A stretch of DNA of 63,331 bases, taken from a virus. Both the position numbers and the translations under genes were made by a program. This document shows, piece by piece, positions 1 to 63,331 of the stretch (its first letter is position 1; each line of letters begins with the position of its first letter). Below the pieces are notes generated by a model, which was given only the letters and a program-made list of their open reading frames with translations, made no database searches and had not been told where the DNA came from. Location of the stretch: the IMG/VR virus record IMGVR_UViG_3300037247_000518, positions 1 through 63,331 of that record. One strand, written 5' to 3'.

Positions 1-1
1 C

Positions 2-130
2 TATTGCGGAGCTACGGAGCCTTCGCCGGAAGACCCCCTCTATGAGTGGGTGCTGTGCGATACGTGCGACCAGTGGCTTTGCCAACCGTCATGCCTAGAG
101 CAGCACCGAAAGGAGGAGAGGCGAGGATGA
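2..130 (+). CDS. C-terminal end of a cysteine-rich protein (partial)
   Basis: The second frame is open from the window edge to a TGA that overlaps the next start as ATGA. The 42 visible residues contain five cysteines, including a CDTC pair followed by LCQPSC and a histidine, which looks like a zinc-binding module of the PHD or B-box kind. The N-terminus lies outside the window. Function is unknown. The stop-start overlap and the SD-like AAGGAGGAG inside its last codons support it as a real gene. Confidence 0.6.
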   Translation, partial: YCGATEPSPEDPLYEWVLCDTCDQWLCQPSCLEQHRKEERRG

Positions 131-669
131 ACGCTAAGCAACGCACGACGGAGCCGACGACGGCTAGGCCGATACCAGCGGTGGAGCTACAGCTAATGAG
201 GGAGACTTGGGAGGCGATGCCGTATCGGGATGGCAACGCTCTCCGTCTTCTCGACGACTACGACACCCTAGCCGCCACGAACCGAGCGCTGACGGAGGCG
301 CTGCGTGACAGGGCCATCACGTTCCACGCATTCATGGGACATGACGGCATCTGGGAAGCCTGCGAAGAAGAGGTATGCCACCAAGACCTCGCCCTCGTCT
401 TCGCCCAGCCCGTCCAGGCGCGGGACGAGGAGCACGGGGCACTCGAAGCGATGGCGGCTGATGTGCGATCTCTCTCTACCCAGCTCGGCCAGAAGATTGA
501 GCAGGCCGTGGAGCGGGACGAGGAGCTGGTGCGGCTGCGGGCGATGTTAGTGCGCGTTCTAAATCGAGTTGATGGCATGTGGGGGAATCATGACTGCCAA
601 GAGCAGAGCGAGGCCTTGTGTACGCTCCACATCGCTCGCGCCCTGCTCGCGGAGGAGCAGCGTGCCTGA
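127..669 (+). CDS. Hypothetical protein with central coiled coil
   Basis: A 180-residue protein. The start at 127 is chosen over one further upstream because AAAGGAGGAG lies 7-10 bases before it and the ATGA overlap links it to the preceding gene. Residues about 105-145 are rich in Glu, Leu and Arg with heptad-like spacing, suggesting a coiled coil. A CxxE-type pair (ACEEEVCH) and two later cysteines (NHDC, ALC) are present. I do not recognise the family. It is the second gene of a compact rightward operon that leads into the DpdA-like gene. Confidence 0.6.
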   Translation: MNAKQRTTEPTTARPIPAVELQLMRETWEAMPYRDGNALRLLDDYDTLAATNRALTEALRDRAITFHAFMGHDGIWEACEEEVCHQDLALVFAQPVQARDEEHGALEAMAADVRSLSTQLGQKIEQAVERDEELVRLRAMLVRVLNRVDGMWGNHDCQEQSEALCTLHIARALLAEEQRA

Positions 670-880
670 GCAGCCGTCACCTAAGCGCAACGCCCGTCGG
701 CCGATCTGGGAGTTGGTGATCGCTGACATGCATGAACGCAACCGCGTCGGCACAGAGCGCTTCGGGACGCCCCTCCAGGCTTTCAACGGACGCGACGCGC
801 TGCAAGACGCATACGAGGAGGCCCTTGACTTGGCGGCATATCTTCGGCAAGCGATTGAGGAGCGCAATGACGGCAGCTAG
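662..880 (+). CDS. MazG-like small protein
   Basis: A 72-residue protein from a GTG start overlapping the previous stop, with GCGGAGGAG just upstream. The core (IWELVIADMHER, then a TERFG segment, then DAYEEALDLAAYLRQAI) resembles the short helical MazG-like or dUTPase-like proteins common in phages, whose helix carries the metal-binding EExxD pattern. Family members of full length hydrolyse nucleoside triphosphates. A protein this short may keep only part of the fold, so activity is an inference. Confidence 0.55.
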   Translation: MPEQPSPKRNARRPIWELVIADMHERNRVGTERFGTPLQAFNGRDALQDAYEEALDLAAYLRQAIEERNDGS

Positions 881-1112
881 TGTCAGAGCACATCGGAAGA
901 AAGTTGCCGCCGCACGGAGGAGCGGTGACCTAAAACCTTCTCCAGAATGTCATGCCTGCTTCATGCTTCAGTGCATCCGATGTGCGCGTTTGGATAATGG
1001 AGATGGCTCAAAGCGGTACAAGGGTAAGACGGATTGCAGTCATTGCCCCGAGCACTGCCCAAACAAGCGAGCTAGGCTGCCTATTGTAGAAGGCATCGAT
1101 AAAGTACCGTGA
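867..1112 (+). CDS. Small cysteine-rich zinc-binding protein
   Basis: An 81-residue protein starting at the ATG that follows GATTGAGGAGCG. It has a basic N-terminus and then cysteines arranged CHACFMLQCIRC and CSHCPEHC, enough for two zinc sites. Nothing shows a catalytic function. Its stop overlaps the GTG start of the DpdA-like gene as GTGA, so the two are probably translationally coupled. Confidence 0.6.
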   Translation: MTAASVRAHRKKVAAARRSGDLKPSPECHACFMLQCIRCARLDNGDGSKRYKGKTDCSHCPEHCPNKRARLPIVEGIDKVP

Positions 1113-2131
1113 GAAAGCTCCCATCCCCACCTATCCCTGATAAGCGTCTGGTCGTCTTCGCCGGTACGCTCCCCGGAGCACGCGGCAAAGCTCTACGTAA
1201 CAGGAAAGCTGAAGCGATCATGGTATCATTTGAAGCTATCCGCACTGGAGGCTGGTGGGAGCGTGAACGTGAGATGTACGATAAGTGGCCGCACTATCGC
1301 TACCTTGATAGTGGTGTCTTCACGCTCATGCGGCAGGCTGGTGTATCGAGAGTTAGCGCAAATACTCAGCCTAAGAAGCAGAGAGAGTCTACGCTTAGAA
1401 AGCGTATGCCAGTCAAGATTCTCAAACAAGAACGCCGTGTCGTTGTCGTACCACAGGCCATGATCCATGAGCGCTTTACCGCGTATCGCGACTACCTGAA
1501 AGAGCATCTTGATGAATGGGACTTCGCGCTCAATTTCGATATCGATCAGTTGAATATCGAACGTGAGGACGGTATGATCATATCAGGCCTGACCGTCGCC
1601 GAGCGCATGACTGCGCAGCTCTACGAGATATGCGGGCCAAAGCTGATCGTCGTCTGGCACCCCGCGAAGATGTCGTGGGATTATTGGAAGGGTCTAGTTG
1701 CCAGCTATGATTACCTCGCGATAGGGAGCGACGCGAAGCTCAGGAGTCGCATTATCAAGTACGCGTGTGACTACGCGCACACACAGGGTAAGCTCGTACA
1801 CGGCCTGGCGGTCGGCACGAAACTCCTCGATCGCATCCCATTCGACACCGCAGACTGTTCGACCTGGATCAGCGGTATTGTCTATGGAATCTTCGCCGGT
1901 ATTAATTATGGGCTGCGATACAAGAAGAACACGTGGGACGCTCGCCATGCGTGGCTTGAGGAATTCACCCGCGGCATCGGCTTAGACCCGGCTGTGCTGA
2001 AGACGAAAGACACGACTGGGCCGAATGCGGTTGCGAAGTTTGAAATTTGTGTCGCCTTATTCCAGCACAAACAAGCACTGCTGCGGGATATCTCAGTACC
2101 ACATGAGCCGGTGAGGTTGCCGATTAGTTAG
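1109..2131 (+). CDS. dpdA: DpdA-like 7-deazaguanine DNA transglycosylase
   Basis: A 340-residue member of the tRNA-guanine transglycosylase superfamily. LDSGVFT (Asp67) matches the TDSGGFQ active-site motif of TGT enzymes, NFDIDQLN lies near 142-149, and IPFDTADCSTW (243-253) resembles the second catalytic segment of phage DpdA proteins. The CxCxxC zinc cluster of tRNA-specific TGT is not seen. DpdA exchanges guanine in DNA for a 7-deazaguanine base such as preQ0, which blocks host restriction. QueC, QueD, QueE and FolE in this window would supply the base. The GTG start overlaps the preceding stop. Residues about 78-115 form an insert rich in Arg and Lys. Confidence 0.8.
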   Translation: MRKLPSPPIPDKRLVVFAGTLPGARGKALRNRKAEAIMVSFEAIRTGGWWEREREMYDKWPHYRYLDSGVFTLMRQAGVSRVSANTQPKKQRESTLRKRMPVKILKQERRVVVVPQAMIHERFTAYRDYLKEHLDEWDFALNFDIDQLNIEREDGMIISGLTVAERMTAQLYEICGPKLIVVWHPAKMSWDYWKGLVASYDYLAIGSDAKLRSRIIKYACDYAHTQGKLVHGLAVGTKLLDRIPFDTADCSTWISGIVYGIFAGINYGLRYKKNTWDARHAWLEEFTRGIGLDPAVLKTKDTTGPNAVAKFEICVALFQHKQALLRDISVPHEPVRLPIS

Positions 2132-2145
2132 AAAAGGATGATCCT

Positions 2146-3180
2146 ATGCTCGTCAAAGACCTGTTTCATCTTGTCGAAATCTTCAAGCTCGTAGAGAAAG
2201 ACCCTGGTACGAAGGAGCTATATCTCGACAAAACTGGCGCGTATCTGGCTGGGATGCATGTTGGAGCGCGGCGTGGCATACCGCGTACAAAGAAGCTCCC
2301 GCTTGATGCTGGTATCAGCATTGATGGCTCGATGCTTATGGGTGTTCTTGCACTCATGAAGTCTGATGCCGAGGTCGCAGTCAAACAGACTGATTCGTCT
2401 CTGATATTGAACGCGAAGGGGCGCCGCGCGATACTCCGCGCGAGACTTGGAGCAGACACCGGAGAGGGTCTGGATTTTATGGGAACGGTCTTCGACAGCT
2501 CGCGCTTGCGTAAAGACCTGGTGTTCCTCAGAGCGTGTGCAGCAGAAGGCGTCATCACTCCTGTATTGACCGGCATCCGCTTCAGCAAGAGCGAGAAGGG
2601 CGTAACTCTCGAAGCGACCGATGCTGAACGACGCTCAGGACGAGTCTCTTTGCCTTTACCACGCGCACTCAAGGTCTCCGGTCAGATTGTTCCCGCTGCT
2701 GATCTGGAAATAGCCCTGTCACTGTTAGGCACGAAAATCTCCATGCAGTTTAGAGGTACACATCTGTACTTGCGAGACGCTAGGACGGTCATAAAGCTCT
2801 CGCTCTTACAGGGCAAATACCCCGATCTAAGCAAACTCCCAAAACCAGATATGTACAAGCATCTCCTCTCTGTCTCGAAGACGCACCTAGATACAGCTAT
2901 CAGAGCTGCTATACTATTCGATAGTGATCGCCTCGTGACGCTCGTCATTAAAGACAGGCAGGCGGCGTTGCTCGTGCGAGGGCAGGAGACAGGAGGCTTC
3001 CGTCAGCCAATTGGCAGAGTCGATCTCAGCGATATCGAGATCATCTTCGATGCCCACTGGCTTGATGCTGCACAGTATATCGGAGCGCGCGCAAAACTAC
3101 GCTACAACGACGCACGGTCACCTGTGCTATTCTCAGGTAACAAACGGCTCCTCTGGATGTCGCCAATCGTGCAAGCATGA
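2146..3180 (+). CDS. dnaN: DNA polymerase sliding clamp (beta subunit-like)
   Basis: A 344-residue protein preceded by AAAAGGATGATCCT. The three-domain beta-clamp pattern is visible: the middle domain carries a GVITPVLTGIRF segment followed by LEATDAERRSG, and the third part contains LLQGKYPDLSKLP, matching the EGxYPDYxxxxP signature of bacterial clamps. It should form a ring that holds the phage DNA polymerase on DNA. The sequence is divergent and slightly shorter than the usual 365-375 residues. Its stop overlaps the helicase start as ATGA, consistent with a replication and repair operon. Confidence 0.8.
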   Translation: MLVKDLFHLVEIFKLVEKDPGTKELYLDKTGAYLAGMHVGARRGIPRTKKLPLDAGISIDGSMLMGVLALMKSDAEVAVKQTDSSLILNAKGRRAILRARLGADTGEGLDFMGTVFDSSRLRKDLVFLRACAAEGVITPVLTGIRFSKSEKGVTLEATDAERRSGRVSLPLPRALKVSGQIVPAADLEIALSLLGTKISMQFRGTHLYLRDARTVIKLSLLQGKYPDLSKLPKPDMYKHLLSVSKTHLDTAIRAAILFDSDRLVTLVIKDRQAALLVRGQETGGFRQPIGRVDLSDIEIIFDAHWLDAAQYIGARAKLRYNDARSPVLFSGNKRLLWMSPIVQA

Positions 3181-4586
3181 AGCTCTACCGCCACCAGAAA
3201 GCGGCCATTCGCAAAGCGCTGTCGCTTGACGCCCGCTGCGGCCTCTTCATGGAGATGGGGACTGGGAAGACTCGCGTTGCTATAGAGACAGCGCGCCGCC
3301 TCAATCACTGTCGCCGCATCATTGTCGTGGCACCCCTTTCTGCTGTAGGTGTGTGGCGTAGAGAAGTGCGCAAGTGGGCACCGCAGGCGAGGACTGTGAC
3401 GTGTGCCTACAAGGGCGTGGTGCAGCGAGCGATTAGATTACGCAGGTTGCGTTACAGGCGGACGCGACGACGCGTGTTCGTCATTGTCGGGTATGAGGCA
3501 TTCTGGCGTAAGCCATTGCGGGACGAAATCCTGAAGTATGAGCCTGACATGATGATCTACGACGAAGCGCACCGGCTAAAGGAGAAGGGAACGAAGCAGA
3601 GCCGCTTTGCACATTCTCTTGCTGCTGCCGAGCAGAAGACACCTAAGCCGGATCACGTCCTGGAATTGACAGGCACCCCTCTGCCTAATGGCCCCGAAGA
3701 TGCTTTCTCGCTATTTAAGTCGATCTCACCTGCCATCTTCGGAAGTCGCTGGATAGACTTCGAGGACAGGTACATCATACGTGGCGGCTTCCAGCGTTAT
3801 CAGATTGTTGGCTATCGTAATCTACCTGAGCTAGAGCAGAAGATCGCAGACAACTCTTACAGGATTACAAAGGCCGAAGCATTTGATCTGCCGCCGGAAG
3901 TCGATGTGCCGGTGCCGGTGATACTGGGCCGTCGCGCACGACGGTACTACGACAAGCTGGCGCGCGATGCTATCGCTGAGATCGAGGATGCGTCAGGCAA
4001 AGGCATTGCTCTCGGACGCATCGTCCTGACTAATATCATACGACTTCAGCAGGTGTCATCGGGCTTTGTGAAAGTCGAAGATGGGCGTTTATTAGACTTC
4101 GACAAGTCGAAGCAGCATGCGCTAGCAGACCTGTTGCAAGAGGCGATCTTGAGCGCCGGACGTGCGGTCGTCTTCTGCAAGTTTACGCATGATGTGAAGG
4201 TTGCTATCAAGGTTGCGCAGAAACTTGTGGGCGAGGCTGTGTACAGGATCGACGGAAATGTCCCTCCACGAGATAGAGAGGCGCAGCTAAAATGGTTCAG
4301 GACATTTGACCGGAGTGTGCTGGTCTGCCAGATTCAGGTTGCTGAGGCTATCGACCTCTCATGTGCGCACATCAGCATCTTCTACGGTAGGGACTACTCA
4401 CTGCTCCACTTCGACCAGGCGAGGGGGCGAATACATAGAAAAGGCCAAGAGCAGAAAGTCACCCATTACCATCTGATTGCTGAAGACACCATCGACGGGA
4501 AGATATACGAGGCACTACAGAAGAAGGATAAGCTACAACGCGAACTGCTTGACGCGAACCGCGCAACGGAATTCTTTGGAGGATGA
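3177..4586 (+). CDS. SNF2-family DNA helicase/translocase
   Basis: A 469-residue superfamily 2 ATPase. Motif I is MEMGTGKT (25-32), motif II is DEAH near 128, TGTP marks motif III, and the C-terminal RecA-like domain ends with QARGRIHRKGQ, the SNF2 motif VI with its arginine fingers. Such phage proteins remodel replication forks or recombination intermediates. It starts inside the clamp stop codon and is followed 4 bases later by a small gene with its own GGAGG. Confidence 0.9.
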   Translation: MKLYRHQKAAIRKALSLDARCGLFMEMGTGKTRVAIETARRLNHCRRIIVVAPLSAVGVWRREVRKWAPQARTVTCAYKGVVQRAIRLRRLRYRRTRRRVFVIVGYEAFWRKPLRDEILKYEPDMMIYDEAHRLKEKGTKQSRFAHSLAAAEQKTPKPDHVLELTGTPLPNGPEDAFSLFKSISPAIFGSRWIDFEDRYIIRGGFQRYQIVGYRNLPELEQKIADNSYRITKAEAFDLPPEVDVPVPVILGRRARRYYDKLARDAIAEIEDASGKGIALGRIVLTNIIRLQQVSSGFVKVEDGRLLDFDKSKQHALADLLQEAILSAGRAVVFCKFTHDVKVAIKVAQKLVGEAVYRIDGNVPPRDREAQLKWFRTFDRSVLVCQIQVAEAIDLSCAHISIFYGRDYSLLHFDQARGRIHRKGQEQKVTHYHLIAEDTIDGKIYEALQKKDKLQRELLDANRATEFFGG

Positions 4587-4590
4587 TCCC

Positions 4591-4857
4591 ATGGCTAAGG
4601 TCTGGCATAAATCTCAATGGTACTTCGATGTTCCGTGGGGTGCTTGGCACCTAACAGAGCCTGGTGAGTTCGAGGAGAGTGTGGCCCCTCCTACGCTACT
4701 CAGGCTTGAGGCAGAGCATGTACATATGCTCATCAAGGCACTCGACGAAGCGGGCTGGATAGTCCCGCGTCTCGATGTGCGCCTGCGCGAAGAAGACCTG
4801 AAAATCACACATCGGCTATTAGACCTCCTCGAAGAGCGTAAACATGCCGATTCATAA
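4591..4857 (+). CDS. Hypothetical protein, 88 aa
   Basis: Starts at the ATG after TTGGAGGATGATCCC. The N-terminus is aromatic (WHKSQWYFDVPWGAWHL), followed by an acidic helical C-terminus. No family is recognised. It overlaps the next small gene by 14 bases in another frame. Confidence 0.6.
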   Translation: MAKVWHKSQWYFDVPWGAWHLTEPGEFEESVAPPTLLRLEAEHVHMLIKALDEAGWIVPRLDVRLREEDLKITHRLLDLLEERKHADS

Positions 4858-4978
4858 ACATACTTGGGGATTCTGTCTCTTTGGACGGTGGCCCTTTATT
4901 AGGAGAGTGAAAATTCAATTTACTCTCATCGATCTTAAGGACGGTCAGTGCCCAGTATGTCGTAAGGAATTCAAGTGA
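4844..4978 (+). CDS. 44-aa zinc-knuckle microprotein
   Basis: A short frame from ATG to TGA containing one CPVC pair plus upstream His and Cys residues (HKHTW, FCLF), a plausible single zinc site. It overlaps the preceding gene, and its stop overlaps the GTG start of the MT-A70 gene as GTGA. This exact tiling is the main evidence that it is translated. Function is unknown. Confidence 0.55.
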   Translation: MPIHKHTWGFCLFGRWPFIRRVKIQFTLIDLKDGQCPVCRKEFK

Positions 4979-5583
4979 TCGTCAACATCCATAAAACTCG
5001 TAAGCGCTACGCGACGATCCTAGCTGACCCGCCGTGGAAGTACGCTGTGCTTTTACCTCCTATTAAGCCTAAGCATGGGGGTAGAGTGTCGAGAGATTTA
5101 CCTTACGATACAATGACCTTTGAGGAGATTGCTGCTGTTCCAGTTGGGAGGATTGCTGCAACAGATTCCCAACTTTGGCTTTGGACAACGAACAGCCACC
5201 TACACGAGGCATTGCATGTGATAGAAGCATGGGGATTCACATATAAGGGAGTACGGACTTGGTTCAAGGGGACTTTGGGCTTAGGTACATGGCTGCGCGG
5301 TGCTACAGAGCAGTTACTCTTTGCTGTACAAGGGAATCCTCGCTATGGATTTGGTAAGAAATATACGAAGGGTAATCCTGCAATTTCGACGGCTATCGCA
5401 GATTCCGTGAAGCTGGCCCACTCACGTAAGCCTGTTCAGTCCTATCGTGACATAGAGCGAGTCTGTGGAGATCCTAAGATAGAACTATTCGCCCGTCGAG
5501 CACGTCCAGGGTGGGACTCGTGGGGGGACGAAGCTAAGGACATCGACAGAGAGTTGGAGCGCGATATGAGGAGACACCTGTAA
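4975..5583 (+). CDS. MT-A70 family adenine-specific DNA methyltransferase
   Basis: A 202-residue protein with the catalytic DPPW motif at 18-21, followed by PYDTMTFEEI and a GFTYKGVRTWFKG strand typical of MT-A70 (ParB-associated) phage methyltransferases; the C-terminus has VQSYRDIE and ELFARRARPGWDSWG, the usual SAM-binding end of this permuted fold. It would make N6-methyladenine in DNA. Together with DpdA it would give the phage two independent base modifications. GTG start overlapping the upstream microprotein. Confidence 0.9.
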   Translation: MIVNIHKTRKRYATILADPPWKYAVLLPPIKPKHGGRVSRDLPYDTMTFEEIAAVPVGRIAATDSQLWLWTTNSHLHEALHVIEAWGFTYKGVRTWFKGTLGLGTWLRGATEQLLFAVQGNPRYGFGKKYTKGNPAISTAIADSVKLAHSRKPVQSYRDIERVCGDPKIELFARRARPGWDSWGDEAKDIDRELERDMRRHL

Positions 5584-5798
5584 TGTCCCTCCACGATCTG
5601 ATACACGATAAGGAGAAAGCGGCGGAAACATTGCGTGAGATCGCGCTAGAGGTGGAGTCGGGTTGCTTGGTAATCACTGACGTTCGCATAGAAAGTAGCC
5701 CGATGGATATGGGCATCCGTACTGAAGGCCGACGCTTGACAATTCAGTTTATCTCCACAGGACAGCACGACGACGATCTGCTCGAAGACCTATCGTGA
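5583..5798 (+). CDS. Hypothetical protein, 71 aa
   Basis: Begins in the TAATG overlap with the methyltransferase stop and ends in a GTGA overlap with the next gene. A predicted helix is followed by two strands (CLVITDVRIES, RRLTIQFIS) and an acidic tail. The alpha-beta character and coupling support expression; no function is recognised. Confidence 0.6.
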   Translation: MSLHDLIHDKEKAAETLREIALEVESGCLVITDVRIESSPMDMGIRTEGRRLTIQFISTGQHDDDLLEDLS

Positions 5799-6010
5799 GC
5801 ATCTTCGCCTCTGAGTTTGAGGCGGATTTTAAGGCGATGATATCGTCTGTCAATCTCGTCACAGATGCCTTAACTGAGCTTGCCGATAGCGCGTGTAGGG
5901 CTAGTGACGAAATCAGAGAGGCCGTCGAAGAAACGGAAGGAGATTGGGCAGACAAGTGGGCCTCCCACTATCGAGCCTATATAGAGCGTACAGAGTATGA
6001 TGATCTTTGA
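5795..6010 (+). CDS. Hypothetical acidic helical protein, 71 aa
   Basis: GTG start overlapping the previous stop. Mostly helical and acidic, with a W-rich segment (GDWADKWASHYRAYIE) near the end. It overlaps the start of the polymerase gene by 14 bases. Family unknown. Confidence 0.55.
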   Translation: MSIFASEFEADFKAMISSVNLVTDALTELADSACRASDEIREAVEETEGDWADKWASHYRAYIERTEYDDL

Positions 6011-8465
6011 TCCTAGCTGCACTCGCTGTATCTTGCATAGCGCGGCGGAAAGCGTCTGCATCCCTGCCTCTGGTCCTGACGACGCCAAGATTCTGTTCTA
6101 CGGAGAAGGCCCAGGCGGGGAAGAAGACAAGGAGAACGAGCCGTTCATAGGGCCAGCAGGCCAGGAGCTTGATGTACTTCTAGGAGAAGCCGGACTCTCA
6201 CGAAAGCGTGTGCGAGTCTCTAACACCGTCCGCTGCCGCCCGCCTGGTAATAGAGACCCGAGTGAAGACGAGCGCGCCGCGTGTATGCTCTATACTGTCC
6301 GCGAGATCGAGGCAGTGAAGCCGAAAATCATAATCGCTCTGGGTGTCTCTGCTCTCAAAGCACTTACGGGCATTAAGAAGATTGGCGATAGCCGAGGTAA
6401 ACTTCTTTCGCTGCTTCCACAGTATCGCTCGGATGTGCCGGTCATCGCCACATACCACCCTGCCGCGTATCTTCACAACCCAGGTATGCGTGGTGCGTAC
6501 TCGAAATCTATCATCGAAGACATGCGTCTCGCGCAAAAGGTGGTATCTGGCTCGGTCATGCGGGCGAAGATTGTCACGTCTCTGAACAAGGGTGCCGTTA
6601 TCAGACGAACGCTAAAGCGCCTCGCCAAGTGCGACGTGCTCGGCTGCGACCTGGAGTGGGAGGTTCTGCCGTCGAAGAAGAAGGACCCTCTTGGCATGTG
6701 GCCGTGGTCTGCACGTAGAGGTAAGCGTCCGCGTCCTGTGTCTATCGCCATCGCAGGCCGCGTAGACGACAAGATCCTCGCTCTGTCTGTGCCATTCACG
6801 AGCGAGTATGCGGACGACGTGCGCCAGATCATCCGTAGAGTGCCTACCATCTACCACAATGCGATGGCCGACTTGATCTGGCTATATCATCTGGGCTGGA
6901 AAGTGAAGCTCGATAGCTGTACGTTCATCCTAGCCTCGCTCTTGAAGATCGACAGTTCACTGTCACTAAAAGTCCTCGCGCCCATGCTGACAGACATGCC
7001 AGTAGGATGGGAGCGTGATGATTCTGGTATGGGCATCATGCCGGTTTCGAGAGACGAGTGGCGCAGGAAGTTAAAGTATGGTGGCTATGATGCCATCGCG
7101 ACATTCCTACTCAAGCCTAAGCTGCTTGAGCTGGTACACGAGCAGAAGCGAGACGATGTGCTCCCGCTCTATCATCACGTGTTGCTTCCTGCAACTGAGA
7201 TTCTTGCGAGGACAGCTCTGAGCGGTACACCCATAGATCAGCCGCTCTTGAAGTCTATACGGACGAAGGTCTTGCGTAGGGTTAGTGTTCTCACTGAGAA
7301 GATAGGCGATGAATTAGAATTGCCTGCTGATTATGAAGCGATTATCAGTAGCGACATGAAACTCGCTCCCTATCTTGAACGCGTTGGTGTGGACCTACCG
7401 AGGACAAGGAAGACCGATCGGCCTAGCGTCACGAACGATGTTCTGCTCAAGAACAAGAAGGCGCATACGGTCATTCCGCCTATCATCACACGTAGACAGT
7501 TGACTAAGCAAGAATCTGGCTACTGGCGGCCCTGGACGTGGCTCCTGGAGACACAGCGCGACAAACGGCTCCATACTATCTACCGGCTTTCGGTGGCCTC
7601 TACCGGGCGCTCGTCTACGGAGGGTGAAATAGGGTATACGTTCCAACAGTTTCTCAGAGGTAAAAAGTTTCGCCGCCTCGTTCAGGCTCGTAAGGGCTGG
7701 GAAATTCTCTCTGTTGACCAATCGCAGATCGAACTCAGGATCGTCGCCTGGCTCGCGCAAGAACGGCGCATGCTAGAATTCTTCCGGGATGATAAAGACC
7801 TGCATACTGCGATAGCGGGGTGGATGAAAGCCCTGGAAGCAGGGTGGACTATTAAGAAGTACATCAGGCACATGGAGCAGTGGACAGGGGATGTCACAAG
7901 GGCAGAACGCACCGGAGCAAAGCCCATCAACTTCGGCTTACTTTTCGGTGGCGGGCCATCTGTTGTTCAGAAGACCGCGCGCAAAGACTATGGGATTATT
8001 CTTAGTGATGAGCAGTCGGAAGTAGCCTACGATGCATATCACATCTTCTACCCTGACGTACGGCCCTGGCAGGAGACATTCTGGCGTGATGTCAAGCGCG
8101 GATATGGGGAGACATCGCTGGGTCGCAGGCGTAGTGTCAGAGAGGACGAAGAGGGGCCGGATGGCGTGTGGCGTAAGTACATCAACCTCGATGTGCAGGC
8201 TACGGCGTCTGATCTTTCATTGTTTTGCATGGACTACACATGGGAATTACTGAGGAAGGAGTTTGGTAGGCATCTCAGGAGTCTAGCCGAGAATATAGGG
8301 TTCTTCCACGACGCGACTTTGATCCACCTTGATCGCGAGGTCAGGAGTGAAGTCGGGGCCATTGTGAGAGAGTCGTGGGAGCACCCTCCACTAGACCGTA
8401 TAGGTCTCGAAATGGACGTGCCGCTGAAAGCTGATATCAAGATCAGAGAGCGTTGGACTACTTGA
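5997..8465 (+). CDS. Uracil-DNA glycosylase / family A DNA polymerase fusion
   Basis: 822 residues. Residues 1-190 are a family 4-like UDG: Cys8, Cys11, Cys80 and Cys96 fit the [4Fe-4S] ligands, GEGPGGEED (36-44) is motif A and YHPAAYL (153-159) motif B. Residues about 200-380 are a 3'-5' exonuclease with DLE (218-220), HNAMADL and a YxxxD segment (YGGYD), so proofreading should be intact. The rest is a Pol I-type polymerase: motif A VDQSQIELR (Asp574), motif B RTGAKPINFG, motif C FFHDATLIH (Asp772). Motif C has Ala where family A normally has Glu (HDE). UDG-polymerase fusions are known in some phages such as the SPO1 group. It is the replicative polymerase candidate, paired with the clamp. 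Confidence 0.9.
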   Translation: MMIFDPSCTRCILHSAAESVCIPASGPDDAKILFYGEGPGGEEDKENEPFIGPAGQELDVLLGEAGLSRKRVRVSNTVRCRPPGNRDPSEDERAACMLYTVREIEAVKPKIIIALGVSALKALTGIKKIGDSRGKLLSLLPQYRSDVPVIATYHPAAYLHNPGMRGAYSKSIIEDMRLAQKVVSGSVMRAKIVTSLNKGAVIRRTLKRLAKCDVLGCDLEWEVLPSKKKDPLGMWPWSARRGKRPRPVSIAIAGRVDDKILALSVPFTSEYADDVRQIIRRVPTIYHNAMADLIWLYHLGWKVKLDSCTFILASLLKIDSSLSLKVLAPMLTDMPVGWERDDSGMGIMPVSRDEWRRKLKYGGYDAIATFLLKPKLLELVHEQKRDDVLPLYHHVLLPATEILARTALSGTPIDQPLLKSIRTKVLRRVSVLTEKIGDELELPADYEAIISSDMKLAPYLERVGVDLPRTRKTDRPSVTNDVLLKNKKAHTVIPPIITRRQLTKQESGYWRPWTWLLETQRDKRLHTIYRLSVASTGRSSTEGEIGYTFQQFLRGKKFRRLVQARKGWEILSVDQSQIELRIVAWLAQERRMLEFFRDDKDLHTAIAGWMKALEAGWTIKKYIRHMEQWTGDVTRAERTGAKPINFGLLFGGGPSVVQKTARKDYGIILSDEQSEVAYDAYHIFYPDVRPWQETFWRDVKRGYGETSLGRRRSVREDEEGPDGVWRKYINLDVQATASDLSLFCMDYTWELLRKEFGRHLRSLAENIGFFHDATLIHLDREVRSEVGAIVRESWEHPPLDRIGLEMDVPLKADIKIRERWTT

Positions 8466-8490
8466 CAGACGAGCCGGAACATGTTACTAT
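8462..8490 (+). promoter_or_regulatory. Sigma70-like promoter
   Basis: TTGACA (8462-8467), 17 bp spacer, TACTAT (8485-8490). It overlaps the stop codon of the polymerase gene and would start a transcript about 45 bases before the RecB-like nuclease gene. Confidence 0.65.
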
Positions 8491-8542
8491 ACAAATGCAC
8501 TTGTCCCTTTCGTGAAGTTATAGTCGTGAAGGTCGTCTTCTT

Positions 8543-9577
8543 ATGAAGCCGCTAAGGATCTCTTACTCCGCTGCCCGAGACTGGCAGACGTGTCAGGAGC
8601 TTTACTCAAAGCGTCACATCGAGCAGTTACAACCCAAGCTCCGACAGGCAGCACCAGAGCTTGGGACGATGATTCATGAATACTTTAGGCTCTACTATAG
8701 CAGGCTGGATCCTGGTGATGACCATACGCCGAGAGAGCATCATCGGTATGCTCTCACCGTAACCATGAGGAAGTTCAAGCCCGAGATTCTTTCTCTTGCG
8801 TCTCTCGCTGATGGGCTCGGTGCTGAGGAAGAAGCGAAGAAACTACTCTCTCTACCTCTAACAGCCCGACGGCTGCTTAATGCCTACTTTCGTGTCCAGG
8901 GCAAAGCCGATGCTACACAGCATGAAATCATTGCCGTCGAGCACAGGTTCGAGTTGCCTGTAGATGGTAAGCATGTTGTGCTGCCGGGTGTAATCGACCT
9001 GGTAACGCGAACGCAAGATGGCAATGTCTGGTTGTGGGAGCATAAGACAACTGGCAGCATACCGTCACAGGGGCGACGGTTTCGTGACCTCCAAGTCTTA
9101 ATCTACAAAGTCGCGGTTGAGGAGATACTGGGCTTAGAGCCCACCGGCGTTATTTGGAACTACATCCGCACGAAGCCCCCAGTGCCTCCGAAGGTTCTCA
9201 AGAATGGTCTGCTCAGTACCGCCCAGCATCAGACGACAACACTAGGTCTATTCAAAAAGGCGATGCGCGGAGCCGGAGCAGACCCTCATAAGTACGACTC
9301 ATATCTCAGGCAGCTTGAGCGTCACGAGCGCGAAGTCATGTTCCCGCGGCACACATTGGCGCTCACGCAGTCTGAGGAAGTCTTGCTTCGTGACTATGTA
9401 GCTACTGTCCATGAGATAGAGGCGGCGCGATCCAAGAAGGATTTCATCCCGATTCGCAATCTAGGAGCACAGTGCGACTGGTGTCCATTTGTGAAGCTCT
9501 GCCAAGCGGCCGTAGCAGGAGGAGATATTGATGGACTAAGACAGCGGCACTTCAAGGCTGACAAGAAAAAGAGATAG
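8543..9577 (+). CDS. RecB/Cas4-like PD-(D/E)XK exonuclease with Fe-S cluster
   Basis: 344 residues. An N-terminal SYSAARDWQTCQ with one cysteine, a GTMIHEYF helix, LPGVIDLV (metal-binding Asp) and WEHKTT (E-x-K) define the PD-(D/E)XK core, followed by a DLQVLIY helix. C-terminal CDWCPFVKLC supplies three more cysteines, giving the four-Cys cluster of AddB/Cas4-type nucleases. It likely resects DNA ends for the adjacent Sak4-like ATPase and SSB-like protein. First gene after the 8462 promoter. Confidence 0.85.
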   Translation: MKPLRISYSAARDWQTCQELYSKRHIEQLQPKLRQAAPELGTMIHEYFRLYYSRLDPGDDHTPREHHRYALTVTMRKFKPEILSLASLADGLGAEEEAKKLLSLPLTARRLLNAYFRVQGKADATQHEIIAVEHRFELPVDGKHVVLPGVIDLVTRTQDGNVWLWEHKTTGSIPSQGRRFRDLQVLIYKVAVEEILGLEPTGVIWNYIRTKPPVPPKVLKNGLLSTAQHQTTTLGLFKKAMRGAGADPHKYDSYLRQLERHEREVMFPRHTLALTQSEEVLLRDYVATVHEIEAARSKKDFIPIRNLGAQCDWCPFVKLCQAAVAGGDIDGLRQRHFKADKKKR

Positions 9578-9589
9578 GAGCAGAACAAC

Positions 9590-10399
9590 ATGGCGCGGTC
9601 GATCATAGAACGCATCAGGAAGCCTCTCGCTGCGGTCGAGCAGTATCTTGTTGTCATCTACGCTCGCGGTGGTGTAGGTAAGACGACGCTGCTCGGCACG
9701 ATGCAAGGCCGGGGTCTTGTGATCGATATCCCACAGTTCGAGGGCGGCGATATGGTGCTGTCTGACAAAGGCGACCGTATCAGAATTGCCCCCGTGAGAG
9801 TGTGGGAGGAGATAAATGATCTCTATCTCGCGCTAAAGAAAGGAGCACTTACTGGGAAATATGATTGGGTTGCGATAGATACTGTCTCAGCATGCCAGCA
9901 ATTAGCCAGAAAGAAGGTGCTAAAGGAACGCGACGAAATCATGTCAAAGCGCTATGAGATTAGGCTCAATGATTGGGGCAGTATCTCTCAGCTCATGGGG
10001 CAGCTATATGAGCAATTCAGATTGCTCCCCTTGCCGGTGATCTTCACTGCACAAGAGAAAGCGCGGAAAGATGACCGAGAGGACGAAGATGGCGAACGGA
10101 TCGTCATACCGAACGTGTCGCCAGCATCGCTCGATCTGCTCATCCCCCACCCGCTTTTAATCGGGCGGCTTTTCATGCACCAGACAGATGGGGGTAAGTG
10201 GGAGCGCCGCCTGCGAGTAGGCCCTCACGCGAACTTTGTCACGAAGTCACGGTCGATTCCTGGACGTGCGTTGCCACCTGTAATCAGAAAGCCGCACCTC
10301 GGGCGAATCCTTGGCTGGATGCGCGGCGAAGACGTGAAGTGCCCGCGTGCAGCACCAGATGAAGACTCACTCACGGTTGACCTCTCGGACGAGAGCTAG
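9590..10399 (+). CDS. Sak4-like RecA-fold ATPase
   Basis: 269 residues with Walker A ARGGVGKTT (25-33), a short VIDIPQFEGGD strand and Walker B DWVAIDTVS. Size, fold pattern and the adjacent SSB-like and RecB-like genes match phage Sak4 single-strand annealing recombinases. The ribosome binding site is AGGAGCAGAACAAC. Alternative: a generic AAA phage NTP-binding protein. Confidence 0.8.
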   Translation: MARSIIERIRKPLAAVEQYLVVIYARGGVGKTTLLGTMQGRGLVIDIPQFEGGDMVLSDKGDRIRIAPVRVWEEINDLYLALKKGALTGKYDWVAIDTVSACQQLARKKVLKERDEIMSKRYEIRLNDWGSISQLMGQLYEQFRLLPLPVIFTAQEKARKDDREDEDGERIVIPNVSPASLDLLIPHPLLIGRLFMHQTDGGKWERRLRVGPHANFVTKSRSIPGRALPPVIRKPHLGRILGWMRGEDVKCPRAAPDEDSLTVDLSDES

Positions 10400-10419
10400 T
10401 AGAAAGGGATTATCCTAAC

Positions 10420-11151
<732 letters not shown>

Positions 11152-11154
11152 GCT

Positions 11155-11337
11155 GTGGTTGTAGACAGCCCAGCTTTCCATCAAGCAATCAGTGAGTGGA
11201 ATCGTGCGCTTCATGATGAGTTAGGAGCGTTTGCTTTCACTGGCGACTCACAGCTAATCGGCATGGGTTCGTGGCAGATGCGATTTGCTGAGTACGTCTG
11301 GGAGAAAGCGCTTGAATCGCGAAAGGGTAAGGATTAG
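11155..11337 (+). CDS. Hypothetical protein, 60 aa
   Basis: GTG start 3 bases after the SSB-like stop, with the purine-rich tail of that gene as ribosome binding site. Helical, with SEWNRALHDELGAF and WQMRFAEYVWEKALE. It ends directly before the ATG of the next gene. No known family. Confidence 0.5.
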   Translation: MVVDSPAFHQAISEWNRALHDELGAFAFTGDSQLIGMGSWQMRFAEYVWEKALESRKGKD

Positions 11338-11601
11338 ATGACAGTCGGAAGAAGTGTCCTCGGATACAAAGTCAAGGACGTCGTGACTGGGCTGATCGGC
11401 ATTGCTACTGGACATGTAGTATACCTGAGCGACTGCAATCAGGTGCTCGTCAACCCAGGACTCGATAAGGACGGTAAGTTACAGAACTCACACTGGATCG
11501 ACGAGCAGCGCCTCAGCATCATTGGAGGTAAGAGCGCTAAGAAGATCGAACTAGACAACACGAAGACGCCTGGATTCGATCAAGAGCCGCCGAGGCGCTG
11601 A
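11338..11601 (+). CDS. Conserved phage protein, small beta-rich
   Basis: 87 residues: YKVKDVVTGLIGIATG, VYLSDCNQVLVNPG and SHWIDEQRLSII form the strand pattern of a common small phage protein found beside replication genes. It probably folds as a small beta-barrel (KOW/SH3-like). Function unknown. TGATG overlap with the next gene. Confidence 0.65.
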   Translation: MTVGRSVLGYKVKDVVTGLIGIATGHVVYLSDCNQVLVNPGLDKDGKLQNSHWIDEQRLSIIGGKSAKKIELDNTKTPGFDQEPPRR

Positions 11602-11876
11602 TGACACACATCATTAAATGCGACCAGTGTGGGAAGCATGCTGACTCTTTCAATACAGCAGGTTTCTTCGTAATAGGTCAAGTAGTCCCGCAACTCTATG
11701 CGGGGGTAGGGCCTATGGACAGTACGAGCGGCACCCACATCTGTAGTATCACATGTCTCGTAAATTGGGCTCTCGACCGGATGCGTAGTGAAGCAGTCGC
11801 GGAGGCACAAGCGGCTGTAAACTTCGCCAACGCCGTGCAACCTGAGGAGCAGGAACCTTCGAAGCGGAAGCGCTAA
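11601..11876 (+). CDS. Small zinc-ribbon protein
   Basis: 91 residues with CDQCGK near the N-terminus and HICSITC in the middle, a four-ligand zinc ribbon, then an Ala/Glu helix and a basic tail. The start overlaps the previous stop. Role unknown. Confidence 0.6.
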   Translation: MTHIIKCDQCGKHADSFNTAGFFVIGQVVPQLYAGVGPMDSTSGTHICSITCLVNWALDRMRSEAVAEAQAAVNFANAVQPEEQEPSKRKR

Positions 11877-11877
11877 C

Positions 11878-11988
11878 ATGATCGCAAGACAATGTGCCCA
11901 GAGACACACATATTCCTCTCATGACTGGTGGAGTGACGACCTCACCCGCCATTGGCGGTGTGCAGGCATAGATGTAACCGAGGCATGA
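11878..11988 (+). CDS. 36-aa Cys/His microprotein
   Basis: ATG to TGA frame that ends in an ATGA overlap with the VRR-NUC gene. Two cysteines, several histidines and a HDWWSDDLTRHWRC segment recall short metal-binding phage peptides. Evidence is the tiling and composition only. Confidence 0.45.
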   Translation: MIARQCAQRHTYSSHDWWSDDLTRHWRCAGIDVTEA

Positions 11989-12287
11989 GCGAGACAGCAA
12001 TCAAGGATACGATCCTCTCGTGGCTGCGCAAGCATGGAAGCTATGCAGTCAAAATTCACGGGGGCCCCATGCAGGAGGCTGGGGTCCCCGACATCCAAGC
12101 GTGTATCTCCGGCAGATTTATAGCCATAGAAGTAAAGATTCCTGGACAAGAAGCAACACCAGTGCAGCAATACCACATCGAGGACATCCTCCGTGCAGGA
12201 GGTGTGGCATTCGTCGCACATAGCTTGCGGGAGGCTATGGATCAGTTGGAGACGTTCGGGGTAAACACGACATTCGATAATGAGTAA
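11985..12287 (+). CDS. VRR-NUC domain nuclease
   Basis: 100 residues, the whole of a minimal VRR-NUC domain: an N-terminal helix (IKDTILSWLRKHG), KIHGGPMQEAGVPDIQACISG with the catalytic Asp, then FIAIEVKIPG with the E-x-K. Phage VRR-NUC proteins act as Holliday-junction or structure-specific nucleases; this one sits just before the Prim-Pol helicase. ATGA start overlap. Confidence 0.85.
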   Translation: MSETAIKDTILSWLRKHGSYAVKIHGGPMQEAGVPDIQACISGRFIAIEVKIPGQEATPVQQYHIEDILRAGGVAFVAHSLREAMDQLETFGVNTTFDNE

Positions 12288-12738
12288 GAAGCGCCTTCTT
12301 AGAGATACCTGCTTTCGTTGTGATCTGCCTGTCTGGCAGTATGATGAGAGCGGCAGAGCTTTTTGTGAGTCACACGCCCGCTGGAGGCATCTGAAGATTG
12401 AGCGAATGCAGCACCCGCTTGATGCATATCGTGGCCGACGCTCCGTCATGCCTGCTAGAGTTAAGCACGCCGAGAAGACGACTATTGATATCATCCAGCG
12501 TATCGGGTATGCCGAAGCGCTGTGGGTCTCGGAGCATCTAGGCTTTGAAGACTATATCCAATGGTGGGATAGCAGTCTCGTTATCAGGCTGTCCGACATA
12601 CAGCTTGTCGCATTCGCGGCAGCCATGAGAGCACACCTTGAAGCAGTCTATCCATCTAGGGATGATCCGCGTAAGAGAGTGAGCACTAATAATGCCCCGC
12701 CGAAGAAGAAAAAGCGGAAGAAGCACTCCCTCCTCTAA
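12280..12738 (+). CDS. Hypothetical protein with N-terminal Cys/His site
   Basis: 152 residues. The N-terminus has CFRCDLP followed by FCESHARW, a probable zinc site; the middle is helical and the C-terminus ends in a run of lysines. It overlaps the primase gene by 47 bases, so one of the two starts may be further in. Family unknown. Confidence 0.6.
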   Translation: MSKKRLLRDTCFRCDLPVWQYDESGRAFCESHARWRHLKIERMQHPLDAYRGRRSVMPARVKHAEKTTIDIIQRIGYAEALWVSEHLGFEDYIQWWDSSLVIRLSDIQLVAFAAAMRAHLEAVYPSRDDPRKRVSTNNAPPKKKKRKKHSLL

Positions 12739-15640
12739 GATACGCGAAGCAGCCCTAGCTTACGCCGCACAGGGATGGCCGGTGCTGGCGTGCTATACGA
12801 ACACGCCAGAGGGCTGTTCATGTGGTGATAGTGGGTGCATATCTCCCGGTAAGCATCCGTTCCCTGACCTGAGTCCGCATGGTGTACAGAGTGCCACGAT
12901 TGACCTAGACGAGATCGCGGAGTGGCCGGATGATATCAACATCGGTATCGCATTAGGACACGAGAGCCTCATGGCGCTCGATGTAGATGATGCCGAAGTC
13001 GCCGCCGCTCTGCTAGCACCTGAGACAGTGCTGCACGACGAGACGGGCGCTGCGAGAACGGGACGTGGTGTCCATGTCTATTTTCTATGCTCTGGCAATA
13101 AGAAGACACAGCACCTCAGAGATAAAGTCACAGGTCATAAGATCGGCCACATCGCAGGCGTAGGCGCATACGTAATAGCACCGCCGTCTCAGGCGCCTGG
13201 CGGCAAGTTCTACAAATGGCTCGGGCAGGGTAGTGGCGTCTGGATACCACGCCTGACAGAGACAGTCAACGCGCTGAAGTACATTAAGCATCTGCTTGCT
13301 CCTCATGGCATCAAAGTAGTAGAGACACAGAGCATAGACATCGAGAACGTGCCAGATGTCCCTATCGAGGAGCATGACCTCAAGGACATCTCGCAACGCC
13401 TCGCACGAGACGGCGACTTGCTGAACATCAAGCGGCGTTTGTTGGGAAAGCGCGCGGAGGGTGTCAGGGATACCGAACATGATCTGAGCGGATGGGAACA
13501 CTCTATCGCCTGCCAGATTCTCCGCGTTGCCAAACGATATGCCATCAAGTCTGTAGACCCTCTACTGCTAGCAGGTATCATCAAGAAGCTCGACCGCGTC
13601 CACTACGGGAAGTTTGAGTCTGACGTAGAAAGGGGCAAGCGATCTCGTGCCGGTGCGGACAAGCGCTACTATGTCTCTGCCATACGCGCTCTGGATGCCG
13701 AGAATATGCGCCAACGGCAGCGTGTGGAGCACGCTAAGACGCCGGAACCGCTCGAACTGGACGAAGATACCAGTCCAGAGATGATCGGCGTTGTGGAAGA
13801 CGCTAGCTACATGTGGGATGAAGACACTGGAAGGCTCTATCATGTAACCCCTCATAAGAAGACGATCACCACGTCGAGGATCGCGAATTTCAACGTGAAG
13901 CTCGTCTCCGAGATCATGATAGACAAGGATGATGCGCTCCCAGACCGCGCGTGGCGCGTGCAGTTTACGTCGGCGTTCGGACAGGTGCGGGAGGTAGCAT
14001 TGCGAGCCGACGAATTCGACAGCACGAGGTCGCTAGAACAAGCGCTCACGAGGAAGCTTTCGCATGAGTACATCGTCTCGCACAATGGCTACGCTCACTT
14101 GAAGCCTGCCATCTTGGAGCTTACCGACCCGAATGAGATACAGCGGTACAGCATCAGAGCAATACCTGGGTGGTGGTCTGTAACGAACGATGCCGGTGAT
14201 GAAGAACGCGTCTACCTGCTTCCGTCTGCACTAGGAGCTATCACCAAAGACGGTATCATGACCAGCCTGCGCATGAGAATTGAGGAGCTTGCGGAGCTTG
14301 ACGACGCCATCGCCAGGAAGGAGTTCGAGCCGTATGGTAAGGGCGTGAGGCCGCCGGTATCTCGTACAGAGCGACGCAGAGCGTGGAAGGCGCTGCGCGC
14401 TTTAGCACAGTGCGCACCGTCGGAAGTAACGATGCCTATTATCTTGCAAGTGCTCATGGGACCATTGTGGTCTGCTGGTGCCGATGAAGTGCCTTCGTTG
14501 CTGCATGTGACTGGCAGGACGGGTGTGCTGAAGACAAGTTTCTGCCTTGCGGCAATGTCATTGTTTGGGACATTTCGTAAGACGACGCCGCCGACCGCAA
14601 GCTGGATGGCAGTCTCGCCTTCTGCGTTGCGGTCACTTTTAAATTCAGCGAAGGACATGACGGTCCTCGTAGACGACTACAAAGAAGGCGGCGTCATGGA
14701 CAAGCGCGGTATGCGCGAGTTGGTGCAGGCATACGCCGACAAGGCTATGCGGCAGCGCTTGAAGTCATCCGGCGAACGCCGTAAGAGCTTGGAGCTACAG
14801 GCTGTTATGCTGAGCAACGGCGAAGACAGATGGGAACGCGAAGCGTCGATGGTCGCACGGACGATCTTCCTCGACATACACGACCGCGATATCAAGGATG
14901 TCGATCTGCGTATCGCACAGGATGCCGTGGATGCAGGAGACTTGCAGCTCATGGGAGGACACTATCTATCATGGCTTGCTGGACAAGATGAACTCTTTGA
15001 GCAAAAGGGCGTTGAAGTGCTGCGCGAGAAGTGGCACAGGAGATTTCTTGACAGGTCTAGCAAGCGCGATGTGCATCGGCGCTTACTTCAATCTGCTAGC
15101 ACAGTAGCCGCAGTAGGCGATGTCTTCTTGATGTTCGTGAAGGAGTGTTATCCGAAGCGATACGAAGAAGCTCGCCACTGGGTACGAGGGTCGATCCGTT
15201 CGCTAGTATCTGGCACAAGAGAACGCGCGAAAGAAGTCAAGCAGCTTGCGCCTCTCAGGCAGATGCTTGATTATGTTGCGAGTGAAGCGGAAGCAGGCAA
15301 GGCGGCGTTGATGCCGCTGCACGGCATTACAGGTATCAGGACAAGATTGCCGGATTCTCCGCGAGCTGAAATCGTAGGCTGGTGGTCTGTGTCTAAGGAC
15401 AAGCGCTACGGAAAGAAACAACGCCTGATGCATCTTAACGAGAATACGACCTTCGGCTGGTATCATCGAGAGATGCGCAGACAGGGCAGAGACGTAAACT
15501 TCTCCTGGAGTGCGGTTATACAAGAAGCCAAGAACGGTTACGGTGCCTATGAACATCGTGTACGAGTTGGCCGTCACAAAAGACAAATCAGGCTGGTGTC
15601 CATGCCGTTAACACTGCTGAACATCGGTGAGGTACAGTGA
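12692..15640 (+). CDS. Prim-Pol primase-helicase
   Basis: 982 residues. The N-terminal half has the bifunctional primase/polymerase (AEP) fold: GIALGHESLMALDVDD with catalytic Asp97 and Asp99, RTGRGVHVYF, and GAYVIAPPS. A small cysteine group (CSCGDSGC) precedes it. The C-terminal half is a helicase-like ATPase with TGRTGVLKTS near 606-615 and VLVDDY near 660. It would prime and unwind during phage replication. The region after its stop holds repeats that could be the origin. Confidence 0.85.
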   Translation: MPRRRRKSGRSTPSSKIREAALAYAAQGWPVLACYTNTPEGCSCGDSGCISPGKHPFPDLSPHGVQSATIDLDEIAEWPDDINIGIALGHESLMALDVDDAEVAAALLAPETVLHDETGAARTGRGVHVYFLCSGNKKTQHLRDKVTGHKIGHIAGVGAYVIAPPSQAPGGKFYKWLGQGSGVWIPRLTETVNALKYIKHLLAPHGIKVVETQSIDIENVPDVPIEEHDLKDISQRLARDGDLLNIKRRLLGKRAEGVRDTEHDLSGWEHSIACQILRVAKRYAIKSVDPLLLAGIIKKLDRVHYGKFESDVERGKRSRAGADKRYYVSAIRALDAENMRQRQRVEHAKTPEPLELDEDTSPEMIGVVEDASYMWDEDTGRLYHVTPHKKTITTSRIANFNVKLVSEIMIDKDDALPDRAWRVQFTSAFGQVREVALRADEFDSTRSLEQALTRKLSHEYIVSHNGYAHLKPAILELTDPNEIQRYSIRAIPGWWSVTNDAGDEERVYLLPSALGAITKDGIMTSLRMRIEELAELDDAIARKEFEPYGKGVRPPVSRTERRRAWKALRALAQCAPSEVTMPIILQVLMGPLWSAGADEVPSLLHVTGRTGVLKTSFCLAAMSLFGTFRKTTPPTASWMAVSPSALRSLLNSAKDMTVLVDDYKEGGVMDKRGMRELVQAYADKAMRQRLKSSGERRKSLELQAVMLSNGEDRWEREASMVARTIFLDIHDRDIKDVDLRIAQDAVDAGDLQLMGGHYLSWLAGQDELFEQKGVEVLREKWHRRFLDRSSKRDVHRRLLQSASTVAAVGDVFLMFVKECYPKRYEEARHWVRGSIRSLVSGTRERAKEVKQLAPLRQMLDYVASEAEAGKAALMPLHGITGIRTRLPDSPRAEIVGWWSVSKDKRYGKKQRLMHLNENTTFGWYHREMRRQGRDVNFSWSAVIQEAKNGYGAYEHRVRVGRHKRQIRLVSMPLTLLNIGEVQ

Positions 15641-15666
15641 TGCCCTGTCGGATCACAGTCTATTCT

Positions 15667-15728
15667 CTGTCACTCTGACTCATACCTGTCACCTATCTAA
15701 TCCCTATCTAAGAGTGACAGAGTGACAG
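15667..15728. repeat. Four GTGACAG boxes, paired as inverted repeats
   Basis: CTGTCAC at 15667-15673 and 15686-15692 faces GTGACAG at 15714-15720 and 15722-15728. The outer pair extends to an 11-bp perfect inverted repeat (15667-15677 and 15718-15728). The boxes lie in the only sizeable gap of the rightward replication block, directly after the Prim-Pol gene, and abut a TATAAT hexamer. Candidate operator or replication origin. Confidence 0.55.
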
Positions 15729-15730
15729 TA

Positions 15731-15736
15731 TATAAT
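15731..15736 (+). promoter_or_regulatory. Perfect -10 hexamer beside the GTGACAG boxes
   Basis: TATAAT 2 bases after the last GTGACAG box. No good -35 lies 16-18 bp upstream; the boxes occupy that place, as at an activator-dependent promoter. It would serve the HNH/queD/queE/folE operon. Confidence 0.45.
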
Positions 15737-15765
15737 TGAGAAGCTATAGCGAGAGAAAGTGGGGG

Positions 15766-15780
15766 CGCCCCTTCGGGGCG
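15766..15780. other. GC-rich hairpin in leader
   Basis: CGCCCC-TTC-GGGGCG, a 6-bp stem followed by AAAAATTAAAG rather than a T run. It sits in the transcript leader of the HNH gene and may be a stability element. Confidence 0.4.
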
Positions 15781-15807
15781 AAAAATTAAAGTAACAAGAG
15801 GCTGTAT

Positions 15808-16347
15808 ATGCGTAATAAGAGTGTCACCGTCACCATAGAAGGTATCCAGAATAGCAGGAGAACATACGCCACAAAAGCGGTGTTAACGCACCTCCTAGAG
15901 AGGGACGGGCTTCTATGCCAGCTTTGTCAAAAGTCTCTTGGAGAGGAAGACCTTAGTATTGATCACATCATGCCACAGGGTGTAGGAGGGAGGCACACGC
16001 TAGATAACTTCCAACTAGCTCATGGGCGATGCAATAAGAGTAAGGGTAGAGGCTCACATGCAAACTTGTTATTCAAAGCAGGCATCATTCCAGTAGGCAT
16101 AGCTTCTACAAGCGCGGAGTATCGGATACTATATGCGGAGGCACGAGATGCTATAGAGACTCGTTGGTGGAGGAAGTGGGGTAGTAGCTTGGTTGGGTCT
16201 GGGAGGCGATACTCGATATCAGAATGGAAATACATTGAGGACGACGTGTACGCGAAAGTCTGGAAGCTGCGTGTAAGGAAAGGAGAAGAGGCGGCGCTGG
16301 CGTACGATCCAAAGCGATCAGAGTTCAGCAGAAGGAGTACAGTATGA
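15808..16347 (+). CDS. HNH endonuclease
   Basis: 179 residues with CQLCQKSL, LSIDHIMPQGVGG, LDNFQLAHGRCNKSKG, a complete HNH core with two CxxC-type zinc ligands. It may be a homing nuclease or a packaging-related HNH; the distance from the terminase argues for the former or a DNA-processing role. The leader has AGTAACAAGAGG. The ATGA end couples it to queD. Confidence 0.9.
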   Translation: MRNKSVTVTIEGIQNSRRTYATKAVLTHLLERDGLLCQLCQKSLGEEDLSIDHIMPQGVGGRHTLDNFQLAHGRCNKSKGRGSHANLLFKAGIIPVGIASTSAEYRILYAEARDAIETRWWRKWGSSLVGSGRRYSISEWKYIEDDVYAKVWKLRVRKGEEAALAYDPKRSEFSRRSTV

Positions 16348-16742
16348 AAATAGGGAAAACATATTACTTCGAGGCAGCCCATAGCCTGCCGGGACATAAC
16401 GGTAAATGTAGAAATCTTCATGGACACAGTTACCGTCTCGATGTTGAATTAGAAGGTATCCCGATACTATATCTACATTGCTCCGATGATGGGATGATTC
16501 TTGACTTCGATGATCTCGATAGGGCCGTCGAACGAATCATTGATGGGCACCTAGACCATAGAAATCTAAACGCTTCGTTACCTGAGTCTGAGGTCCGTCG
16601 AACAACTGCCGAACTGATTTGTGGATGGGTCTCAAGACGTATCGATCAGGAGCTAGCCGCAGTGAGGACTGGGCGTGACTTCCGTCTCTCTCGTGTCCGT
16701 CTCTGGGAGACAGTGAAGTCCTGGGCTGAGTGGACACCGTGA
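16344..16742 (+). CDS. queD: 6-carboxy-5,6,7,8-tetrahydropterin synthase QueD
   Basis: 132 residues. FEAAHSLPGHNGKCRNLHGHSY carries the zinc ligands His13, His26 and His28 and catalytic Cys22; LDHRNLN and the late Glu in LWET complete the active site. QueD converts dihydroneopterin triphosphate from FolE to carboxytetrahydropterin in the preQ0 pathway. It lies two genes upstream of queE and three upstream of the FolE fusion, so this is a dedicated pathway operon. Confidence 0.95.
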   Translation: MKIGKTYYFEAAHSLPGHNGKCRNLHGHSYRLDVELEGIPILYLHCSDDGMILDFDDLDRAVERIIDGHLDHRNLNASLPESEVRRTTAELICGWVSRRIDQELAAVRTGRDFRLSRVRLWETVKSWAEWTP

Positions 16743-17134
16743 CTAGTCCAGAGCGTCGTATCCTGCCTGATGTTCGCAAGAGCATCACGCACAAGACGGT
16801 GATCCAGGATCGTGCGATGGGCAACATCTCGCTATTCATCACAGCGGGTATGTATGATGACGAGGCTCTCGGCGAAGTCTGGATCAACATCGGCAAACAG
16901 GGGACGACGTTACGCGGATTGACTGATACGATAGCGATTGAGCTGTCCTTGCTTCTTCAGTATGGAGTCCCACTCGAAGCCATCGTCGAGCAGTTTCGTG
17001 GGCATCGCTACGAGCCACTTGGAACGACGGCGAACCCCCACATCCCAAACTGTGTGTCTATCATCGATTACGTGGTACAATGGCTAGAGTGGGCGTTCAT
17101 CACCGAGAGACAGAAGGAGGATCCTGATGCCTGA
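16739..17134 (+). CDS. TSCPD domain protein
   Basis: 131 residues from a GTG overlapping the queD stop (another GTG lies 9 bases upstream). MGNISLFITAG, EVWINIGKQGTTLRGL and VPLEAIVEQFRGHRYEP match the TSCPD domain found at the C-terminus of B12-dependent ribonucleotide reductases and as free-standing phage proteins. No reductase is seen in the window. In phages it often travels with nucleotide and queuosine genes; its role is unproven. Confidence 0.75.
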   Translation: MTSPERRILPDVRKSITHKTVIQDRAMGNISLFITAGMYDDEALGEVWINIGKQGTTLRGLTDTIAIELSLLLQYGVPLEAIVEQFRGHRYEPLGTTANPHIPNCVSIIDYVVQWLEWAFITERQKEDPDA

Positions 17135-17417
17135 TATTTATATCAATTTGACACATCAGCAATACAAAGAGGTCGAGCGACAAATGCGTGCGTTCGAGGA
17201 GACGACGCACGGCGAGGGCACAGCCTACTATCATAAGTCGTTCGCTATGGACGTGGGAGGCATCCGATTCGAGTTCCACGGCCCCCCCGTGAAAGCAAGA
17301 CGGGGTGCGCTCGTTCTCGGTGATCCGCTGTGCAAAGTTATGCAAGGGAGCGATCCCACTATACTATGCGATAAGCCAGAGGGGCATCCTGGAGAACACT
17401 CTCGGGCAGGCAAATGA
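17127..17417 (+). CDS. Hypothetical protein, 96 aa
   Basis: Overlaps the TSCPD gene end and the queE start. Contains a beta-rich middle (VGGIRFEFHGPPV) and a C-terminal CDKPEGHPGEHS metal-binding-like motif. AGAAGGAGGATCCTG precedes the ATG. Function unknown. Confidence 0.6.
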   Translation: MPDIYINLTHQQYKEVERQMRAFEETTHGEGTAYYHKSFAMDVGGIRFEFHGPPVKARRGALVLGDPLCKVMQGSDPTILCDKPEGHPGEHSRAGK

Positions 17418-18184
17418 TCGAAGTAAGCGAGATGTACGTAGCACCACAGGGCGAGGGGCCGAATATGGGTCGCCTGTCGCTCTTTGTCAGGCTGCGTCGC
17501 TGTACGCTGCGTTGTGTCTGGTGCGATACGAAGCAGACATGGGACAAGGGCGATCCAGATTACGAGAAGTATGAGACCTACGAGCCACACCAGCTTGCCA
17601 GCGCAATGCTAAAGAAGGGTCAGCCCTTTGGCAGACTTTCTTCGCTCGATGTCCAAGCCATTGTGCTGACGGGAGGCGAGCCGCTGATGTGGCAAGAGGA
17701 GATGGTCGAGGCATTGATTTCGTATCGTAGCACTCACGGTATCCCAGTCGAAGTCGAGACTTCTGGGACTATCGTGCCGAACACGGACATGCTCATGAAC
17801 TGTAGCTTCACCGTCTCGCACAAGCTAGCCTCTTCGCATAACGAGGGCATCCTGAGAGATTACCTGTGGAATGAGAAGGTTGTGCAGCGCATCATAGCGC
17901 ACAGCGGGCAATCTCTGCGCAATGTGAACTTCAAGCCTGTCGTAGACCCTGTTCAAGATGTCGTGGAGGTTGCGTCATACCTGAATTGGCTTAACAACAT
18001 ATCTGACCGCCTTGGAATTCCTTGGAGTTTCATGCGGGAGCACATCTATCTTATGCCACAAGGAACAAGTGCTCTTGAGCTGAGCGCCAACCAGGCGCCT
18101 ATTATTGAGATGGCGCAGGCTTACGGAGTGCGGTGTACTACGCGTATGCACATCATCGCATACGGAGACGAGAGGGGAAGATAA
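17414..18184 (+). CDS. queE: 7-carboxy-7-deazaguanine synthase QueE
   Basis: 256-residue radical SAM enzyme. Cys30, Cys34 and Cys37 (CTLRCVWC) bind the SAM [4Fe-4S] cluster, APQGEGPNMGR is the QueE N-terminal signature and LTGGEPL the second SAM motif. It makes 7-carboxy-7-deazaguanine from the QueD product; QueC then makes preQ0. ATGA and TAATG overlaps link it to both neighbours. Confidence 0.95.
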   Translation: MIEVSEMYVAPQGEGPNMGRLSLFVRLRRCTLRCVWCDTKQTWDKGDPDYEKYETYEPHQLASAMLKKGQPFGRLSSLDVQAIVLTGGEPLMWQEEMVEALISYRSTHGIPVEVETSGTIVPNTDMLMNCSFTVSHKLASSHNEGILRDYLWNEKVVQRIIAHSGQSLRNVNFKPVVDPVQDVVEVASYLNWLNNISDRLGIPWSFMREHIYLMPQGTSALELSANQAPIIEMAQAYGVRCTTRMHIIAYGDERGR

Positions 18185-19146
18185 TGCAGATCAGTATGGG
18201 CGCCGCAGCAAGCCTGGCAGAGAGCGTGTCCGATCTCCTGCAAGACGGCCTTGGACGCCTTAGTATGCGTGGGCCTACAGCGTTTGCTGGCATACCGCGC
18301 GGCGGCATACCAGCAGCCATGATGGTAGCGAGGGCCTGGGCTGGTCTTGGGGGTAACTCTGAGATTCCCGTGTTTAGCAGTGACGATGTGCCCGAATCGT
18401 TCCGCGAGCGTATCGTCCTCGTTGACGACATACGAGTCACTGGTAATACTCTGGCTAGAGCAAAGGCTCTATTTGCCCCGAATGTTATATCCCAAGTCGT
18501 ACTGGTGCATAAGGGATTAGCTTCTGATGTTCTATCTGGGATGGAGGTGCCAGCAAATGAATGGGTGACATTTCCTTGGGAGACTCGTGAGAATGACGGT
18601 AAGCCAGAGGACGCTGTCTCCAGGCTCATCGAGTATCTAGGTGACGACCCAACTCGGGACGAGCTACTTGAGACGCCTGCCAGGGTGCTGCGCTTCTACG
18701 ACGAGCTGCGCGCCGCCTCGGAGCAGGAGATAGTCTCTGCGACCTTTAAGTCTACGACAAAAGACCTCGTAGTAGTCTCCGGCATCCCGTTCGCTTCGCT
18801 CTGTGAACACCACATGCTCCCCTTCTTCGGAGAAGCGGCAATCGGATATATACCGAACGGAAGTATCCTTGGTTTGTCCAAGCCCGCTCGTGCTGTCCAG
18901 CAAGCAGCGGCGGCGCTGACAGTACAGGAGCACTTGACGGCGCAAGTCGCTGAGCAGATTAAGGAGTGGACAGGTTCGGGCGCTGTCGCTGTCTTCACAA
19001 CCGCTGTGCATTCCTGCATGGTGATACGCGGTGTCAAAGCCATAGGCTCCAGGACATCGGCGTCGGCAATGCTTGGCAGCTTCCGCACATCTCCTGAACT
19101 ACGTGCCGAATTCTTTGCGGTCGTTGAGGGGGCGAGCAGGCTATGA
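18184..19146 (+). CDS. folE: Phosphoribosyltransferase / GTP cyclohydrolase I (FolE) fusion
   Basis: 320 residues from the ATG overlapping the queE stop. Residues 1-130 form a type I phosphoribosyltransferase domain: AGIPRGGIPAA and the PRPP loop VLVDDIRVTGNT (78-89). Residues 150-320 are FolE: CEHHMLPFFG with zinc ligands Cys207 and His210, LGLSKPARAV, LTVQEHL, and VHSCMVIRG with Cys278. FolE makes dihydroneopterin triphosphate from GTP, the first step to preQ0. The fused PRTase may salvage or condense a base; its substrate is unknown. Confidence 0.9.
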   Translation: MQISMGAAASLAESVSDLLQDGLGRLSMRGPTAFAGIPRGGIPAAMMVARAWAGLGGNSEIPVFSSDDVPESFRERIVLVDDIRVTGNTLARAKALFAPNVISQVVLVHKGLASDVLSGMEVPANEWVTFPWETRENDGKPEDAVSRLIEYLGDDPTRDELLETPARVLRFYDELRAASEQEIVSATFKSTTKDLVVVSGIPFASLCEHHMLPFFGEAAIGYIPNGSILGLSKPARAVQQAAAALTVQEHLTAQVAEQIKEWTGSGAVAVFTTAVHSCMVIRGVKAIGSRTSASAMLGSFRTSPELRAEFFAVVEGASRL

Positions 19147-19382
19147 CGCGGCTTGAAGGTATAGTTGCGGGACACTGTACCGCTGACGATCATCACGAGT
19201 ACGGGGCTGAGCCTGAAGACTGCGTTTTGATAGACGGTAAGGAAGTTTGCCTCTATTGTCTTATTGATGTGGCTAAGCCGCATCTGATGTTTGAGGGAGA
19301 CTGCATTGCCAGAGAGGAAGAAAGCCTGAGACGGCAGCGAGAGGAACTTATTGGTGCTCCTGAGGGAGATCCCGGTGCTTGA
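19143..19382 (+). CDS. Hypothetical Cys/His protein, 79 aa
   Basis: ATGA overlap with the FolE fusion. Contains a DHHEYG motif, a VCLYCLID cysteine pair and an acidic C-terminus. Probably binds zinc. The -35 box of a promoter overlaps its stop codon. Confidence 0.55.
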   Translation: MTRLEGIVAGHCTADDHHEYGAEPEDCVLIDGKEVCLYCLIDVAKPHLMFEGDCIAREEESLRRQREELIGAPEGDPGA

Positions 19383-19408
19383 CAGCACTAGCAGAAAAGT
19401 TGTATACT
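19379..19408 (+). promoter_or_regulatory. Strong sigma70-like promoter of a leaderless gene
   Basis: TTGACA (19379-19384), 18 bp, TATACT (19403-19408). The ATG of the next gene lies at 19415, about where transcription should start, so the mRNA would be leaderless or nearly so. Confidence 0.75.
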
Positions 19409-19414
19409 GAAAGC

Positions 19415-19954
19415 ATGAAACTTCCAAAGAGGCTCAAGAGCGGACGCAGGCTGGTAGCAACGGCGGCTGATGGTCGTGTGGGTCTGTACTGTTTGGGAAC
19501 GGTCGATGAAGATGGCGACTACGCCCTCCTCCTTCCGAACGGTAAGATCAAGAGAGGTATGGTCGGTGCGAAAGGCTATCCTCTCGCGCCAAGCGGGAAC
19601 TGGAGGTGGCTTCGCGCGAGGAAAAAGCGAGTGCGAGAGCGCAGGGAGAAGAAGCTGCAGGCTATACAGCGGCGTTCGCGTAATGGCGACGAGGAGTCGA
19701 AGAAGGTCCTTGTTTCCAGCATCCATACCTGTGTGGACTGCAAGCGCAACATGCTTGGCTATCAGCACTCTCATACAATGCTCCACGAGCGCGGCTATGG
19801 CGTGGCGTCTATCTGTTGTCGGTGTGCGCGTCGGCGTGGCGGTCGCTGCGAGCTATACGACCGTACAGCGAGAATCAGACGCCACACGCAGCAACGAGAT
19901 GCACGCAGGGCCGAGTGGCGAGAACTAAAGCAACGGCTGAGGCATATCACATGA
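19415..19954 (+). CDS. Basic zinc-finger protein
   Basis: 179 residues from ATG 19415. A TTG 36 bases upstream is in frame but overlaps the -35 box, so the internal ATG is preferred. A beta-rich N-terminus (VGLYCLGTVDEDGDYALLL) is followed by a very basic helix and CVDC...CCRCARRRGGRC zinc ligands. A nucleic-acid-binding role is likely. It overlaps the next gene as ATGA. Confidence 0.6.
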   Translation: MKLPKRLKSGRRLVATAADGRVGLYCLGTVDEDGDYALLLPNGKIKRGMVGAKGYPLAPSGNWRWLRARKKRVRERREKKLQAIQRRSRNGDEESKKVLVSSIHTCVDCKRNMLGYQHSHTMLHERGYGVASICCRCARRRGGRCELYDRTARIRRHTQQRDARRAEWRELKQRLRHIT

Positions 19955-20367
19955 CATCGAACCGAGTGAAGACGATCAAGCGGCTGAGGCGTCTGGCGAA
20001 GACAATGACGCAGGCACAAGCTGCTGAGCGCCTCAATGTCCACCGTCAGTGGGTGCATGTGCTGGCGCACGACTACGGTATCAGGTTCCGGGGCCAGCCA
20101 AAGGCGCGGCCGCTCAGGCGCTGTGATACGTGCGCGTTCAAACTCTGCGATGCTCCCAGATGTCTACGCTGTAAGTGGACGCCCAAGAGGATCAAACGTC
20201 TTCGGGAGCGCTATGGGCTCTCGCAGATCAACATGTCTGTTCATGTCTTAAGGATGAATGTCTTCGCATGTCAGAGATGGGAGACTGGGCGAGCCCTCCC
20301 CGCTCCGAGATCGCTAAGGCTGCTTGAGCGCAGCGAGAAGAAGATCAGGCGCCGTACTACGGCGTGA
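19951..20367 (+). CDS. Double-HTH regulator with zinc ribbon
   Basis: 138 residues. MTQAQAAERLNVHRQWVHVL (residues 19-38) is a helix-turn-helix, CDTCAFKLCDAPRCLRC is a zinc ribbon, and KRLRERYGLSQINMSVHVLR followed by RWETGRALPAP is an XRE-type second HTH. Likely a transcription regulator. It is the last gene of the rightward block, expressed from the 19379 promoter, and ends 11 bases inside the convergent queC gene. Confidence 0.7.
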   Translation: MTSNRVKTIKRLRRLAKTMTQAQAAERLNVHRQWVHVLAHDYGIRFRGQPKARPLRRCDTCAFKLCDAPRCLRCKWTPKRIKRLRERYGLSQINMSVHVLRMNVFACQRWETGRALPAPRSLRLLERSEKKIRRRTTA

Positions 20368-20950
20368 TGCCGTTTGCCTCTAGTGCTTCTCTCCGTCTGA
20401 TGCAGGCTTTACACTTTCCACACGACAACTCGTCTGGGTCATAACAGCTTACGGTCTTTTGCAGCATTTCCGGGTCGCCACCGAGTTCAAGATACTCGTG
20501 TACAGCCCCGGCTTTTGATAGTGCTCTTAAACTCGGCCCAAGCAGAGGCGATGAGACCCTCACCTGGTATCCCGCTGTGTGCGAGAGTAGTGCTGATATG
20601 CCGGTATGGAAGTCCGCGTCATTGTCGGCGTACATATCGTCAGCGACTGAGCACAGCGCTATCTCTGATGCGCCGTAGAGCGCTTGTGCAGCGGCGCAGA
20701 GTAGTACGTTACGCTGTGGTATGTATGCATCATCGTGCTCGATGCGGTCGAGTCTCAGCATGTTGCGTATGATGTAGAGGCCGGCGTGGAGGGCTTCTGG
20801 TTGCGCTATGTGATCCAACTCTTTGTTGCTATACCTGATATTGAGATCGAAGTAGACGGGTGTCCAGTCTGGCGATTGCCGCCGCAAGAGCCAGAGGCCT
20901 ATATACGAGTCGAGTCCTCCTGAGTACAGGATGATTTTTCTAGTGCCCAT
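20357..20950 (-). CDS. queC: 7-cyano-7-deazaguanine synthase QueC
   Basis: 197 residues. ILYSGGLDSYIG is the PP-loop ATP-binding motif and SCYDPDELSCGKCKAC gives the four zinc cysteines. QueC converts the QueE product to preQ0. The start at 20950 has GGAG 8 bases upstream and lies inside the end of the preceding small gene. Unlike the other preQ0 genes it is on the opposite strand, downstream of a terminator-like hairpin, so its expression may be set separately. Confidence 0.95.
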   Translation of the reverse strand: MGTRKIILYSGGLDSYIGLWLLRRQSPDWTPVYFDLNIRYSNKELDHIAQPEALHAGLYIIRNMLRLDRIEHDDAYIPQRNVLLCAAAQALYGASEIALCSVADDMYADNDADFHTGISALLSHTAGYQVRVSSPLLGPSLRALSKAGAVHEYLELGGDPEMLQKTVSCYDPDELSCGKCKACIRRREALEANGITP

Positions 20951-21095
20951 CGCATAAGCTCCACGGCCAATCTTTCTCAACCACGTCGCGCATTGCCTTG
21001 CCGCACAGTCCACAGTTCGCATAGGTAGTGAGATTCGCCAATATGTCTGCTAAGTCATAGAGGCCAAACCAACGCTTCACGAGTCGTCTGATCAT
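20940..21095 (-). CDS. 51-aa protein with CxxC
   Basis: Starts in an ATGA overlap with the upstream gene and ends 11 bases inside queC. Basic N-terminus (IRRLVKRWFGLYDLADIL), a CGLCGKAM pair and a late Cys-Asp-Gly-His. Possibly a zinc microprotein. The exact tiling with both neighbours supports it. Confidence 0.55.
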   Translation of the reverse strand: MIRRLVKRWFGLYDLADILANLTTYANCGLCGKAMRDVVEKDWPWSLCDGH

Positions 21096-21265
21096 GTCTC
21101 CTCCTCCGCTGTGAATTCGATACTGCCTCTGGTTAAGCTGTGCTCCTCCATGTCGTGATCTCCTTCTCCGCTCTCTACTCGTGCGATAGCATCCTGCTCG
21201 TCTTCTGCTTCGACCAGGATGTATTCGACTGTAGTGTGATGGACTGCTACTCGGTACTTAGGCAT
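21092..21265 (-). CDS. DpnD/PcfM-like small protein
   Basis: 57 residues after GAAGGAGTCAATGAC. A strand (YRVAVHHTTVEYILVEA) is followed by an acidic helix (DEQDAIARVES), the pattern of the DpnD/PcfM-like domain. Function in phages is unknown. It is the first gene after the 21281-21322 terminator. Confidence 0.55.
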   Translation of the reverse strand: MPKYRVAVHHTTVEYILVEAEDEQDAIARVESGEGDHDMEEHSLTRGSIEFTAEEET

Positions 21266-21280
21266 GTCATTGACTCCTTC

Positions 21281-21322
21281 AAATGAAAGACCGCCGACCC
21301 AGTGTGAGCTAGGTCGGCGGTC
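21281..21322 (-). terminator. Intrinsic terminator, leftward
   Basis: Perfect 11-bp stem (21289-21299 with 21312-21322, GACCGCCGACC) with a 12-nt loop; on the minus strand it is followed by TTTCATTT. It lies after the H1-like gene and only 16 bp before the start of the small gene that leads into queC, with no promoter visible between. Confidence 0.75.
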
Positions 21323-21338
21323 TAAGGGGAACGCGCTC

Positions 21339-22178
21339 CTACTTCTTGGAGCGCTTCTTCTTCGCGGCGCCCTTCTTCGCCTTCTTCGTCGTCTTCGTCG
21401 TCTTCTTCTTGCCGGTTGTCACCTGCCAGAGCGTGCTGGACTCGCCGCGTTCGACTTCCTCGCCTTCGCGGTTGGTCAGTACGCGCTTCACAGTCCGCCG
21501 TGTGGGGAACATGGCCTCGCCGGACTTCGTCCTGGTGAGCTTGTGGTAAAGCTCGTTGATCGTGGCCCCGCTCTTGAACGTGCCGAGCGCGTTTACCAAT
21601 GCCGGAACGCGGTCTTCTACGGGGACCGGCGTGTTCCTGTCGCTGCGTCGCTTCGCTGTCTTCTTTGTCTTTGGCTTCGCCTTACTCTTTGCCTTTGGCT
21701 TTGTTTTACTCTTTGACTTTGCAGCGCGCCGCTTGCGGGGGGGAGTGGGCTCTTCGTCTTCTTCATCTTCATCTTCCTCTTCTTCGTCTTCTTCTTCTTC
21801 TTCGTCCTCTTCTTCTTCGTCCTCCCCCTCTTCCTCCCCCTCTTCCTCTTCTTCGTCTTCGTCGTCTAGTTCGCTGTCGTCTAACTCCTCTTCCTCTTTC
21901 TTCTGAACCTTCTTCTTTGGTGCCATCTTGGTTCGTCCTCCTGTTGTCTTAATGCCTGCTTCTTTTGCAATCTCTGCGAGTTCTCCTGCAAGTTCGGCAG
22001 CCCCGTCTATGTACTCATCGACGCCAACGAGGAAGTCAGCAATCTCCCGCATCGAGTACGGATTCTCGTCGTGTAACTCCCCTCCTTCCAGAATGTATCC
22101 GAGGTGTTTCCGGCTCGGGCTTGGTAAGTCATTTAGGCCTTTCAGGACCTCCGCGAAAGCGTCTAGCGTCAGTGCCAA
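21339..22178 (-). CDS. Histone-H1-like protein with acidic tract
   Basis: 279 residues, TTG start with GGAGG 7 bases upstream. Residues 1-80 are helical and acidic, 95-143 almost only Asp/Glu, 147-178 a KSKSKTKPKAK-type Lys/Ala/Pro repeat, 185-255 a compact winged-helix-like core (EDRVPALVNAL, TINELYHKL, TRRTVKRVL, TLWQV), and 256-279 a Lys-rich tail. Order and composition recall linker histones. A paralogous core occurs at 33570-33959. An SD-like AGGAGG precedes internal Met85, so a shorter form may also be made. It may compact or organise phage or host DNA. Served by the promoter at 22206-22234. Confidence 0.65.
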   Translation of the reverse strand: MALTLDAFAEVLKGLNDLPSPSRKHLGYILEGGELHDENPYSMREIADFLVGVDEYIDGAAELAGELAEIAKEAGIKTTGGRTKMAPKKKVQKKEEEELDDSELDDEDEEEEEGEEEGEDEEEEDEEEEEDEEEEDEDEEDEEPTPPRKRRAAKSKSKTKPKAKSKAKPKTKKTAKRRSDRNTPVPVEDRVPALVNALGTFKSGATINELYHKLTRTKSGEAMFPTRRTVKRVLTNREGEEVERGESSTLWQVTTGKKKTTKTTKKAKKGAAKKKRSKK

Positions 22179-22205
22179 AAATCCACCTCCACTGGCACCT
22201 GCCTC

Positions 22206-22234
22206 AGTATACTAGATGGCAGGCTCTTTGTCAA
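22206..22234 (-). promoter_or_regulatory. Strong leftward promoter
   Basis: On the minus strand TTGACA (22229-22234), 17 bp, TATACT (22206-22211). It starts transcription about 20 bases before the TTG of the H1-like gene. Confidence 0.75.
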
Positions 22235-22249
22235 GGGCTCCTGGTTTTC

Positions 22250-22360
22250 TCACGGCCCAGATACAGCGTGGTCGATAATGCTGTAAACTGGGAATGCGAT
22301 GAGCAGTCCACCTACGACAGCCAGGAAGATGATGGTCATCAGAATCGAGGGCAGTTTCAC
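22250..22360 (-). CDS. 36-aa single-pass membrane peptide
   Basis: GTG start overlapping the upstream stop, with AAAGGAG 7 bases before. Residues 4-26 are hydrophobic (ILMTIIFLAVVGGLLIAF), one membrane span, then a short tail. Could be a holin-like, superinfection-exclusion or host-takeover peptide; sequence alone does not decide. Confidence 0.55.
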   Translation of the reverse strand: MKLPSILMTIIFLAVVGGLLIAFPVYSIIDHAVSGP

Positions 22361-22641
22361 GCTAGACTCCTTTCTAAGTGTTCTGCAAGCTCGTCTGCTA
22401 GCTTCTCATTACTCGTCCTCTCGTCGCCGGATGCAATACTCATCCCTTCATACTCTATCAGCGATCCGGCACCCCGTATCTTCATGCTGTCCAAGAGCGC
22501 TTTATGGGAGCGTTCCGCAGTCTTAGGGTGCCGGATGCTTAGCGCGATGCCAATGAGGATACCTCCGGCCACGCGCGAGATGTCAGTCGGATCGAATTGT
22601 TCCTCAAGCCAGTCTATGAGATCGTCAGTGAAGTCGGCCAT
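22357..22641 (-). CDS. Hypothetical acidic protein, 94 aa
   Basis: Helical and acidic at both ends, with a hydrophobic centre (VAGGILIGIALSI) that is short for a membrane span. Starts immediately after the upstream stop and overlaps the following membrane peptide as GTGA. Unknown. Confidence 0.6.
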   Translation of the reverse strand: MADFTDDLIDWLEEQFDPTDISRVAGGILIGIALSIRHPKTAERSHKALLDSMKIRGAGSLIEYEGMSIASGDERTSNEKLADELAEHLERSLA

Positions 22642-23175
22642 TCACTCTTGCCCCCCTTTCTGCATGAAGCGAAATGCTACCGTCTTTCGCACTCGCTCGG
22701 GGTCGATACTAGGCTGTTCATGCCGTTCTCGTCTCACCTCGTTCTTGACTGTATGGGCGCATGATGTTGAGCAGACACGTAGCCTTTTGCCTCTCCAGAC
22801 GGCGAGACCTATCTTGAACTTACAGGGCTGCGCACCGTTCTGGCAGACGGGGCACGGTCTGAGCGGCAGCGCCTCGGCAATGCGTCGCCGCCGTGCGGTA
22901 GCACGATTTAGAGGACGCGCGTACTTCTTGTAGAACTCCTTCCATCTCCGCGCATTTGCCTGCTTCGAGCTTGAGGATTTCCGCACGCGAAATGTGCGGC
23001 GCGGATCGATCACTGAAAAGTATTCCTTGCTGTGGAAGATGCGTCGAGCACGGACGAGCCGCTGCTTCCTCAGCGTGGCCTCGGTAGAGATTATCACCCA
23101 AGCTCGACCACGCTTGTCTATGACAGTATCGCCCTCCCCAACTGTCTTGCCTCTTGCGTCCTTGTTGGTGATCAC
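22642..23175 (-). CDS. Basic zinc-finger protein, 177 aa
   Basis: N-terminal KTVGEGDTVIDKRGRAWVII is a small beta-barrel-like segment; a long basic stretch follows, then CPVCQNGAQPCKF and VCSTSCAHT, a zinc finger. Likely binds nucleic acid. No family assigned. Confidence 0.6.
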   Translation of the reverse strand: MITNKDARGKTVGEGDTVIDKRGRAWVIISTEATLRKQRLVRARRIFHSKEYFSVIDPRRTFRVRKSSSSKQANARRWKEFYKKYARPLNRATARRRRIAEALPLRPCPVCQNGAQPCKFKIGLAVWRGKRLRVCSTSCAHTVKNEVRRERHEQPSIDPERVRKTVAFRFMQKGGQE

Positions 23176-23273
23176 CCCTTGGTACTCCTCTTAATAAGGA
23201 ACACAACTAGCGCGAAAGACCAGAACCAGTGAGGAAAGAAGTTGAGAATGTCGTAGACCTCCTGCTCAAGCAT
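23172..23273 (-). CDS. 33-aa membrane peptide
   Basis: ATG (or the GTG three bases earlier) after AGAGGAGG. Residues 9-27 (ILNFFPHWFWSFALVVFLI) form one aromatic membrane span with a basic C-terminus. It ends in an overlap with the next gene. Possibly a second membrane-acting small protein of this block. Confidence 0.5.
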   Translation of the reverse strand: MLEQEVYDILNFFPHWFWSFALVVFLIKRSTKG

Positions 23274-23452
23274 CACGCAGAGCCTCCTCTCTGACTCTCG
23301 AATAGCCGATGATCCATGCCACATGCCACTGCTAGCGTGGCTGTGGTACGCTCTGAGCGCCACGTACGCGGTCGTTCCGGCGGTGTGCGTGAACCACACC
23401 GGCGCGGCGCGTGTGGTGGCGTACAGCGACGGTATGCGCTGCTAGCAGCCAT
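23273..23452 (-). CDS. Possible 59-aa protein
   Basis: A frame that begins one base after the upstream stop and ends in a TGATG overlap with the membrane peptide. Composition is Arg/Pro/Thr-rich and no strong SD is present, so only the tiling supports it. If not coding, 23274-23453 is an unassigned gap. Confidence 0.3.
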   Translation of the reverse strand: MAASSAYRRCTPPHAPRRCGSRTPPERPRTWRSERTTATLAVACGMDHRLFESQRGGSA

Positions 23453-23453
23453 G

Positions 23454-23654
23454 CTACTCTGAACGCTTGCGGCGACTAGCGCTTTCTACGTCTTGACCGA
23501 TCAGCAGCCGACCAAGGATCCTATGGCCGATGATGGGGAAGTGCTCTTTCCAGACCTCGCGTAGCTGCTCGACTGTCTTCGCCTTGTTGAGCGCACTGTG
23601 CGCCTTTGAGATTGCGGCTTCGCGGTCGTCTTGTGTCTCTGTTGCCTTTGCCAT
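23454..23654 (-). CDS. Hypothetical helical protein, 66 aa
   Basis: AATAGGAGAAACCAC precedes the ATG. Charged helix (REAAISKAHSALNKAKTVEQL) and a basic end. Unknown. Confidence 0.6.
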   Translation of the reverse strand: MAKATETQDDREAAISKAHSALNKAKTVEQLREVWKEHFPIIGHRILGRLLIGQDVESASRRKRSE

Positions 23655-23713
23655 GTGGTTTCTCCTATTGTTTGTACTCTACCCGAGTGCTACTTTCTTC
23701 GCCGCGATGAGGC

Positions 23714-24073
23714 TCACGGTTTCACCTCCACTGGTATACCCGCAGCGATGGCGCGTTGTACCATGTCTTTCGTTCCCCTGCTCTCTGCGAGATTCAGAGT
23801 GAACGCGACGACGAGATCGGGTTTCTCTTTCGCTAGCATCGTGGCGTTCCTGATTGGCCCAGCACGTCTACCAAACTCCTTCCAGTTTGCTGGGTACTCT
23901 CGTACTTCCAGACCTCTACTCTCTGCTGTGATGCCTGCGAGCGTGTCGGCGCCCCTCGCTCCTCCATGAATGATGATGGTATGCCTCGGCAGCGAGTAGA
24001 TGTATTCCTCTATGGTATCTATCATAAGTCCGGGGTCCTCCCAGTTTCGGCTGCCGCAGATGAGGACCTTCAC
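23714..24073 (-). CDS. SLOG-family protein (DUF2493, YspA-like)
   Basis: 119 residues: MKVLICGSRNW at the start and IIHGGARGADTLAG are the nucleotide-binding signature of the SLOG superfamily (DUF2493), followed by EYPANWKEFGRRAGPIRN. SLOG proteins bind or process nucleotide-derived signals; phage members are of unknown role and could act on host defence signalling or nucleotide modification. ATGA overlap with the upstream gene. Confidence 0.85.
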   Translation of the reverse strand: MKVLICGSRNWEDPGLMIDTIEEYIYSLPRHTIIIHGGARGADTLAGITAESRGLEVREYPANWKEFGRRAGPIRNATMLAKEKPDLVVAFTLNLAESRGTKDMVQRAIAAGIPVEVKP

Positions 24074-24870
24074 GAAGTGTCTCCCTTAGCAGCTTCGATA
24101 GCCGCGCGGTGCGCCTCATCTCCGAGTGGGCTATCCGTCTGGCGGAGCGCCTCACACCGCACGCAGTCGAGATCACACACTGGATCGAAGATGCAACTTC
24201 GCTGGTGATCGTGTTGGCATTCAATCGTCTCCAGCGCCCTCGTCAGTGTCTCTACCTTGGCCTTATAGCCTTCGTCGTACCCATCGTAGAATGCCTTTTG
24301 AACATCAGTTAGGGAATCGTATCCCTCATCGACCGTCGCCTCCGTTTGGACGTGGCTCATGCATGGCGGCTCCTCCTCGGTGTCGATACTCTCCTTCCGA
24401 AGGAGTCTTGCGATGCGACACCACCAACAGTGACAATCACACCAAGGGTTATTGACGTGCATCCAGCACCTCGCCTGCGTACAGCAATGAGGCCACGCGC
24501 TAGGCTTCTCAGTCCACTCGGTTCGGAACAACCCTGATAGCCTGAACAAGACGTTGTACTCTCGGGTGCCGTGATGGAATGCTTCGCAGGTGCAGTGCGG
24601 TGCTTGTACGCTGTCACCTGTGTAGACGTGATGGACGATCTCAGGACGAGAGTCGCTCCTCACATCGATATACTGGCCTGGCTCAGTGATGGCCTTCTTC
24701 GCCCATCCTGGCTGGCTCGGTTCGGCGACCACGGCAAGATGGTTCTCGCAGAGCCCTCCCTTTGTTTTTGTGGTCCCTCGACAGCGCTTGTGGTCATGTC
24801 CTATAGCGGGTGCTATGCAGCGATATTCTTTGGACTTCTTCTTGAGTGCCTTCTTCGTCGTCATGTCCAT
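24070..24870 (-). CDS. Large Cys/His-rich protein
   Basis: 266 residues with about 20 cysteines. CRGTTKTKGGLCENH at 30-44 is a probable zinc knuckle, CTCEAFHHG, HCCTQARCWMH and CDCHCWWC follow, and CDLDCVRCEA ends it. The final third is an acidic helical segment. It may be a multi-zinc scaffold. An internal Met (MSHVQTEATV) could give a shorter product. Family unknown. Confidence 0.55.
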   Translation of the reverse strand: MDMTTKKALKKKSKEYRCIAPAIGHDHKRCRGTTKTKGGLCENHLAVVAEPSQPGWAKKAITEPGQYIDVRSDSRPEIVHHVYTGDSVQAPHCTCEAFHHGTREYNVLFRLSGLFRTEWTEKPSAWPHCCTQARCWMHVNNPWCDCHCWWCRIARLLRKESIDTEEEPPCMSHVQTEATVDEGYDSLTDVQKAFYDGYDEGYKAKVETLTRALETIECQHDHQRSCIFDPVCDLDCVRCEALRQTDSPLGDEAHRAAIEAAKGDTS

Positions 24871-25106
24871 GCCCCCTCCCGAACTTCCTGTATGGCTACA
24901 TCTACATAGTCTGCTGATCGTTGGAAACCTAATTTACGGAAGAGCGAGGAGAATGCCCGCACATTCACGACCTCTTTACCTTCGTTAAGTAGTTCGTAGA
25001 TGAAGTCGAGAGAGTCGTGAGAGAAGTCTTCGTCGCTGAATTCTGGGATAAGGAGGAGTATGAGTGCTTCCATTTCTGGTTTAGTGATTGTTAGTGTCTT
25101 CGTCAT
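24861..25106 (-). CDS. Hypothetical helical protein, 81 aa
   Basis: GAAAGGAGAAGGGA before the ATG. All-helical, acidic in the first half (EALILLLIPEFSDEDF). Overlaps the next gene by 10 bases. Unknown. Confidence 0.6.
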   Translation of the reverse strand: MTKTLTITKPEMEALILLLIPEFSDEDFSHDSLDFIYELLNEGKEVVNVRAFSSLFRKLGFQRSADYVDVAIQEVREGAWT

Positions 25107-25118
25107 TCCCTTCTCCTT

Positions 25119-25727
25119 TCAGTCTGGCAGGAATACCGCACTCTGCGGTATCGCCCACTTGCGCATCAGCTTGACGGCTCCTGGTAGACGCCCCATCCGA
25201 CAGAGTGCGCGTGTCCAGCTTAGGGAGAAGCCAAGCGCGGCGGCTGCTTCCTTCACAGTCAAGTATGGGTCGTCTGGCTTTGGCTTTGGCTGCTCTCCAA
25301 GCAGCATCGATAGGAATTCGTCCAGGGTCATCTTCTTGATCTCTATGTCCAACCGGCCACTGATGAGCTTCCCTAAGACTTCCCGCGTTTCTTCCGCCGT
25401 CATTTCGCGGACATTGCCCTGCTTGAGCAGCTCCTCCAACTTCGCCATGTCTTCCGGGCTATCCAGGTCTAACTCAACGACGACGAGAGTGACCTCGCCG
25501 TCGTCAAGCATCTCGAATCGAATCTTCTCGCTCTGGTCGCCGCATGTCCCCTTGCACTCCCCGATATGTTCAAACTCGAGGATGTCAAACGAGCATCCAC
25601 CCGGACGTGCCATACCTTCCGCCGCTGGTGATGGGGGTAGTTTCTGCTTATTGTCTGGGTCTGGCTTTAGTGGACAGTCTGATGCATGCCCCTGTGTTGC
25701 CTGATTGCCACAACATCGGAACTTCAC
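25119..25727 (-). CDS. HTH protein with N-terminal zinc motif
   Basis: 202 residues from GTG. CCGNQATQGHASDC is a probable zinc site; the middle is acidic; the C-terminal 48 residues (YLTVKEAAAALGFSLSWTRA, then IPQSAVF) form a MerR/excisionase-like winged HTH. Likely a DNA-binding regulator. GTGA overlap with the upstream small gene. Confidence 0.65.
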   Translation of the reverse strand: MKFRCCGNQATQGHASDCPLKPDPDNKQKLPPSPAAEGMARPGGCSFDILEFEHIGECKGTCGDQSEKIRFEMLDDGEVTLVVVELDLDSPEDMAKLEELLKQGNVREMTAEETREVLGKLISGRLDIEIKKMTLDEFLSMLLGEQPKPKPDDPYLTVKEAAAALGFSLSWTRALCRMGRLPGAVKLMRKWAIPQSAVFLPD

Positions 25728-25879
25728 GGCTCAGCCTCCTTTCGGGTCGGGCTTTTAGTTTCGTTTCGGATGACTGCTATTCCCCACTGGCGCAGCATAC
25801 CACGAGGAAATGTGAGCAGGGGCCACACTCGAAACTTGATCCCCTTTGTGCTCACGCTTTCCACAACTATACTTCTCAT
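25724..25879 (-). CDS. Hypothetical basic protein, 51 aa
   Basis: Begins in an ATGA overlap with the 25876 gene and ends in a GTGA overlap with the HTH gene; its last codons provide that gene's AAAGGAGG. A strand-rich start (SIVVESVSTKGIKFRVW) and a basic tail. The coupling is good evidence for translation. Confidence 0.55.
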   Translation of the reverse strand: MRSIVVESVSTKGIKFRVWPLLTFPRGMLRQWGIAVIRNETKSPTRKEAEP

Positions 25880-26814
25880 AGTTCGGCCTCCTTCTTAGTA
25901 TGAATCCCTTGCTCCGATAGCTCCGAGACGATGTACCTCAAAGCAGCGTTCTCACCCATCTTCCGTGTCGTGAACAGTCCGGGTACATAGATGTCGAATT
26001 CTTCGAGAGCTTTTCCAGTTATGTCCAGCGGATAACCGTACTCGCCTCCAGCGAATACCCCTAGCCACCTTCGCATTGATCCCTTCGCGTGTTCCCATGA
26101 ACCGAATGCAAGCCGTCTGTGTGCGCTGGGATGCGCCAGCACATAGACTAAGTTCGCCAACTGTAGTGGGTCACCGAATTCTTTGAGACGCACTCGGGTC
26201 TCGATTCCGAACGTATCACCGTAGGAGAATAAATCGAATGCTGTGGAAATGGCGTCCACCTGCACCCGCTTCCCGTGCTTCTCAAGCGCATCGATGAGTG
26301 CGACGACTGCCGCTCCTCTTGTGATCATCGTTTTCTGTGGCACACCTTGAGACGCTGCGAAGTTGACACCCATCTTGAGCAGCATGGGCTCTCTCTCGAT
26401 CTCTGCGGGAACGAGCGTCATGAACTGCTCGGGTTCATCGTTGACGAACCTGCCGATGTCGAGTTGGTCGCCTACCACATCGTAATGGACTTCGGGGATA
26501 TGAAGCAGGCCGATCAGCTCCTCAGAAAGCTCGGCGCTGTATTTCTGTATCTCGTTGATACCTTCATCCCATCCATTTCTGGCGAGCTTGATGGCGTCCT
26601 CGAACGTGTCAGTGCCAGACCACTCCTTCCATGATTCGCCTCTCCCGCGCATGCCGCTCATCTGACTGGTACGTTCTTCGTCCTTCATGTCTATAGGGGT
26701 TTCCAGGAAACTAATCCAGTCCCACATACCGTCGAAGGCTTGTACTATTCCTTCACCGGATGGCTTCTCTGCGGGCGGCGCGATGGAGTGTACCTTGCTG
26801 TTACTACAAGACAT
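25876..26814 (-). CDS. DUF7192-like partner of the MoxR ATPase
   Basis: 312 residues from the ATG inside the end of the ATPase gene; longer upstream extension is Arg/Ser noise in the ATPase shadow. TDTFEDAIKLARNGWDEG, PEQFMTLV and RGAAVVALIDALEKHGKRVQ match a phage protein family that sits beside AAA ATPases and resembles a degenerate VWA domain, by analogy to CobS/CobT and MoxR/VWA pairs. It probably works with the ATPase as a remodelling complex. The metal-binding MIDAS motif DxSxS is not seen. Confidence 0.6.
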   Translation of the reverse strand: MSCSNSKVHSIAPPAEKPSGEGIVQAFDGMWDWISFLETPIDMKDEERTSQMSGMRGRGESWKEWSGTDTFEDAIKLARNGWDEGINEIQKYSAELSEELIGLLHIPEVHYDVVGDQLDIGRFVNDEPEQFMTLVPAEIEREPMLLKMGVNFAASQGVPQKTMITRGAAVVALIDALEKHGKRVQVDAISTAFDLFSYGDTFGIETRVRLKEFGDPLQLANLVYVLAHPSAHRRLAFGSWEHAKGSMRRWLGVFAGGEYGYPLDITGKALEEFDIYVPGLFTTRKMGENAALRYIVSELSEQGIHTKKEAEL

Positions 26815-28162
26815 GGCTTGGCTCCCTCTTGTTGAGGCCCGCCAGAATCTTCTCCTTATCGTCTTTCGAGATCGGCTGCCAGATGACAGCCTGCTCGACC
26901 TCCTCGCGGTCGATCTTCTCGTCGAGCATGCGCGCACCAATCAACGCAGTCCTCATCCCGATGATCGCCCTGATCTTCTGTCTGGCTATGCTTTCGCACA
27001 AGGATTGCACGTAGGCAGTCCATTCCTTGTGCCGCTCACCGCAGATAGAATGCGCCAAGCTCCAGTCTGTGTTCCACTCTAAATAGACCCAGCGGTTGAG
27101 TGTTGCTGCGTCTAGCTGAGCCCGGCCAACGTACAGCATATCAGCACCTCTTCCAAACGTATTCATGGCGGCGACGAAGACGCTATCAGGATGCTTCTTC
27201 ACCATTCCATCAGGAAAGCCAATTGCTTCTCCTGGCTTTGCGTCTACTAGCGCATTGACGATGGTGAGGATTGCTGGGTTTGCTGCGTCCATTTCGTCTA
27301 GCTCGATGAGCCCCCCGCTCTCGCACCCCATGCGAACCAGCGACGGCACGTACTTCCCCGACCCACTCATGTAGCCAACGAGGTCGCTCTTGCTCGTCTG
27401 TGGCCCCAGCGGTTGATGATAGAAGTCCAGTCCTAGTGCTTTAGCTGCATTCCTTCCGGCGACCGTCTTGCCGCTGCCTGCGTCGCCTACCATTGCGGTA
27501 TTGATGCCTGCTGCGATCAGCTTGAGCAGCCTCGGGAAGTTTACGTGCTGTTGCGCCTTGAGCTTCCTGGTCTTCTTCTGGCCGCCCGGTAATGTTCTAG
27601 TGACCTCGATCTCGACGCGGCGGGCGTTGTCAATGCGGGCAATGGCTTTCTTGGTTTCCTCTTGCGCGGCTTCCGAAGCCTTCCGCGCGATGGTGGCCTT
27701 CTGTTCTGCTGCTGTGACCTGCCCGCGCATCTCATCCATCTGATCTTTGAACCGCTGGAAGTCCTCCTTCGAGGCTTTCGTCGGTCGTTCTGGTAGTGCG
27801 ATGTCGATGTCCTCGATGCGAGGCTTCATCGCCACTAACTTGCCGTCGCACGTTCCTGCGCCTCGGTGGCGTACCATCTTGATTGACGGCGACCACCAGA
27901 CTTCATCGCCTTCGGCGACAGGGTCTTGGCAAAGAGAGCACTTACCTGGAAATTTAGCCCGAATAGCCTGTTCCTTTTGCTCCTTCTCCTCGCCGATCTC
28001 CACCAGGTGCTGCGCGTGAAGCTCTCGGCCTTCTTCTGTGATGTTCTTGTGCGAACGCTTGACCGGGTGCCAGGTGTCGTGGTAGGAGCCATCGACGTAT
28101 CTGCTTTGCTTATGGATGTGCAGGTTACCGTCGCGTGTTGGTGTGTAGGGCACTCTCACCAT
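26804..28162 (-). CDS. MoxR/CobS-like AAA ATPase
   Basis: 452 residues. An N-terminal zinc site (CSLCQDPVAEGDEVWW, later GTCDGK), a coiled coil at about 135-185, then an AAA+ domain: Walker A GDAGSGKT, Walker B LIELDEMD, AAMNTFGRG sensor and LDAATLNRW arginine finger. MoxR-type ATPases act as chaperones or metal-insertion motors with VWA-like partners; here the partner is the next gene. A phage role is unknown. Confidence 0.85.
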   Translation of the reverse strand: MVRVPYTPTRDGNLHIHKQSRYVDGSYHDTWHPVKRSHKNITEEGRELHAQHLVEIGEEKEQKEQAIRAKFPGKCSLCQDPVAEGDEVWWSPSIKMVRHRGAGTCDGKLVAMKPRIEDIDIALPERPTKASKEDFQRFKDQMDEMRGQVTAAEQKATIARKASEAAQEETKKAIARIDNARRVEIEVTRTLPGGQKKTRKLKAQQHVNFPRLLKLIAAGINTAMVGDAGSGKTVAGRNAAKALGLDFYHQPLGPQTSKSDLVGYMSGSGKYVPSLVRMGCESGGLIELDEMDAANPAILTIVNALVDAKPGEAIGFPDGMVKKHPDSVFVAAMNTFGRGADMLYVGRAQLDAATLNRWVYLEWNTDWSLAHSICGERHKEWTAYVQSLCESIARQKIRAIIGMRTALIGARMLDEKIDREEVEQAVIWQPISKDDKEKILAGLNKREPSHVL

Positions 28163-28361
28163 GCTGTTCCTCCATTGGGATGTCTATGCCGCAGGTTCTG
28201 TAGAACTGCGCCCTTCTGAATAGTGGGTTATCTCTCTCGAATACATCGGCGAGAGTGCCTACAACTGATGCTCGGGATGGGGTGCTCTCATTGAACAAGT
28301 CGTACAGCATCCTGATCGCCGTTGCGATCTCGATGTAGGCTGCTTTGCTGTACCTAGCCAT
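28125..28361 (-). CDS. Hypothetical protein, 78 aa
   Basis: Helical: YIEIATAIRMLYDLF and SVVGTLADVFERDNPLF, typical of a common phage small protein. Overlaps the ATPase start by 38 bases. Unknown. Confidence 0.6.
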   Translation of the reverse strand: MARYSKAAYIEIATAIRMLYDLFNESTPSRASVVGTLADVFERDNPLFRRAQFYRTCGIDIPMEEQHGESALHTNTRR

Positions 28362-28698
28362 TGGTTATCACCTCCTTGCTCTCCTCTACGATCTCCTCTG
28401 GCGATGCGACCAGACGTCCTAGCGCTTGCATCTTAGCACAAGCTATGTGCAGGTGCTCGAGGCACGAGGCACCGGCTGCGGCTGCTGGGCCATAATTGAT
28501 GGCGAAGACGGCGACACCCTGTTCGTCGCATCCGTCCTCTGCGCAGACAAGTCCGAATGCGCCGATGGCTTCGAGGCCGTCGATGGCTTGGGCTAGGACT
28601 TTGCTTCGCTTGCTATCTTTACCGGTGGGCATAAACGCTCCTCCTTTCTTCTCATTCGTCCACCGTTTCCCCCTTCTCCAACCGTAGTCTCCGCTCAT
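28354..28698 (-). CDS. Hypothetical protein with Cys/His site, 114 aa
   Basis: Two starts have good ribosome binding sites: 28698 (AGGAGG 8 bases away) and internal Met at 28632 (AAAGGAGGAGC). The core VCAEDGCDEQGVAVFAI with SCLEHLHIACAKM is a zinc-binding-like pattern. Unknown. Confidence 0.6.
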   Translation of the reverse strand: MSGDYGWRRGKRWTNEKKGGAFMPTGKDSKRSKVLAQAIDGLEAIGAFGLVCAEDGCDEQGVAVFAINYGPAAAAGASCLEHLHIACAKMQALGRLVASPEEIVEESKEVITNG

Positions 28699-28702
28699 CG
28701 GC

Positions 28703-28891
28703 TCACCTCCTACTCTCTCTTAGCTCACGTTTCAGGTCATCTGGAATCTGAGGGTTCGAGCCGTCAGTACCAGGACACCAAAGCCTAGCGTCGCCCTTGT
28801 TCCAGTCGTGACTGCCGTGAACATCCCATGGCTTACCGCACGTACTCCGGGTCCTTCCGCGCTCTAGGTGATTGTCGGCGCTGCTCATCAT
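28703..28891 (-). CDS. Small Cys protein, 62 aa
   Basis: GGAGGAGGTGGAGAC before the ATG. CGKPWDVHGSHDWNKGDARLWC resembles a short conserved phage motif with two Cys and two His. Possibly zinc-binding. Confidence 0.55.
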   Translation of the reverse strand: MMSSADNHLERGRTRSTCGKPWDVHGSHDWNKGDARLWCPGTDGSNPQIPDDLKRELRESRR

Positions 28892-29076
28892 GTCTCCACC
28901 TCCTCCACGTCTAGCTGAATCGAGTCGGGATGACGGTCACAGTGAAACACATGTAGCCGAAAGTCGTATAGGAACCTCTCGGCTAGTTCCGTCAGTTCGG
29001 TTGCTAGCTCGTCGATGGGCTTATCGGATACCACATAGACATCCGACAAGTTGAGTGTTACCTTAAAGCGCTGCAT
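28888..29076 (-). CDS. Hypothetical protein, 62 aa
   Basis: Start at 29076 chosen because AGGAGGTGTCAA precedes it. Strand-helix-strand pattern (RFKVTLNLSDVYVV; DELATELTELAERFL). Overlaps the next gene as ATGA. Unknown. Confidence 0.55.
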   Translation of the reverse strand: MQRFKVTLNLSDVYVVSDKPIDELATELTELAERFLYDFRLHVFHCDRHPDSIQLDVEEVET

Positions 29077-29086
29077 TTGACACCTC

Positions 29087-29380
29087 CTAGCTGGAGTACC
29101 CGGCAAGCTCATGTGCCAGGGCCTTCGCCATCAGTACCCATGTGCGTGGCCGCTGGTGGCCGGTGGTCACGTCAGGCGATGTGAACTCGATGAACTCCTC
29201 CCGTGAGTAGCACAGCGCCGCTGCCTCGAATGCGCCGTTATCAACGACGCAGATAAGCGCCTGGCCTTCTGGCACGTCCTCGAACGCCTCTGGACGCATT
29301 GGCAGAATGGTCGCACCGTGCAGGCCAACCAACTGCTGCGCCTTCCCCTCGTTCTCCGGTACCTGGATGTAGTATCCCAT
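29087..29380 (-). CDS. Conserved phage protein, 97 aa
   Basis: MGYYIQVPENEGKAQQLV, then ALICVVDNGAFEAAALCYS and RTWVLMAKALAHELAGY: a pattern I recognise from hypothetical proteins of many phages. AGGTGTCC before the ATG. Function unknown. Confidence 0.65.
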   Translation of the reverse strand: MGYYIQVPENEGKAQQLVGLHGATILPMRPEAFEDVPEGQALICVVDNGAFEAAALCYSREEFIEFTSPDVTTGHQRPRTWVLMAKALAHELAGYSS

Positions 29381-29416
29381 AGGACACCTCCGTCCCTACT
29401 ACTCGCCACTGAGTCT

Positions 29417-29566
29417 TCAGTCGAATACCGTCACTGTCACCGTCTTTGTTTTCGGGTTCGGATGCCGTCTCTGTATCTTCTCCGCCATCTTCTCCGCCGC
29501 CTCAACCACCTCCGTCGCTTCCACTGCCGAACCACCGACGACAATGACTGCCTTCACGTATGCCAT
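29417..29566 (-). CDS. 49-aa protein, paralog of the 32943 gene
   Basis: ATG after GGAGGTGTCTC. AYVKAVIVVGGSAVEATEVV followed by an AAEKMAEK helix and a strand. The small protein at 32943-33080 (YVHAVVIISGG, TEAAMKAADK) is similar, though on the other strand. First gene of the leftward block. Confidence 0.6.
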   Translation of the reverse strand: MAYVKAVIVVGGSAVEATEVVEAAEKMAEKIQRRHPNPKTKTVTVTVFD

Positions 29567-29835
29567 GAGACACCTCCATCTCAACTATGAGAGCATGACC
29601 CACGTCACGCACTCATGGAGGAGATGGAAAATCTTCTCCTCCGCCGTTACTCCGGCTCAACCAACGATTCCCCGTGTCTGTGCCAATCAGACACCCCACA
29701 GGCGTTCCAGCGTCATTGCTATCGCAGACTACCGTCGCTCTCTAAAGATAGAGAGTAGACTACAGCCAGCCGGACTCTCCCGTCGCTGCTGCCGCTCATC
29801 GTCCGACGCCATCACCTGCTCGCGGTTGCTATGGC
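29567..29835 (-). other. Structured untranslated leader with three hairpins
   Basis: No convincing gene. Perfect inverted repeats: 29617-29624 with 29635-29642 (GGAGGAGA, an SD-like stem), 29674-29680 with 29688-29694 (GTGTCTG), and 29738-29744 with 29749-29755 (CTCTCTA). They lie upstream of the 29566 start on the leftward transcript. A 28-codon minus-strand frame from about 29813 is possible but unsupported. Confidence 0.4.
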
Positions 29836-29869
29836 AAAACAAATAGGGTGACATACCTCATGTCACCCT
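29836..29869 (-). terminator. Intrinsic terminator or attenuator, leftward
   Basis: Perfect 10-bp stem AGGGTGACAT (29845-29854 with 29860-29869), 5-nt loop, followed on the minus strand by ATTTGTTTT. It lies between a leftward promoter and the first leftward gene. Confidence 0.7.
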
Positions 29870-30047
29870 CTCTGTCTGGCTCTACCGGCGCCTGTCGAGT
29901 GTTCTGCACGTGACCACGGATCGTCCAATCTCAGCGCTCGGAGCACCCCCGCCAAGCTGTATCCTACTGGTCTGCGTCTCCATCGGACTCAGACGTGCTC
30001 GCCTCTGTCGGCAGTCGGTATGCATTTGTTAATGTGGCTCTGTCGCC
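29836..30047 (-). ncRNA. Candidate short RNA, about 210 nt
   Basis: Bounded by the leftward promoter-like sequence at 30054-30082 and the terminator at 29836-29869. It has no convincing frame, does not fold as a tRNA by eye, and contains a GTCTG...CAGAC hairpin region near 29970-29995. It may be an sRNA or an attenuated leader of the leftward operon. Confidence 0.35.
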
Positions 30048-30053
30048 AATAGA

Positions 30054-30082
30054 ATGGTATAACTTCTCTGCGGGTATGTCAA
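30054..30082 (-). promoter_or_regulatory. Leftward promoter
   Basis: Minus strand TTGACA (30077-30082) and TACCAT (30054-30059) at 17 bp; TATACC overlaps it at 15 bp. It is divergent from the rightward promoter at 30136. Confidence 0.5.
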
Positions 30083-30135
30083 GGCTTTTTACTTGACGTG
30101 TTATGGCGCTCTGTGAGCTACGTCACAAGCGGAGC

Positions 30136-30165
30136 TTGACGCCCTCGGCGCGCGTGTGCTATGCT
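30136..30165 (+). promoter_or_regulatory. Rightward promoter
   Basis: TTGACG (30136-30141), 18 bp, TATGCT (30160-30165). A second TTGACG at 30093-30098 and an ACGTCA half-site at 30120 lie upstream. It serves the gene at 30202. Confidence 0.65.
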
Positions 30166-30201
30166 GGACTCGCGTACAGGGCCGCTTACTGGAGGTAGCT
30201 A

Positions 30202-30387
30202 ATGGACATCTGGCAGGCACTAGAGGCGATAGCTACGAAGCCTTTCAACGAGAAGGAGACATACAGACCTCGTCCGTCGCCATCTGCTGGCTACGTGTTC
30301 ATGGGCTGTCTCACGTGCGGGCTGTCCTACGATGTCGCCTGGTGGCATCGACTTGTACGGGGCCACTGGCCGGAGGTGAAAGAATGA
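30202..30387 (+). CDS. Hypothetical protein with CxxC, 61 aa
   Basis: CTGGAGGTAGCTA precedes the ATG. CLTCGLSYDVAWWHRLVRGH looks like a small zinc-related segment. Stop overlaps the next start as ATGA. Unknown. Confidence 0.6.
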   Translation: MDIWQALEAIATKPFNEKETYRPRPSPSAGYVFMGCLTCGLSYDVAWWHRLVRGHWPEVKE

Positions 30388-30548
30388 TTATCCTGCTTCC
30401 ATCACGCATGGGCGGAAAGCAGATGCTACTCGAAGCCGTTGCAAGGAGGACCGGGGCGGTACTTGCTCGGCCTGATGGCGTCTATCGCTGGGATGGCGAC
30501 AGGTGGCAGAAGATACCAGAGCGCGAGTTACGGCCAGCCTGGAGGTGA
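30384..30548 (+). CDS. Hypothetical protein, 54 aa
   Basis: Coupled to the previous gene by ATGA. MIILLPSRMGGKQMLLEAVA then DGVYRWDGDRWQKIP, strand-helix-strand. It overlaps the HTH gene downstream. Unknown. Confidence 0.5.
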   Translation: MIILLPSRMGGKQMLLEAVARRTGAVLARPDGVYRWDGDRWQKIPERELRPAWR

Positions 30549-30897
30549 GGTCATACTAGACATCACTGCGAGACATGCTAGTGGCCGTAAGGTCCGGTTC
30601 GATGCCTTCCCTATGCGGTCATCTTATCGTGAGGCGAAAGTACCGCCATGCCGACACCTGGCGCCTTGTGGCTGCGATGTTGCAACCGAGCATCGCGACG
30701 CTAGGTCATGCTGCCTCCGGTGTCCGTTTGAGCTGTGTCGATATGATGTAGCTGGCGGCATTCGCGCCATCCTCTTGCCTGAGCGTGATAAAGAAATCAG
30801 GACACGCCGAAGTCAGGGCGTGGGGCGTAAAGCTCTGGCGCAGGAGTTTGGGCTTACTGAGCGGAACATCTCTCGTATTCTGGCAGGCGGAGGCTAA
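30475..30897 (+). CDS. Zinc-finger / HTH DNA-binding protein
   Basis: About 140 residues; the start is uncertain (TTG 30463, ATG 30475 or a later one) because it lies inside the preceding gene. CRHLAPCGC and CCLRCPFELC form a zinc finger and the last 33 residues (GRKALAQEFGLTERNISRIL) a resolvase-type helix-turn-helix. This pairing is common in phage regulators. Confidence 0.65.
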   Translation: MASIAGMATGGRRYQSASYGQPGGEVILDITARHASGRKVRFDAFPMRSSYREAKVPPCRHLAPCGCDVATEHRDARSCCLRCPFELCRYDVAGGIRAILLPERDKEIRTRRSQGVGRKALAQEFGLTERNISRILAGGG

Positions 30898-30899
30898 TC

Positions 30900-31580
30900 A
30901 TGAAATCGGATCCCAGTCTTACTCTCGCCCAACGTAAAGACGCTAAGCTGCGCGACAAGCCCGATGGCTACGTAGACCCCGCACGCTATCGCTCGCGCAA
31001 GCACCGGCCTACAGTCAAGAAACACAAGAAACACATCGTACCGCCGCATCAGAAGCCTAGCGATGCTACTGCTGTTGTCGAGTCGGAGCCTTATCCGAGG
31101 CATATGAGACTGGGCATCATGCTAGTTGCTATTCAGGATGGCGTGCCCAGTACGGCTGAGCAGTTTGATATCCCCGAGCGTACTATCTACGGGTGGTTCG
31201 CGCAAGAGGGCGGCCTGACTGCGGTTCGGGAGTATGCACAGGCTGCTGCCAGTAACTCGTTCACGAAGCTGATTCAGAAGGCCTGCGACGAGTTATATTC
31301 AAGGATGGAGGAGGCTTCGGACGATGAATTATTTGCCAGCTTCAGGAAGATGCTAGATACGGCGGAAGAGGCAGGTCTAGTGGGGGTAAGGAGCGAGAAG
31401 AAGCGTCGAGGTGAATCTGAGGAGAGCCCAGGACACCCGCCCGGGACTCCTAGTATAGTCTTGCAGTTCGTCCCTCCCGCCCCTGCTATCGCTCCGCCAG
31501 GGTCCAAATCCGAGTCTGAATCGCCTGCCCAGGGGGAGGACGTAGTCGAAGGCGAAGTTACTGACGTATTCGATGAGTAG
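30900..31580 (+). CDS. Candidate small terminase subunit / HTH protein
   Basis: 226 residues. Basic N-terminus, an HTH at about 80-105 (DGVPSTAEQFDIPERTIYGW), a helical middle and a disordered Pro/Ser/Glu tail. HTH followed by a helical oligomerisation region fits TerS proteins, and no other TerS candidate is seen before the large terminase at 36454, 5 kb away. A general HTH regulator is the alternative. Confidence 0.5.
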   Translation: MKSDPSLTLAQRKDAKLRDKPDGYVDPARYRSRKHRPTVKKHKKHIVPPHQKPSDATAVVESEPYPRHMRLGIMLVAIQDGVPSTAEQFDIPERTIYGWFAQEGGLTAVREYAQAAASNSFTKLIQKACDELYSRMEEASDDELFASFRKMLDTAEEAGLVGVRSEKKRRGESEESPGHPPGTPSIVLQFVPPAPAIAPPGSKSESESPAQGEDVVEGEVTDVFDE

Positions 31581-31588
31581 GAGGAGCC

Positions 31589-31792
31589 ATGCCGTTTGTA
31601 TTAGGCCGCCAACTAGGGACGGAATTGTGTCAGGCGATGGGGATCAAGCCGGATCGTGTCAAGGCGATCACGATCCTTATGCCAATCGATGATATCGCCG
31701 TGGCGGAGGTGGAATACTACCCAGAACCCGATGAACTGAAAGGCGTCTTCGAGCGCTACCGGTTCGAGCGCCTGCCCGAGCCTCAGGTGTAG
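31589..31792 (+). CDS. Conserved small phage protein, 67 aa
   Basis: GTAGGAGGAGCC before the ATG. GIKPDRVKAITILMPIDDIAVAEVEY matches a widespread short phage protein of alpha-beta type. Function unknown. Confidence 0.6.
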   Translation: MPFVLGRQLGTELCQAMGIKPDRVKAITILMPIDDIAVAEVEYYPEPDELKGVFERYRFERLPEPQV

Positions 31793-31846
31793 GTGAGAAC
31801 CTCGGGGGAACGCTCTCGGCGCCCGCCTAGGCTCCCCGTCGAGACC

Positions 31847-31875
31847 TTGACTTCTCTTGCAGGCTGTGGTATAGT
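31847..31875 (+). promoter_or_regulatory. Rightward promoter of a short RNA
   Basis: TTGACT (31847-31852), 17 bp, TATAGT (31870-31875). Confidence 0.65.
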
Positions 31876-31881
31876 GACTAT

Positions 31882-32004
31882 GCAAGTAGGGGCCGCACGC
31901 AGTTGCTACCTGAGACTCCGTGTTGCAGTCGTTCCGAAGATACAGGTTAGGGACTCCCGAAAGCGCGAGAAGAGCCTCCGTCATGGACGATGGGGGCTCT
32001 TTCT
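31882..32004 (+). ncRNA. Candidate short RNA, about 120 nt
   Basis: Starts at the predicted start site of the 31847 promoter and ends at a strong terminator hairpin. An ATG at 31880 opens a 42-codon frame that runs through the terminator stem, with Arg-rich composition and no SD, so a non-coding RNA is preferred. No tRNA fold was found by eye. It lies in a 450-bp gap without other genes. Confidence 0.5.
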
Positions 32005-32006
32005 CT
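31970..32006 (+). terminator. Intrinsic terminator, rightward
   Basis: 12-bp stem with two G-T pairs (31971-31982 with 31989-32000), 6-nt loop, followed by TTCTCT. Confidence 0.7.
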
Positions 32007-32028
32007 AGGTCTGAGTCCACTACTAACG
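32005..32028 (+). repeat. TACTAACG repeat, copy 1
   Basis: CTAGGTCTGAGTCCAC followed by TACTAACG. Three further copies lie at 33134, 33228 and 33261; a degenerate CTAGGTCTGAGTC lacking the TACTAACG end lies near 32059. Confidence 0.65.
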
Positions 32029-32159
32029 CTCTCCCATCACCCGTCTGAGACTCCCGCCTAGGTCTGAGTCAAAGGGGAACGGCGCCTGTAGACCCGCCTG
32101 AGTGCGGCGCCCTGCCCGCCTGGGACCTGGTAGTCTAGAGGGATACATACTTTTGCCAC

Positions 32160-32189
32160 TTGACAAGCTCACGCGCGATCTCTTATAAT
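32160..32189 (+). promoter_or_regulatory. Consensus rightward promoter with upstream element
   Basis: TTGACA (32160-32165), 18 bp, TATAAT (32184-32189), both perfect hexamers. The upstream ATACTTTTGCCAC recurs before the TTGACA at 33390 (ATACTTTTGGCAC). Confidence 0.85.
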
Positions 32190-32192
32190 GAT

Positions 32193-32221
32193 AGTGCCGG
32201 ACGCCAACGGAGTGCCGGACG
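32193..32221 (+). repeat. Direct repeat at the transcription start
   Basis: AGTGCCGGACG at 32193-32203 and 32211-32221, period 18 bp, starting right after the -10 box. Candidate operator. Confidence 0.6.
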
Positions 32222-32243
32222 GTAGCATGGAAGGAGCAGGATA

Positions 32244-32456
32244 ATGGGTGACGATATAGCGACATGTATCCGGGAAGCTCACGCCACACTAATACGTGCC
32301 GACGACGGGATACGAGTGGGCGCTGATGCGCCGGCGGTGCGCGAGACTAGACGAGAGGTCCTACACGCCATCGACGTACTGACCAGGGTTGGAGAACTCA
32401 TGCTGGGCGAGGAACAGTGGGAGAAGTACGACAGGCAGCTAGACGAGGAAGACTAG
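32244..32456 (+). CDS. Hypothetical helical protein, 70 aa
   Basis: GGAAGGAGCAGGATA before the ATG. Acidic and helical (RETRREVLHAIDVLTRVGEL). First gene from the consensus promoter at 32160, so probably strongly and early expressed. Function unknown. Confidence 0.65.
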   Translation: MGDDIATCIREAHATLIRADDGIRVGADAPAVRETRREVLHAIDVLTRVGELMLGEEQWEKYDRQLDEED

Positions 32457-32478
32457 TAGCAGAGAGAGGAGCAAGAAC

Positions 32479-32676
32479 ATGGGTATAGCAGCAATAGCCA
32501 TACGGGACGAGACGAGCCAGGCACTACAGCGCTTGATGGTCCTGGCCAACGGCAATCAGAGCGAGGTAGAGGCGTCGCTCTCGGACGTGATCGATGCGCT
32601 GCTGGCCATCTCAGACCAGTGGCTATCTGAGGGAGAGATGCTAGTGGAGGTGGTCGCAATGGCAGAGAAGAACTGA
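32479..32676 (+). CDS. RHH-like small protein A
   Basis: 65 residues. AIRDETSQALQRLMVLANGN then LSDVIDALLAI fits a ribbon-helix-helix or VapB-antitoxin-like pattern (strand, DET, helix, SxxDVIDxLL). The next gene is its paralog. AGAGAGGAGCAAGAAC precedes the ATG. No toxin partner is seen. Confidence 0.6.
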   Translation: MGIAAIAIRDETSQALQRLMVLANGNQSEVEASLSDVIDALLAISDQWLSEGEMLVEVVAMAEKN

Positions 32677-32730
32677 CTGAGGGAAGCAGGTGGAGGGGCG
32701 TCGGGAGGCGAAGATAGTAAAGAGGACAGC

Positions 32731-32916
32731 ATGATACTACGAGATGAGACGCGGAACGCGCTGTATGCGCTGATGCAGAAGGCCAACTCCAGTCAGGCTG
32801 GTGTGGGAAAGGTGTCTTACTCGGACGTGATCGACACTCTGCTCGAAATCGCGAGCGAGACGCAGCTTGAGGATGAGGTGCTGGAGGCCATAGTAATAAC
32901 GGCAGAAAAGGACTAG
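32731..32916 (+). CDS. RHH-like small protein B, paralog of A
   Basis: 61 residues. ILRDETRNALYALMQKANSS and SYSDVIDTLLEI align with the preceding gene over its whole length, including the acidic tail ending in AEKD versus AEKN. A tandem duplication. Probably a DNA-binding dimer or heterodimer. Confidence 0.6.
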   Translation: MILRDETRNALYALMQKANSSQAGVGKVSYSDVIDTLLEIASETQLEDEVLEAIVITAEKD

Positions 32917-32942
32917 GCTAGCAGTAGCGAAGGAGAAGTAGC

Positions 32943-33080
32943 ATGTACGTACACGCAGTCGTAATCATCAGCGGTGGCACGAAGGAAGACGCGGCGCAGG
33001 TGACTGAGGCAGCAATGAAGGCAGCCGACAAAGCGGTGACGAAGTTGGCTGCGAAGACGCAGGTCCAGGAGCTTAGCTAG
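32943..33080 (+). CDS. 45-aa protein, paralog of the 29417 gene
   Basis: AAGGAGAAGTAGC before the ATG. YVHAVVIISGG, an Ala-rich helix (TEAAMKAADK) and a short strand. Similar to the leftward gene at 29417-29566. Unknown function. Confidence 0.6.
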   Translation: MYVHAVVIISGGTKEDAAQVTEAAMKAADKAVTKLAAKTQVQELS

Positions 33081-33133
33081 GAGAGTGGGGCGTCGGGAAC
33101 GGCGCCCTTCTCTGCCCCTGTGTATGTCCCGCC

Positions 33134-33156
33134 TGGGTCTAGGTCCGGTACTAACG
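33134..33156 (+). repeat. TACTAACG repeat, copy 2
   Basis: TGGGTCTAGGTCCGG followed by TACTAACG. Confidence 0.65.
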
Positions 33157-33227
33157 AGAACGACGTTCCCGGACCCGGGCTGGTGCCTGGCCTCGCCTGC
33201 CTGGGAGGAGACGGGCTGCAGGCGGGG

Positions 33228-33251
33228 CTAGGTCCAGGTGCTCTACTAACG
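33228..33251 (+). repeat. TACTAACG repeat, copy 3
   Basis: CTAGGTCCAGGTGCTC followed by TACTAACG. Confidence 0.65.
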
Positions 33252-33260
33252 ATGGGCTGC

Positions 33261-33283
33261 TGGGTCTGGATGCGCTACTAACG
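33261..33283 (+). repeat. TACTAACG repeat, copy 4
   Basis: TGGGTCTGGATGCGC followed by TACTAACG; only 9 bp after copy 3. Confidence 0.65.
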
Positions 33284-33376
33284 ATGCCTCTCTTACCCTC
33301 GCACACTTGTTCGCCAGCACACTCGTTCGACTCCCGCCCGCCCCGCCTGCCCCGTTATGTCAAGCTGCAAAAATAG

Positions 33377-33418
33377 ATACTTTTGGCACTTGACACAATG
33401 ACCGATTCATGAGACGAT
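33377..33418 (+). promoter_or_regulatory. Promoter-like element without clear -10
   Basis: ATACTTTTGGCACTTGACA repeats the upstream element and -35 box of the 32160 promoter, but the hexamer at 17 bp (GACGAT, 33413-33418) is poor. It may need an activator or an alternative sigma factor. Confidence 0.4.
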
Positions 33419-33570
33419 GGACTCGGAGCAAAAAGACAGCGGCGCAACACACGCGCATTGCCAATAAGACGCGAGAGATCGTCGCAGTCGCCGGTTGGCG
33501 AACCGGAACATACCAGCGAATTGCTCTACGTCCATTTGCACGCACTACTAGTCCGATGGAGACAGTATAA
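33409..33570 (+). CDS. Hypothetical basic protein, 53 aa
   Basis: Open from ATG to a TAATG overlap with the H1-like gene. Basic first half (RRWTRSKKTAAQHTR) and VAVAGWRTGTYQRIA. No SD is visible. Coupling to the next gene is the main support. Confidence 0.45.
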   Translation: MRRWTRSKKTAAQHTRIANKTREIVAVAGWRTGTYQRIALRPFARTTSPMETV

Positions 33571-33959
33571 TGGCGAAGACGAAGACCGGACGGAAGACGG
33601 TGAAACGTGGCAAGACGGCCACGCGGAAGAATGGTGCGCGAGCAGTCGCCACGCGCAAGAATGAGCGCGTAGCGGCGTTCGCATACGATGAGCGCATACC
33701 GGTGCTGGAGAGCGAGCTTCGGCACATGAAGCGTTCGGCTACCGTGGCCGAACTCTTCGAGTCGGTAGAGTCGGCGCAATTCCGCACGGTCCGGCGCGTA
33801 GCGGCGACGTTCCGCGCGGACCAGCGCAGCGATGTGCCGGTGTTCGCTCATGGCGAAGCCGCCGGTACGTGGACGCTGGCGAAGCACACGCGCACGGTCA
33901 ACGGTAGCAAGCGTGGCCGTGGCCGCGTGAGCCGCAAGAGCACACGGCGCAGCAAGTAG
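33570..33959 (+). CDS. H1-like basic protein, paralog core of the 21339 gene
   Basis: 129 residues: Lys/Arg-rich N-terminus (1-32), a core (YDERIPVLESEL, ATVAELFE, FRTVRRVAATF, GTWTLAKHT) that aligns with residues 186-255 of the leftward H1-like protein, and a Gly/Arg/Lys/Ser tail. No acidic tract. Both the winged-helix-like core and the basic arms suggest DNA binding and compaction. GGAGACAGTATA before the ATG. Confidence 0.6.
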   Translation: MAKTKTGRKTVKRGKTATRKNGARAVATRKNERVAAFAYDERIPVLESELRHMKRSATVAELFESVESAQFRTVRRVAATFRADQRSDVPVFAHGEAAGTWTLAKHTRTVNGSKRGRGRVSRKSTRRSK

Positions 33960-34014
33960 CGCCGTCAGTGGTCGCAGCGTGTGGCGGCATGCTGCTACCG
34001 GAAAGAGAGCGCCA

Positions 34015-34212
34015 ATGACTGAGCTTGATAAGCTGAACGCGCTGGTGACGCGGTGGATTGCGGACATGAGCGAAGATCACGACGGCCACGCCGCTCACCA
34101 TACCGAGTATGTGCTTGTCGAGTGCGACGGCGAGCAGTGTCCGCATGCTGCCGGTGATGCGCTGATGATCGAGCGTGTCATCGTGATCGTCCGTCGCATC
34201 GCCATGATGTAG
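34015..34212 (+). CDS. Hypothetical acidic protein, 65 aa
   Basis: GGAAAGAGAGCGCCA before the ATG; the same GAAAGAGAGCG leader precedes the gene at 34270. Contains several His and one CDGEQC pair. Unknown. Confidence 0.55.
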   Translation: MTELDKLNALVTRWIADMSEDHDGHAAHHTEYVLVECDGEQCPHAAGDALMIERVIVIVRRIAMM

Positions 34213-34221
34213 AGCCGGTCA

Positions 34222-34245
34222 ACCGGCCAGTGGCGGCTGGCCGGT
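34222..34245 (+). other. Hairpin between two small genes
   Basis: Perfect 9-bp stem ACCGGCCAG (34222-34230 with 34237-34245), 6-nt loop, no T run. Possible processing or stability element. Confidence 0.5.
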
Positions 34246-34269
34246 CGCTGGTAGAAAGAGAGCGATAAT

Positions 34270-34530
34270 GTGAAGACTGCACTTACCGATCTACTGGTGG
34301 CGATGTCGTTACCGGCGAGCAAAGCGGAGCCGCTGGCGGCACTGTTGATCGAAGTAGCCGATCCGGAGAAGCTGTACGCAACGCTCGAAGAGTATCGGCG
34401 CGTGGTGATGTATCGCGCGAGCTACGCGCACATCGCGCTAGACCATGACACCGCGCAAGCGCTGGCGGTGTTTGCTCACGCGCTCGTCTCGCTTGGCGAC
34501 GTGTTGGCAGAGATGGAAGTCTCAAAGTGA
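34270..34530 (+). CDS. Hypothetical helical protein, 86 aa
   Basis: GTG start after GAAAGAGAGCGATAAT. Ala/Leu-rich helices (LLVAMSLPASKAEPLAALLI; ALAVFAHALVSLGDVL). Stop overlaps the next start as GTGA. Unknown. Confidence 0.55.
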   Translation: MKTALTDLLVAMSLPASKAEPLAALLIEVADPEKLYATLEEYRRVVMYRASYAHIALDHDTAQALAVFAHALVSLGDVLAEMEVSK

Positions 34531-34643
34531 AGCACTGTGTCGCCGCTGGATGCACACTGCCGCCGGTCTATGGCATGCGCTACTGCTGGCCGCATGGCGT
34601 GATAGTGCGAGCGCTGGCGCAGATGGCCGCAGCACGTCGATGA
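34527..34643 (+). CDS. 38-aa Cys/His microprotein
   Basis: GTG start coupled to the previous stop. CVAAGCTLPP, YCWPH suggest one zinc site. It overlaps the next frame as ATGATGA. Confidence 0.45.
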   Translation: MKHCVAAGCTLPPVYGMRYCWPHGVIVRALAQMAAARR

Positions 34644-34783
34644 TGAAGACTTGCGGAGCGAGAATCGTAAGCTCGAATGGTCGCGTAACTTCATGGTGTG
34701 ACCGTGGAGCGAGCCACGCCGGATACCACCATTTCGTTGCTGGCCGTGGCGAATACCGAGAGTTGGAGCGCCGCAGCCGCTAG
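34640..34783 (+). CDS. Possible 47-aa protein
   Basis: ATG overlapping the previous stop; Cys/His and Arg residues, ends shortly before a terminator. Another frame here also reads smoothly but lacks a start codon, so this assignment is weak. Confidence 0.35.
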   Translation: MMKTCGARIVSSNGRVTSWCDRGASHAGYHHFVAGRGEYRELERRSR

Positions 34784-34803
34784 CCGAACGCGAATGTCGA
34801 GAG

Positions 34804-34830
34804 AGAGCCGCCAGAAACGGCGGCTCTTTC
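34804..34830 (+). terminator. Intrinsic terminator, rightward
   Basis: Perfect 9-bp stem AGAGCCGCC (34804-34812 with 34819-34827), 6-nt loop, then TTC. It closes the accessory block before the leftward SpoU operon. Confidence 0.65.
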
Positions 34831-34991
34831 GCGTGGGGGAATGGTACGTCAAGATATTGTGGGAATGAGCGCGTTGATGCTCCGGGCTCATCTCCCGTTA
34901 TTTTTCCTCTGCCGCCGCACACTACCTAGCCCTCATGCGCGTGTATTGACTCCAGCCAGGCACGCATAGGCATACATGAATGTCTTCGTCT

Positions 34992-35432
34992 CTAGCATTT
35001 GGCGATTCGGTCATACATGACGATGCTTGCTGCCGTTGCGACGTTAAGGCAGCGAGCCGCTGGGATACTCACTGTGATGGGCGCGCGCTCCAGTATCTCT
35101 TTCGGCAGGTTCCCATCTTCAGGCCCCAGGAGATAGACTGCGCTGCGCGGGTGCGCCAGATGCGGGAGTAACTTCGCGCCGCCAACTTCTACGGCAACCG
35201 GCACGCAATCAAACGGGATATGACGCCAGAACTCATCGAGGTCAGCATAGTGGAAGATAGGTAAATGGCGACAACTTTTAGTCGTGTCTGAAGTCTGATG
35301 TTTGTAGCGCCGCCCGACTGTGAAGCAGAATGCAGCCCCAAATGCTTCCGCAGTGCGCACCATCGTACCGAAGTTGACCTCAGTTTTTAGCAGCACCGCC
35401 CCGATCCCGAAATAGCCACGCGCAGGGCTCAT
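34992..35432 (-). CDS. SpoU/TrmH-family RNA 2'-O-methyltransferase
   Basis: 146 residues, the length of a minimal SpoU domain. NFGTMVRTAEAFG (motif 1), YLLGPEDGNLP (motif 2) and VSIPAARCLNVATAASIVMY (motif 3, trefoil knot) are complete. These enzymes methylate ribose in tRNA or rRNA. A phage copy could protect or re-tune host translation. ATGA overlap with the upstream gene. Confidence 0.85.
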   Translation of the reverse strand: MSPARGYFGIGAVLLKTEVNFGTMVRTAEAFGAAFCFTVGRRYKHQTSDTTKSCRHLPIFHYADLDEFWRHIPFDCVPVAVEVGGAKLLPHLAHPRSAVYLLGPEDGNLPKEILERAPITVSIPAARCLNVATAASIVMYDRIAKC

Positions 35433-35857
35433 TGCGCACCTCCCTCTCCTGTGGCCTGGGGCCTAGCAGCGGCGATGGCTGCGCGGGCATATTCCAGATC
35501 GGGATTGTCGAAGCCCGTCCACTCCCGACACTTGGCGCACATCCCCTCCACTTCGGAGTGCTGGGGCGCCCCGCAACACTGAGACGTGCGCTCTGCGTGC
35601 TCCTCGGCGTATGGCAGTGCCCACTCCAGCGCCTTCAGCAATTCCTCGTGGACGTTGGCCTCTACGAACGGGCCGAGAGTCCAGAAGCCATCTTCTCGTT
35701 CTTCCCACTCTCCCACTTTCAGAGAATGGCCTTGTTCGTCCTCGACCTCAACGAATCTACCCGACGCATGCGACGGAGGGCCGTCGAAGACGATGTAGAA
35801 CTCGCAGGTGACGGGCGGCTCCGCCGTGTGCTGCGCTGTTGCGTTCTCGTTTGTCAT
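35429..35857 (-). CDS. Hypothetical protein with C-terminal zinc site
   Basis: 142 residues; start at 35857 because GAGGAG lies 9 bases upstream and a promoter 45 bases upstream. Beta-rich N-terminal half (CEFYIVFDGPP, GRFVEVEDEQGHSLKVGEW), then QCCGAP and MCAKCREW zinc ligands. Operon with the SpoU gene. Family unknown. Confidence 0.65.
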   Translation of the reverse strand: MTNENATAQHTAEPPVTCEFYIVFDGPPSHASGRFVEVEDEQGHSLKVGEWEEREDGFWTLGPFVEANVHEELLKALEWALPYAEEHAERTSQCCGAPQHSEVEGMCAKCREWTGFDNPDLEYARAAIAAARPQATGEGGAQ

Positions 35858-35903
35858 CGTGCTATGCTCCTCTCTGGTCTGGCTATCTACTGTCACCACG
35901 ATA

Positions 35904-35932
35904 AGTATATAACATCTGAACGCCGCTGTCAA
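35904..35932 (-). promoter_or_regulatory. Strong leftward promoter
   Basis: Minus strand TTGACA (35927-35932), 17 bp, TATACT (35904-35909). Confidence 0.8.
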
Positions 35933-35947
35933 GTGCTTTTCTGGTCC

Positions 35948-35977
35948 TTGACAGCTATGCCAGCTTCGTGCTAGACT
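35948..35977 (+). promoter_or_regulatory. Rightward promoter toward the packaging genes
   Basis: TTGACA (35948-35953), 18 bp, TAGACT (35972-35977). Back to back with the leftward promoter; an inverted repeat brackets its -10 box. Confidence 0.65.
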
Positions 35978-36001
35978 AGTAACTGCGAAACAAGCTGGCA
36001 T
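35957..36001. repeat. 10-bp inverted repeat across a promoter
   Basis: ATGCCAGCTT (35957-35966) and AAGCTGGCAT (35992-36001), perfect, 25-bp spacer that contains the -10 box and start site. Candidate operator. The rest of 36002-36163 shows no gene. Confidence 0.65.
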
Positions 36002-36163
36002 GTACCTCCACTGTGCTATGTTTCGGCAGGAGCTTCTGGGCGCGTAGGGTCTCATCGGAGTGCTGGCTTGTTCCGCAGTAGTCGCGAGGGAGCTTGCCGC
36101 GACACGGAACTCCTCAGCCGTGTCGTCGGTCGGCTCTCTCGCGCAATGCTTGAGGAGAATCTG

Positions 36164-36454
36164 ATGGCTTTCTTTCGACCGTCCCGCCTACGTACGCCGC
36201 CCCCATCACTCCCCTCGCCTGAAGAACGCGCCCAACTGAGTGTCGATATCGACCTCCTGGAGCTTCACCGTTTTGTTGAGTCAGTAGCGCGAGATGGTCT
36301 GCATCTGCACCGACATAGCCTGCCCGGCGCTGCTGGTGTGCTCTATCGATGGGTGGCCATATCAAATCCTGCGCGCGCTATGCGCAAAGGCAAATCTACG
36401 TGCGGTACTAACCGCTGCTATAAGCTCAAACTGAAGAATGTTAAACCCGCGTAA
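36164..36454 (+). CDS. Hypothetical protein before terminase, 96 aa
   Basis: TTGAGGAGAATCTG before the ATG. Pro-rich N-terminus, helical middle, basic end with two Cys (TCGTNRCYKL). Its stop overlaps the terminase ATG. It might be a small packaging partner. Confidence 0.5.
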   Translation: MAFFRPSRLRTPPPSLPSPEERAQLSVDIDLLELHRFVESVARDGLHLHRHSLPGAAGVLYRWVAISNPARAMRKGKSTCGTNRCYKLKLKNVKPA

Positions 36455-37830
36455 TGACTGTCCTGCTCCGTGCGCAGCTACACCCTGGTCAGCAGCGGGC
36501 CCAGGACTCGAAGAAAAAAGTCGTTATCGTTATCGCAGGTACTGGCGGTGGGAAAACTGCATACTCGCCACTCTGGGTTCTGACGGAACGCGCGCGCCTG
36601 GCTGAACGCGGTATCATAGCAAGCTCGGGCATTGTCGTTGCGCCGTATAAGATTCTGCGGCGCACGACCATGCCTACTTTTCTACGCCTGTTTGAGCATA
36701 AGTTAAAGTTAGGCCAGTGGGAGTCGAGACAGGACGGCATCTGGAAATTCTATGATGGTGGCTATATATACTTTTGTAGCGCCGACACTCCAGAGTCAAT
36801 CGAGGGTGCGCACGTACACTGGGCTGCTTTGGATGAATGCGGACAGCGCCAGTTTCCTGAGGAGTCTTTTCGTGCGGCCGAGAGACGCGTCCGGTTTCAC
36901 GAGGGTCGTATACTTGGCACGACCACACCCTATGTACTGGGCTGGCTAAAGGCGCTATCCGATGCGACGAAGTTGCCCAAAGATGATCCTGCGTCTCGTC
37001 AAGACGTAGAGATCATCAACTTCCCGTCAGTCGAGAACCCCAAGTTCCCCGTAGCTGAGTTCGAGCGCGCCCGTGCAACGCTCCCGCCTTGGATGTTCAG
37101 GATGTTCTACATGGGTGAGTGGGACAGACCGGCTGGGTTAGTTTACTCGATGCTGACAGACGACCACTGGATCAACTTCTCCAAGCTCCCCTCTGAATGG
37201 AAAAGGTGGCCTGGTTATACTGGCGTGGACTTCGGCTACAACAACCCACACGTAAATCTCTATGGGGCTCTCTCGCCGGAAGACGTTCTCTATGTCTTCG
37301 ATGAATACTATGAAACTGAACGCACGAACGCGGAGAACGCGCGTGCCGCTCCGCACAGGCAGAAAGTGACTCTGGGTTGGGGCGATCCGGCTGCACCCGA
37401 AGCGATAGCAGAGTTTGTCAACCAGCATTGGCGGCTTACTGCTGCGCCACGGCATGCAGTACTCGACGGATTGAAGGAAGTCTTCGAGCGGATGATGAGT
37501 GGAAGGCTATTCTTTGTCAGAGGTAGACTCTCTGAGCTGTCTAAAGAACTCGACTCCTACGTCTGGAATGCTGAGAAGCCAGACGAGGTCATTAAGCTAC
37601 ATGACCACTGTGCTGATGCGCTGCGGTATCTCTGTTGGGGGCTAAAGAGTTCCGGGCACGCGCTGCCTGAGCAGCCCGCCTCGCCCGGGCGCATGGGCGC
37701 GTGGCAGACTCCCCCTGATATTGGAGCAGAGCCAATGCCTACTGCTGGATCGCCGCTGCTGTCTCTAGGCACGAGGCAGCGAACAGGGTCGCGGCTCTCT
37801 GGATTGCCACGTAGATTCACTGGGAGGTGA
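36454..37830 (+). CDS. terL: Terminase large subunit
   Basis: 458 residues. ATPase: AGTGGGKT Walker A (29-36), AALDECG Walker B near 125, GTTTP coupling motif. Nuclease: GVDFGYNNP near 257, GWGDPAAP near 309 and DHCADALRY near 387 give the three acidic metal ligands. It packages DNA through the portal. The C-terminal 60 residues are Pro/Gly/Ser-rich. Type (cos or pac) cannot be read from sequence alone. Confidence 0.95.
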   Translation: MTVLLRAQLHPGQQRAQDSKKKVVIVIAGTGGGKTAYSPLWVLTERARLAERGIIASSGIVVAPYKILRRTTMPTFLRLFEHKLKLGQWESRQDGIWKFYDGGYIYFCSADTPESIEGAHVHWAALDECGQRQFPEESFRAAERRVRFHEGRILGTTTPYVLGWLKALSDATKLPKDDPASRQDVEIINFPSVENPKFPVAEFERARATLPPWMFRMFYMGEWDRPAGLVYSMLTDDHWINFSKLPSEWKRWPGYTGVDFGYNNPHVNLYGALSPEDVLYVFDEYYETERTNAENARAAPHRQKVTLGWGDPAAPEAIAEFVNQHWRLTAAPRHAVLDGLKEVFERMMSGRLFFVRGRLSELSKELDSYVWNAEKPDEVIKLHDHCADALRYLCWGLKSSGHALPEQPASPGRMGAWQTPPDIGAEPMPTAGSPLLSLGTRQRTGSRLSGLPRRFTGR

Positions 37831-37834
37831 TAAG

Positions 37835-38053
37835 ATGGATGAGAATACAGACGACTTAATTCGGAAGATAAATGAAGGCGACCAGCTCGCTTCGAGTATC
37901 AAGCAGACGGCAGCTATGACGGTTGAGATATTCAAGCAATTTCGAGAATCGAATGAAATGACGAGGAAGGAGGCCTTCGTGATGACACAGACATGGCTCA
38001 CAGCTCTGCTTACCTCCGATATACGGCGGGGTGATCAGCGCGCGGAGCCTTGA
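37835..38053 (+). CDS. Hypothetical helical protein, 72 aa
   Basis: GGGAGGTGATAAG before the ATG. All-helical, lies between terminase and portal. A minor head or packaging accessory is possible. Confidence 0.6.
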   Translation: MDENTDDLIRKINEGDQLASSIKQTAAMTVEIFKQFRESNEMTRKEAFVMTQTWLTALLTSDIRRGDQRAEP

Positions 38054-38060
38054 CCGACTA

Positions 38061-38089
38061 TTGACTTTACTTGGCTTGTGTGGTACACT
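38061..38089 (+). promoter_or_regulatory. Rightward promoter before portal
   Basis: TTGACT (38061-38066), 17 bp, TACACT (38084-38089). Confidence 0.5.
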
Positions 38090-38107
38090 CGCGCATGAGA
38101 GGGGGAG

Positions 38108-38200
38108 ATGAAGATGGTTCGTAGGATCTTTCTCTGGTTCTCGGGTTTTCGCCAGCGCAGAAGGATCGATTCGCGGTTACGCGCATTGAAACTACAGTAG
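38108..38200 (+). CDS. Possible 30-aa basic peptide
   Basis: Two in-frame ATGs after GAGAGGGGGAG; KMVRRIFLWFSGFRQRRR is basic and amphipathic. It precedes the portal ribosome binding site. Weak case. Confidence 0.35.
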   Translation: MKMVRRIFLWFSGFRQRRRIDSRLRALKLQ

Positions 38201-38209
38201 GAGGGATGT

Positions 38210-39592
38210 ATGGTTAGCGAGCCTCGGGTAGATGTGTCTGGTCAGACGGACGGTGTCCCTTCTCCGTTCGCTGAGATGGGGACAACTGGACTTAAAAGGT
38301 TTGGCGGCGAAGTTCAGGAAGAGTTTGATCCTAATCTTCGCGGCATCCGGGGTGTCCGAGTCTTCGATGAGATGCGGCGTAATGATCCTGACATCGGAGC
38401 GATCCTGTTTGCTATCCTGCATGTCACATTAGGGTCTCAGTGGGAAGTTGCGGCTGCAAGCGAGAGCCAGCCGGACCTGGATGCGGCGGAATTCATCAGA
38501 CAGTGCCTCTTCGAGGACATGTCACATAGCTGGCGTGACTTCGTCGTTGACGCGATGACTTCAAATGCCTTCGGGTGGGCGCTGTTCGAGGTCGTCTACA
38601 AGCAGCGTCTAGGTGTTGAAGGCGACACGCCGAGCCGCTTCAGCGATGGCAGAATCGGCCTCAGGAAGCTCGGGCTGCGTGGCCAGGAAACACTTGCGCG
38701 CTGGGTATTTGACGAACACGGTGGCATTCAGGCTATGATCCAGCGCGGCGCACCAGATTTCAAAGAAGTCGTTATCCCCATTGCGAAAGCTCTCCTCATA
38801 CGTACGACAAGCGAGAAGAACAACCCTGAAGGGATTAGTCTGCTCCGCAACGCTTATCGACCCTATTACATCAAGACCAACATGGAGGAGATTGAGGTCA
38901 TAGGCGCCGAGCGCGACATGACGGGCGTGCTGAAAATCATGCTCCCCGCGAACGCGTCTGAAGCAGACAAAGCCAAGGCGCGAGAGATGGGAGAGCGCTA
39001 TCATGTCGATGACCAGACATACTTCCTGCTGCAACGATTCGGCGCGGAGCCACACCTAGGATGGGACATCGACGTAATCCAGACGCCAGGCAAGAAGGTC
39101 GTCGATACCGATAAGACGATTACAAGGTGCAGTACGTTTATTATGAGGAGCGTGCTGGCGCAGTTCTTGACTCTGGGCGCGGCGGGGCGCACTGGGTCAT
39201 TTGCGCTCGCGAATTCGCAGAAGGACCTCTGGCACCTTGCCGTTAAGGGGCGCCTCGATACATTTGCGGATGAGATCAACATGTATCTCATCCCGAAACT
39301 TTTTTTGCTGAATGCATTCCCGGGTATAACCGGACTCCCGAAGCTGAATCACAGCGATCCTGGCGAACTAGAGATGGCTGAGCTAACGCCATTCCTCCGT
39401 GTGATGGGTGGACTAGGCCTTATCAGGCCCACGCAAGAGGTCCTTGAGCATCTGCACGCAGTCGGTAATCTGCCGCCGCCGCCGCCCGATGCAATCGACG
39501 AATTCAAAAAGGAGCAAGAGCCTAAGCCTGAGCCAACTAATCTGCCTAATAACCCCGAGCGGCAGCACCAGACACAGAACGATGGCGCGTAA
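38210..39592 (+). CDS. Portal protein (DUF935/Mu gp29-like)
   Basis: 460 residues. VFDEMRRNDPDIGAILFAI, GWALFEVVYK, KALLIRTTSEKNNPEGISLL and LRNAYRPYYIKT follow the DUF935 portal pattern; the C-terminus is Pro/Glu-rich. It forms the dodecameric DNA gate at one capsid vertex. Position after terminase and before protease is as expected. Confidence 0.9.
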   Translation: MVSEPRVDVSGQTDGVPSPFAEMGTTGLKRFGGEVQEEFDPNLRGIRGVRVFDEMRRNDPDIGAILFAILHVTLGSQWEVAAASESQPDLDAAEFIRQCLFEDMSHSWRDFVVDAMTSNAFGWALFEVVYKQRLGVEGDTPSRFSDGRIGLRKLGLRGQETLARWVFDEHGGIQAMIQRGAPDFKEVVIPIAKALLIRTTSEKNNPEGISLLRNAYRPYYIKTNMEEIEVIGAERDMTGVLKIMLPANASEADKAKAREMGERYHVDDQTYFLLQRFGAEPHLGWDIDVIQTPGKKVVDTDKTITRCSTFIMRSVLAQFLTLGAAGRTGSFALANSQKDLWHLAVKGRLDTFADEINMYLIPKLFLLNAFPGITGLPKLNHSDPGELEMAELTPFLRVMGGLGLIRPTQEVLEHLHAVGNLPPPPPDAIDEFKKEQEPKPEPTNLPNNPERQHQTQNDGA

Positions 39593-39980
39593 AGATTTCG
39601 CATCAATAGGTCTTGAAGTCAGGATGCACGGCTTCAAGCGCGCGCTGAGCAAGCTCGACCCCGCTAGAGCAGAACGCGCGCTCGACCAGGGGCTTGATCG
39701 TGGCTCGCAATTTGTCTTTGACACAATTAAGGCACAGTCTCGTGTTAAGACGGCGCGGTACTTTCTCTCTTGGGTGCGTGAGCGTGTCTCGTCCAGTCTA
39801 TACAGGATCACCAACGCTGAATCTTATGCCGAGTTCGTGACGGGCAGGACGCAGCACACGACGCTCGAAGGCGGCAGGCGGCGGGGCGCCGCCGCAGCAT
39901 TTATGCGCAAGATAAGCCGGGAGGTACTCCCGACTGTCAGAAAGCTCATGGACGAAAGCATTAGGGAGCATATGACTTAA
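39582..39980 (+). CDS. HK97 gp10-like / Mu gpG-like neck protein
   Basis: 132 residues starting inside the end of the portal gene. Basic, with the typical ALDQGLDRGSQFVFDTIKAQ helix and GGRRRGAAAAFMRKISREV end of tail-completion and virion-morphogenesis proteins. Its place between portal and protease favours the Mu gpG-like reading. Confidence 0.65.
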   Translation: MARKDFASIGLEVRMHGFKRALSKLDPARAERALDQGLDRGSQFVFDTIKAQSRVKTARYFLSWVRERVSSSLYRITNAESYAEFVTGRTQHTTLEGGRRRGAAAAFMRKISREVLPTVRKLMDESIREHMT

Positions 39981-40156
39981 TGCCTAGCACTTCTCACCAT
40001 CAGCATGTCTTCATCTGCCGTCGTAACCCAATGGCTCATAACTGCTTCCTCGACTCATGTGTGGAAATCCTTGTGATCTGCCCAGAGTGCGGAAGCGCAG
40101 GCCGCATGCTGGTCCTTACGTTCAGCAATAGTGGCATCTGGGAAGAAGTCGAATAA
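39980..40156 (+). CDS. 58-aa zinc-ribbon microprotein
   Basis: TAATG overlap with the neck gene. HHQHVFICRR, NCFLDSCVEILVICPEC provide at least four metal ligands. Located among head genes. Unknown. Confidence 0.55.
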   Translation: MPSTSHHQHVFICRRNPMAHNCFLDSCVEILVICPECGSAGRMLVLTFSNSGIWEEVE

Positions 40157-40157
40157 G

Positions 40158-40472
40158 ATGTACGTGTTGCGCAGGACGGTCGGTACCTCAATTACAATCA
40201 AGGCAAGTGATGCTGTGATACGGCTCAAGCTCGTAGGTATTGACTGGCTCGGCGCTTGTGCTCTCCTACACATCACGAGAAATGGAGAGCCGCCTAGACC
40301 GATGGAGATGGGTCCTGGCGAGACTGTCTCTCTCCACCCCGACGTGCAGTTTCAATTGTTAAGGCTCTCGTACGCTACGCACGATGGCACACCCGCCCGC
40401 GTAGCGGAGTTCGGCATCGACGCGCCACGTTCGATAGCTGTGAGACGTTCGGAGACTGAGAATGGCCCTTGA
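40158..40472 (+). CDS. CsrA-like protein with internal insertion
   Basis: 104 residues. The first 27 (MYVLRRTVGTSITI, AVIRLKLVGI) resemble the first strands of CsrA, including Leu4 and the Arg-Arg pair, and the end (RVAEFGIDAPRSIAVRRSE) resembles the CsrA segment VRIGINAPKEVxVxR with its RNA-binding Arg. About 45 residues are inserted between them. CsrA represses translation by covering GGA motifs in leaders. No other CsrA-like gene is seen. A chance beta-sandwich structural protein is the alternative. Confidence 0.5.
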   Translation: MYVLRRTVGTSITIKASDAVIRLKLVGIDWLGACALLHITRNGEPPRPMEMGPGETVSLHPDVQFQLLRLSYATHDGTPARVAEFGIDAPRSIAVRRSETENGP

Positions 40473-40498
40473 CAACCGGGGACCACCTGTGCTATACC
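40469..40498 (+). promoter_or_regulatory. Rightward promoter before protease/capsid genes
   Basis: TTGACA (40469-40474), 18 bp, TATACC (40493-40498). The -35 overlaps the stop codon of the CsrA-like gene. Confidence 0.7.
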
Positions 40499-40504
40499 AT
40501 AAAT

Positions 40505-40600
40505 AGCTAGGCGGGGTCGCGCTTGCGCGACTCGCGACCAGGCTAGCCAGCACGCCGTAGATGGATGATCCAGATTGCTCCATCTGCGGCGTTCCTTTAT
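40505..40600 (+). ncRNA. Two-hairpin leader RNA of the capsid operon
   Basis: Hairpin 1: GGTCGCG (40515-40521 with 40533-40539), extended by outer CTAG pairs. Hairpin 2: a 14-bp stem with one G-T pair (40552-40565 with 40579-40592), 13-nt loop, then TTCCTTTAT. The second ends 8 bases before the ribosome binding site of the protease gene and looks like a terminator or attenuator. It could instead yield a free RNA of about 95 nt. Confidence 0.55.
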
Positions 40601-40612
40601 GGAGGAGATGCG

Positions 40613-42343
40613 ATGCCGTTCTCAGGCCCAAGTGACAAGTCTCTCCCGAGCAACGTGAAGAAGCTCGGCGCGAAACAGAAGCGTCGATGGGTTAGCGTCT
40701 TCAACTCCGCTTTCTCGAAGTGTAGGAAAGATGGCGGTAAGGACTGCGAGGCGTCTGCTTTTAGGCAGGCAAACGGAGTCCTCAAGAACGCCTCTACGAC
40801 ATTTGCCGGACTGCTAGGGGGTAAGAACGCATTAGGCCGCTCAGTTATCGAGCTACAGGCCGCCGAACCTCCAGAGTCGATCAACATCTTCCCTTCACCT
40901 GGTATCTATAAACATCCTGTATGGGGTGATATGGAGGTCACATCTGAGGGCAATAAGCTGTTTGTAGATAACTTCAATGCACACGTCTACCAGCAGGAAA
41001 TCCCTATTGATGCTGAACACGACGGGAAGCTCTCCGGCGCAGTCGGGTACATCAGAGAACTAGTGCTGAATGATGACGAGAGCATCGAGGCTTCAGTTGA
41101 GTGGACAGATCGCGGAGAGACGCTTATCAAGGACGATGCCTTTAAGTACATCTCGCCTGAGTGGTTCGAGGAGTGGACGGACCCCGCATCGCATGAGGAC
41201 TTCGAGAATATCATGATCGGTGCTGCGCTGACAAACCATCCTTTCTTCAAGAATCTTCGCTCGCTTGTTGCGAGTGAGGGTAGACTCTACGATGCGGGCG
41301 AAGGCGATACGGTAGAGAGAATTCCTCTGGTTAGGAGTACCGCTGAAGGTATTTCATACGGGGACCTCACGACACTCGTGATGAGTGCTGCCCGTCATGA
41401 ATTCCCTGGAGTCTTCGGGCACAGTGAATATGGAGGTTGGGTTGCGGACCTCTATGACGATTATGCAATCATAGAAAACGGTAATCATTATTTCCGGGTT
41501 GATTACAGCTACTCAGGAGAGGAGGTTACATTTTCTGGACAGCCTATCGAAGTAGTACGGCACACAGTCTGGGATGCTGCGCCGCATGCAGCAACAGGAG
41601 AAAAGGAGGAACACGTGGCAGAAGTCAAGGTCGAAGACCTAGATGTCGAGAAGATGGAAGAGAAGGACCAAATGAACCTCTTCCAGCGCCTCGCCAAGCT
41701 CACTAAGGCTACTATCAGTTTTGGTAGCAATGGTGAAGAAGAAGAGGAAGAGGAGGAAGAGGAAGAAGAGGAGACTGGCGGCGATACCGACTCCAAGACC
41801 GCTGCCGAGATCACCTCGCTGCAATCGCGACTCGAAACAAGCGAGAAGCAGCGTATAGCGACTGAAGGCCGCCTTACTGGCCTTGAGACTGAAGGCCGTG
41901 AACGGCGCATGCGCGACATTATCCTTGGTCGAGATGAGCCGTCTGTCAGACAGGCTGCGGAATCGGAAGGTGCTGTACCAGCGCTGCGCCCGATGGTTGG
42001 GGAACTTGCGGACAAGCTCACAATCATGACGGTACTCGCTGAGACGAAGGGTGAGGACTCCGCTGAGTTTAAGGCCTACGTGGCGGGGGAGCGCGAGCAC
42101 GCCAACCAGCTTCACGAGGCGGGGATGTTCTCTGAGGCGGGGGTGGACTCGTCCGGCGGGCCGGTTACTGCATCGGCTGATGACGAGTTTGAGAAGCGCA
42201 TCAAGGTGCTGACCGAAGGCGAGAGCAAGATGCCTCGCGACGAGGCTATCGCGAAGGTCGCGGCGGAAGACCCGAAGCTCTACAACGCGTACGACAAAGA
42301 GCACACAGGGCGTAGGGGCACGCACTCCGGCTCAAGCTCGTAG
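40613..42343 (+). CDS. ChaB-domain / Mu gpI-like protease / scaffold fusion
   Basis: 576 residues, ATG after GGAGGAGATGCG. Residues 1-65 (LPSNVKKLGAKQKRRW, CEASAFRQANGVLK) form a ChaB-like domain. Residues about 85-210 match the Mu I-type prohead protease (VFVDNF-like segment, IPIDAEHDG, GAVGYIRELVLNDD, YISPEWFEEW, GAALTNHPFF). The C-terminal third has a Glu run at about 380-395 and coiled coils, a scaffold that would be cleaved out during maturation. Confidence 0.8.
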   Translation: MPFSGPSDKSLPSNVKKLGAKQKRRWVSVFNSAFSKCRKDGGKDCEASAFRQANGVLKNASTTFAGLLGGKNALGRSVIELQAAEPPESINIFPSPGIYKHPVWGDMEVTSEGNKLFVDNFNAHVYQQEIPIDAEHDGKLSGAVGYIRELVLNDDESIEASVEWTDRGETLIKDDAFKYISPEWFEEWTDPASHEDFENIMIGAALTNHPFFKNLRSLVASEGRLYDAGEGDTVERIPLVRSTAEGISYGDLTTLVMSAARHEFPGVFGHSEYGGWVADLYDDYAIIENGNHYFRVDYSYSGEEVTFSGQPIEVVRHTVWDAAPHAATGEKEEHVAEVKVEDLDVEKMEEKDQMNLFQRLAKLTKATISFGSNGEEEEEEEEEEEEETGGDTDSKTAAEITSLQSRLETSEKQRIATEGRLTGLETEGRERRMRDIILGRDEPSVRQAAESEGAVPALRPMVGELADKLTIMTVLAETKGEDSAEFKAYVAGEREHANQLHEAGMFSEAGVDSSGGPVTASADDEFEKRIKVLTEGESKMPRDEAIAKVAAEDPKLYNAYDKEHTGRRGTHSGSSS

Positions 42344-42368
42344 TAGCTCTGAAGGAAGGAGGTAGAAC

Positions 42369-42749
42369 ATGACCCTAACACGAAGGCAAAACACTGTGAC
42401 GATTCCGGCAAGTGGAGACCTGTCTACTAACCAGTTTCGTCTTATGACGCTTGATGCCAATGGGCGGCTTGTAGCGGGAGCGGATGCTGCCACTCCGTTT
42501 ATTGGTGTGCTACTCAACAAGCCTAGCGCCGTTGACCGTGAAGGTGAAGTCGCTATTGTTGGTAGCATTGTCAAGATTGAGGCTGGTGCCGCAATCAACG
42601 AACGAGATGCCATCCAGGCTGTTGCGGGTGGCCGGGGTTCCGCGACGACAACCGAGAATGACTTCGTTGTTGGACGAGCCATTTCCGCAGCTTCGGGTAG
42701 TGGTGTGTTGTTCGAGTGTGAAATCAGTCCACAGGCACTCGGCGCGTAG
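42369..42749 (+). CDS. Capsid decoration protein (DUF2190-like)
   Basis: 126 residues, GAAGGAGGTAGAAC before the ATG. FRLMTLDANGRLV, TPFIGVLLNKPSA, EVAIVGSIVKIEAG, DFVVGRAISAAS is the DUF2190 beta pattern of capsid cement proteins. Directly upstream of the major capsid gene, as usual. Confidence 0.8.
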   Translation: MTLTRRQNTVTIPASGDLSTNQFRLMTLDANGRLVAGADAATPFIGVLLNKPSAVDREGEVAIVGSIVKIEAGAAINERDAIQAVAGGRGSATTTENDFVVGRAISAASGSGVLFECEISPQALGA

Positions 42750-42777
42750 TCTGAATAAGGGAAAGGAGTAAGAGTCA

Positions 42778-43758
42778 ATGCCACAGCCAGACGTAGGCGA
42801 CCTGCATGTCAACGCTCTGTTGACCGATATCAGCATCGCCCACCTGAACAAGGATGAACATTACGTCGCGGACAGGATGTTCCCCCTTGTGGGCGTCGAA
42901 AAGCAGTCAGACCTCTACCAGATTTACACGAGAGGCACTTTCTTCCAGGGTTCAGAAGACGCGCAGTCTATGCGCGCTCTCCTGCGAGCGCCTGGTACTA
43001 GAGCGCCCGTTGCGGGCTACGCACTCTCCAACGCCTCGTTCCGTTGCGACAACTTCGCAGTGGGTGTCGAGATTGCGGACGAGCAGCGAGGCAACGCTGA
43101 CGCGGTGTTCAACCTCGACAGAGAAGCAACGATCCTCGCCACGCAGATTCAGCAAATCCGTCGTGAACGAGCGTGGGCAACTGACTTCATGAAGACCGGC
43201 GTGTGGGGTACCGACAAGACGGTCGCTAACAAGTGGTCTGATTACGGCGCCTCAGATCCCTTTACTGACCTCGAGGACGGACTCGATGCAGTGGAGGCCG
43301 CGACAGGAGATCGCCCGAACAAGTTCGCAATGGGCGCAATCGTATGGCGCAGACTGAAGCATCACCCCGACCTGGTGGACAGGATCAAGGGTGGAGCAAC
43401 AACCGACTCTCCGGCTCTGGTGCAGCGTCGCCTGCTTGCATCCATCCTCGAGATCGAAGAGGTGCTAGTAGCGCGGGCATCGTATCGATCTAGTGCAGAG
43501 GGCGCCGCTTCCCTGACGATGGCTCGCATCATCGACGATGACGCGATCTTGCTGTTCGCAACCCCGACTCCGGGTCTCATGACCCCGACGGCGGGCGTCA
43601 CGTTCTTCTGGCGTCCTCTTACTGGAGGCGCCCTTCAGTTCATGCGGAAGTACCGCATGGAGCCTGAGCGCAAGGATGTGATGGAAGCACACAGCTACCT
43701 CGATCAGGTGGCGACCGAGACAGAATCAGGCTACTTCTTCACTGACGTAGTCGATTAG
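42778..43758 (+). CDS. Major capsid protein
   Basis: 326 residues with a strong AAAGGAG site. ADRMFPLVGVEKQSDLYQIY, GVEIADEQRGNAD, the long helix of QQIRRERAWATDFM, NKFAMGAIVWRRLKHHPDL and TFFWRPLTGG follow HK97-fold capsid proteins of this group. Lies after protease and decoration genes. Confidence 0.9.
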   Translation: MPQPDVGDLHVNALLTDISIAHLNKDEHYVADRMFPLVGVEKQSDLYQIYTRGTFFQGSEDAQSMRALLRAPGTRAPVAGYALSNASFRCDNFAVGVEIADEQRGNADAVFNLDREATILATQIQQIRRERAWATDFMKTGVWGTDKTVANKWSDYGASDPFTDLEDGLDAVEAATGDRPNKFAMGAIVWRRLKHHPDLVDRIKGGATTDSPALVQRRLLASILEIEEVLVARASYRSSAEGAASLTMARIIDDDAILLFATPTPGLMTPTAGVTFFWRPLTGGALQFMRKYRMEPERKDVMEAHSYLDQVATETESGYFFTDVVD

Positions 43759-43783
43759 GAAGTAGGAGAAGGGAGGACGATCC

Positions 43784-44302
43784 GTGGCAACAGCAAAGAA
43801 GAGACGCGAACGTCGCGAGAGCTTCGATGAGCCGTCGCCTGAGCCGGGCAAGCCCGCGAAGACGCAGGCATTGAGTCGGAAAGGTCTCTGGGTAGTCAAC
43901 TCTGGCAGGATGAAGCAGTACGGCGACTACGTAATTGAAGGCCCGGGCCAGATTATCAGGCAGCAGTACCTGAGGAACGACGATGTGCTCCTCAAGCTCG
44001 GCTATGTGCGCCCCTTGAAGAGTCGCGACGAAACGACTCAGTGCAAGGCGTGTGGCCTGGTGTTTCTGGGCACTCTCACCGTGGGGCCGTACAAGGCACA
44101 CCTAGCCGCTGCGCGACACGATCTTGCGCAGACAGACCTTGATTCTGGAACGACGCGTCCTGATGGTCGGAAGCGCCGGGTGGGCGATGAGTCCGATCCA
44201 GACTCCGATAGTGGCGGCGATTGGGACCTGGAGCCTGAAGGCGCTCCTGCTCCAAGCAAGCTCGAAGAAGAGAGTCCTAGCGGCGTTCGCGTCTCAATGT
44301 GA
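43784..44302 (+). CDS. Head-associated protein with C2H2-like finger
   Basis: 172 residues, GTG start after GGGAGGACGATCC. Basic N-terminus, CKACGLVF...AHLAAARH at about 86-110 is C2H2-like, and the C-terminus is Asp/Glu/Ser-rich. Position suggests a capsid-linked or neck role; not recognised. Confidence 0.55.
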   Translation: MATAKKRRERRESFDEPSPEPGKPAKTQALSRKGLWVVNSGRMKQYGDYVIEGPGQIIRQQYLRNDDVLLKLGYVRPLKSRDETTQCKACGLVFLGTLTVGPYKAHLAAARHDLAQTDLDSGTTRPDGRKRRVGDESDPDSDSGGDWDLEPEGAPAPSKLEEESPSGVRVSM

Positions 44303-44322
44303 AACAGATAAGGAGGTAGCAC

Positions 44323-44628
44323 GTGGGTTTAGAAAAAGTCAGAAGGCGTATGCATGTCGCGGGCGATGTCACTCTCGGCGCGAATGCCGACGCCGGGCTG
44401 ACGCGCCTTGGTGCAAACATGGTCGGCCCGAAGTCGGGAGATACGCTTGGCATTAACACTGGCACAGCAGCCATCGGGACTGCTGACATTCTCGTCAATG
44501 GAGGTCTTCTGCTACGTCAGCAGGCAGCCGGTTCACCATGCATCGCGTTCAGGAACTCGTCGGGTACGATCTACTCGATGTTTTTCGCAGCCGCCGGTGG
44601 CGCGGTCACAGGCACTCCCATTACGTAA
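44323..44628 (+). CDS. Small structural protein, 101 aa
   Basis: GTG start after AAGGAGGTAGCAC. Gly/Ala/Thr-rich with beta repeats (GDVTLGANADAGL, GPKSGDTLGINTGTAAIG). Resembles a fibre or decoration segment. Unknown. Confidence 0.55.
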   Translation: MGLEKVRRRMHVAGDVTLGANADAGLTRLGANMVGPKSGDTLGINTGTAAIGTADILVNGGLLLRQQAAGSPCIAFRNSSGTIYSMFFAAAGGAVTGTPIT

Positions 44629-44656
44629 GAGAGTTAGATGTTGACAGGAGGATCCC

Positions 44657-45532
44657 ATGTCAGACCATCAAAGGAGACGTGCCGTTGTGCTACGGGACTT
44701 CTCCTACACCGAGCGGCCAGGTGAGAAGGAGCTTGCTATCGAGCGTTTCCTGCGTGCTGCACCTGAGCATATTGACATCTCAGTGCAGCCGCCCGAGTTC
44801 AACCTGGTAGAAGAGTTCGTCAGGGGTGCCGACATCCTCATCTCATTTGGCATCAAGAGTTACCCAGATCAGGTCTTCGACTGGCTACTCGCACATCCGA
44901 GACATGTACATGTCTCACAGGACTGGTGGGAGCCGGTACAGCCGCAGAGCGCTTGGCGAGACAGAATCATCGAGCAGGCTGCGGCAGTGATCTTTATGAG
45001 TCCGTTACATCGGGAACGCTACGAGCGTATCTATCGGGTCAAGTCTCACAATGCTCATGTCGTGCCGTTCCCGATGTTGGAAAGCGACTGGATGCACCCT
45101 CCGCAAATCGATCTCGAACCTGAAGAGGCCGTCCTCTGGTGTGCAAGCTGGCACCCGGATTACGGGAACGATCTCATGCTGCGATGGGCTGATCGCGAGA
45201 GGACTCGTGTTCATGCGCATGGGGTGGGGGTCCCGACAGGCGAGATCGCACCACTGGTAGAAGGGCGCGGGTTGATTGCTCTGGATGCTGCTGCTCCGTC
45301 GTTCCTCCCCTATTCTAGGTTCGTCTTCTTCCCGAGAACGCCTATACCTTTCGGCTTTGCATTCATGCTTGCATACATGCTCGGCCTTGAAGTGACTTAC
45401 TCTGGTGAGATCGGCTGCTTGAGCTACATACCTATCGAGACAATCGGCAGAACGAAATGGCGTGGCGTGCTTGATCACTGTAACGATGCTCCCAAAGAGT
45501 TCTGGCGGGTCGTCGAGGAGGTGGCGGCATGA
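44657..45532 (+). CDS. Glycosyltransferase-like protein (GT-B type)
   Basis: 291 residues. DILISFGIKSYP and a two-domain pattern (HPRHVHVSQDWWEP; AVIFMSPLHRERYERIY; VLWCASWHPDYGNDLML; GEIGCLSYIPIE) resemble GT4-like enzymes, although the EX7E motif is not clear. First gene of the sugar module placed in the structural operon. AGGAGGATCCC before the ATG. Confidence 0.6.
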   Translation: MSDHQRRRAVVLRDFSYTERPGEKELAIERFLRAAPEHIDISVQPPEFNLVEEFVRGADILISFGIKSYPDQVFDWLLAHPRHVHVSQDWWEPVQPQSAWRDRIIEQAAAVIFMSPLHRERYERIYRVKSHNAHVVPFPMLESDWMHPPQIDLEPEEAVLWCASWHPDYGNDLMLRWADRERTRVHAHGVGVPTGEIAPLVEGRGLIALDAAAPSFLPYSRFVFFPRTPIPFGFAFMLAYMLGLEVTYSGEIGCLSYIPIETIGRTKWRGVLDHCNDAPKEFWRVVEEVAA

Positions 45533-46014
45533 GTGAGACACTACTTACGCCAGCTACTTCTGAGATTGAGGAGCTTCGCGGCATGTCGCTGCTTGAGATG
45601 CGCGAGCCAGGCTGGAATTGGGATAGCCTCGGAGAGAAGCAACGGCCTCAGAAAGCCTGGATGGTTCGAGACGTGGAGAGAGGCGAATCGGCGGCGATCT
45701 TGCGCATCTTTTTTCGGATGTTAGTATGCAAGGAGCGCGAACTACGTGCTGTAGGCATTGGTGGTGTCTGGACATGGCCCGCCCGTCGTGGTCGGGGCTA
45801 CGCTACGGTGTTGCTTGAGAAGACGATGACGAAACTTCGCGCAGAAATGCCCAGCGCAGACATCGTGATCCTCCACTCAGGCCTCCGCAGTCTGTACGCT
45901 CGTCAAGGATTCTCATGGGAGATGGCGCAGGGGTTGTTTGCTACTCCTTTGCATGGCGATGTGTCATTCATCGAAGGCAGGGAGTGGAGCGTCCGCCCTG
46001 AGGGTCACTTCTAA
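45529..46014 (+). CDS. GNAT N-acetyltransferase
   Basis: 161 residues. LRAVGIGGVWTWPARRGRGYATVLLEKT carries the R-x-x-R-G-x-G/A acetyl-CoA loop and SLYARQGFSW the C-terminal GNAT strand. It could acetylate an amino sugar made by the DegT aminotransferase, or a virion protein. ATGA overlap with the glycosyltransferase. Confidence 0.85.
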   Translation: MSETLLTPATSEIEELRGMSLLEMREPGWNWDSLGEKQRPQKAWMVRDVERGESAAILRIFFRMLVCKERELRAVGIGGVWTWPARRGRGYATVLLEKTMTKLRAEMPSADIVILHSGLRSLYARQGFSWEMAQGLFATPLHGDVSFIEGREWSVRPEGHF

Positions 46015-46028
46015 GAAGGAGGTAACAT

Positions 46029-46325
46029 ATGCCGTGGGGATATGGGAGCGCCGCACACGGGACTGCTGGAGTAGGGACTGCCACTGGCACTGCCGTCCCC
46101 GCTAACGATAATCGTAAATACCTACTCCTGATAAACGACAGCGATACAACTATGTATCTCAGCCTTGACGGCGGTGCTGCTGTTGTCAATGAGGGAATTA
46201 GGGTGAACTCTGGAGGCAGCTCGTATGGAATGTCTTTCAAGGGAGGCGATCTCTTCACCGGGGTAATAACGGCTATCCACGGTGGGACGGGGACGAAGAA
46301 GCTGCTCTACACAGAAGGGGTCTAA
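46029..46325 (+). CDS. Head fibre/decoration-like protein, 98 aa
   Basis: AAGAAGGAGGTAACAT before the ATG. GTAVPANDNRKYLLLINDSD, YLSLDGGAAVVNEGIRVNSGG match a small beta-sandwich found on phage capsids or fibres. It interrupts the sugar module, which argues that module and virion surface proteins belong together. Confidence 0.65.
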   Translation: MPWGYGSAAHGTAGVGTATGTAVPANDNRKYLLLINDSDTTMYLSLDGGAAVVNEGIRVNSGGSSYGMSFKGGDLFTGVITAIHGGTGTKKLLYTEGV

Positions 46326-46357
46326 ACTGAACAGTCCATCTATTGAGGCCATCTCAC

Positions 46358-47845
46358 ATGCCATTGAGTAACGAGGCTGCTCTTGCACCGATGCAAAAGT
46401 CGGCCTTTGACGAGGTTCTGACGGCAGAGGCGACTCCTTCCATCCAGATTCAGTTCCCATATAACATCAACACCGACCTCGTAGAAAAACGAGAGAACAA
46501 TCTGGGGACGGTAACCCAGGCCGACGGTATGGCGGTAATGCAGAGTGGTGCGGCGGCTAATTCAGCAGCCCACTTGCTGTCGAAAGTCTTGTTGAAATAT
46601 AGGCCGGGTCAGGGTGCTCTTGTTCGGTTTACCGCCCTCTTTACGGCAGGGGTAGCCGATTCTGTCCAGTTGGCTGGGATAGGTGAGGTAGGAGACGGGC
46701 TGTTCTTTGGTTTCAATGGAGCGGTATTTTCTATTCTGCGCAGAGAGCAGGGCAAACCTGAAGTCCAGACTGTAACGATCACTAGCGGAGCTGTTACAGC
46801 AACAGGCAACATCACTATCAACCTAGATGGGGTAGCGAAGACGGTTGCCGTAGTCAGTGATGACTCCGCGCGGGAGGTGGCAGTGAAGATCGCCGCAGCC
46901 GACTTCTCGGACACAGGGCTTGGGTGGAGTGCGAGCGTCCACAACGCCACCGTGATCTTCAAAGCCTGGAGCGACGGGAACAAGGCGGGTACATTTTCGC
47001 TAGTTGATACGGATACGACTGGCGTTGCCGGGACATTTGCTGAGACAGTCGCCGGAGTTTCGACTACAAACGAATGGGTTGCTCAAACTGATTGGAACGA
47101 GGATAAGGCTGATGGTGCGGGAGACTTGCCGATCCTAGACCCAACGAAAGGTAACGTCTTCCAGATACGTTATCAATGGCTGGGATTTGGCCTCCTCTCT
47201 TTCGCAATCGAAGACCCTGCGGATGGGGAGTATCATACTGTCCATACGATTCGCTTCGCCAACGCCAATGTCATCCCCTCTTTGCAGAATCCTACTTTGC
47301 CGTTACATGTCATGGCGAAGAATATGGCAAATACGTCTAACCTGACCGTCAAGACAGGCTCTATGGCAGCCTTCGTGGAAGGGCACATCGTAGAGGACTC
47401 CGTCCTCCACGGGGTGTCGAATGCCATAACCGGGCTGGGGACGACGGAGAAGCCAATACTTTCCATCAAGAACAACCTGATCCATCAGAGTGAGATCAAC
47501 CGCGTCCGGGTGAGGCCTGAGTTCATCTCTCTGGCCACCGACGCTACTAAGGCCATCATCTTCAGGATACGCATCCAGTCCACATTGGAGGGGCCAGTTG
47601 CCTTCACGGATGTGGATGCTGATGTCTCAGTGATCTCCACCGATGTCGCTGCAACGGGGGTGACTTCGGCAACTGGTCGGGAAGCCTTGACGGTAACGCT
47701 GGGGAAAACGGACTCCCTGCTGATCAATGTTGATGAACTCGACAAGAAGCTGAACCCCGGTGAGCACATCACCATCACTGCCGAGGCGGTCAGTGGGTCG
47801 TCCCATGAGGCTTCGGCTTCGTTGACGTGGGCTGAGCTATTCTAA
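46358..47845 (+). CDS. Large virion surface protein with Ig-like repeat
   Basis: 495 residues (a TTG 15 bases upstream is in frame). The N-terminal 100 residues and GALVRFTALFTAGVADSVQL are jelly-roll-like; TATGNITINLDGVAKTVAVV with the following DSAREVAVKIAA is a repeat domain known from phage fibre and sheath-like proteins; the end is beta-rich. Probably a capsid or tail surface protein and a candidate glycosylation target. Confidence 0.6.
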   Translation: MPLSNEAALAPMQKSAFDEVLTAEATPSIQIQFPYNINTDLVEKRENNLGTVTQADGMAVMQSGAAANSAAHLLSKVLLKYRPGQGALVRFTALFTAGVADSVQLAGIGEVGDGLFFGFNGAVFSILRREQGKPEVQTVTITSGAVTATGNITINLDGVAKTVAVVSDDSAREVAVKIAAADFSDTGLGWSASVHNATVIFKAWSDGNKAGTFSLVDTDTTGVAGTFAETVAGVSTTNEWVAQTDWNEDKADGAGDLPILDPTKGNVFQIRYQWLGFGLLSFAIEDPADGEYHTVHTIRFANANVIPSLQNPTLPLHVMAKNMANTSNLTVKTGSMAAFVEGHIVEDSVLHGVSNAITGLGTTEKPILSIKNNLIHQSEINRVRVRPEFISLATDATKAIIFRIRIQSTLEGPVAFTDVDADVSVISTDVAATGVTSATGREALTVTLGKTDSLLINVDELDKKLNPGEHITITAEAVSGSSHEASASLTWAELF

Positions 47846-47868
47846 TGCAAGAAAGGAGTCATAAGGGG

Positions 47869-48975
47869 ATGATCCCATTATTCAGGGTTGCGATGCACCC
47901 GAGCGTGCCGAAGCGTGTCGAGGAGACATTGCTGTCAGGCTACATAGGAGAGGGCCCTCGCGTCAGAGAGTTTGAAGAGGCATTCGCTGAGATGCATGGC
48001 TATGTTGCAATGCTGGCAACGAACTCATGTACCTCGGCACTCGATATGGCCTATCACCTGATTGGTCTCGGCGCAGGGGATGAAGTGATCTCGACGCCGA
48101 TGACGTGCCTCGCAACGAATATGCCGCTCGCATTGCGCGGCTGTAAGATCGTCTGGGCTGATGTACACCCGCGCACTGGTAATATCTCGCCTGAGAGCAT
48201 TGCTAAGCTTGTTACGCCCGACACCAAGGCTATCGTCGCTACGGACTGGGCCGGTCGCGCGTGTGACTACAATGCGATCCGCGCAGCGGCGCCTGGCGTT
48301 CCCATTGTAGAAGACGCCGCGCATGCGTTCGGTGCATACTACATGGGTCATCCTCTCACGGCGTTTGGCGGTGACTACATCGCGTGGAGCTTCCAGGCGA
48401 TCAAGCACCTGACGACCGGAGACGGTGGCATGCTGAAAGTGCCCGCTAGTAAATACAGGCGAGCACGGCTTCTGCGCTGGTATGGCCTCGACCGCGAGGA
48501 TTCGACGGCGATGAGATGCCTCCAACAGGCAAGCGAACCTGGGTTCAAGTACCAGATGAACGACATCGCAGCGACTATTGGCCTTGCTAACCTGAAGATG
48601 GCGCAGCATCATGTCAACTTTCATCGCATGAATGCAGCCTACTACGACAGAGCATTGCCACAGGCTGTTATAGGCTTATCTTACCCGCCTCTCAATGAAC
48701 ATAGTGCGTGGATATACACAATCCTCGTTGATGACCCCGCGGCATTTGAACAGCAAATGCAGGAGGCTGGCATTCAGGTGTCGCAGGTACATACACGCAA
48801 CGATATGCAGGAGTGCATGCCGGATGCTGACATTTCTCGTCCACGCCCGGGGCTAGCCGAATTCTCCGCACACATGATTTCGATTCCTGTTGGTTGGTGG
48901 TTGACATCGGAGGATCGCGAGTACATCGCAACGACGGTATCGCTTGCTGTGAAGGAGCCGGTCGGTGTTGCGTGA
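47869..48975 (+). CDS. DegT/DnrJ/EryC1 PLP aminotransferase
   Basis: 368 residues from the ATG after AAAGGAGTCATAAGGGG (another ATG lies 24 bases upstream). NSCTSALDMAYHLIGLGAGD, VEDAAHAFGA and SFQAIKHLTTGDGG with the Schiff-base Lys are complete. These enzymes make nucleotide-linked amino sugars from 4-keto or 3-keto sugars. Its partner epimerases and dehydratases are not in the window and may come from the host. Confidence 0.9.
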   Translation: MIPLFRVAMHPSVPKRVEETLLSGYIGEGPRVREFEEAFAEMHGYVAMLATNSCTSALDMAYHLIGLGAGDEVISTPMTCLATNMPLALRGCKIVWADVHPRTGNISPESIAKLVTPDTKAIVATDWAGRACDYNAIRAAAPGVPIVEDAAHAFGAYYMGHPLTAFGGDYIAWSFQAIKHLTTGDGGMLKVPASKYRRARLLRWYGLDREDSTAMRCLQQASEPGFKYQMNDIAATIGLANLKMAQHHVNFHRMNAAYYDRALPQAVIGLSYPPLNEHSAWIYTILVDDPAAFEQQMQEAGIQVSQVHTRNDMQECMPDADISRPRPGLAEFSAHMISIPVGWWLTSEDREYIATTVSLAVKEPVGVA

Positions 48976-49630
48976 TAGATGGCGGGCCACACCCTATTTA
49001 TCCGAAGAGGCCTTCCCTGATTCCGGTCGGTATGGGTCGGGAAGTAAAGCGGCATCATTCCTATGGCTTGCTACTCTTTCTGATGCTGTGAATCCTGACT
49101 TTTGTGAAGGGGTAACAGTGCTGGACTACGGATGTGGGCACGGGAGATATGCCCGGTTCATGCAAGAGAGACTTCGTTGGTTCTCCTACTACGGACTGGA
49201 GAAAGATAGCGAGCATGGGAGGTTTAGCATAGCCGAAGCACGCTCCCTGTTTGATGGGGACAGCAGAATACAATTCGATTTTACTGGGAGTGAGCTAGAG
49301 CAGAGAGCGCTAGCGTGTACGAATGTTGGCATACTAGGAAGTGTGCTGACCCATGTCCCAATCGACGAAGCCGAGTACATTTTGCAGAAGATGTTTCCCG
49401 TAACTGAAAGAGGCGGAGTCATTGTAGCTTCTGTATTTTATGGAGAGGAATACGGAACCTTTGGACCTGGCATGTATGGGCATGGCGACTGCTTTAGTTC
49501 TGTTGTATATACCCGCCAACAGATAGCAGAGTTAGCGCTGGCCTTGGGCATGTCTGGGGTTGAAAAGGAATCTTTCGCAGATGGCGCCCATATTCACCAT
49601 GTTCTGAGGATGACTGCTCGTGTTATCTAA
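48965..49630 (+). CDS. Class I SAM-dependent methyltransferase
   Basis: 221 residues. VLDYGCGHGRYARFM is motif I, YYGLEKDSE the acidic motif II and VGILGSVLTHVP motif IV, with GGVIVASVFYGEEY after. Probably methylates a sugar. GTG start inside the aminotransferase end; overlaps the next GT. Confidence 0.85.
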   Translation: MLRDRWRATPYLSEEAFPDSGRYGSGSKAASFLWLATLSDAVNPDFCEGVTVLDYGCGHGRYARFMQERLRWFSYYGLEKDSEHGRFSIAEARSLFDGDSRIQFDFTGSELEQRALACTNVGILGSVLTHVPIDEAEYILQKMFPVTERGGVIVASVFYGEEYGTFGPGMYGHGDCFSSVVYTRQQIAELALALGMSGVEKESFADGAHIHHVLRMTARVI

Positions 49631-50360
49631 TCTTGTCTCCGTTATCATGAGTACGGTTGACCCGCTCCAGGAGCATACACAGCGGGCGCTCAAGCATCTT
49701 GCGCGGAGCGATGTGCCATATGAGCTTATTCTCCTCAACCGTAACCACGAGTGGAGGACAGGGACGATTGTCAATCAAGGCATCGCCGCGTCGGTAGGCG
49801 GCTACGTGGCGTTTCTGTGCGACGACTGCTTCATCGAACCCGATGCGCTCAGAGTAATGCGAGATGCGCTGCAGGATCCTGAAGTCGGTGTTGCAGGTGC
49901 TCTGCTACAATATCCTAATGGCATTGTGCAACATGCCGGTGGCAGACTACGAATTGTCCCCACGGACGAGTACCGCCCTAATGGGAGGCGTATCTGGGCG
50001 GTGGACTTGAACCACATCGGGCAGGGAGAGCCTTTAGGCGTAGTAAAAACTGAGGACGCAGACTTCGTGACCGGCGCCTGCATGATGACACGCCGAGATG
50101 TCCTTGATTCAATTGGCTGGTATGCTGTGGAGTGCGTCCTTGATTGGGGTGATGTAGATTTCTGCCTGCGTGCGCGCAAAGCTGGGTATCGTATCAGGTT
50201 TGCTGCGTCTGCACGTGGCATCCATATAGAAGCAGCAACACGTGGCATGAGGAGTGGGCCGATAGAATGGTTCATGGAACGCTGGGCTAATTCTCCGCTT
50301 GTGCTGCTGCCAGACGAAGGCGTCGTTCCTGCAGGACCTATCACAGTAGGAGGATCCTAA
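49620..50360 (+). CDS. Glycosyltransferase family 2
   Basis: 246 residues of GT-A type: LVSVIMSTVDPLQEHTQRAL, VNQGIAASVGGYVAFLCDDC (donor/metal DxD-like region), GACMMTRRDVLDSIGW and DWGDVDFCLRARKAGYRI with the catalytic ED-type acid. GTG start overlapping the methyltransferase. It would transfer a nucleotide-activated sugar. Confidence 0.9.
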   Translation: MLSNLVSVIMSTVDPLQEHTQRALKHLARSDVPYELILLNRNHEWRTGTIVNQGIAASVGGYVAFLCDDCFIEPDALRVMRDALQDPEVGVAGALLQYPNGIVQHAGGRLRIVPTDEYRPNGRRIWAVDLNHIGQGEPLGVVKTEDADFVTGACMMTRRDVLDSIGWYAVECVLDWGDVDFCLRARKAGYRIRFAASARGIHIEAATRGMRSGPIEWFMERWANSPLVLLPDEGVVPAGPITVGGS

Positions 50361-51673
50361 TGAGTGGTCTACGAATCTTGTGGAAGTCGAATGCACCTCA
50401 CGTTGGCAGCGGCTATGGCATGCAGGCTAATAGTCTCCTCCCCCGTCTTTGGAAGCATCCTGCGATAGAGGAGATCGGTATCTTTGGTTACTACGGAATC
50501 CAGGGGGGACTCACTGAGCTTCCAGTGGGGACTCGAATCCCTGGAGTAAGCCCCCGTGTGATGCAGCACTATCCAATCGGTGCCGATGGTTGGGGTAACG
50601 ATGTTGTCTGGCAACACGCGAAGCACTTCGACGCTCACGTTGTTATCACACTCATGGATGCGTGGGTTCTTGACGCACAGTACGGGTATGGCGGCTTCTT
50701 GTGGGTTCCATATGCGCCGGTAGATCATGAACCGATCCCTCCGCTAGTCCTTGACCGCTTGCGCAGCGCGTATCATCCGGTTGCGTATAGCAAACATGCT
50801 GCGAAGCTGTTTCAGGAGGCTGGGCTTGACCACCACTACATCCCGCATGGTGTAGAGACGAAGATATTCAAGCCATATGACAAGGGTGGAAAGCTCCAGG
50901 CGAAACGCTGGCTCAAATTCGATGAGGAGCATTTCTTGATCGGTACTGTTGCAGCAAATAAGGGCTGGCCGAGCCGGAAAGGCTACCCAGAACTCCTTGA
51001 AGCGTTCTCGATCTTCCACGAGACGCATCCAGAAGCCCGTCTCGTAGCGCACACGGAGATCGTCGATACACGCTACAACGCGATTGATCTCAGAGTGCTC
51101 GCAGACATGTATGGGGTCGCTGACTATGTGCAGTATTCGACGCCTTACGCCCACCTAATCGGCTTGACACCGCGAGAGATGGCGCGATACTATAATGCCT
51201 TCGATGTATTCTGTCTGCCGTCGATGGGCGAGGGGTTCGGGATTCCGATTCTTGAAGCACAAGCATGTGGTGTGCCTGTGATCGTTACTGACTGGACGGC
51301 GTGTGCTGAGTTGTGCGGTTCAGGATGGAAAGTTAAAGTCGGCAAGAAGATACCAACGCTTTTGAAGTCCTTCCAGGCTTATGCCGACGTGGACGATCTC
51401 GTCCGCAAGATGGAAGAGGCCTACTATGTGTGGAAGGACCCTGATGCGCTGCGCGCAATGCAGCATAAGGCACGAGAATTCGCAATGCAGTACGATTGGG
51501 ATCTCTTGGTAAAGGAGAAGTGGTATCCGTTCATCGACTGGCTCTGGGAGCGAGTGCAGATTAAGACGATGAAGAGGAGTTTCTCTACAAATGGCATCGT
51601 AGAAATACCTGTTGTTTTTGAAAGTGCTTCACTTGAGAATACAACCTTTACTTCGGCTGAGAGGACTTCCTAA
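50360..51673 (+). CDS. Glycosyltransferase family 1/4 (GT-B)
   Basis: 437 residues. GSGYGMQANSLLPRL, YIPHGVETKIFKPYDKGG, GTVAANKGWPSRKGYPELLE and PSMGEGFGIPILEAQACGVP with the EX7E motif define a GT4-like enzyme. TAATG coupling to both neighbours. Confidence 0.9.
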   Translation: MSGLRILWKSNAPHVGSGYGMQANSLLPRLWKHPAIEEIGIFGYYGIQGGLTELPVGTRIPGVSPRVMQHYPIGADGWGNDVVWQHAKHFDAHVVITLMDAWVLDAQYGYGGFLWVPYAPVDHEPIPPLVLDRLRSAYHPVAYSKHAAKLFQEAGLDHHYIPHGVETKIFKPYDKGGKLQAKRWLKFDEEHFLIGTVAANKGWPSRKGYPELLEAFSIFHETHPEARLVAHTEIVDTRYNAIDLRVLADMYGVADYVQYSTPYAHLIGLTPREMARYYNAFDVFCLPSMGEGFGIPILEAQACGVPVIVTDWTACAELCGSGWKVKVGKKIPTLLKSFQAYADVDDLVRKMEEAYYVWKDPDALRAMQHKAREFAMQYDWDLLVKEKWYPFIDWLWERVQIKTMKRSFSTNGIVEIPVVFESASLENTTFTSAERTS

Positions 51674-52233
51674 TGGCCTACAACGCATATGAGCAGAGTG
51701 CAGGCGTATCTGTAATCAAGTCGGTCGAGGAGCACTGTAAGCACCTGACTGATAGTGGTACATTCAGCGCTACAGGTACTCCGGTTCTTGCGCGGGTTGA
51801 ACAGTGGATCGATGAAGCATACTATAGGCTTCAAGGCGAGCTGGCGAAAGAGGGCTATGGGGTCACCGTGGCAGCCGCGCAGACAGCAGTCATCGGAATC
51901 CTCGAGCGCCTGAACGTCTATGGGGCGGTGATGCAGATCGAGTTAGCGCATCCGATCACAGGGCGCGGAGGCGAGCCGAACGACCGCTACGAGGCATACC
52001 GGCAGCTCTGGGACGAGGGGGTTACGATTCTCGCGTCGGATGCTCTCTCTGTTCTGGGCCATGCGCGTGTAACTGAACTCTCTGCGTACACCGAAGTAGG
52101 GGGCATTAGTAAAAGCCAGAAGCGCGTTCTATACGAAAACGCCGACGCTGTGCAGTCCCGCTTCAAGCGCAACTTTGGTAGGAGTCCGCTCGTTTCTGAA
52201 CCTACTTCACCTGATCAGGGGACAGCGGTATGA
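51673..52233 (+). CDS. Head-tail connector-like protein
   Basis: 186 residues, mostly helical (TPVLARVEQWIDEAYYRLQG; GILERLNVYGAVMQIEL). Size and its place directly before the tail-terminator-like gene suggest an adaptor (HK97 gp6-like). ATGA overlap downstream. Confidence 0.55.
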   Translation: MAYNAYEQSAGVSVIKSVEEHCKHLTDSGTFSATGTPVLARVEQWIDEAYYRLQGELAKEGYGVTVAAAQTAVIGILERLNVYGAVMQIELAHPITGRGGEPNDRYEAYRQLWDEGVTILASDALSVLGHARVTELSAYTEVGGISKSQKRVLYENADAVQSRFKRNFGRSPLVSEPTSPDQGTAV

Positions 52234-52658
52234 GCTACGGGACAGTAGAGGCCGGACTTCAGACCGAGATTCGGGCGATAGCCGCGTTTAGTGATGGCCA
52301 GGTGTCCATAAGCGATCATCGCGTCTTAGCGACGGGGCATCCTCACGTTGCCATACTCACATATCGTTCATTCGTCGCGGAACGCGACTCGGCAGACCAG
52401 AAGACACTATTCACCTGGACGACTCGCATACAGCTCTATGTTAGGTATACTACCGATGTGGATTCGGCGAAGGCGATGCGTGACCGGCGTGATGACATCA
52501 TCACGAGGATCCTAAATAATCCGAAGCTCAACAACACAGCGTTCGATAGCATGCCGGTACGTGGGAGCGTTTCGATAGACGAAAAGGTCGAAATTGGCGG
52601 CGTGCCTTATCTGGTGGAGTTCATCGACGTGGAGATCGAGGAGCGGGTGAGCGCATGA
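52230..52658 (+). CDS. Tail terminator-like protein
   Basis: 142 residues of alpha-beta pattern: helix (VEAGLQTEIRAIAAF), strand pairs (TRIQLYVRYTTD), DIITRILNNPKL, and PYLVEFIDVEIEE. This matches neck or tail-terminator proteins of siphoviruses. Confidence 0.6.
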   Translation: MSYGTVEAGLQTEIRAIAAFSDGQVSISDHRVLATGHPHVAILTYRSFVAERDSADQKTLFTWTTRIQLYVRYTTDVDSAKAMRDRRDDIITRILNNPKLNNTAFDSMPVRGSVSIDEKVEIGGVPYLVEFIDVEIEERVSA

Positions 52659-53107
52659 CTGAAGTGATCGACATCATGCCAGGCGGGCGAGTTATGATCG
52701 GCACTTCAGATGAAGTCCGGGCTGACATACGCGCGCTCCCGTTTAAGAATCTTGCGCGCATCCATGCTACGCACATACTGGAAGCCTTTCCCGATGCGTC
52801 TATTGTTCCTGCACTTAAATCTTGTCGTAGGGCCCTGCGCCCCGGTGGTTCACTAGAGCTATACATGGCCGACTTGCCGTGGCTGCTGGGTAAATTTCTC
52901 GGTGCGCATGGGCAAGGTGAGAAGTGGTCGCATTGGGCGAAGCTGATCTATGAACCTCAAGATGGACAGTGGAGCAGGAGCGGCTTCTCAACACATCGCA
53001 TTGTTGCATGTTTGACTGCCGCTGGGTTCAGAGAGATCAGAGTCCGCAGAAGAAGGCATAAGCCGTGTGATCGCAACGTCGAAGTATATGCGCTTGCTAT
53101 ATCTTGA
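52655..53107 (+). CDS. SAM methyltransferase-like protein lacking motif I
   Basis: 150 residues. DIRALPFKNLARIHATHILE, RRALRPGGSLELYMADL and GFREIRVRR are the later motifs of class I methyltransferases, but the protein begins where the GxGxG SAM loop should be. Either it has lost SAM binding or it works with a partner. ATGA overlap with the tail gene. Confidence 0.65.
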   Translation: MTEVIDIMPGGRVMIGTSDEVRADIRALPFKNLARIHATHILEAFPDASIVPALKSCRRALRPGGSLELYMADLPWLLGKFLGAHGQGEKWSHWAKLIYEPQDGQWSRSGFSTHRIVACLTAAGFREIRVRRRRHKPCDRNVEVYALAIS

Positions 53108-53117
53108 AAGGAGCATG

Positions 53118-53303
53118 ATGCCAAAGCAGAGATTCAGAGACCCGCTAGGACACGAGTTCGAGATTACTACGCAGCAGGCTTCCGGTGCCGAGCCGATTAC
53201 GTGTCCTGTGTGTGGGTGGTTTGGCACGACGAATGATGGCGGGACCGAAGTGCTAGGCGCTTCTCCACCAGTGTCTTCCATGCAGGACGAGGAAGAAGAA
53301 TAG
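53118..53303 (+). CDS. Small zinc-ribbon protein, 61 aa
   Basis: GAAAGGAGCATG before this ATG (another ATG directly upstream). FRDPLGHEFEI, TCPVCGWFG, and an acidic tail. Only two cysteines, so it may dimerise around zinc. Unknown. Confidence 0.5.
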   Translation: MPKQRFRDPLGHEFEITTQQASGAEPITCPVCGWFGTTNDGGTEVLGASPPVSSMQDEEEE

Positions 53304-53304
53304 C

Positions 53305-54381
53305 GTGAGAATTCTTGCAGTCTCTCCGGTCCCGACATACGCAACATGGGACGTCTTTGACGGCCATGTTCAAGGCCTGCTTGCTAATGGAGTTGAAGTC
53401 GAGCGGATGAACTACTCGAAGATTTGGAACATGTTCGCTGACTTCAAGGAGTTTATGGAGGTCACGGGTAGGGTCAAATTCGATACCGTCAATCATACGC
53501 TCCTCGCCGGTGATAGGATTGTCATGGCTGCGGTCACGCTCGGGGTCGATCTCGTTCACTTCGTTGCTCCTATGCATGTCAACCCCGTGACGCTGCGTGT
53601 CCTCAAAGAACATGCCAATATCAAGACTTCGGCGTACTTTACAGAATGCCCATACGACGACGAATGGGCGTTCAGGCTCGCAGAGTTCTTCGATTATGCC
53701 TTCGTCTGCGATAAGACCTCTGTGCTGCCGTTCAAGGAATACAACCAGAAAACACACTACATCGGTCATGCCTATAACCCTGAGCGGCATCAGCCAAATG
53801 GCAAGAGGGACTACAATGCGGACGTTGTCTTCGTAGGAACCAACTTCCCAAGCCGGATCACATTCATGCAGTCGGTAGACTGGAATGGCATCGATTTGCA
53901 TTTGCATGGGTTGATGCCGCTAGGGAACGCGTCGTCGCTAAGCACGTTTGTCAAAGGAGATAGAGCGATCCCGAATGATGTGGCGCTCGATCTCTACCAG
54001 GGAGCGCGCATCGGGCTACAGATGCATAGAAAAGATGGATATGACCCGATAGCAGCGAGAAAAGGTAAGAAGTCTACTAGGGGCGGACTCATCGGAGCCC
54101 GTCCGCTGGCTAATCTCAAGGCACACAGTCTCGGGCCGCGTAGCTATGAGCTGGCGGCATGCGGCGTATTTCAGGTATGTGACGAAGGGAGGGCAGAACT
54201 GCAGGAAGTCTTTCAAGATACGGTGCCGACGTACAAGACGCCGGACGAATTAGGTGCGCTACTGCGACAGTATTTGGACGATCCTGTGCGTCGAGAAGAG
54301 CAAGCAAAGGCGCAGCATGAGGCCGTCAAGCCGTACACGTTTGAGGCTAGGATGCGCACGATGCTGGAGGCTCTTGGATAG
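53305..54381 (+). CDS. CgeB/YkvP-like glycosyltransferase
   Basis: 358 residues, GTG start. VDLVHFVAPMHVNPVTLRVL, KTSAYFTECPYDDEWAF, YNADVVFVGTNFPSR and LGPRSYELAACGVFQVCDEG are the signature of the GT-B group containing CgeB and YkvP, frequent in phages with glycosylated virions. Last sugar gene, directly before the tail tube. Confidence 0.85.
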   Translation: MRILAVSPVPTYATWDVFDGHVQGLLANGVEVERMNYSKIWNMFADFKEFMEVTGRVKFDTVNHTLLAGDRIVMAAVTLGVDLVHFVAPMHVNPVTLRVLKEHANIKTSAYFTECPYDDEWAFRLAEFFDYAFVCDKTSVLPFKEYNQKTHYIGHAYNPERHQPNGKRDYNADVVFVGTNFPSRITFMQSVDWNGIDLHLHGLMPLGNASSLSTFVKGDRAIPNDVALDLYQGARIGLQMHRKDGYDPIAARKGKKSTRGGLIGARPLANLKAHSLGPRSYELAACGVFQVCDEGRAELQEVFQDTVPTYKTPDELGALLRQYLDDPVRREEQAKAQHEAVKPYTFEARMRTMLEALG

Positions 54382-54402
54382 GAGGAAAGAGAGGTCTAAC
54401 TA

Positions 54403-54801
54403 ATGCCAGGGCCAATCAAGTGGAGGAACGCGTATCTATACTGGAATGGCGCGTTCGTAACTGAAGGGACGGCCATCTCGGTTAGTTTCGACCGAGAATG
54501 GATCGAAGACACTTCCTATGGCGATACGAACCGTACGTATCAGCCTGGATTCGGTGACTTCGAGATGACCGTCCGGCGGCACTACGACCAGGCTGGCTTC
54601 CGAGGGATAGAGTCGGACGCCATCGCCAACACGCCTAGTGCGCGCGGATTCTACATGTACCCAGACCGCAACGTCGTCACGGACTACTGGTATGGGTCTG
54701 GCTATGTGTCACTCGATGATCACGGAGGCGACATGGGTGGTCTGTGGGACGAATCGTACACGATCAGGCCGTCCACGCAGGTCTTCCATTCGGTAGCTTA
54801 G
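54403..54801 (+). CDS. Major tail (tube) protein
   Basis: 132 residues. WRNAYLYWNGAFVTEGTAIS, FEMTVRRHYDQAG and the beta-rich rest fit siphovirus tail tube subunits. Followed directly by the tail assembly chaperone and tape measure, which fixes the assignment. Confidence 0.75.
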   Translation: MPGPIKWRNAYLYWNGAFVTEGTAISVSFDREWIEDTSYGDTNRTYQPGFGDFEMTVRRHYDQAGFRGIESDAIANTPSARGFYMYPDRNVVTDYWYGSGYVSLDDHGGDMGGLWDESYTIRPSTQVFHSVA

Positions 54802-54830
54802 TAATCTAGCACACCATAAGGAGGAACCTA

Positions 54831-55268
54831 ATGGCACTCAGGAGAAAGGCGAGCACTACTACACTGACGTTCGGAGAGGACTGGATCGAAGTTCGTACAG
54901 ATCGCAAGTATGGAGATACGGTTCTCGCGCAACGTGCCGCAGCAGGCAGATTATCCGCAAGGTCTGCTGCGGCACGTCGCAAGGAGGGAGATGACGATGT
55001 CGATGTTACCTTCGACATCAGCTCATTTAACTTGTCTCTATTGGCCTCGATGATCATAGCCTGGTCTGACAAGGAGCCTGTTACCGAAGAGAACATCCAG
55101 GAGCTACCTGACGATGTCATCCAGGAAGTACTTCAGGCTATCACAGGGGGTTCAGAAACCGAAGATGAGAAGGCCCCTTTAGAGAGCAGCTCTACTTCGC
55201 CATCGGAGTCGCAAGAAGAAAATGGGAAGCAGGAGACCCCGACGATAGAGGCTGGCCAGCAAGACTGA
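54831..55268 (+). CDS. Tail assembly chaperone, short form
   Basis: 145 residues, TAAGGAGGAACCTA before the ATG. FGEDWIEVRTDRKYGD, a helical DISSFNLSLLASMIIAWSD and an acidic Ser/Glu tail. It is the lambda gpG equivalent; the 0 frame ends at 55268. Confidence 0.75.
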   Translation: MALRRKASTTTLTFGEDWIEVRTDRKYGDTVLAQRAAAGRLSARSAAARRKEGDDDVDVTFDISSFNLSLLASMIIAWSDKEPVTEENIQELPDDVIQEVLQAITGGSETEDEKAPLESSSTSPSESQEENGKQETPTIEAGQQD

Positions 55269-55408
55269 CCTATCTGCTAATATGGGAGCGGTGGAACTTC
55301 AGGTCATATTACGATTTGATTGCCACGCCGCAGTGGGTGATTGACGACATGCTGCTCATCATGGAAGCTGAGCATCTAGTCGAAGAGGAGCCTGAGCCTA
55401 AGAGGTAG
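54831..55408 (+). CDS. Tail assembly chaperone, -1 frameshift form
   Basis: The slippery heptamer C CCU UUA (55175-55181) is in the 0 frame of the chaperone gene. A -1 shift continues in an open frame to TAG 55406-55408, giving about 192 residues (54831-55181 joined to 55181-55408). The extension (RLTYLLIWERWNFRSYYDLI, then PQWVIDDMLLIMEAEHL) is helical and aromatic like lambda T domains, lacks its own start, and ends 3 bases before the tape measure GTG. Confidence 0.8.
55175..55181 (+). other. -1 ribosomal frameshift site
   Basis: CCCTTTA fits X XXY YYZ exactly in the reading frame (codons CCT TTA). The -1 frame is closed by a TGA just upstream of it, so slippage must happen at or after this point. 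Confidence 0.8.
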
Positions 55409-55411
55409 TTA

Positions 55412-58400
55412 GTGGTCGAACGTATAGAGTTCGAGCTTGTTGCTCGTAGTCGTACTACTGGGCAATTCAAGAAAACCGAAGACGAACTTAACCGTCTAGG
55501 TAAAGCTGCTGCTGGCGCTAGTGGCAGCTCTAAGGCCAGTGCCTCCTCAATAAAGCAGCTTCAGCAAGTTGCTGGTCAACTAGGCCTTACGCTTGAGCGA
55601 AAGACCACTCCGGCTGTTAAACTCAGCAAGCAGCAAATGGACGCGTTTACCCGGTCTGTTGATCAGGCTGGGTTTGCGCTGAAGCGGACTGACCGTGCTT
55701 TAGGCTTATCGCGCTCTGGTGCTGACGCGTTCACTAGAGCAGCGACGCGTGGTGTGGCTGCGATAGGCTTCATCAGCCCGACTGCGGCAACTGCATCAGC
55801 ACAGATCGTAGGACTGACTAAGGCAAGCGCGGCCATGACGCTCGCAATCGGCGCGGCGGCAGTAGGTGCTATCGCACTCGGTACTGGGCTGTTCTTCTCA
55901 GCCAAAGCTGCGATTAGTTTTGAATCATCGTTCAGGGGTATCCGTAAGACGGTTAGCGCGACAGTAGATGAATTTGCGCGCCTCGAATCCCAGAACCGCA
56001 AACTCGCGCGGAGTCTCGGTGAAAATGTTAACACGATCAACGAGATCGGACAGGCTGCGGGACAGTTAGGCGTCGCGGTTGGGAACATCGCACGCTTTGA
56101 ACAGATCGTCATTGAGATGGCATCTGCTACGGACATCACCGCACGGGCGGCGGCGTTCGCCTTCGGCGGCCTGATAAAGGTCCTGAACCTCACCATTGAT
56201 GATGTAGATAGGCTGTCAGATGAGATCGTCGGGCTTGGCAACACGTTTGCCACAACTGAATCGGAGATCGTCGGGCTCTTGAACCGCATCGCTGGTGCTG
56301 GTGCCGTCCTAAAAATTCCGGCAGAAGACTTGGTTTCCTTCGCCGCTGCGTTTTCATCTGTGCGTGTGGAACAGGAGGCTGCAGGCACTGCGATTCAAAA
56401 GGTGATGCTTGCCCTCCAGAAAGCGACGGTGGCAGGCGGCAAAGAACTGACTGCGTTCTCGGCCCTGCTTGGTGTGACGGCCCAACAGTTTCGAGACCTG
56501 GTGCGTACTGATCCTACAAAAGCGTTCATTCAATTTGTCGAAGCGCTCGGCAGGGCTGGTCCTGAAGCTGTGCTTTGGCTAGAAGCTCTAGGTCTAGCTG
56601 ATCAGCGCCTCGTCCGAACATTCCTGAAGCTCGCTTCAGCAGGAAATCTGCTCAACGAAGTTGTTGAAGAGGGTGCTAGACTTAACGAAGAAGGCACCGC
56701 TCGAACCAAGGAATTCCAGGAGGCGCTCGACACGACAGCAGGGCAGCTCCGCCTCGCGAAGGCTGCGGCCGTCGATGTGGCAGTCTCAGTCGGTGATTTT
56801 CTCTTGCCAGTCATCACCGCCGCAACCCAGGTATTCGTTATCTTCATCGATACAGTACGCCTCACTGTTAGTGCTCTCGCATCTCTAAAAGATCAGATGG
56901 ATCGCATCCCTGGCACAGAATTCGTTGGTAAAGTTCGTTCCTGGATTTCTGTAACGAGCAACCTCAGCAGAGCCATTGGAGGTCTAGGTAGCGGTATTAC
57001 GTTCCTTAGAGACGCCCTAGGAGGTTCGGCTGATGATATTGACAGCCTGACCGATGCAAGCAGAGATGCGGCATCTGGAACATCGGACCTCGAAGACAGG
57101 CTCAACGACCTCGTCCCGGATATCAACGCTGTTGGCGCCTCAGCCGAAGATGCTCGCAAGAAACTGTTTAGGATGTTCGCTCCTCCTACTGTTGAAGAGG
57201 CGAAGGCGAAACTCGCACTCTTGGGGCTGAAGCAGGAACTCAATGCTATACAGACGCTACAACGTCCATTAACAGCCGGTGAGAAAGAACGTGCGAATGT
57301 ATTGCGGACAGCCCTCATCCCGTCGGCACAGCGGCTCCTGGAGACGGAGCGGTTATATAGCGATGTGCTGTCTGCACAGCTCAACATTGCCGTTGGTAAC
57401 CTAAAAACGAGACTGCAATTGGCGGCTGCGGCGAACGCGCAAGCGAGAGAAGTTAAGAGTCTAAATGACGAGTTCAAGAGAATTCCTGCCGAGGTCACTA
57501 CCGAGGTTATTATTCTTGGGGTAGAGAGTGCGCTGAGCAACATCAACAGGATGGTCGCTAGGTGGAATGCTCTCGGAGACGCGCAGGCGTTTGCGATCCG
57601 CACATTGACGCCTCTGGAGCGGCTGCGAGAGGTTGACCGTCAACTAATGCGAGAGCGCGACGCGGCGCTGATCCAACTCGCTGATCCAGGAGATATTTTG
57701 GCTGATGCCCAATCTATGCTCGATACCGCTGGTAAGAGTGTGCGGACTCTCGCCCAGGAGCTTGCCTCTCTAAACATCCTGCTTGGTCAAACAGGCCTTC
57801 TTGGGCAGGCTGCGACGTTCAGGGGCGCGCTTGTCAGCCTGGGGCAGCAATTCAGAAAAGCCGGAGAAAGCGCTACGGCGTACTTGAACCGGCTTGCCGC
57901 CGCCACACTCAAGTTTGCTCAGCAACAGCTTGACAAGGTCCTGGGGCCGACTCGTGAGACGCTGGCGCTTGAATTACGGCTCGCAGAATTGCAACGGCGA
58001 CGGTTATTGCTATTCAGAGGAGGCGCGACTGAGGAGGAACTCGAAGAACTTGGGATACTGGGGCCGATTGACCGAGAGATCGCAGCACTGGAAAATTCGG
58101 TGGCGCTGCGCAAGCAAGAGATCGAAATTCTCGAACTTCGTGCGCAGCTTGCCGATAGGGCGATACTCACCGACCAGGAACAGATCGAGCAGGCCAGGCT
58201 ACTCATCGGCGTTATCGCGGATCAGTCTCAGCTTGTTAATGATCTGAACTTCCAACTAGGGCTGGAGGAGGCCGCGATTATCGGAGTCAACCTAATGCTA
58301 GGTCTATTTTCTGATGCGGTGTTGAGCGCCAGAGATGCTGCAAGCGACCTTAGTACGATGCTGAATAGTGCCGTTAATGTACCCAGACTCTCGGCTGGAA

Positions 58401-58591
58401 TGGCGGCGCCTGCGTTTGTACCAAACATTGGGCCTCGTGTCAATATCGAGACGAACATCACACTTACCCCAGAATTCTCACGATTAGTGGAGGAGGTTGT
58501 GGAGCGAGTCACTACAGAGACAGCAGAAGGCCTCCGCAGCGCGGGTATTGGAGGCTCATTCTCAGGTTCAGGGACCTTTATCCCACTATAG
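55412..58591 (+). CDS. Tail tape measure protein
   Basis: 1059 residues, GTG start. Typical features: RFEQIVIEMASATDITARAA, TTESEIVGLLNRIAGAG (TP901-type core at about 200-400), hydrophobic stretches near 130-165 and 470-490, and long helical regions. About 1.5 angstroms per residue predicts a tail near 160 nm. The C-terminus is beta-like and Ser/Gly-rich. Confidence 0.95.
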   Translation: MVERIEFELVARSRTTGQFKKTEDELNRLGKAAAGASGSSKASASSIKQLQQVAGQLGLTLERKTTPAVKLSKQQMDAFTRSVDQAGFALKRTDRALGLSRSGADAFTRAATRGVAAIGFISPTAATASAQIVGLTKASAAMTLAIGAAAVGAIALGTGLFFSAKAAISFESSFRGIRKTVSATVDEFARLESQNRKLARSLGENVNTINEIGQAAGQLGVAVGNIARFEQIVIEMASATDITARAAAFAFGGLIKVLNLTIDDVDRLSDEIVGLGNTFATTESEIVGLLNRIAGAGAVLKIPAEDLVSFAAAFSSVRVEQEAAGTAIQKVMLALQKATVAGGKELTAFSALLGVTAQQFRDLVRTDPTKAFIQFVEALGRAGPEAVLWLEALGLADQRLVRTFLKLASAGNLLNEVVEEGARLNEEGTARTKEFQEALDTTAGQLRLAKAAAVDVAVSVGDFLLPVITAATQVFVIFIDTVRLTVSALASLKDQMDRIPGTEFVGKVRSWISVTSNLSRAIGGLGSGITFLRDALGGSADDIDSLTDASRDAASGTSDLEDRLNDLVPDINAVGASAEDARKKLFRMFAPPTVEEAKAKLALLGLKQELNAIQTLQRPLTAGEKERANVLRTALIPSAQRLLETERLYSDVLSAQLNIAVGNLKTRLQLAAAANAQAREVKSLNDEFKRIPAEVTTEVIILGVESALSNINRMVARWNALGDAQAFAIRTLTPLERLREVDRQLMRERDAALIQLADPGDILADAQSMLDTAGKSVRTLAQELASLNILLGQTGLLGQAATFRGALVSLGQQFRKAGESATAYLNRLAAATLKFAQQQLDKVLGPTRETLALELRLAELQRRRLLLFRGGATEEELEELGILGPIDREIAALENSVALRKQEIEILELRAQLADRAILTDQEQIEQARLLIGVIADQSQLVNDLNFQLGLEEAAIIGVNLMLGLFSDAVLSARDAASDLSTMLNSAVNVPRLSAGMAAPAFVPNIGPRVNIETNITLTPEFSRLVEEVVERVTTETAEGLRSAGIGGSFSGSGTFIPL

Positions 58592-58594
58592 GCG

Positions 58595-58957
58595 ATGGCT
58601 GACTACATCATAGACGGCTACACCTTTCCGAGGTCAGACTGGCCCGCTCGCGGCTCCATCGCTGATGATATCATACCTCAAAACTGGTCAAGGCAAGATG
58701 TTCTTGGAAAGGTAGACCCAGGAACTATTCTTACACTTCTTGGTACGAAGAGTCCAGAATGGCCGCTTGTCTGCAATGCAGTCGAGGCGACAAAAAACAA
58801 ACTTCGGACTGTGTATACTGGCAGGGTCGCCGTAGTCTTTAAGACACCTTATAATCCGACTGGGTATAATGTCATTATGACGGCACTCGCTGTCGATACG
58901 CGGGCGACGCCACGGGGAGATATCTTTGTCTGCAGGTTTACTTTGGTGAAGCGCTAA
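58595..58957 (+). CDS. Tail tip protein, 120 aa
   Basis: Follows the tape measure by 3 bases. YTFPRSDWPARGSIADDIIP, GTKSPEWPLVCNA, RGDIFVCRFTLVKR, a beta-rich small protein. Likely part of the distal tail ring by position. Confidence 0.6.
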   Translation: MADYIIDGYTFPRSDWPARGSIADDIIPQNWSRQDVLGKVDPGTILTLLGTKSPEWPLVCNAVEATKNKLRTVYTGRVAVVFKTPYNPTGYNVIMTALAVDTRATPRGDIFVCRFTLVKR

Positions 58958-58969
58958 GGAAGTATTGCG

Positions 58970-61327
58970 ATGGCTCTTCGGGATGAAGTTGACAAGATCA
59001 CTCGTGAGTTATATTTGCGGGTCCGCATCGGCGCGGGTGACGGGACGCAAATCCGTCCTGTTGATCCTACTTCAGAAACAGGCACTCCAGGGATTCTGGG
59101 TTTACAAGTAGCCAAGAGTTTCGATTCTCCTGTCCCTGTTGTAAGTGTCACTGTCAACCGGATTCCAACGTGGATTAACCGTGGACAGAAGGTTGAAATT
59201 GAACTCGGCTATAATGAGCACTGGCAACGCGTGTTCACTGGGACCGTGCAAGATCGCAGCCACGGAGTCAGGCGCTCTGATATTAACTGTGCTGGTACTC
59301 TTCACAAACTATTCCGAGGCATAGAAATTCCTTCGAGAAGTGTAGGCGCGAATACCAAAGCCGCTATCGAGGCGATCCTCGACGATATAGGCATTCCATC
59401 GAGTGACCGAGATACTGCTGATATTCCAACAACGACATTAGGCGCCTTCAGCACTCCAACCCTAGAGCGTCAGCTAGTCTCACAAATGGTTAAGACGCTT
59501 ATGGATGTTGATGGTGTGCGCGTGTTCGAGGATGGCAACGGGATCGCCACGTTCAAAGTGATGAACGGAGTCCCGTCAGGGGCATCCTTCCGCAAGTATA
59601 CTTCGGATGACCCAGATAACGCGCGCATTCTTGGTGCGGGCGTCCGCGAAGACCCATCGTTCACAAGGACACGCGTCACGGTACTCGGTGCGACTATCGA
59701 AGAGGGTACCCCGCCGGACACTACCAGTCGCACTATCGAGCGGACGGCGACCGTCGTTGGCTCTTCTCCTATACTGCCACCACTTGAGTCCGGCCAGCAC
59801 ATCGACGCCGAATATAGCAATCACCTGATCGATAGCGATGATCTTGCTGATACAGTTGCAACTAGGCTACTAACCGAATTTTTTCGCGTGCCTCGAAGTC
59901 TCACGCTTCAGACCCCTGGTGATCCTGAACTTGAACTAGGGATGACACTATTTCTCGTCTATCCAGAACAGCAGGCGACTGGGATGTGGTTCGTCCAGGG
60001 TATAAAGCATATCGTAGATGCGCAGGGCTATAGGACGATTCTTGATCTTCGTGGCGGCCCTGAATTTGGCAACGAGTTGGGCCTCAACCCACAAGCGAGC
60101 TTTTCAGAAAGCATCGACCGTCAGGTTATCGACGACGATGTATATGCGACCGTGACGTTCGACGCCTCAGCCTCCCGCGACCCAGATTCAGACGTAGCGC
60201 TCACATATGCTTGGTCTGATAACCAGTCTCCTGAGATTACGACACCTGATATCGAGACTTTGACAGATAGAATCATCACAGTCAAGGTCCTTCCGGCTGA
60301 CATCACAGGAGATTGGAAAGTCACGCTGACCGTTACGGACACAGACGGATTGACAGGGTCTAAGGAACGGACGATTGAAGTAGTAGCGACTGCGGCTGAC
60401 GTTAAAATCCCGGCAATCTTCGCCGCACTCGATAATAATTTCTCTGCTACACCTGACGGTGGCGAGAATTGGAACGATCAGACAGACGGCGGCATTATCT
60501 CGGTCGCTGCACGCCCAGATGACGGTGTGAACTTCGGGCACGCAGTATTCGGCACTTCAGACGGGCAGATATGGCGCACGCAGGATTACTGCGTGACAGC
60601 TCTAACGCAGATAATTGCTTTGGCTGGTGCTCCTCGCATAGAAAAGATTGCGTGGGACTGGCGTGACGCTAATCGTGTATGGTTTCTTACTGATACCTTT
60701 CTGCTGTACCTCTCTACTGATGGCGGTGCTAGCTTCTCACTGTACGATGACCTTCGCTCTGTGCTGAGCGAGTCTCTTGCCATTGGCAAGCATATCGGCT
60801 TGCCTGGCGGTGGTGGTATATGGGTTTACGGCGGCGACGGCGCGGGGAATGCCCTGATCGCGTATGATGCTAATGTGCATGGGCATAGCTGGACGCGGCT
60901 GCCGTTCGGAGGCGAACTCGATGCTGACATGCCGCATACGAGCGCATCGCTGGCTATCGTGGATGCTAACGATAAAGGCGACGGCTCTGGGTTGGCGATT
61001 ATCTTGGAGAATGCAAATGGCACAGCGGCGAAGCCTGCAATCTACCACGCGGTATCTCCATTCCAGCCTTCTACATGGAAGCGTGCAACCGGCCTGACTG
61101 ACCCGCTAACTACTGGCAGGTACGTCGTCGGCGCTAATGGGATCAGCACGGACTTCATCGCAGCATTTAACGACCGCGATGTCTGGAAGTCCCTCGGCGG
61201 TATTGTTTGGGCGAAGACAGCGAACGTGATGCCGGTAGGCGTCACGCCTAACTATGCGATTTGGGTGAGAGCGAGTGAGGCTGGTGAGCTGGGAACCGAC
61301 TTCTACCTCATAGCGGCGACTGACTAA
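58970..61327 (+). CDS. Tail hub with PKD domain and beta-propeller
   Basis: 785 residues. Residues 1-385 fit a baseplate hub (LYLRVRIGAGDGTQIRPVD, VEIELGYNEHWQRVFTG, TLHKLFRGIEIPSR, GMTLFLVYPEQ). Residues about 385-475 are a PKD-like domain (VTFDASASRDPDSDVALTYAW, WKVTLTVTDTDG). Residues about 480-785 contain BNR/Asp-box elements (SATPDGGENWNDQ, STDGGASFSLYD), a sialidase-like propeller for surface binding. Confidence 0.8.
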   Translation: MALRDEVDKITRELYLRVRIGAGDGTQIRPVDPTSETGTPGILGLQVAKSFDSPVPVVSVTVNRIPTWINRGQKVEIELGYNEHWQRVFTGTVQDRSHGVRRSDINCAGTLHKLFRGIEIPSRSVGANTKAAIEAILDDIGIPSSDRDTADIPTTTLGAFSTPTLERQLVSQMVKTLMDVDGVRVFEDGNGIATFKVMNGVPSGASFRKYTSDDPDNARILGAGVREDPSFTRTRVTVLGATIEEGTPPDTTSRTIERTATVVGSSPILPPLESGQHIDAEYSNHLIDSDDLADTVATRLLTEFFRVPRSLTLQTPGDPELELGMTLFLVYPEQQATGMWFVQGIKHIVDAQGYRTILDLRGGPEFGNELGLNPQASFSESIDRQVIDDDVYATVTFDASASRDPDSDVALTYAWSDNQSPEITTPDIETLTDRIITVKVLPADITGDWKVTLTVTDTDGLTGSKERTIEVVATAADVKIPAIFAALDNNFSATPDGGENWNDQTDGGIISVAARPDDGVNFGHAVFGTSDGQIWRTQDYCVTALTQIIALAGAPRIEKIAWDWRDANRVWFLTDTFLLYLSTDGGASFSLYDDLRSVLSESLAIGKHIGLPGGGGIWVYGGDGAGNALIAYDANVHGHSWTRLPFGGELDADMPHTSASLAIVDANDKGDGSGLAIILENANGTAAKPAIYHAVSPFQPSTWKRATGLTDPLTTGRYVVGANGISTDFIAAFNDRDVWKSLGGIVWAKTANVMPVGVTPNYAIWVRASEAGELGTDFYLIAATD

Positions 61328-62526
61328 TGGGCACTAAGGGAATCTATAAGTCTACAGACGAAGTACAGACGGTTGGAGTGATCCGTCCTGCAACCGGATT
61401 TGATGCTTGGCCTGCGAGTGCGATAGGGAGGCAGGTAGCCATCGGGAGGTCATCTAGTGGTGATAGACTGCTCCTAGTCGCAAACAACAATGTGTCTACT
61501 GTCCTTCATATTGGTTGGAATGTTGGAGGGCTGTCTTTTGCAAAGGAGATCATTGCAGATACCGATGCATTATTTGTAGTGCGCCCGATAACGAGCACTT
61601 TATGGTTCGTCTTCTTCTTTGCCAGCTTCACAGATAGATTAGGTGATTGTCGAAGGACGAAAGATGGAGGCGCGACATGGGCTATCTTGGCGAGTCCTGC
61701 TACCAATCATGATTGGAGTGATATTCGTGCGGCTGCGGATGGCCGATTATGGGGTATTACAGTTGATTCAACAGATCAGGATAAATCCCAAGTCTGGTAT
61801 TCTGATGATGATGGGGATAGTTGGATTTCCTCTAATTCACGAGATGTCGTGAATGAGCGAAGGCAGATGGTAGCACCTCATCCCACTGATAATCAAAGGG
61901 TTGCAGTAATTGGGGTGGATGCTGTAACTATTGAGCGTCTTCGGGTATCACTTACAACAGATCGCGGTGCTACGTGGTCACATGTCTCGGCTGAGAATGT
62001 GATGTGGGCTGCTCTCGCTCATGAATTTGATGTTAGGATGCATGTTAATAACAGGTTGATAATTCCGGTCCTATTAGATACTTCGTCTAGTCCAGGAATT
62101 ATTACGTCTGATGATGATGGAGTAACGTGGGTTGTCAGAAAGAATTTCGGTGGTAACCTTAATTTTAGACGCACTCTGGGGCCTGCTGGGAATCTAATCG
62201 GTGGGAGATTATTTGTGGTTTTTACGGATGCCGCTGGTTCACCATCTCTTAATGAAATATGGACTTCAATCGATGGTGGTCTAACCTGGAACTTGTTATC
62301 TACTCTTCCTAATAGTCCCGATGTGGATTACGAAGGTATTGCTTTTGATGAGAATAAAGATGCACTATACGTAGCTGGAGGTACGCTGGGCCAAACTAAT
62401 CTCATCATGAGACTCATGCCAGCCAACTCCTCCGGAACGTGGCTTGATGTGACTCATGACTTCGCTGACACCATATCATTAAGATTAGACCCGCATCAGA
62501 GTGCCAGCATAGCAGTGATACCCTAA
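61327..62526 (+). CDS. BNR-repeat beta-propeller, receptor-binding candidate 1
   Basis: 399 residues starting inside the hub stop. Asp-box motifs: TKDGGATWAIL, SDDDGDSWISS, TTDRGATWSHV, SDDDGVTWVV, SIDGGLTWNL. No sialidase catalytic Arg triad is obvious, so sugar binding is more likely than hydrolysis. A paralog follows directly. AT content is higher than in the surrounding genes. Confidence 0.75.
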   Translation: MGTKGIYKSTDEVQTVGVIRPATGFDAWPASAIGRQVAIGRSSSGDRLLLVANNNVSTVLHIGWNVGGLSFAKEIIADTDALFVVRPITSTLWFVFFFASFTDRLGDCRRTKDGGATWAILASPATNHDWSDIRAAADGRLWGITVDSTDQDKSQVWYSDDDGDSWISSNSRDVVNERRQMVAPHPTDNQRVAVIGVDAVTIERLRVSLTTDRGATWSHVSAENVMWAALAHEFDVRMHVNNRLIIPVLLDTSSSPGIITSDDDGVTWVVRKNFGGNLNFRRTLGPAGNLIGGRLFVVFTDAAGSPSLNEIWTSIDGGLTWNLLSTLPNSPDVDYEGIAFDENKDALYVAGGTLGQTNLIMRLMPANSSGTWLDVTHDFADTISLRLDPHQSASIAVIP

Positions 62527-63331
62527 TGGCTACCAAAGGCATCTACAAGTCCACAACCGAGCTATCAACAGTCGGCGTCATACGCCCCGCGACAGGGTTC
62601 GACGCGTGGCCTGCGTCCGCTGTAGGGCGGCAAATAGCGATTGGTAGATCAATAGGTAATCGAGCGCGCATTCTCTATTGCCTGAGACGCGCTGCTCCTG
62701 CTGAAGTACACTTTGCGTGGCGTACTTTTGAATCTAATTTCAACAAGAAGGTATTATCACAGTCAGAAAGTCACTTCAGATGTCGTCCAGCCACCAGTTT
62801 AGTATGGTTTATATTTATCGCGGATGGTGCCACTACAGCTTTCGATACTATTGAAACATGGCGTACTAAGGATGGTGGGAATACTTGGGCACTATTAGCT
62901 GCACCTGCTACCAATCATAGGTGGCAAGACATTCAGCGTGCTGCGGACGGGCGTTTGTGGGGCGTCACGATGGATAGCGTTGATTTAAGTAAGTCTCAAG
63001 TGTGGTACTCTGATGATGATGGGGATAGTTGGGCTTCATCAAATTCGAGGGATGTTACAGGCGAACGTCGGCATACGATAGCAGCACATCCTATTGACGG
63101 GCAGAGAATTGCTGTCTTTGCGGAGAAATTAGGTCCAGGAAACGATGATGATATCATTACTACTATTACTGCGGACAGAGGTAATACGTGGAGCGTTAAC
63201 ATAGCTAGCGGAATCAAGTTCTCCTTACTGGGGTTTGCACAACTTGTGGTATCAATGCTTCCTAATGACAGAATGATATGTGCTGTGGCTAGTCTTTCAC
63301 CAAGTAATCCTAAAATCTTTATCTCAGATGA
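62526..63331 (+). CDS. BNR-repeat beta-propeller 2 (partial, runs off the window)
   Basis: TAATG overlap with the previous gene; no stop before the window end (268 codons). The first 40 residues (VGVIRPATGFDAWPAS, GRQIAIGRS) and TKDGGNTWALL, SDDDGDSWASS, TADRGNTWSV copy the preceding gene, with divergent loops. A tandem duplication of a receptor-binding-type protein. Confidence 0.8.
   Translation, partial: MATKGIYKSTTELSTVGVIRPATGFDAWPASAVGRQIAIGRSIGNRARILYCLRRAAPAEVHFAWRTFESNFNKKVLSQSESHFRCRPATSLVWFIFIADGATTAFDTIETWRTKDGGNTWALLAAPATNHRWQDIQRAADGRLWGVTMDSVDLSKSQVWYSDDDGDSWASSNSRDVTGERRHTIAAHPIDGQRIAVFAEKLGPGNDDDIITTITADRGNTWSVNIASGIKFSLLGFAQLVVSMLPNDRMICAVASLSPSNPKIFISD

What the first reader, a model, noticed from the sequence alone, without database searches (positions are those of the whole stretch)
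1109..20950. Complete preQ0 pathway plus DpdA: 7-deazaguanine-modified phage DNA
FolE (18184), QueD (16344), QueE (17414), QueC (20357, minus strand) and a DpdA-like enzyme (1109) are all present. QueF is not seen, so preQ0 or a derivative of it, not preQ1, is the likely base.
Basis: partly seen in the sequence, partly recalled or inferred. Interest (0 to 1): 0.75.

Follow-up and report, generated by a model that had tools for sequence, protein, structure and literature searches.

The report
Phage preQ0 pathway with DNA-inserting DpdA
This uncultured phage carries all the genes thought to be needed to make a modified guanine (probably preQ0) and insert it into its own DNA against host restriction, and its first pathway enzyme, like that of many such phages, is fused to a purine-salvage-type domain that may recycle the guanine thrown out in the exchange.

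Summary
Two co-linear uncultured relatives conserve the set, so far as their truncated contigs show. No QueF or class-II amidotransferase was found in the 63 kb, but the record is incomplete, so their absence from the phage is not proven. The genes fit the known 'DpdA plus preQ0 genes, no amidotransferase' group of phages, two of which (CAjan, Rosebush) carry dPreQ0. The exact base is less certain, because this QueC lacks one essential motif of canonical QueC.

New here: the FolE is a fusion, with a xanthine-guanine phosphoribosyltransferase-type N-terminal domain. Such fusions lie almost only in phage preQ0/DpdA clusters (77 of the best 80 viral hits; 1 of 80 in cellular genomes, itself beside DpdA). 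I found no paper describing this. Likely role (inferred): it turns the guanine released by DpdA back into GMP, hence GTP for FolE. In this lineage the Asp expected to contact purine N7 is Val (Asp in 111 of 116 fusions), so its substrate or activity may differ. Verdict: known kind, new variant.

The parts
1109..2131 (+). DpdA-like guanine transglycosylase (340 aa), predicted to exchange guanine in DNA for a 7-deazaguanine base
   Evidence: phrog_887 E=1.2e-10; DSG at 67-69 invariant and Asp249 conserved in >=90% of a 39-member alignment; hhalign chain to 9g DpdA; AlphaFold pLDDT 82; informatively named viral fold matches at E<=1e-3 are all queuine tRNA-ribosyltransferases
2146..3180 (+). sliding-clamp-like gene next to dpdA (context, not pathway)
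   Evidence: PF02767 E=6.6e-5, below Pfam's cut-off; dpdA is next to or near an annotated clamp in 9g, MMDA13, a Stenotrophomonas phage and Dp-1
15808..16347 (+). free-standing HNH endonuclease, start of the coupled gene string (context)
   Evidence: PF14279 E=5.6e-11; overlaps QueD by 4 bases; conserved in relative G001 (48%)
16344..16742 (+). QueD, 6-carboxytetrahydropterin synthase
   Evidence: PF01242 E=1.4e-32; CxxxHGH motif CRNLHGH in the translation
16730..17134 (+). stand-alone TSCPD domain, like the tail of B12-dependent ribonucleotide reductase; accessory, role unknown
   Evidence: PF12637 E=4.6e-12; NF005122 E=4.7e-35 to positions 739-858; slot holds a deoxyribosyltransferase-like gene in G001
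17127..17417 (+). small ORF (96 aa) in the same overlapping gene string, no known family
17414..18184 (+). [quoted passage not shown]
   Evidence: phrog_2076 E=2e-44; PF04055; CTLRCVWC = CxxxCxxC in the translation
18184..19146 (+). fusion: XGPRT-type phosphoribosyltransferase (about residues 1-135) plus GTP cyclohydrolase I FolE (about 140-320)
   Evidence: PF01227 E=1.4e-54; PRTase profile A10, which includes this domain, hits E. coli XGPRT 1a95 at 6e-13 and 1vdm at 7.5e-16; the window domain alone hits 1vdm at 3.6e-4; start overlaps QueE stop as TAATG
20357..20950 (-). QueC-like 7-cyano-7-deazaguanine synthase, divergent
   Evidence: PF06508 E=4.2e-20; SGGLDS, IPQRN, YADN and C(x)7CxxCxxC with Tyr after the first Cys present, YxQxHxxE absent; 47% identical fragment in relative G002

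Best explanation
A phage-encoded system that makes preQ0 (or a near relative, ADG or CDG) from GTP and inserts it into the phage's own DNA. FolE, QueD, QueE and QueC act in sequence; DpdA then swaps guanine in DNA for the 7-deazaguanine base, blunting host restriction enzymes. The FolE is fused to a xanthine-guanine phosphoribosyltransferase-type domain. I infer that in phages with this fusion the guanine released by DpdA is converted with PRPP to GMP, hence GTP, which refills the pathway and pulls the exchange forward. Shown: the genes, their conservation in relatives, the fusion and its near-confinement to DpdA/preQ0 phage clusters. Inferred: all enzyme activities here, the identity of the base, and guanine recycling.
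For: Family hits for all five genes. Relative G001 is co-linear and keeps dpdA, queC, queD and queE; G002 keeps queD, queE, the PRTase-FolE fusion, a window-like queC fragment and part of dpdA; each contig is cut inside the set. DpdA family link by profile and fold. Same gene set gives dPreQ0 in CAjan and Rosebush (PMC6884629). Fusion profile hits XGPRT structures. In viral contigs 77 of 80 best hits are fused, with QueD in 70, QueE in 70 and DpdA in 58 within the fetched flank; in genome contigs 1 of 80 is fused, and it lies with dpdA/queC/queD/queE. Starting from DpdA instead, 20 of 53 and 7 of 39 loci with FolE carry the fusion. The PRPP motif, Lys and Trp of XGPRT-type enzymes are conserved in 116 fusions.
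Against: No chemical data. The window QueC lacks YxQxHxxE (Tyr35 is essential in E. coli QueC, PMC13329287), so it may stop at ADG or act differently. In the window and G002 the PRTase has Val where 111 of 116 fusions have Asp in DDxxD[ST]G; if that residue is the general base, guanine turnover may be weak here. Many DpdA phages, including 9g, lack the fused PRTase, so it is not essential to the chemistry. Fold search against the PDB gave no match at E<=1e-3. The fused and cellular counts come from capped lists ranked by a fused query.
Confidence: 0.7

Rival explanations
1. The genes make a 7-deazaguanine base in DNA, but it is ADG or CDG rather than preQ0, because the divergent QueC performs only part of the QueC reaction or none.
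For: Window QueC and fecal-phage QueC L004 lack Tyr35 of YxQxHxxE (Leu and Met instead) and the Cys of YPDC; Tyr35Ala kills E. coli QueC. The score is below the TIGR00364 cut-off (56 against 150 bits).
Against: Relative G001 has a canonical-scoring QueC (162 bits) in a pathway otherwise shared with the window, suggesting the two types are interchangeable. Arg of PxRN, Tyr of YPDC, Tyr after the first zinc Cys and the zinc cysteines are kept. 9g Gat-QueC also deviates (YGCRA, YPDN) yet supports 7-deazaguanine insertion.
Confidence: 0.25
2. The genes raise preQ0 for host tRNA queuosine rather than for DNA, and the DpdA-like protein acts on tRNA.
For: phrog_887 and several viral relatives are annotated 'queuine tRNA-ribosyltransferase', and the preQ0 pathway is shared with tRNA modification.
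Against: The protein groups with phage DpdA, whose 9g and CAjan members act on DNA (PMC6884629), not with cellular TGT (no PDB TGT hit). It lies beside a clamp-like gene and replication genes.
Confidence: 0.07
3. The phosphoribosyltransferase domain is not a guanine-recycling enzyme but a nucleotide-binding or allosteric domain controlling FolE, or a 7-deazaguanine phosphoribosyltransferase.
For: The window and G002 share DDIRVTG: the otherwise near-invariant Asp is Val while the rest of the site is kept. The N-terminal part is short (about 135 residues).
Against: 111 of 116 fusions keep the Asp and 116 of 116 keep the Trp that aligns with the XGPRT WxxxPW motif. Separate, unfused PRTase genes next to FolE in MaInes and L023 argue for an enzyme.
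Confidence: 0.3
4. The pathway is decayed and inactive in this phage.
For: queC has moved to the opposite strand away from dpdA, and the record is truncated.
Against: All reading frames are intact, zinc and Fe-S motifs are kept, and the QueD-QueE-FolE reading frames overlap with their neighbours as if translationally coupled. dpdA is 78% identical in G001, with conserved motifs.
Confidence: 0.04

Closest known systems
Phage dPreQ0 systems of Escherichia phage CAjan and Mycobacterium phage Rosebush (second group of Hutinet et al. 2019, PMC6884629)
   Same: DpdA plus FolE, QueD, QueE and QueC; no amidotransferase or QueF seen
   Different: DpdA only remotely related; QueC divergent; FolE fused to a PRTase here (whether CAjan and Rosebush carry one was not checked); pathway split between two places
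Queuovirinae and similar phages with PRTase-FolE fusions (Quinobequin-P09, MMDA13, Vibrio 1.207.B, Stenotrophomonas ply2008005c)
   Same: Same PRTase-FolE fusion, in a queE-queC-queD-folE-dpdA run
   Different: They keep DDxxD[ST]G; the window and G002 have DDIRVTG. Their fusion is annotated only as GTP cyclohydrolase, and they belong to other phage groups
Fecal phage MT835752 and relatives (L004, L011)
   Same: Nearest clade of the DpdA apart from G001/G002; compact dpdA-queC-queD-queE-folE cluster
   Different: Shorter DpdA (about 250 aa) and FolE without PRTase
E. coli xanthine-guanine phosphoribosyltransferase (XGPRT, Gpt)
   Same: PRPP loop, RGG, Lys and WxxxPW elements
   Different: Fused to FolE, shorter, and lacks the Asp of DDxxDTG in this lineage

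Membership tests
Phage preQ0/DpdA system, second group of Hutinet et al. 2019 | DpdA homologue present | tested here: met
Phage preQ0/DpdA system, second group of Hutinet et al. 2019 | FolE, QueD, QueE and a QueC-family protein present | tested here: met
   conserved in G001 (no FolE seen, contig cut) and G002
Phage preQ0/DpdA system, second group of Hutinet et al. 2019 | No amidotransferase (ArcS, Gat-QueC) and no QueF | tested here: inconclusive
   PF14489 and PF13522 have no match in G000, G001 or G002; ArcS was not searched; all three records are fragments
Phage preQ0/DpdA system, second group of Hutinet et al. 2019 | dPreQ0 in virion DNA | not testable with these tools
   needs LC-MS
DpdA | Conserved DSG Asp and the later Asp (TGT acid/base and nucleophile by homology, my own knowledge) | tested here: met
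   D67 invariant, D249 in >=90% of alignment A8
DpdA | TGT-like solved structure as nearest fold | tested here: not met
   no PDB match at E<=1e-3, best hits are other TIM-barrel-type enzymes; the viral library gave named queuine-TGT proteins
DpdA | Assignment to a named DpdA subfamily (DpdA, DpdA2 and others) | tested here: inconclusive
   profile reaches the 9g family only weakly (E=4e-5); no tree was built
Canonical QueC (cluster 1 of PMC13329287) | SGGxDS, PxRN, Tyr of YPDC, zinc cysteines with Tyr after the first Cys | tested here: met
   SGGLDS, IPQRN, YADN, C(x)7CxxCxxC beginning CY
Canonical QueC (cluster 1 of PMC13329287) | YxQxHxxE motif and C(x)8CxxCxxC spacing | tested here: not met
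   LNIRYSNKE in place of the first; seven residues between the first two cysteines
GTP cyclohydrolase I (FolE) | Zinc ligands CEHH and HxC | tested here: met
   CEHHM and VHSCM, conserved in the fusion alignment
Xanthine-guanine phosphoribosyltransferase | RGG loop, DDxxx[ST]GxT PRPP motif, Lys and WxxxPW[ED] base site | tested here: met
Xanthine-guanine phosphoribosyltransferase | Asp in DDxxD[ST]G (purine N7 contact, my own knowledge) | tested here: not met
   Val in the window and G002, Asp in 111 of 116 fusions

The most novel reading that the evidence does not exclude
In this lineage the fused phosphoribosyltransferase has changed substrate: with Val in place of the N7-contacting Asp it takes a 7-deazaguanine base (which has no N7) and makes the nucleotide, so modified guanine could also be salvaged or enter DNA at the nucleotide level beside DpdA.
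Probability: 0.07. Interest if true: 0.8.

Novelty: new variant of a known kind. Interest (0 to 1): 0.5.

Why it matters
DpdA swaps a base rather than building a nucleotide, so each modification should release a guanine. A salvage-type domain fused to the first enzyme of the same pathway, recurring in many phages and nearly absent from cellular FolE, points to a closed guanine-to-preQ0 loop that can be tested with purified protein and standard E. coli mutants. It also gives a marker gene for 7-deazaguanine phages in metagenomes, and this lineage's Asp-to-Val change offers a natural test of base specificity.

Tried and rejected
AlphaFold of DpdA with a 2-sequence alignment failed (pLDDT 43) and was replaced by a 39-sequence run (pLDDT 82). 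DpdA sequence against the PDB, alone and as a profile, gave nothing. Nucleotide megablast against phages gave no match. Single-sequence scans with the PRTase domain and the TSCPD protein found no viral relatives. A DNA pattern for DDIRVTG in viral contigs found nothing, but it omitted AGR arginine codons, so it says little. A clamp next to dpdA looked general in named phages, but the clamp profile found one in only 15 of 58, 1 of 80 and 0 of 80 DpdA loci, so I did not build on it. Papers with DpdA and phosphoribosyltransferase together: none in the library. Cui et al. 2023 (further DpdA subfamilies, known to me from memory) was not held.

Full report
WHAT WAS CHECKED. The window is a 63,331-base uncultured virus record classed as linear, G+C 55%. 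QueD carries CxxxHGH (CRNLHGH), QueE carries CxxxCxxC (CTLRCVWC), and FolE carries CEHH and HxC. QueD to FolE form a run of overlapping reading frames; FolE starts at 18184 in a TAATG overlap with QueE.

DPDA. The protein at 1109-2131 has no Pfam or NCBIfam match but hits phrog_887, queuine tRNA-ribosyltransferase, at 1.2e-10. In deposited phage records only one matches, a fecal phage at 32% over 36% of the query. That record, MT835752, and L011 carry dpdA, queC, queD, queE and folE together. Profile comparison links the window pair to that clade (9e-13) and that clade to the family of 9g DpdA (3.5e-20); the direct link is weak (4e-5). The DSG Asp67 is invariant and Asp249 nearly so in 39 sequences. 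The AlphaFold model is good (pLDDT 82, pTM 0.82). It finds no PDB structure at E<=1e-3 but 22 viral proteins at that level, and every one with an informative name is a queuine tRNA-ribosyltransferase. I call it a DpdA-like protein of a divergent branch.

RELATIVES. Two uncultured contigs share this genome plan. G001 (54,567 bases; dpdA 77% identical) is co-linear over replication, structural and tail genes. Its contig ends inside queE, so folE is out of sight. G002 (52,270 bases; dpdA 38% over the part present) keeps helicase, polymerase, primase, queD, queE and the fused folE (52%), with a window-like queC fragment at its left end and dpdA cut at its right end. The pathway is thus maintained in a phage lineage, while queC moves. 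In the window it lies on the other strand after folE; in G002 it sits near dpdA if the two contig ends join; in G001 a different, canonical-scoring queC (162 bits) sits directly upstream of dpdA. The window lacks about 7 kb that G001 has between the tail gene and dpdA, and it ends inside an ORF. It is incomplete.

NATURE OF THE BASE. QueF (PF14489) and class-II glutamine amidotransferase (PF13522) have no match in the three records; ArcS was not searched. The gene set equals the second group of Hutinet et al. (PMC6884629), where CAjan and Rosebush carry dPreQ0 in about 32% and 28% of G. One caution is QueC. A 2026 study defines canonical QueC by SGGxDS, YxQxHxxE, VPxRN, YPDC and C(x)8CxxCxxC, with Tyr35, Arg99, Tyr131 and Tyr189 essential (PMC13329287). 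The window QueC keeps SGGLDS, PxRN, the Tyr of YPDC and the zinc cysteines with the following Tyr, but has LNIRYSNKE in place of YxQxHxxE. 9g Gat-QueC deviates too (YGCRA, YPDN) and still supports insertion of a 7-deazaguanine, though it keeps the Tyr. PreQ0 remains most likely; ADG or CDG is possible.

THE FUSION. The first 135 or so residues of FolE are a separate domain. The window domain alone hits a purine phosphoribosyltransferase in the PDB (1vdm, 3.6e-4). A profile of eight phage domains hits purine, xanthine and xanthine-guanine phosphoribosyltransferases first (1vdm 7.5e-16; E. coli XGPRT 1a95 6e-13). The same fusion exists unremarked in known phages: Nipunaviruses, MMDA13, Vibrio 1.207.B, Stenotrophomonas phages. 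In MaInes a separate 'xanthine phosphoribosyltransferase' gene follows folE. The MMDA13 and Hutinet papers do not mention phosphoribosyl, and no paper in the library holds both DpdA and phosphoribosyltransferase.

HOW SPECIFIC IS IT. With a six-member fusion profile, 77 of the best 80 viral loci are fused; QueD is found in 70, QueE in 70, DpdA in 58 and at least two pathway genes in 72 within the fetched flanks, many of which are cut by contig ends. Of the best 80 cellular loci one is fused, and it has queD, queE, queC and dpdA beside it; none of the other 79 has DpdA. These lists are capped and ranked by a fused query, so the viral figure overstates frequency; for the cellular set the same bias works against the result. 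Starting from DpdA instead, 20 of 53 loci with FolE in one clade sample and 7 of 39 in another are fused, plus one separate PRTase gene in each. It is a common accessory, not a required part; 9g and Dp-1 lack the fusion.

PROPOSED MECHANISM. Shown: genes, conservation, fusion, association. Inferred: FolE, QueD, QueE and QueC make preQ0; DpdA exchanges it for guanine in DNA after replication; the freed guanine is converted to GMP by the fused domain and re-enters as GTP. This would both save guanine and remove the product that could reverse the exchange.

A LINEAGE-SPECIFIC CHANGE. In 111 of 116 fusions the PRPP motif reads DDxxD[ST]G; only the window and G002 have Val at that Asp, while RGG, DD, Lys, Trp and PWE are kept. 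In 6-oxopurine phosphoribosyltransferases this Asp is held to contact purine N7 (my own knowledge; not confirmed in the papers reached). Either guanine turnover is weakened here or the preferred base has changed; a 7-deazaguanine, lacking N7, would fit. I give that 7%.

CONFIDENCE. About 0.85 that the phage makes some 7-deazaguanine and inserts it in DNA; about 0.65 that it is mainly preQ0; about 0.5 that the PRTase recycles guanine in fusion phages generally, less in this lineage.

Noticed in passing
G001 (L007:1179-2304, minus strand): The native queD is split: an N-terminal piece (VKIGKTYRFEAAHHLPNHRGG) and a C-terminal piece (ILSRVRLYETEKCYAEWT), both resembling the window QueD, flank one ORF that joins an HNH-like endonuclease to a second, complete, only distantly related QueD. 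It looks like a mobile element that carries a working copy of the gene it interrupts.
   Followed up: partly
L002:13970-17353: DNA polymerase A of G001 carries an in-frame insert of about 280 residues at SVDQ^S, beginning CLSGDTLV and ending ISHN|S: a probable intein with an HNH-like region, absent from the window polymerase.
   Followed up: partly
5997-8465: DNA polymerase A with an N-terminal uracil-DNA glycosylase domain (PF03167, 3.5e-28).
   Followed up: no
16730-17134: Stand-alone TSCPD domain close to the tail of B12-dependent ribonucleotide reductase lying between queD and queE; the slot holds a nucleoside 2-deoxyribosyltransferase-like gene in G001.
   Followed up: partly
4975-5583: MT-A70 family DNA methyltransferase (PF05063, 6e-29; phrog_359), conserved in G001 (51%).
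   Followed up: no
25876-28162: Minus-strand pair: a 'porphyrin biosynthesis' phrog_249 gene, probably CobS-like, and phrog_1909, unknown.
   Followed up: no
50360-51673: Glycosyltransferase-like gene (phrog_2170, 2.5e-35) in the structural region, conserved in both relatives.
   Followed up: no
L011:4-1415: Two overlapping tandem DpdA-like genes in one phage, followed by queC, queD, queE and folE; the terminase large subunit downstream (5517-7814) appears to contain an intein.
   Followed up: no
1109-3180: dpdA lies next to or near a sliding-clamp-like gene here and in several unrelated phages, but not in most uncultured DpdA loci tested.
   Followed up: partly

Follow-up and report, generated by a model that had tools for sequence, protein, structure and literature searches.

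A phosphoribosyltransferase domain fused to GTP cyclohydrolase I in phages with DNA guanine transglycosylases, a possible guanine-recycling step

Why would a phage GTP cyclohydrolase I (FolE) carry a phosphoribosyltransferase (PRT) domain in the same chain, and on which base would that domain act? The question arises from a 63-kb virus record (IMG/VR IMGVR_UViG_3300037247_000518, positions 1 to 63,331; hereafter the window). The first-pass annotation had read one of its frames as a PRTase joined to FolE within a 7-deazaguanine gene set, and had offered two roles for the PRTase, making a nucleotide from the base or recycling guanine for GTP.

Table 1. Features of the fusion and its neighbouring genes in the window
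Feature	Position	Strand	Evidence
DpdA-type DNA guanine transglycosylase	1109..2131	+	phrog_887 1.2e-10
QueD	16344..16742	+	PTPS 1.4e-32
QueE, directly upstream of fusion, overlapping start/stop	17414..18184	+	phrog_2076 2.2e-44
XGPRT-like PRT domain, residues 1-133	18184..18582	+	Pribosyltran, phrog_8995, AlphaFold2 and VIA-align Z 14-15 to HGXPRT/XGPRT/1vdm
Loop I R39-G40-G41	18298..18306	+	pairs with E. coli XGPRT RGG 37-39 in the alignment; G41 in 65/65
PRPP loop DDIRVTGNT, residues 81-89	18424..18450	+	D81, D82, G87, T89 in 65/65
Val85 (GTC) at catalytic Asp position (D92 of XGPRT)	18436..18438	+	alignment to relatives
K110, equivalent of XGPRT K115	18511..18513	+	alignment; K in 59/65
W127-V-T-F-P-W-E133, base-stacking hood motif (XGPRT W134...D140)	18562..18582	+	W in 70/70 fusions
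FolE domain, residues 142-314	18607..19125	+	PF01227 1.3e-54; Z 23.4 to 1wm9
C207-E-H-H210, zinc/catalytic motif of FolE	18802..18813	+	invariant 65/65
H276-S-C278, second zinc Cys of FolE	19009..19017	+	H276, C278 invariant 65/65
QueC	20357..21022	-	PF06508 4.2e-20

The fusion is encoded at 18184-19146 (+) by a single uninterrupted frame of 320 residues with no internal stop, running from an ATG at 18184 to a TGA at 19144-19146. This ATG overlaps the stop codon of queE by one base (TAATG), suggesting coupled translation, and a Shine-Dalgarno-like GAGGGG precedes it at 18172-18177. The 320-residue product is a PRT domain (about residues 1-135) joined to FolE (about residues 140-320). Its FolE half scored 184.7 bits against Pfam GTP_cyclohydroI (PF01227), for which the cut-off is 27. 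Judged only from sequence, the PRT assignment is weak, since the Pfam Pribosyltran match (1.3e-4 for the whole protein, 1.6e-5 for the isolated domain) lies under the Pfam cut-off; this half also matched phrog_8995 at 2.8e-5. An AlphaFold2 model of the fusion, made with an alignment of 65 fusions, reached pLDDT 93.5 and pTM 0.79. VIA-align placed its residues 1-155 on the Sulfolobus HGXPRT 4z1o (Z 15.3, 141 aligned, rmsd 4.8), residues 1-146 on 1vdm (Z 14.6, 125 aligned, rmsd 3.1) and residues 139-315 on FolE 1wm9 (Table 1), and matched E. coli XGPRT entries to the PRT half at Z about 14. The structure match and the co-linear fusions in relatives make the PRT domain firm: it is real, and in the predicted model its fold is that of a type I PRTase, XGPRT-like. 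A frameshift or two separate genes are ruled out by the single frame and the co-linear homologues, and an assembly artefact by cultured phages with the same fusion. The reading of one frame as PRTase plus FolE is thus upheld by the frame itself, by Pfam and by the model, and neither finding named beforehand as speaking against it was made: no frameshift splits the domains, and the fusion, far from being absent in relatives, is widespread among them.

The FolE half had been described as having intact zinc and catalytic residues, and it does: C207, H209, H210, H276, C278, S232, K233, R236, Q248, E249 and R282 are all present and invariant in 65 of 65 aligned rows. Its zinc ligands, its catalytic residues and a PF01227 score above the cut-off make the window protein a member of FolE. 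Ten positions of its FolE half (154, 160, 193, 195, 244, 246, 250, 263, 267 and 293) differ from the family, and its row is a long branch (2.22) on the FolE tree; because of these departures and this branch, we regard it as a diverged copy.

The PRT half keeps both the RGG of loop I and the PRPP loop DD..(S/T)G.T of a type I PRTase, as well as the Lys and Trp of a 6-oxopurine site (K110 and W127). We take K110, like K115 of XGPRT, to be a base contact, and the roles of the other pocket residues are likewise presumed from general knowledge of XGPRT. Relative to E. coli XGPRT, the fusions retain RGG 37-39, D88-D89, D92, TG.T, K115, W134 and the PW(E/D) end. Across the 65-row alignment the majority residue accounts for 94% on average at 15 presumed ligand positions, against a mean conservation of 32% at other PRT positions and 63% in FolE. 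The catalytic Asp, on which the first-pass annotation was silent, is D in 68 of 70 fusions (63 of 65 in the 65-row alignment), the exceptions being one locus with A (L076) and the window with V. Because Val85 replaces this Asp, a defining residue of an XGPRT-like PRTase, we name the window domain XGPRT-like and not XGPRT. Activity is doubtful in the window copy, whose PRT half, to judge from Val85, may catalyse weakly, catalyse differently or do no more than bind. The spacer from RGG to DD has a median of 26 residues in the fusions vs 48 in E. coli XGPRT, so that the flexible loop II is mostly missing; the window, left out of this median because trimming had cut its RGG, has 39 residues counted by hand, and its domain does not have the flexible loop II either. 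In HPRTs this loop covers the active site, according to excerpts of PMC6783271. The PRT domain is XGPRT-like but minimal, with the pocket conserved and loop II mostly missing.

The placement of the fusion in a 7-deazaguanine gene set was confirmed, with QueD, QueE, QueC and DpdA all in the window (Table 1). Together with FolE these form the gene set expected for dPreQ0, as given in part of PMC6884629. The DpdA-type gene matched a DpdA profile, which has the window sequence among its members, at 3e-44 (1109..2131), and is followed by a sliding clamp, a helicase and DNA polymerase A. No match to a ribonucleotide reductase (RNR) large subunit was found in the window record. Between QueD and QueE (16730-17134, +) lies a stand-alone TSCPD domain (4.7e-35) that resembles the tail of B12-dependent ribonucleotide reductase. 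Elsewhere in the window, an 822-residue frame (5997-8465, +) places a uracil-DNA-glycosylase-superfamily domain (3.5e-28) ahead of DNA polymerase A (5.6e-41), and two proteins with long Glu/Asp runs are encoded at 10420-11151 (+) and 21339-22178 (-). The structural genes (47845-54381, +) are interspersed with genes that perhaps serve virion or base decoration: one for a DegT/DnrJ aminotransferase (1.6e-71), one for a methyltransferase-like protein, and others for glycosyltransferases. A search through the window primase found no closer relatives, and a search of 15500-21300 found no RNA elements.

How widely is the fusion spread? Among cultured phages, tblastn returned 390 records with a FolE match, of which 33 cover 80% or more of the query. 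All the representatives inspected (Vibrio 1.207.B and VpKK5, Sphingomonas MMDA13, Pseudomonas NP1, a Stenotrophomonas phage and Variovorax VPv64) have the PRT half. Those cultured-phage fusions that are annotated carry the name GTP cyclohydrolase only; the MMDA13 paper calls gp31 FolE, and the word "phosphoribosyl" is absent from its accessible text (PMC7472734). Adding the best 80 of 576 loci from an IMG/VR profile scan, a choice that leans to full-length fusions, gave 95 loci, or 94 with a FolE protein once the window itself (L001) was left out. The PRPP motif is in the same frame as FolE in 88 of the 94; those without it (L004, L005, L006, L013, L014 and L032) were dropped, and the 88 yielded 70 non-redundant fusions at 90% identity, window included. 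In cellular DNA, one contig (L104) matched both halves among the best 80 loci of at least 592 matched genome_contigs stretches, in a scan driven by FolE motifs that rare cellular fusions could escape. Its bin is labelled as an Anaerolinea thermophila MAG, yet with the full set of queE, queC, queD, fused folE, dpdA, clamp and polA the contig has the appearance of phage DNA that was sorted into a MAG; a cellular origin of the fusion was rejected, the lone candidate among these 80 loci being phage-like. On the FolE tree the fused label needs nine changes (quick method). The solo FolEs of CAjan, K4PH164, R7M, Pa-X, RHEph06 and pVco-14 group with eight fused rows (SH-aLRT 98), and their position inside the fused set suggests loss of the PRT half, the placement of the window row being unsure on its long branch. 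A literature search over open-access papers found none describing a PRT-FolE fusion in phages, and the accessible portions of PMC6884629, PMC6112128, PMC7472734, PMC13329287, PMC7824862, PMC9025141, PMC8306585 and PMC6783271 do not describe it.

The fusion travels with DpdA. Scored with HMMs built in this analysis, DpdA, QueD and QueE were found in every one of the 40 non-redundant fusions whose two flanks each span at least 2.5 kb, and QueC in 21 of these 40. Over all 70 fusions the counts were 58 for DpdA and 67 each for QueD and QueE, and the 12 without DpdA are loci cut near the end of the stored DNA. Since DpdA accompanies every well-flanked fusion, the modified base needs no nucleotide form. 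The PRT domain is dispensable, since several DpdA phages have FolE without it (CAjan, R7M, pVco-14, Dp-1, RHEph06 and Cracklewink).

The domain also occurs as a separate protein. A tblastn search with a Brevundimonas phage XPRT matched 22 phage records, seven from Campylobacter phages, five from Cellulophaga, four from Flavobacterium, two from Brevundimonas, two unnamed, and one short record each from Escherichia and Salmonella. In Flavobacterium phage immuto, the PRT, FolE and an annotated DpdA are separate proteins encoded near one another, with QueD and QueE close by, and in locus L032 a mini-PRT stands as its own ORF immediately ahead of the FolE ORF. A further 104 IMG/VR loci were fetched with the PRT, one part of them being 80 kept of 133 and three (L210-L212) being fusions themselves, counted in the spacer and Asp tallies. 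The spacer is short (at most 38 residues) in 88 of the 104, FolE, a Que gene or DpdA is in the locus for 83 of these 88, and every one of the 102 proteins scored retains the catalytic Asp. From the 104 loci and five named phages we chose 47 records of at least 30 kb, near-copies being partly left out; they share ancestry and so are not independent, and many are fragments. A DpdA family member is present in 37 of the 47 (33 type B, the four others type A) and FolE in 35. PRT and DpdA occur with no FolE detected in eight (G002, G003, G005, G006, G007, G013, G014 and G041), PRT and FolE with no DpdA found in six (G010, G012, G017, G024, G025 and G026), and PRT with neither found in four (G008, G009, G016 and W04). 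Because of the eight, the PRT appears to follow base exchange even without a visible FolE.

The DpdA of immuto belongs to phrog_19058, labelled "unknown function", and is 44% identical over 96% to a protein of Campylobacter phage CP220. This second DpdA family is the type B counted in 33 of the long records, type A being the first family. In a single comparison (62 and 22 sequences) the profile of this family matched DpdA with prob 95.5 and E 1.5e-8, with the motifs DSG and DSSSW paired to DNS and DTSNP in the alignment, while three unrelated control profiles gave prob of at most 0.6; an earlier comparison of DpdA-A with DpdA-B, with few sequences, had given prob 5. A DpdA-superfamily protein of phrog_19058 is encoded in CP220-group Campylobacter phages (L185, CP220, FN667788.1 54666-55442) and may already be described in later papers; part of PMC6884629 discusses these phages as DpdA-independent. 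In HVTV-1, a virus without known DpdA, gp69 (DUF6610; L184:6552-7712) adjoins FolE, and a profile test gave no support for gp69 as a hidden DpdA.

What might the domain do? One account, which we find as easy to believe as to doubt, is that it turns the guanine expelled by DpdA into GMP, on the way back to GTP for FolE. The FolE half would open GTP as the first step to preQ0, with QueD, QueE and QueC; DpdA would swap guanine in phage DNA for preQ0, freeing one guanine per base inserted; the XGPRT-like domain would join the freed guanine to PRPP to give GMP; and host kinases would return GMP to GTP, the substrate of FolE. Removing guanine would also pull the base exchange forward. Each insertion would cost a GTP and free a guanine, a balance that would explain a 1:1 tie in a fusion; a point against the scheme is that FolE uses GTP, not GMP, which leaves no direct channel between the halves. 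DpdA is taken in part of PMC6884629 to work by base exchange like TGT, so that each insertion would free a guanine, and the same text gives 70,628 dPreQ0 per million nt for CAjan, with a 59,670-bp genome. By arithmetic this is about 8,400 dPreQ0 per genome and, if the exchange is one for one, as many guanines freed, or about 1.4 mM for an assumed burst of 100 and volume of 1 fL. The solubility of guanine is tens of micromolar, far below that value.

Guanine recycling builds on the fusion, its breadth, its conserved pocket and its link to DpdA, all of which we observed. It presumes guanine as the substrate, catalysis despite the mostly missing loop II, and flow to GTP. For it we count the nearest solved relatives, which are guanine, xanthine and hypoxanthine PRTs, the natural splits in L032 and immuto, and the DpdA family members in 37 of the 47 long records; against it we count the mostly missing loop II, the Asp gone in the window and L076, the DpdA phages that have FolE but do without a PRT domain, and those of the 47 long records with PRT and FolE but no DpdA (six) or with neither (four). 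On this genomic evidence we favour guanine recycling over nucleotide making among the two roles first offered.

It is chiefly because loop II is mostly missing that we retain another explanation, unlikely as we judge it, in which the PRT fold is a non-catalytic sensor whose binding of PRPP, guanine or a guanine nucleotide would tune FolE in the manner of GFRP. Loss of the loop, seen in the fusions and in the 88 of 104 further loci with spacers of at most 38 residues, would spare binding but blunt turnover, and the sensor would also suit the loss of the Asp in the window and L076 and the position of the PRT, fused to FolE or neighbouring it. Chemistry, however, depends on the catalytic Asp more than PRPP binding does, and retention of this residue in 68 of 70 fusions and 102 of 102 further proteins, together with the eight records that have DpdA and no FolE, where there is nothing to regulate, is mainly why the sensor ranks below recycling. 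The likeness to GFRP, the regulator of animal FolE, is that of an added module on FolE and holds under the sensor model only; GFRP is a separate protein with an unrelated fold.

It is improbable that the substrate is instead a 7-deazaguanine, with the PRT placing ribose phosphate onto preQ0, CDG or ADG to make a nucleotide for the dNTP pool. A 7-deaza base needs no Asp at the N7 site, as would suit the window, but nearly all copies retain this Asp. RNR lies near the PRT in some phages, but no match to its large subunit was found in the window. In CP220 and CPt10, dG is 100% replaced by dADG, as stated in part of PMC8306585, and CP220 has a PRT; it also has the DpdA-superfamily protein. TubE and ToyH of the tubercidin and toyocamycin clusters resemble the fusion in that a PRT, CDG-specific in the case of TubE, works in a pathway with its own FolE and QueD- and QueE-like enzymes; unlike the fusion, it is a separate protein acting on CDG in an antibiotic pathway, for which the accessible text names no DNA transglycosylase (PMC6112128). 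A TubE-like reaction is chemically sound, yet a phage whose DpdA inserts the free base has no need of it, and all well-flanked fusions carry DpdA. Very improbable is general purine salvage, in which any 6-oxopurine from degraded host nucleic acid would feed phage nucleotides with FolE as a convenient partner: guanine, xanthine and hypoxanthine are all substrates of relatives, going by the entry title of 4z1o, but phage XPRT-like genes are not randomly spread, with the DpdA family in 37 of 47 long records.

Among known systems, XGPRT and the archaeal HGXPRTs (E. coli Gpt, Sulfolobus GpT-2 and P. horikoshii 1vdm) share the fold, the RGG loop I, DD..TG.T, the Lys and the W..PW(E/D) hood; unlike them, the fusion PRT has loop II mostly missing and is fused to FolE, and the window copy has Val for the catalytic Asp. 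Queuovirinae and other 7-deazaguanine phages share the FolE domain and the neighbours queD, queE, queC and dpdA; 9g and CAjan are the studied models, and the CAjan FolE, without a PRT half, sits inside a set with fused FolE. In NP1, PaMx25, VpKK5 and MMDA13 the PRT half is present and unannotated.

We propose, tentatively and with doubt slightly outweighing belief, that PRTases short of loop II, fused to or near FolE or DpdA, constitute an unrecognised guanine-recycling step and a new minimal PRTase class. Models of phage 7-deazaguanine DNA modification run from GTP to the inserted base, and the expelled guanine goes unmentioned in the accessible portion of PMC6884629. The presence of a fused PRT half corrects the annotation of the NP1, PaMx25, VpKK5 and MMDA13 proteins, so far FolE only. 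A domain whose conservation lies mainly in its pocket, and which accompanies the transglycosylase in unrelated phages, points to a step that these models lack, and guanine recycling, if true, would close the loop in phage guanine-exchange modification, each turn taking in a GTP and giving out a guanine.
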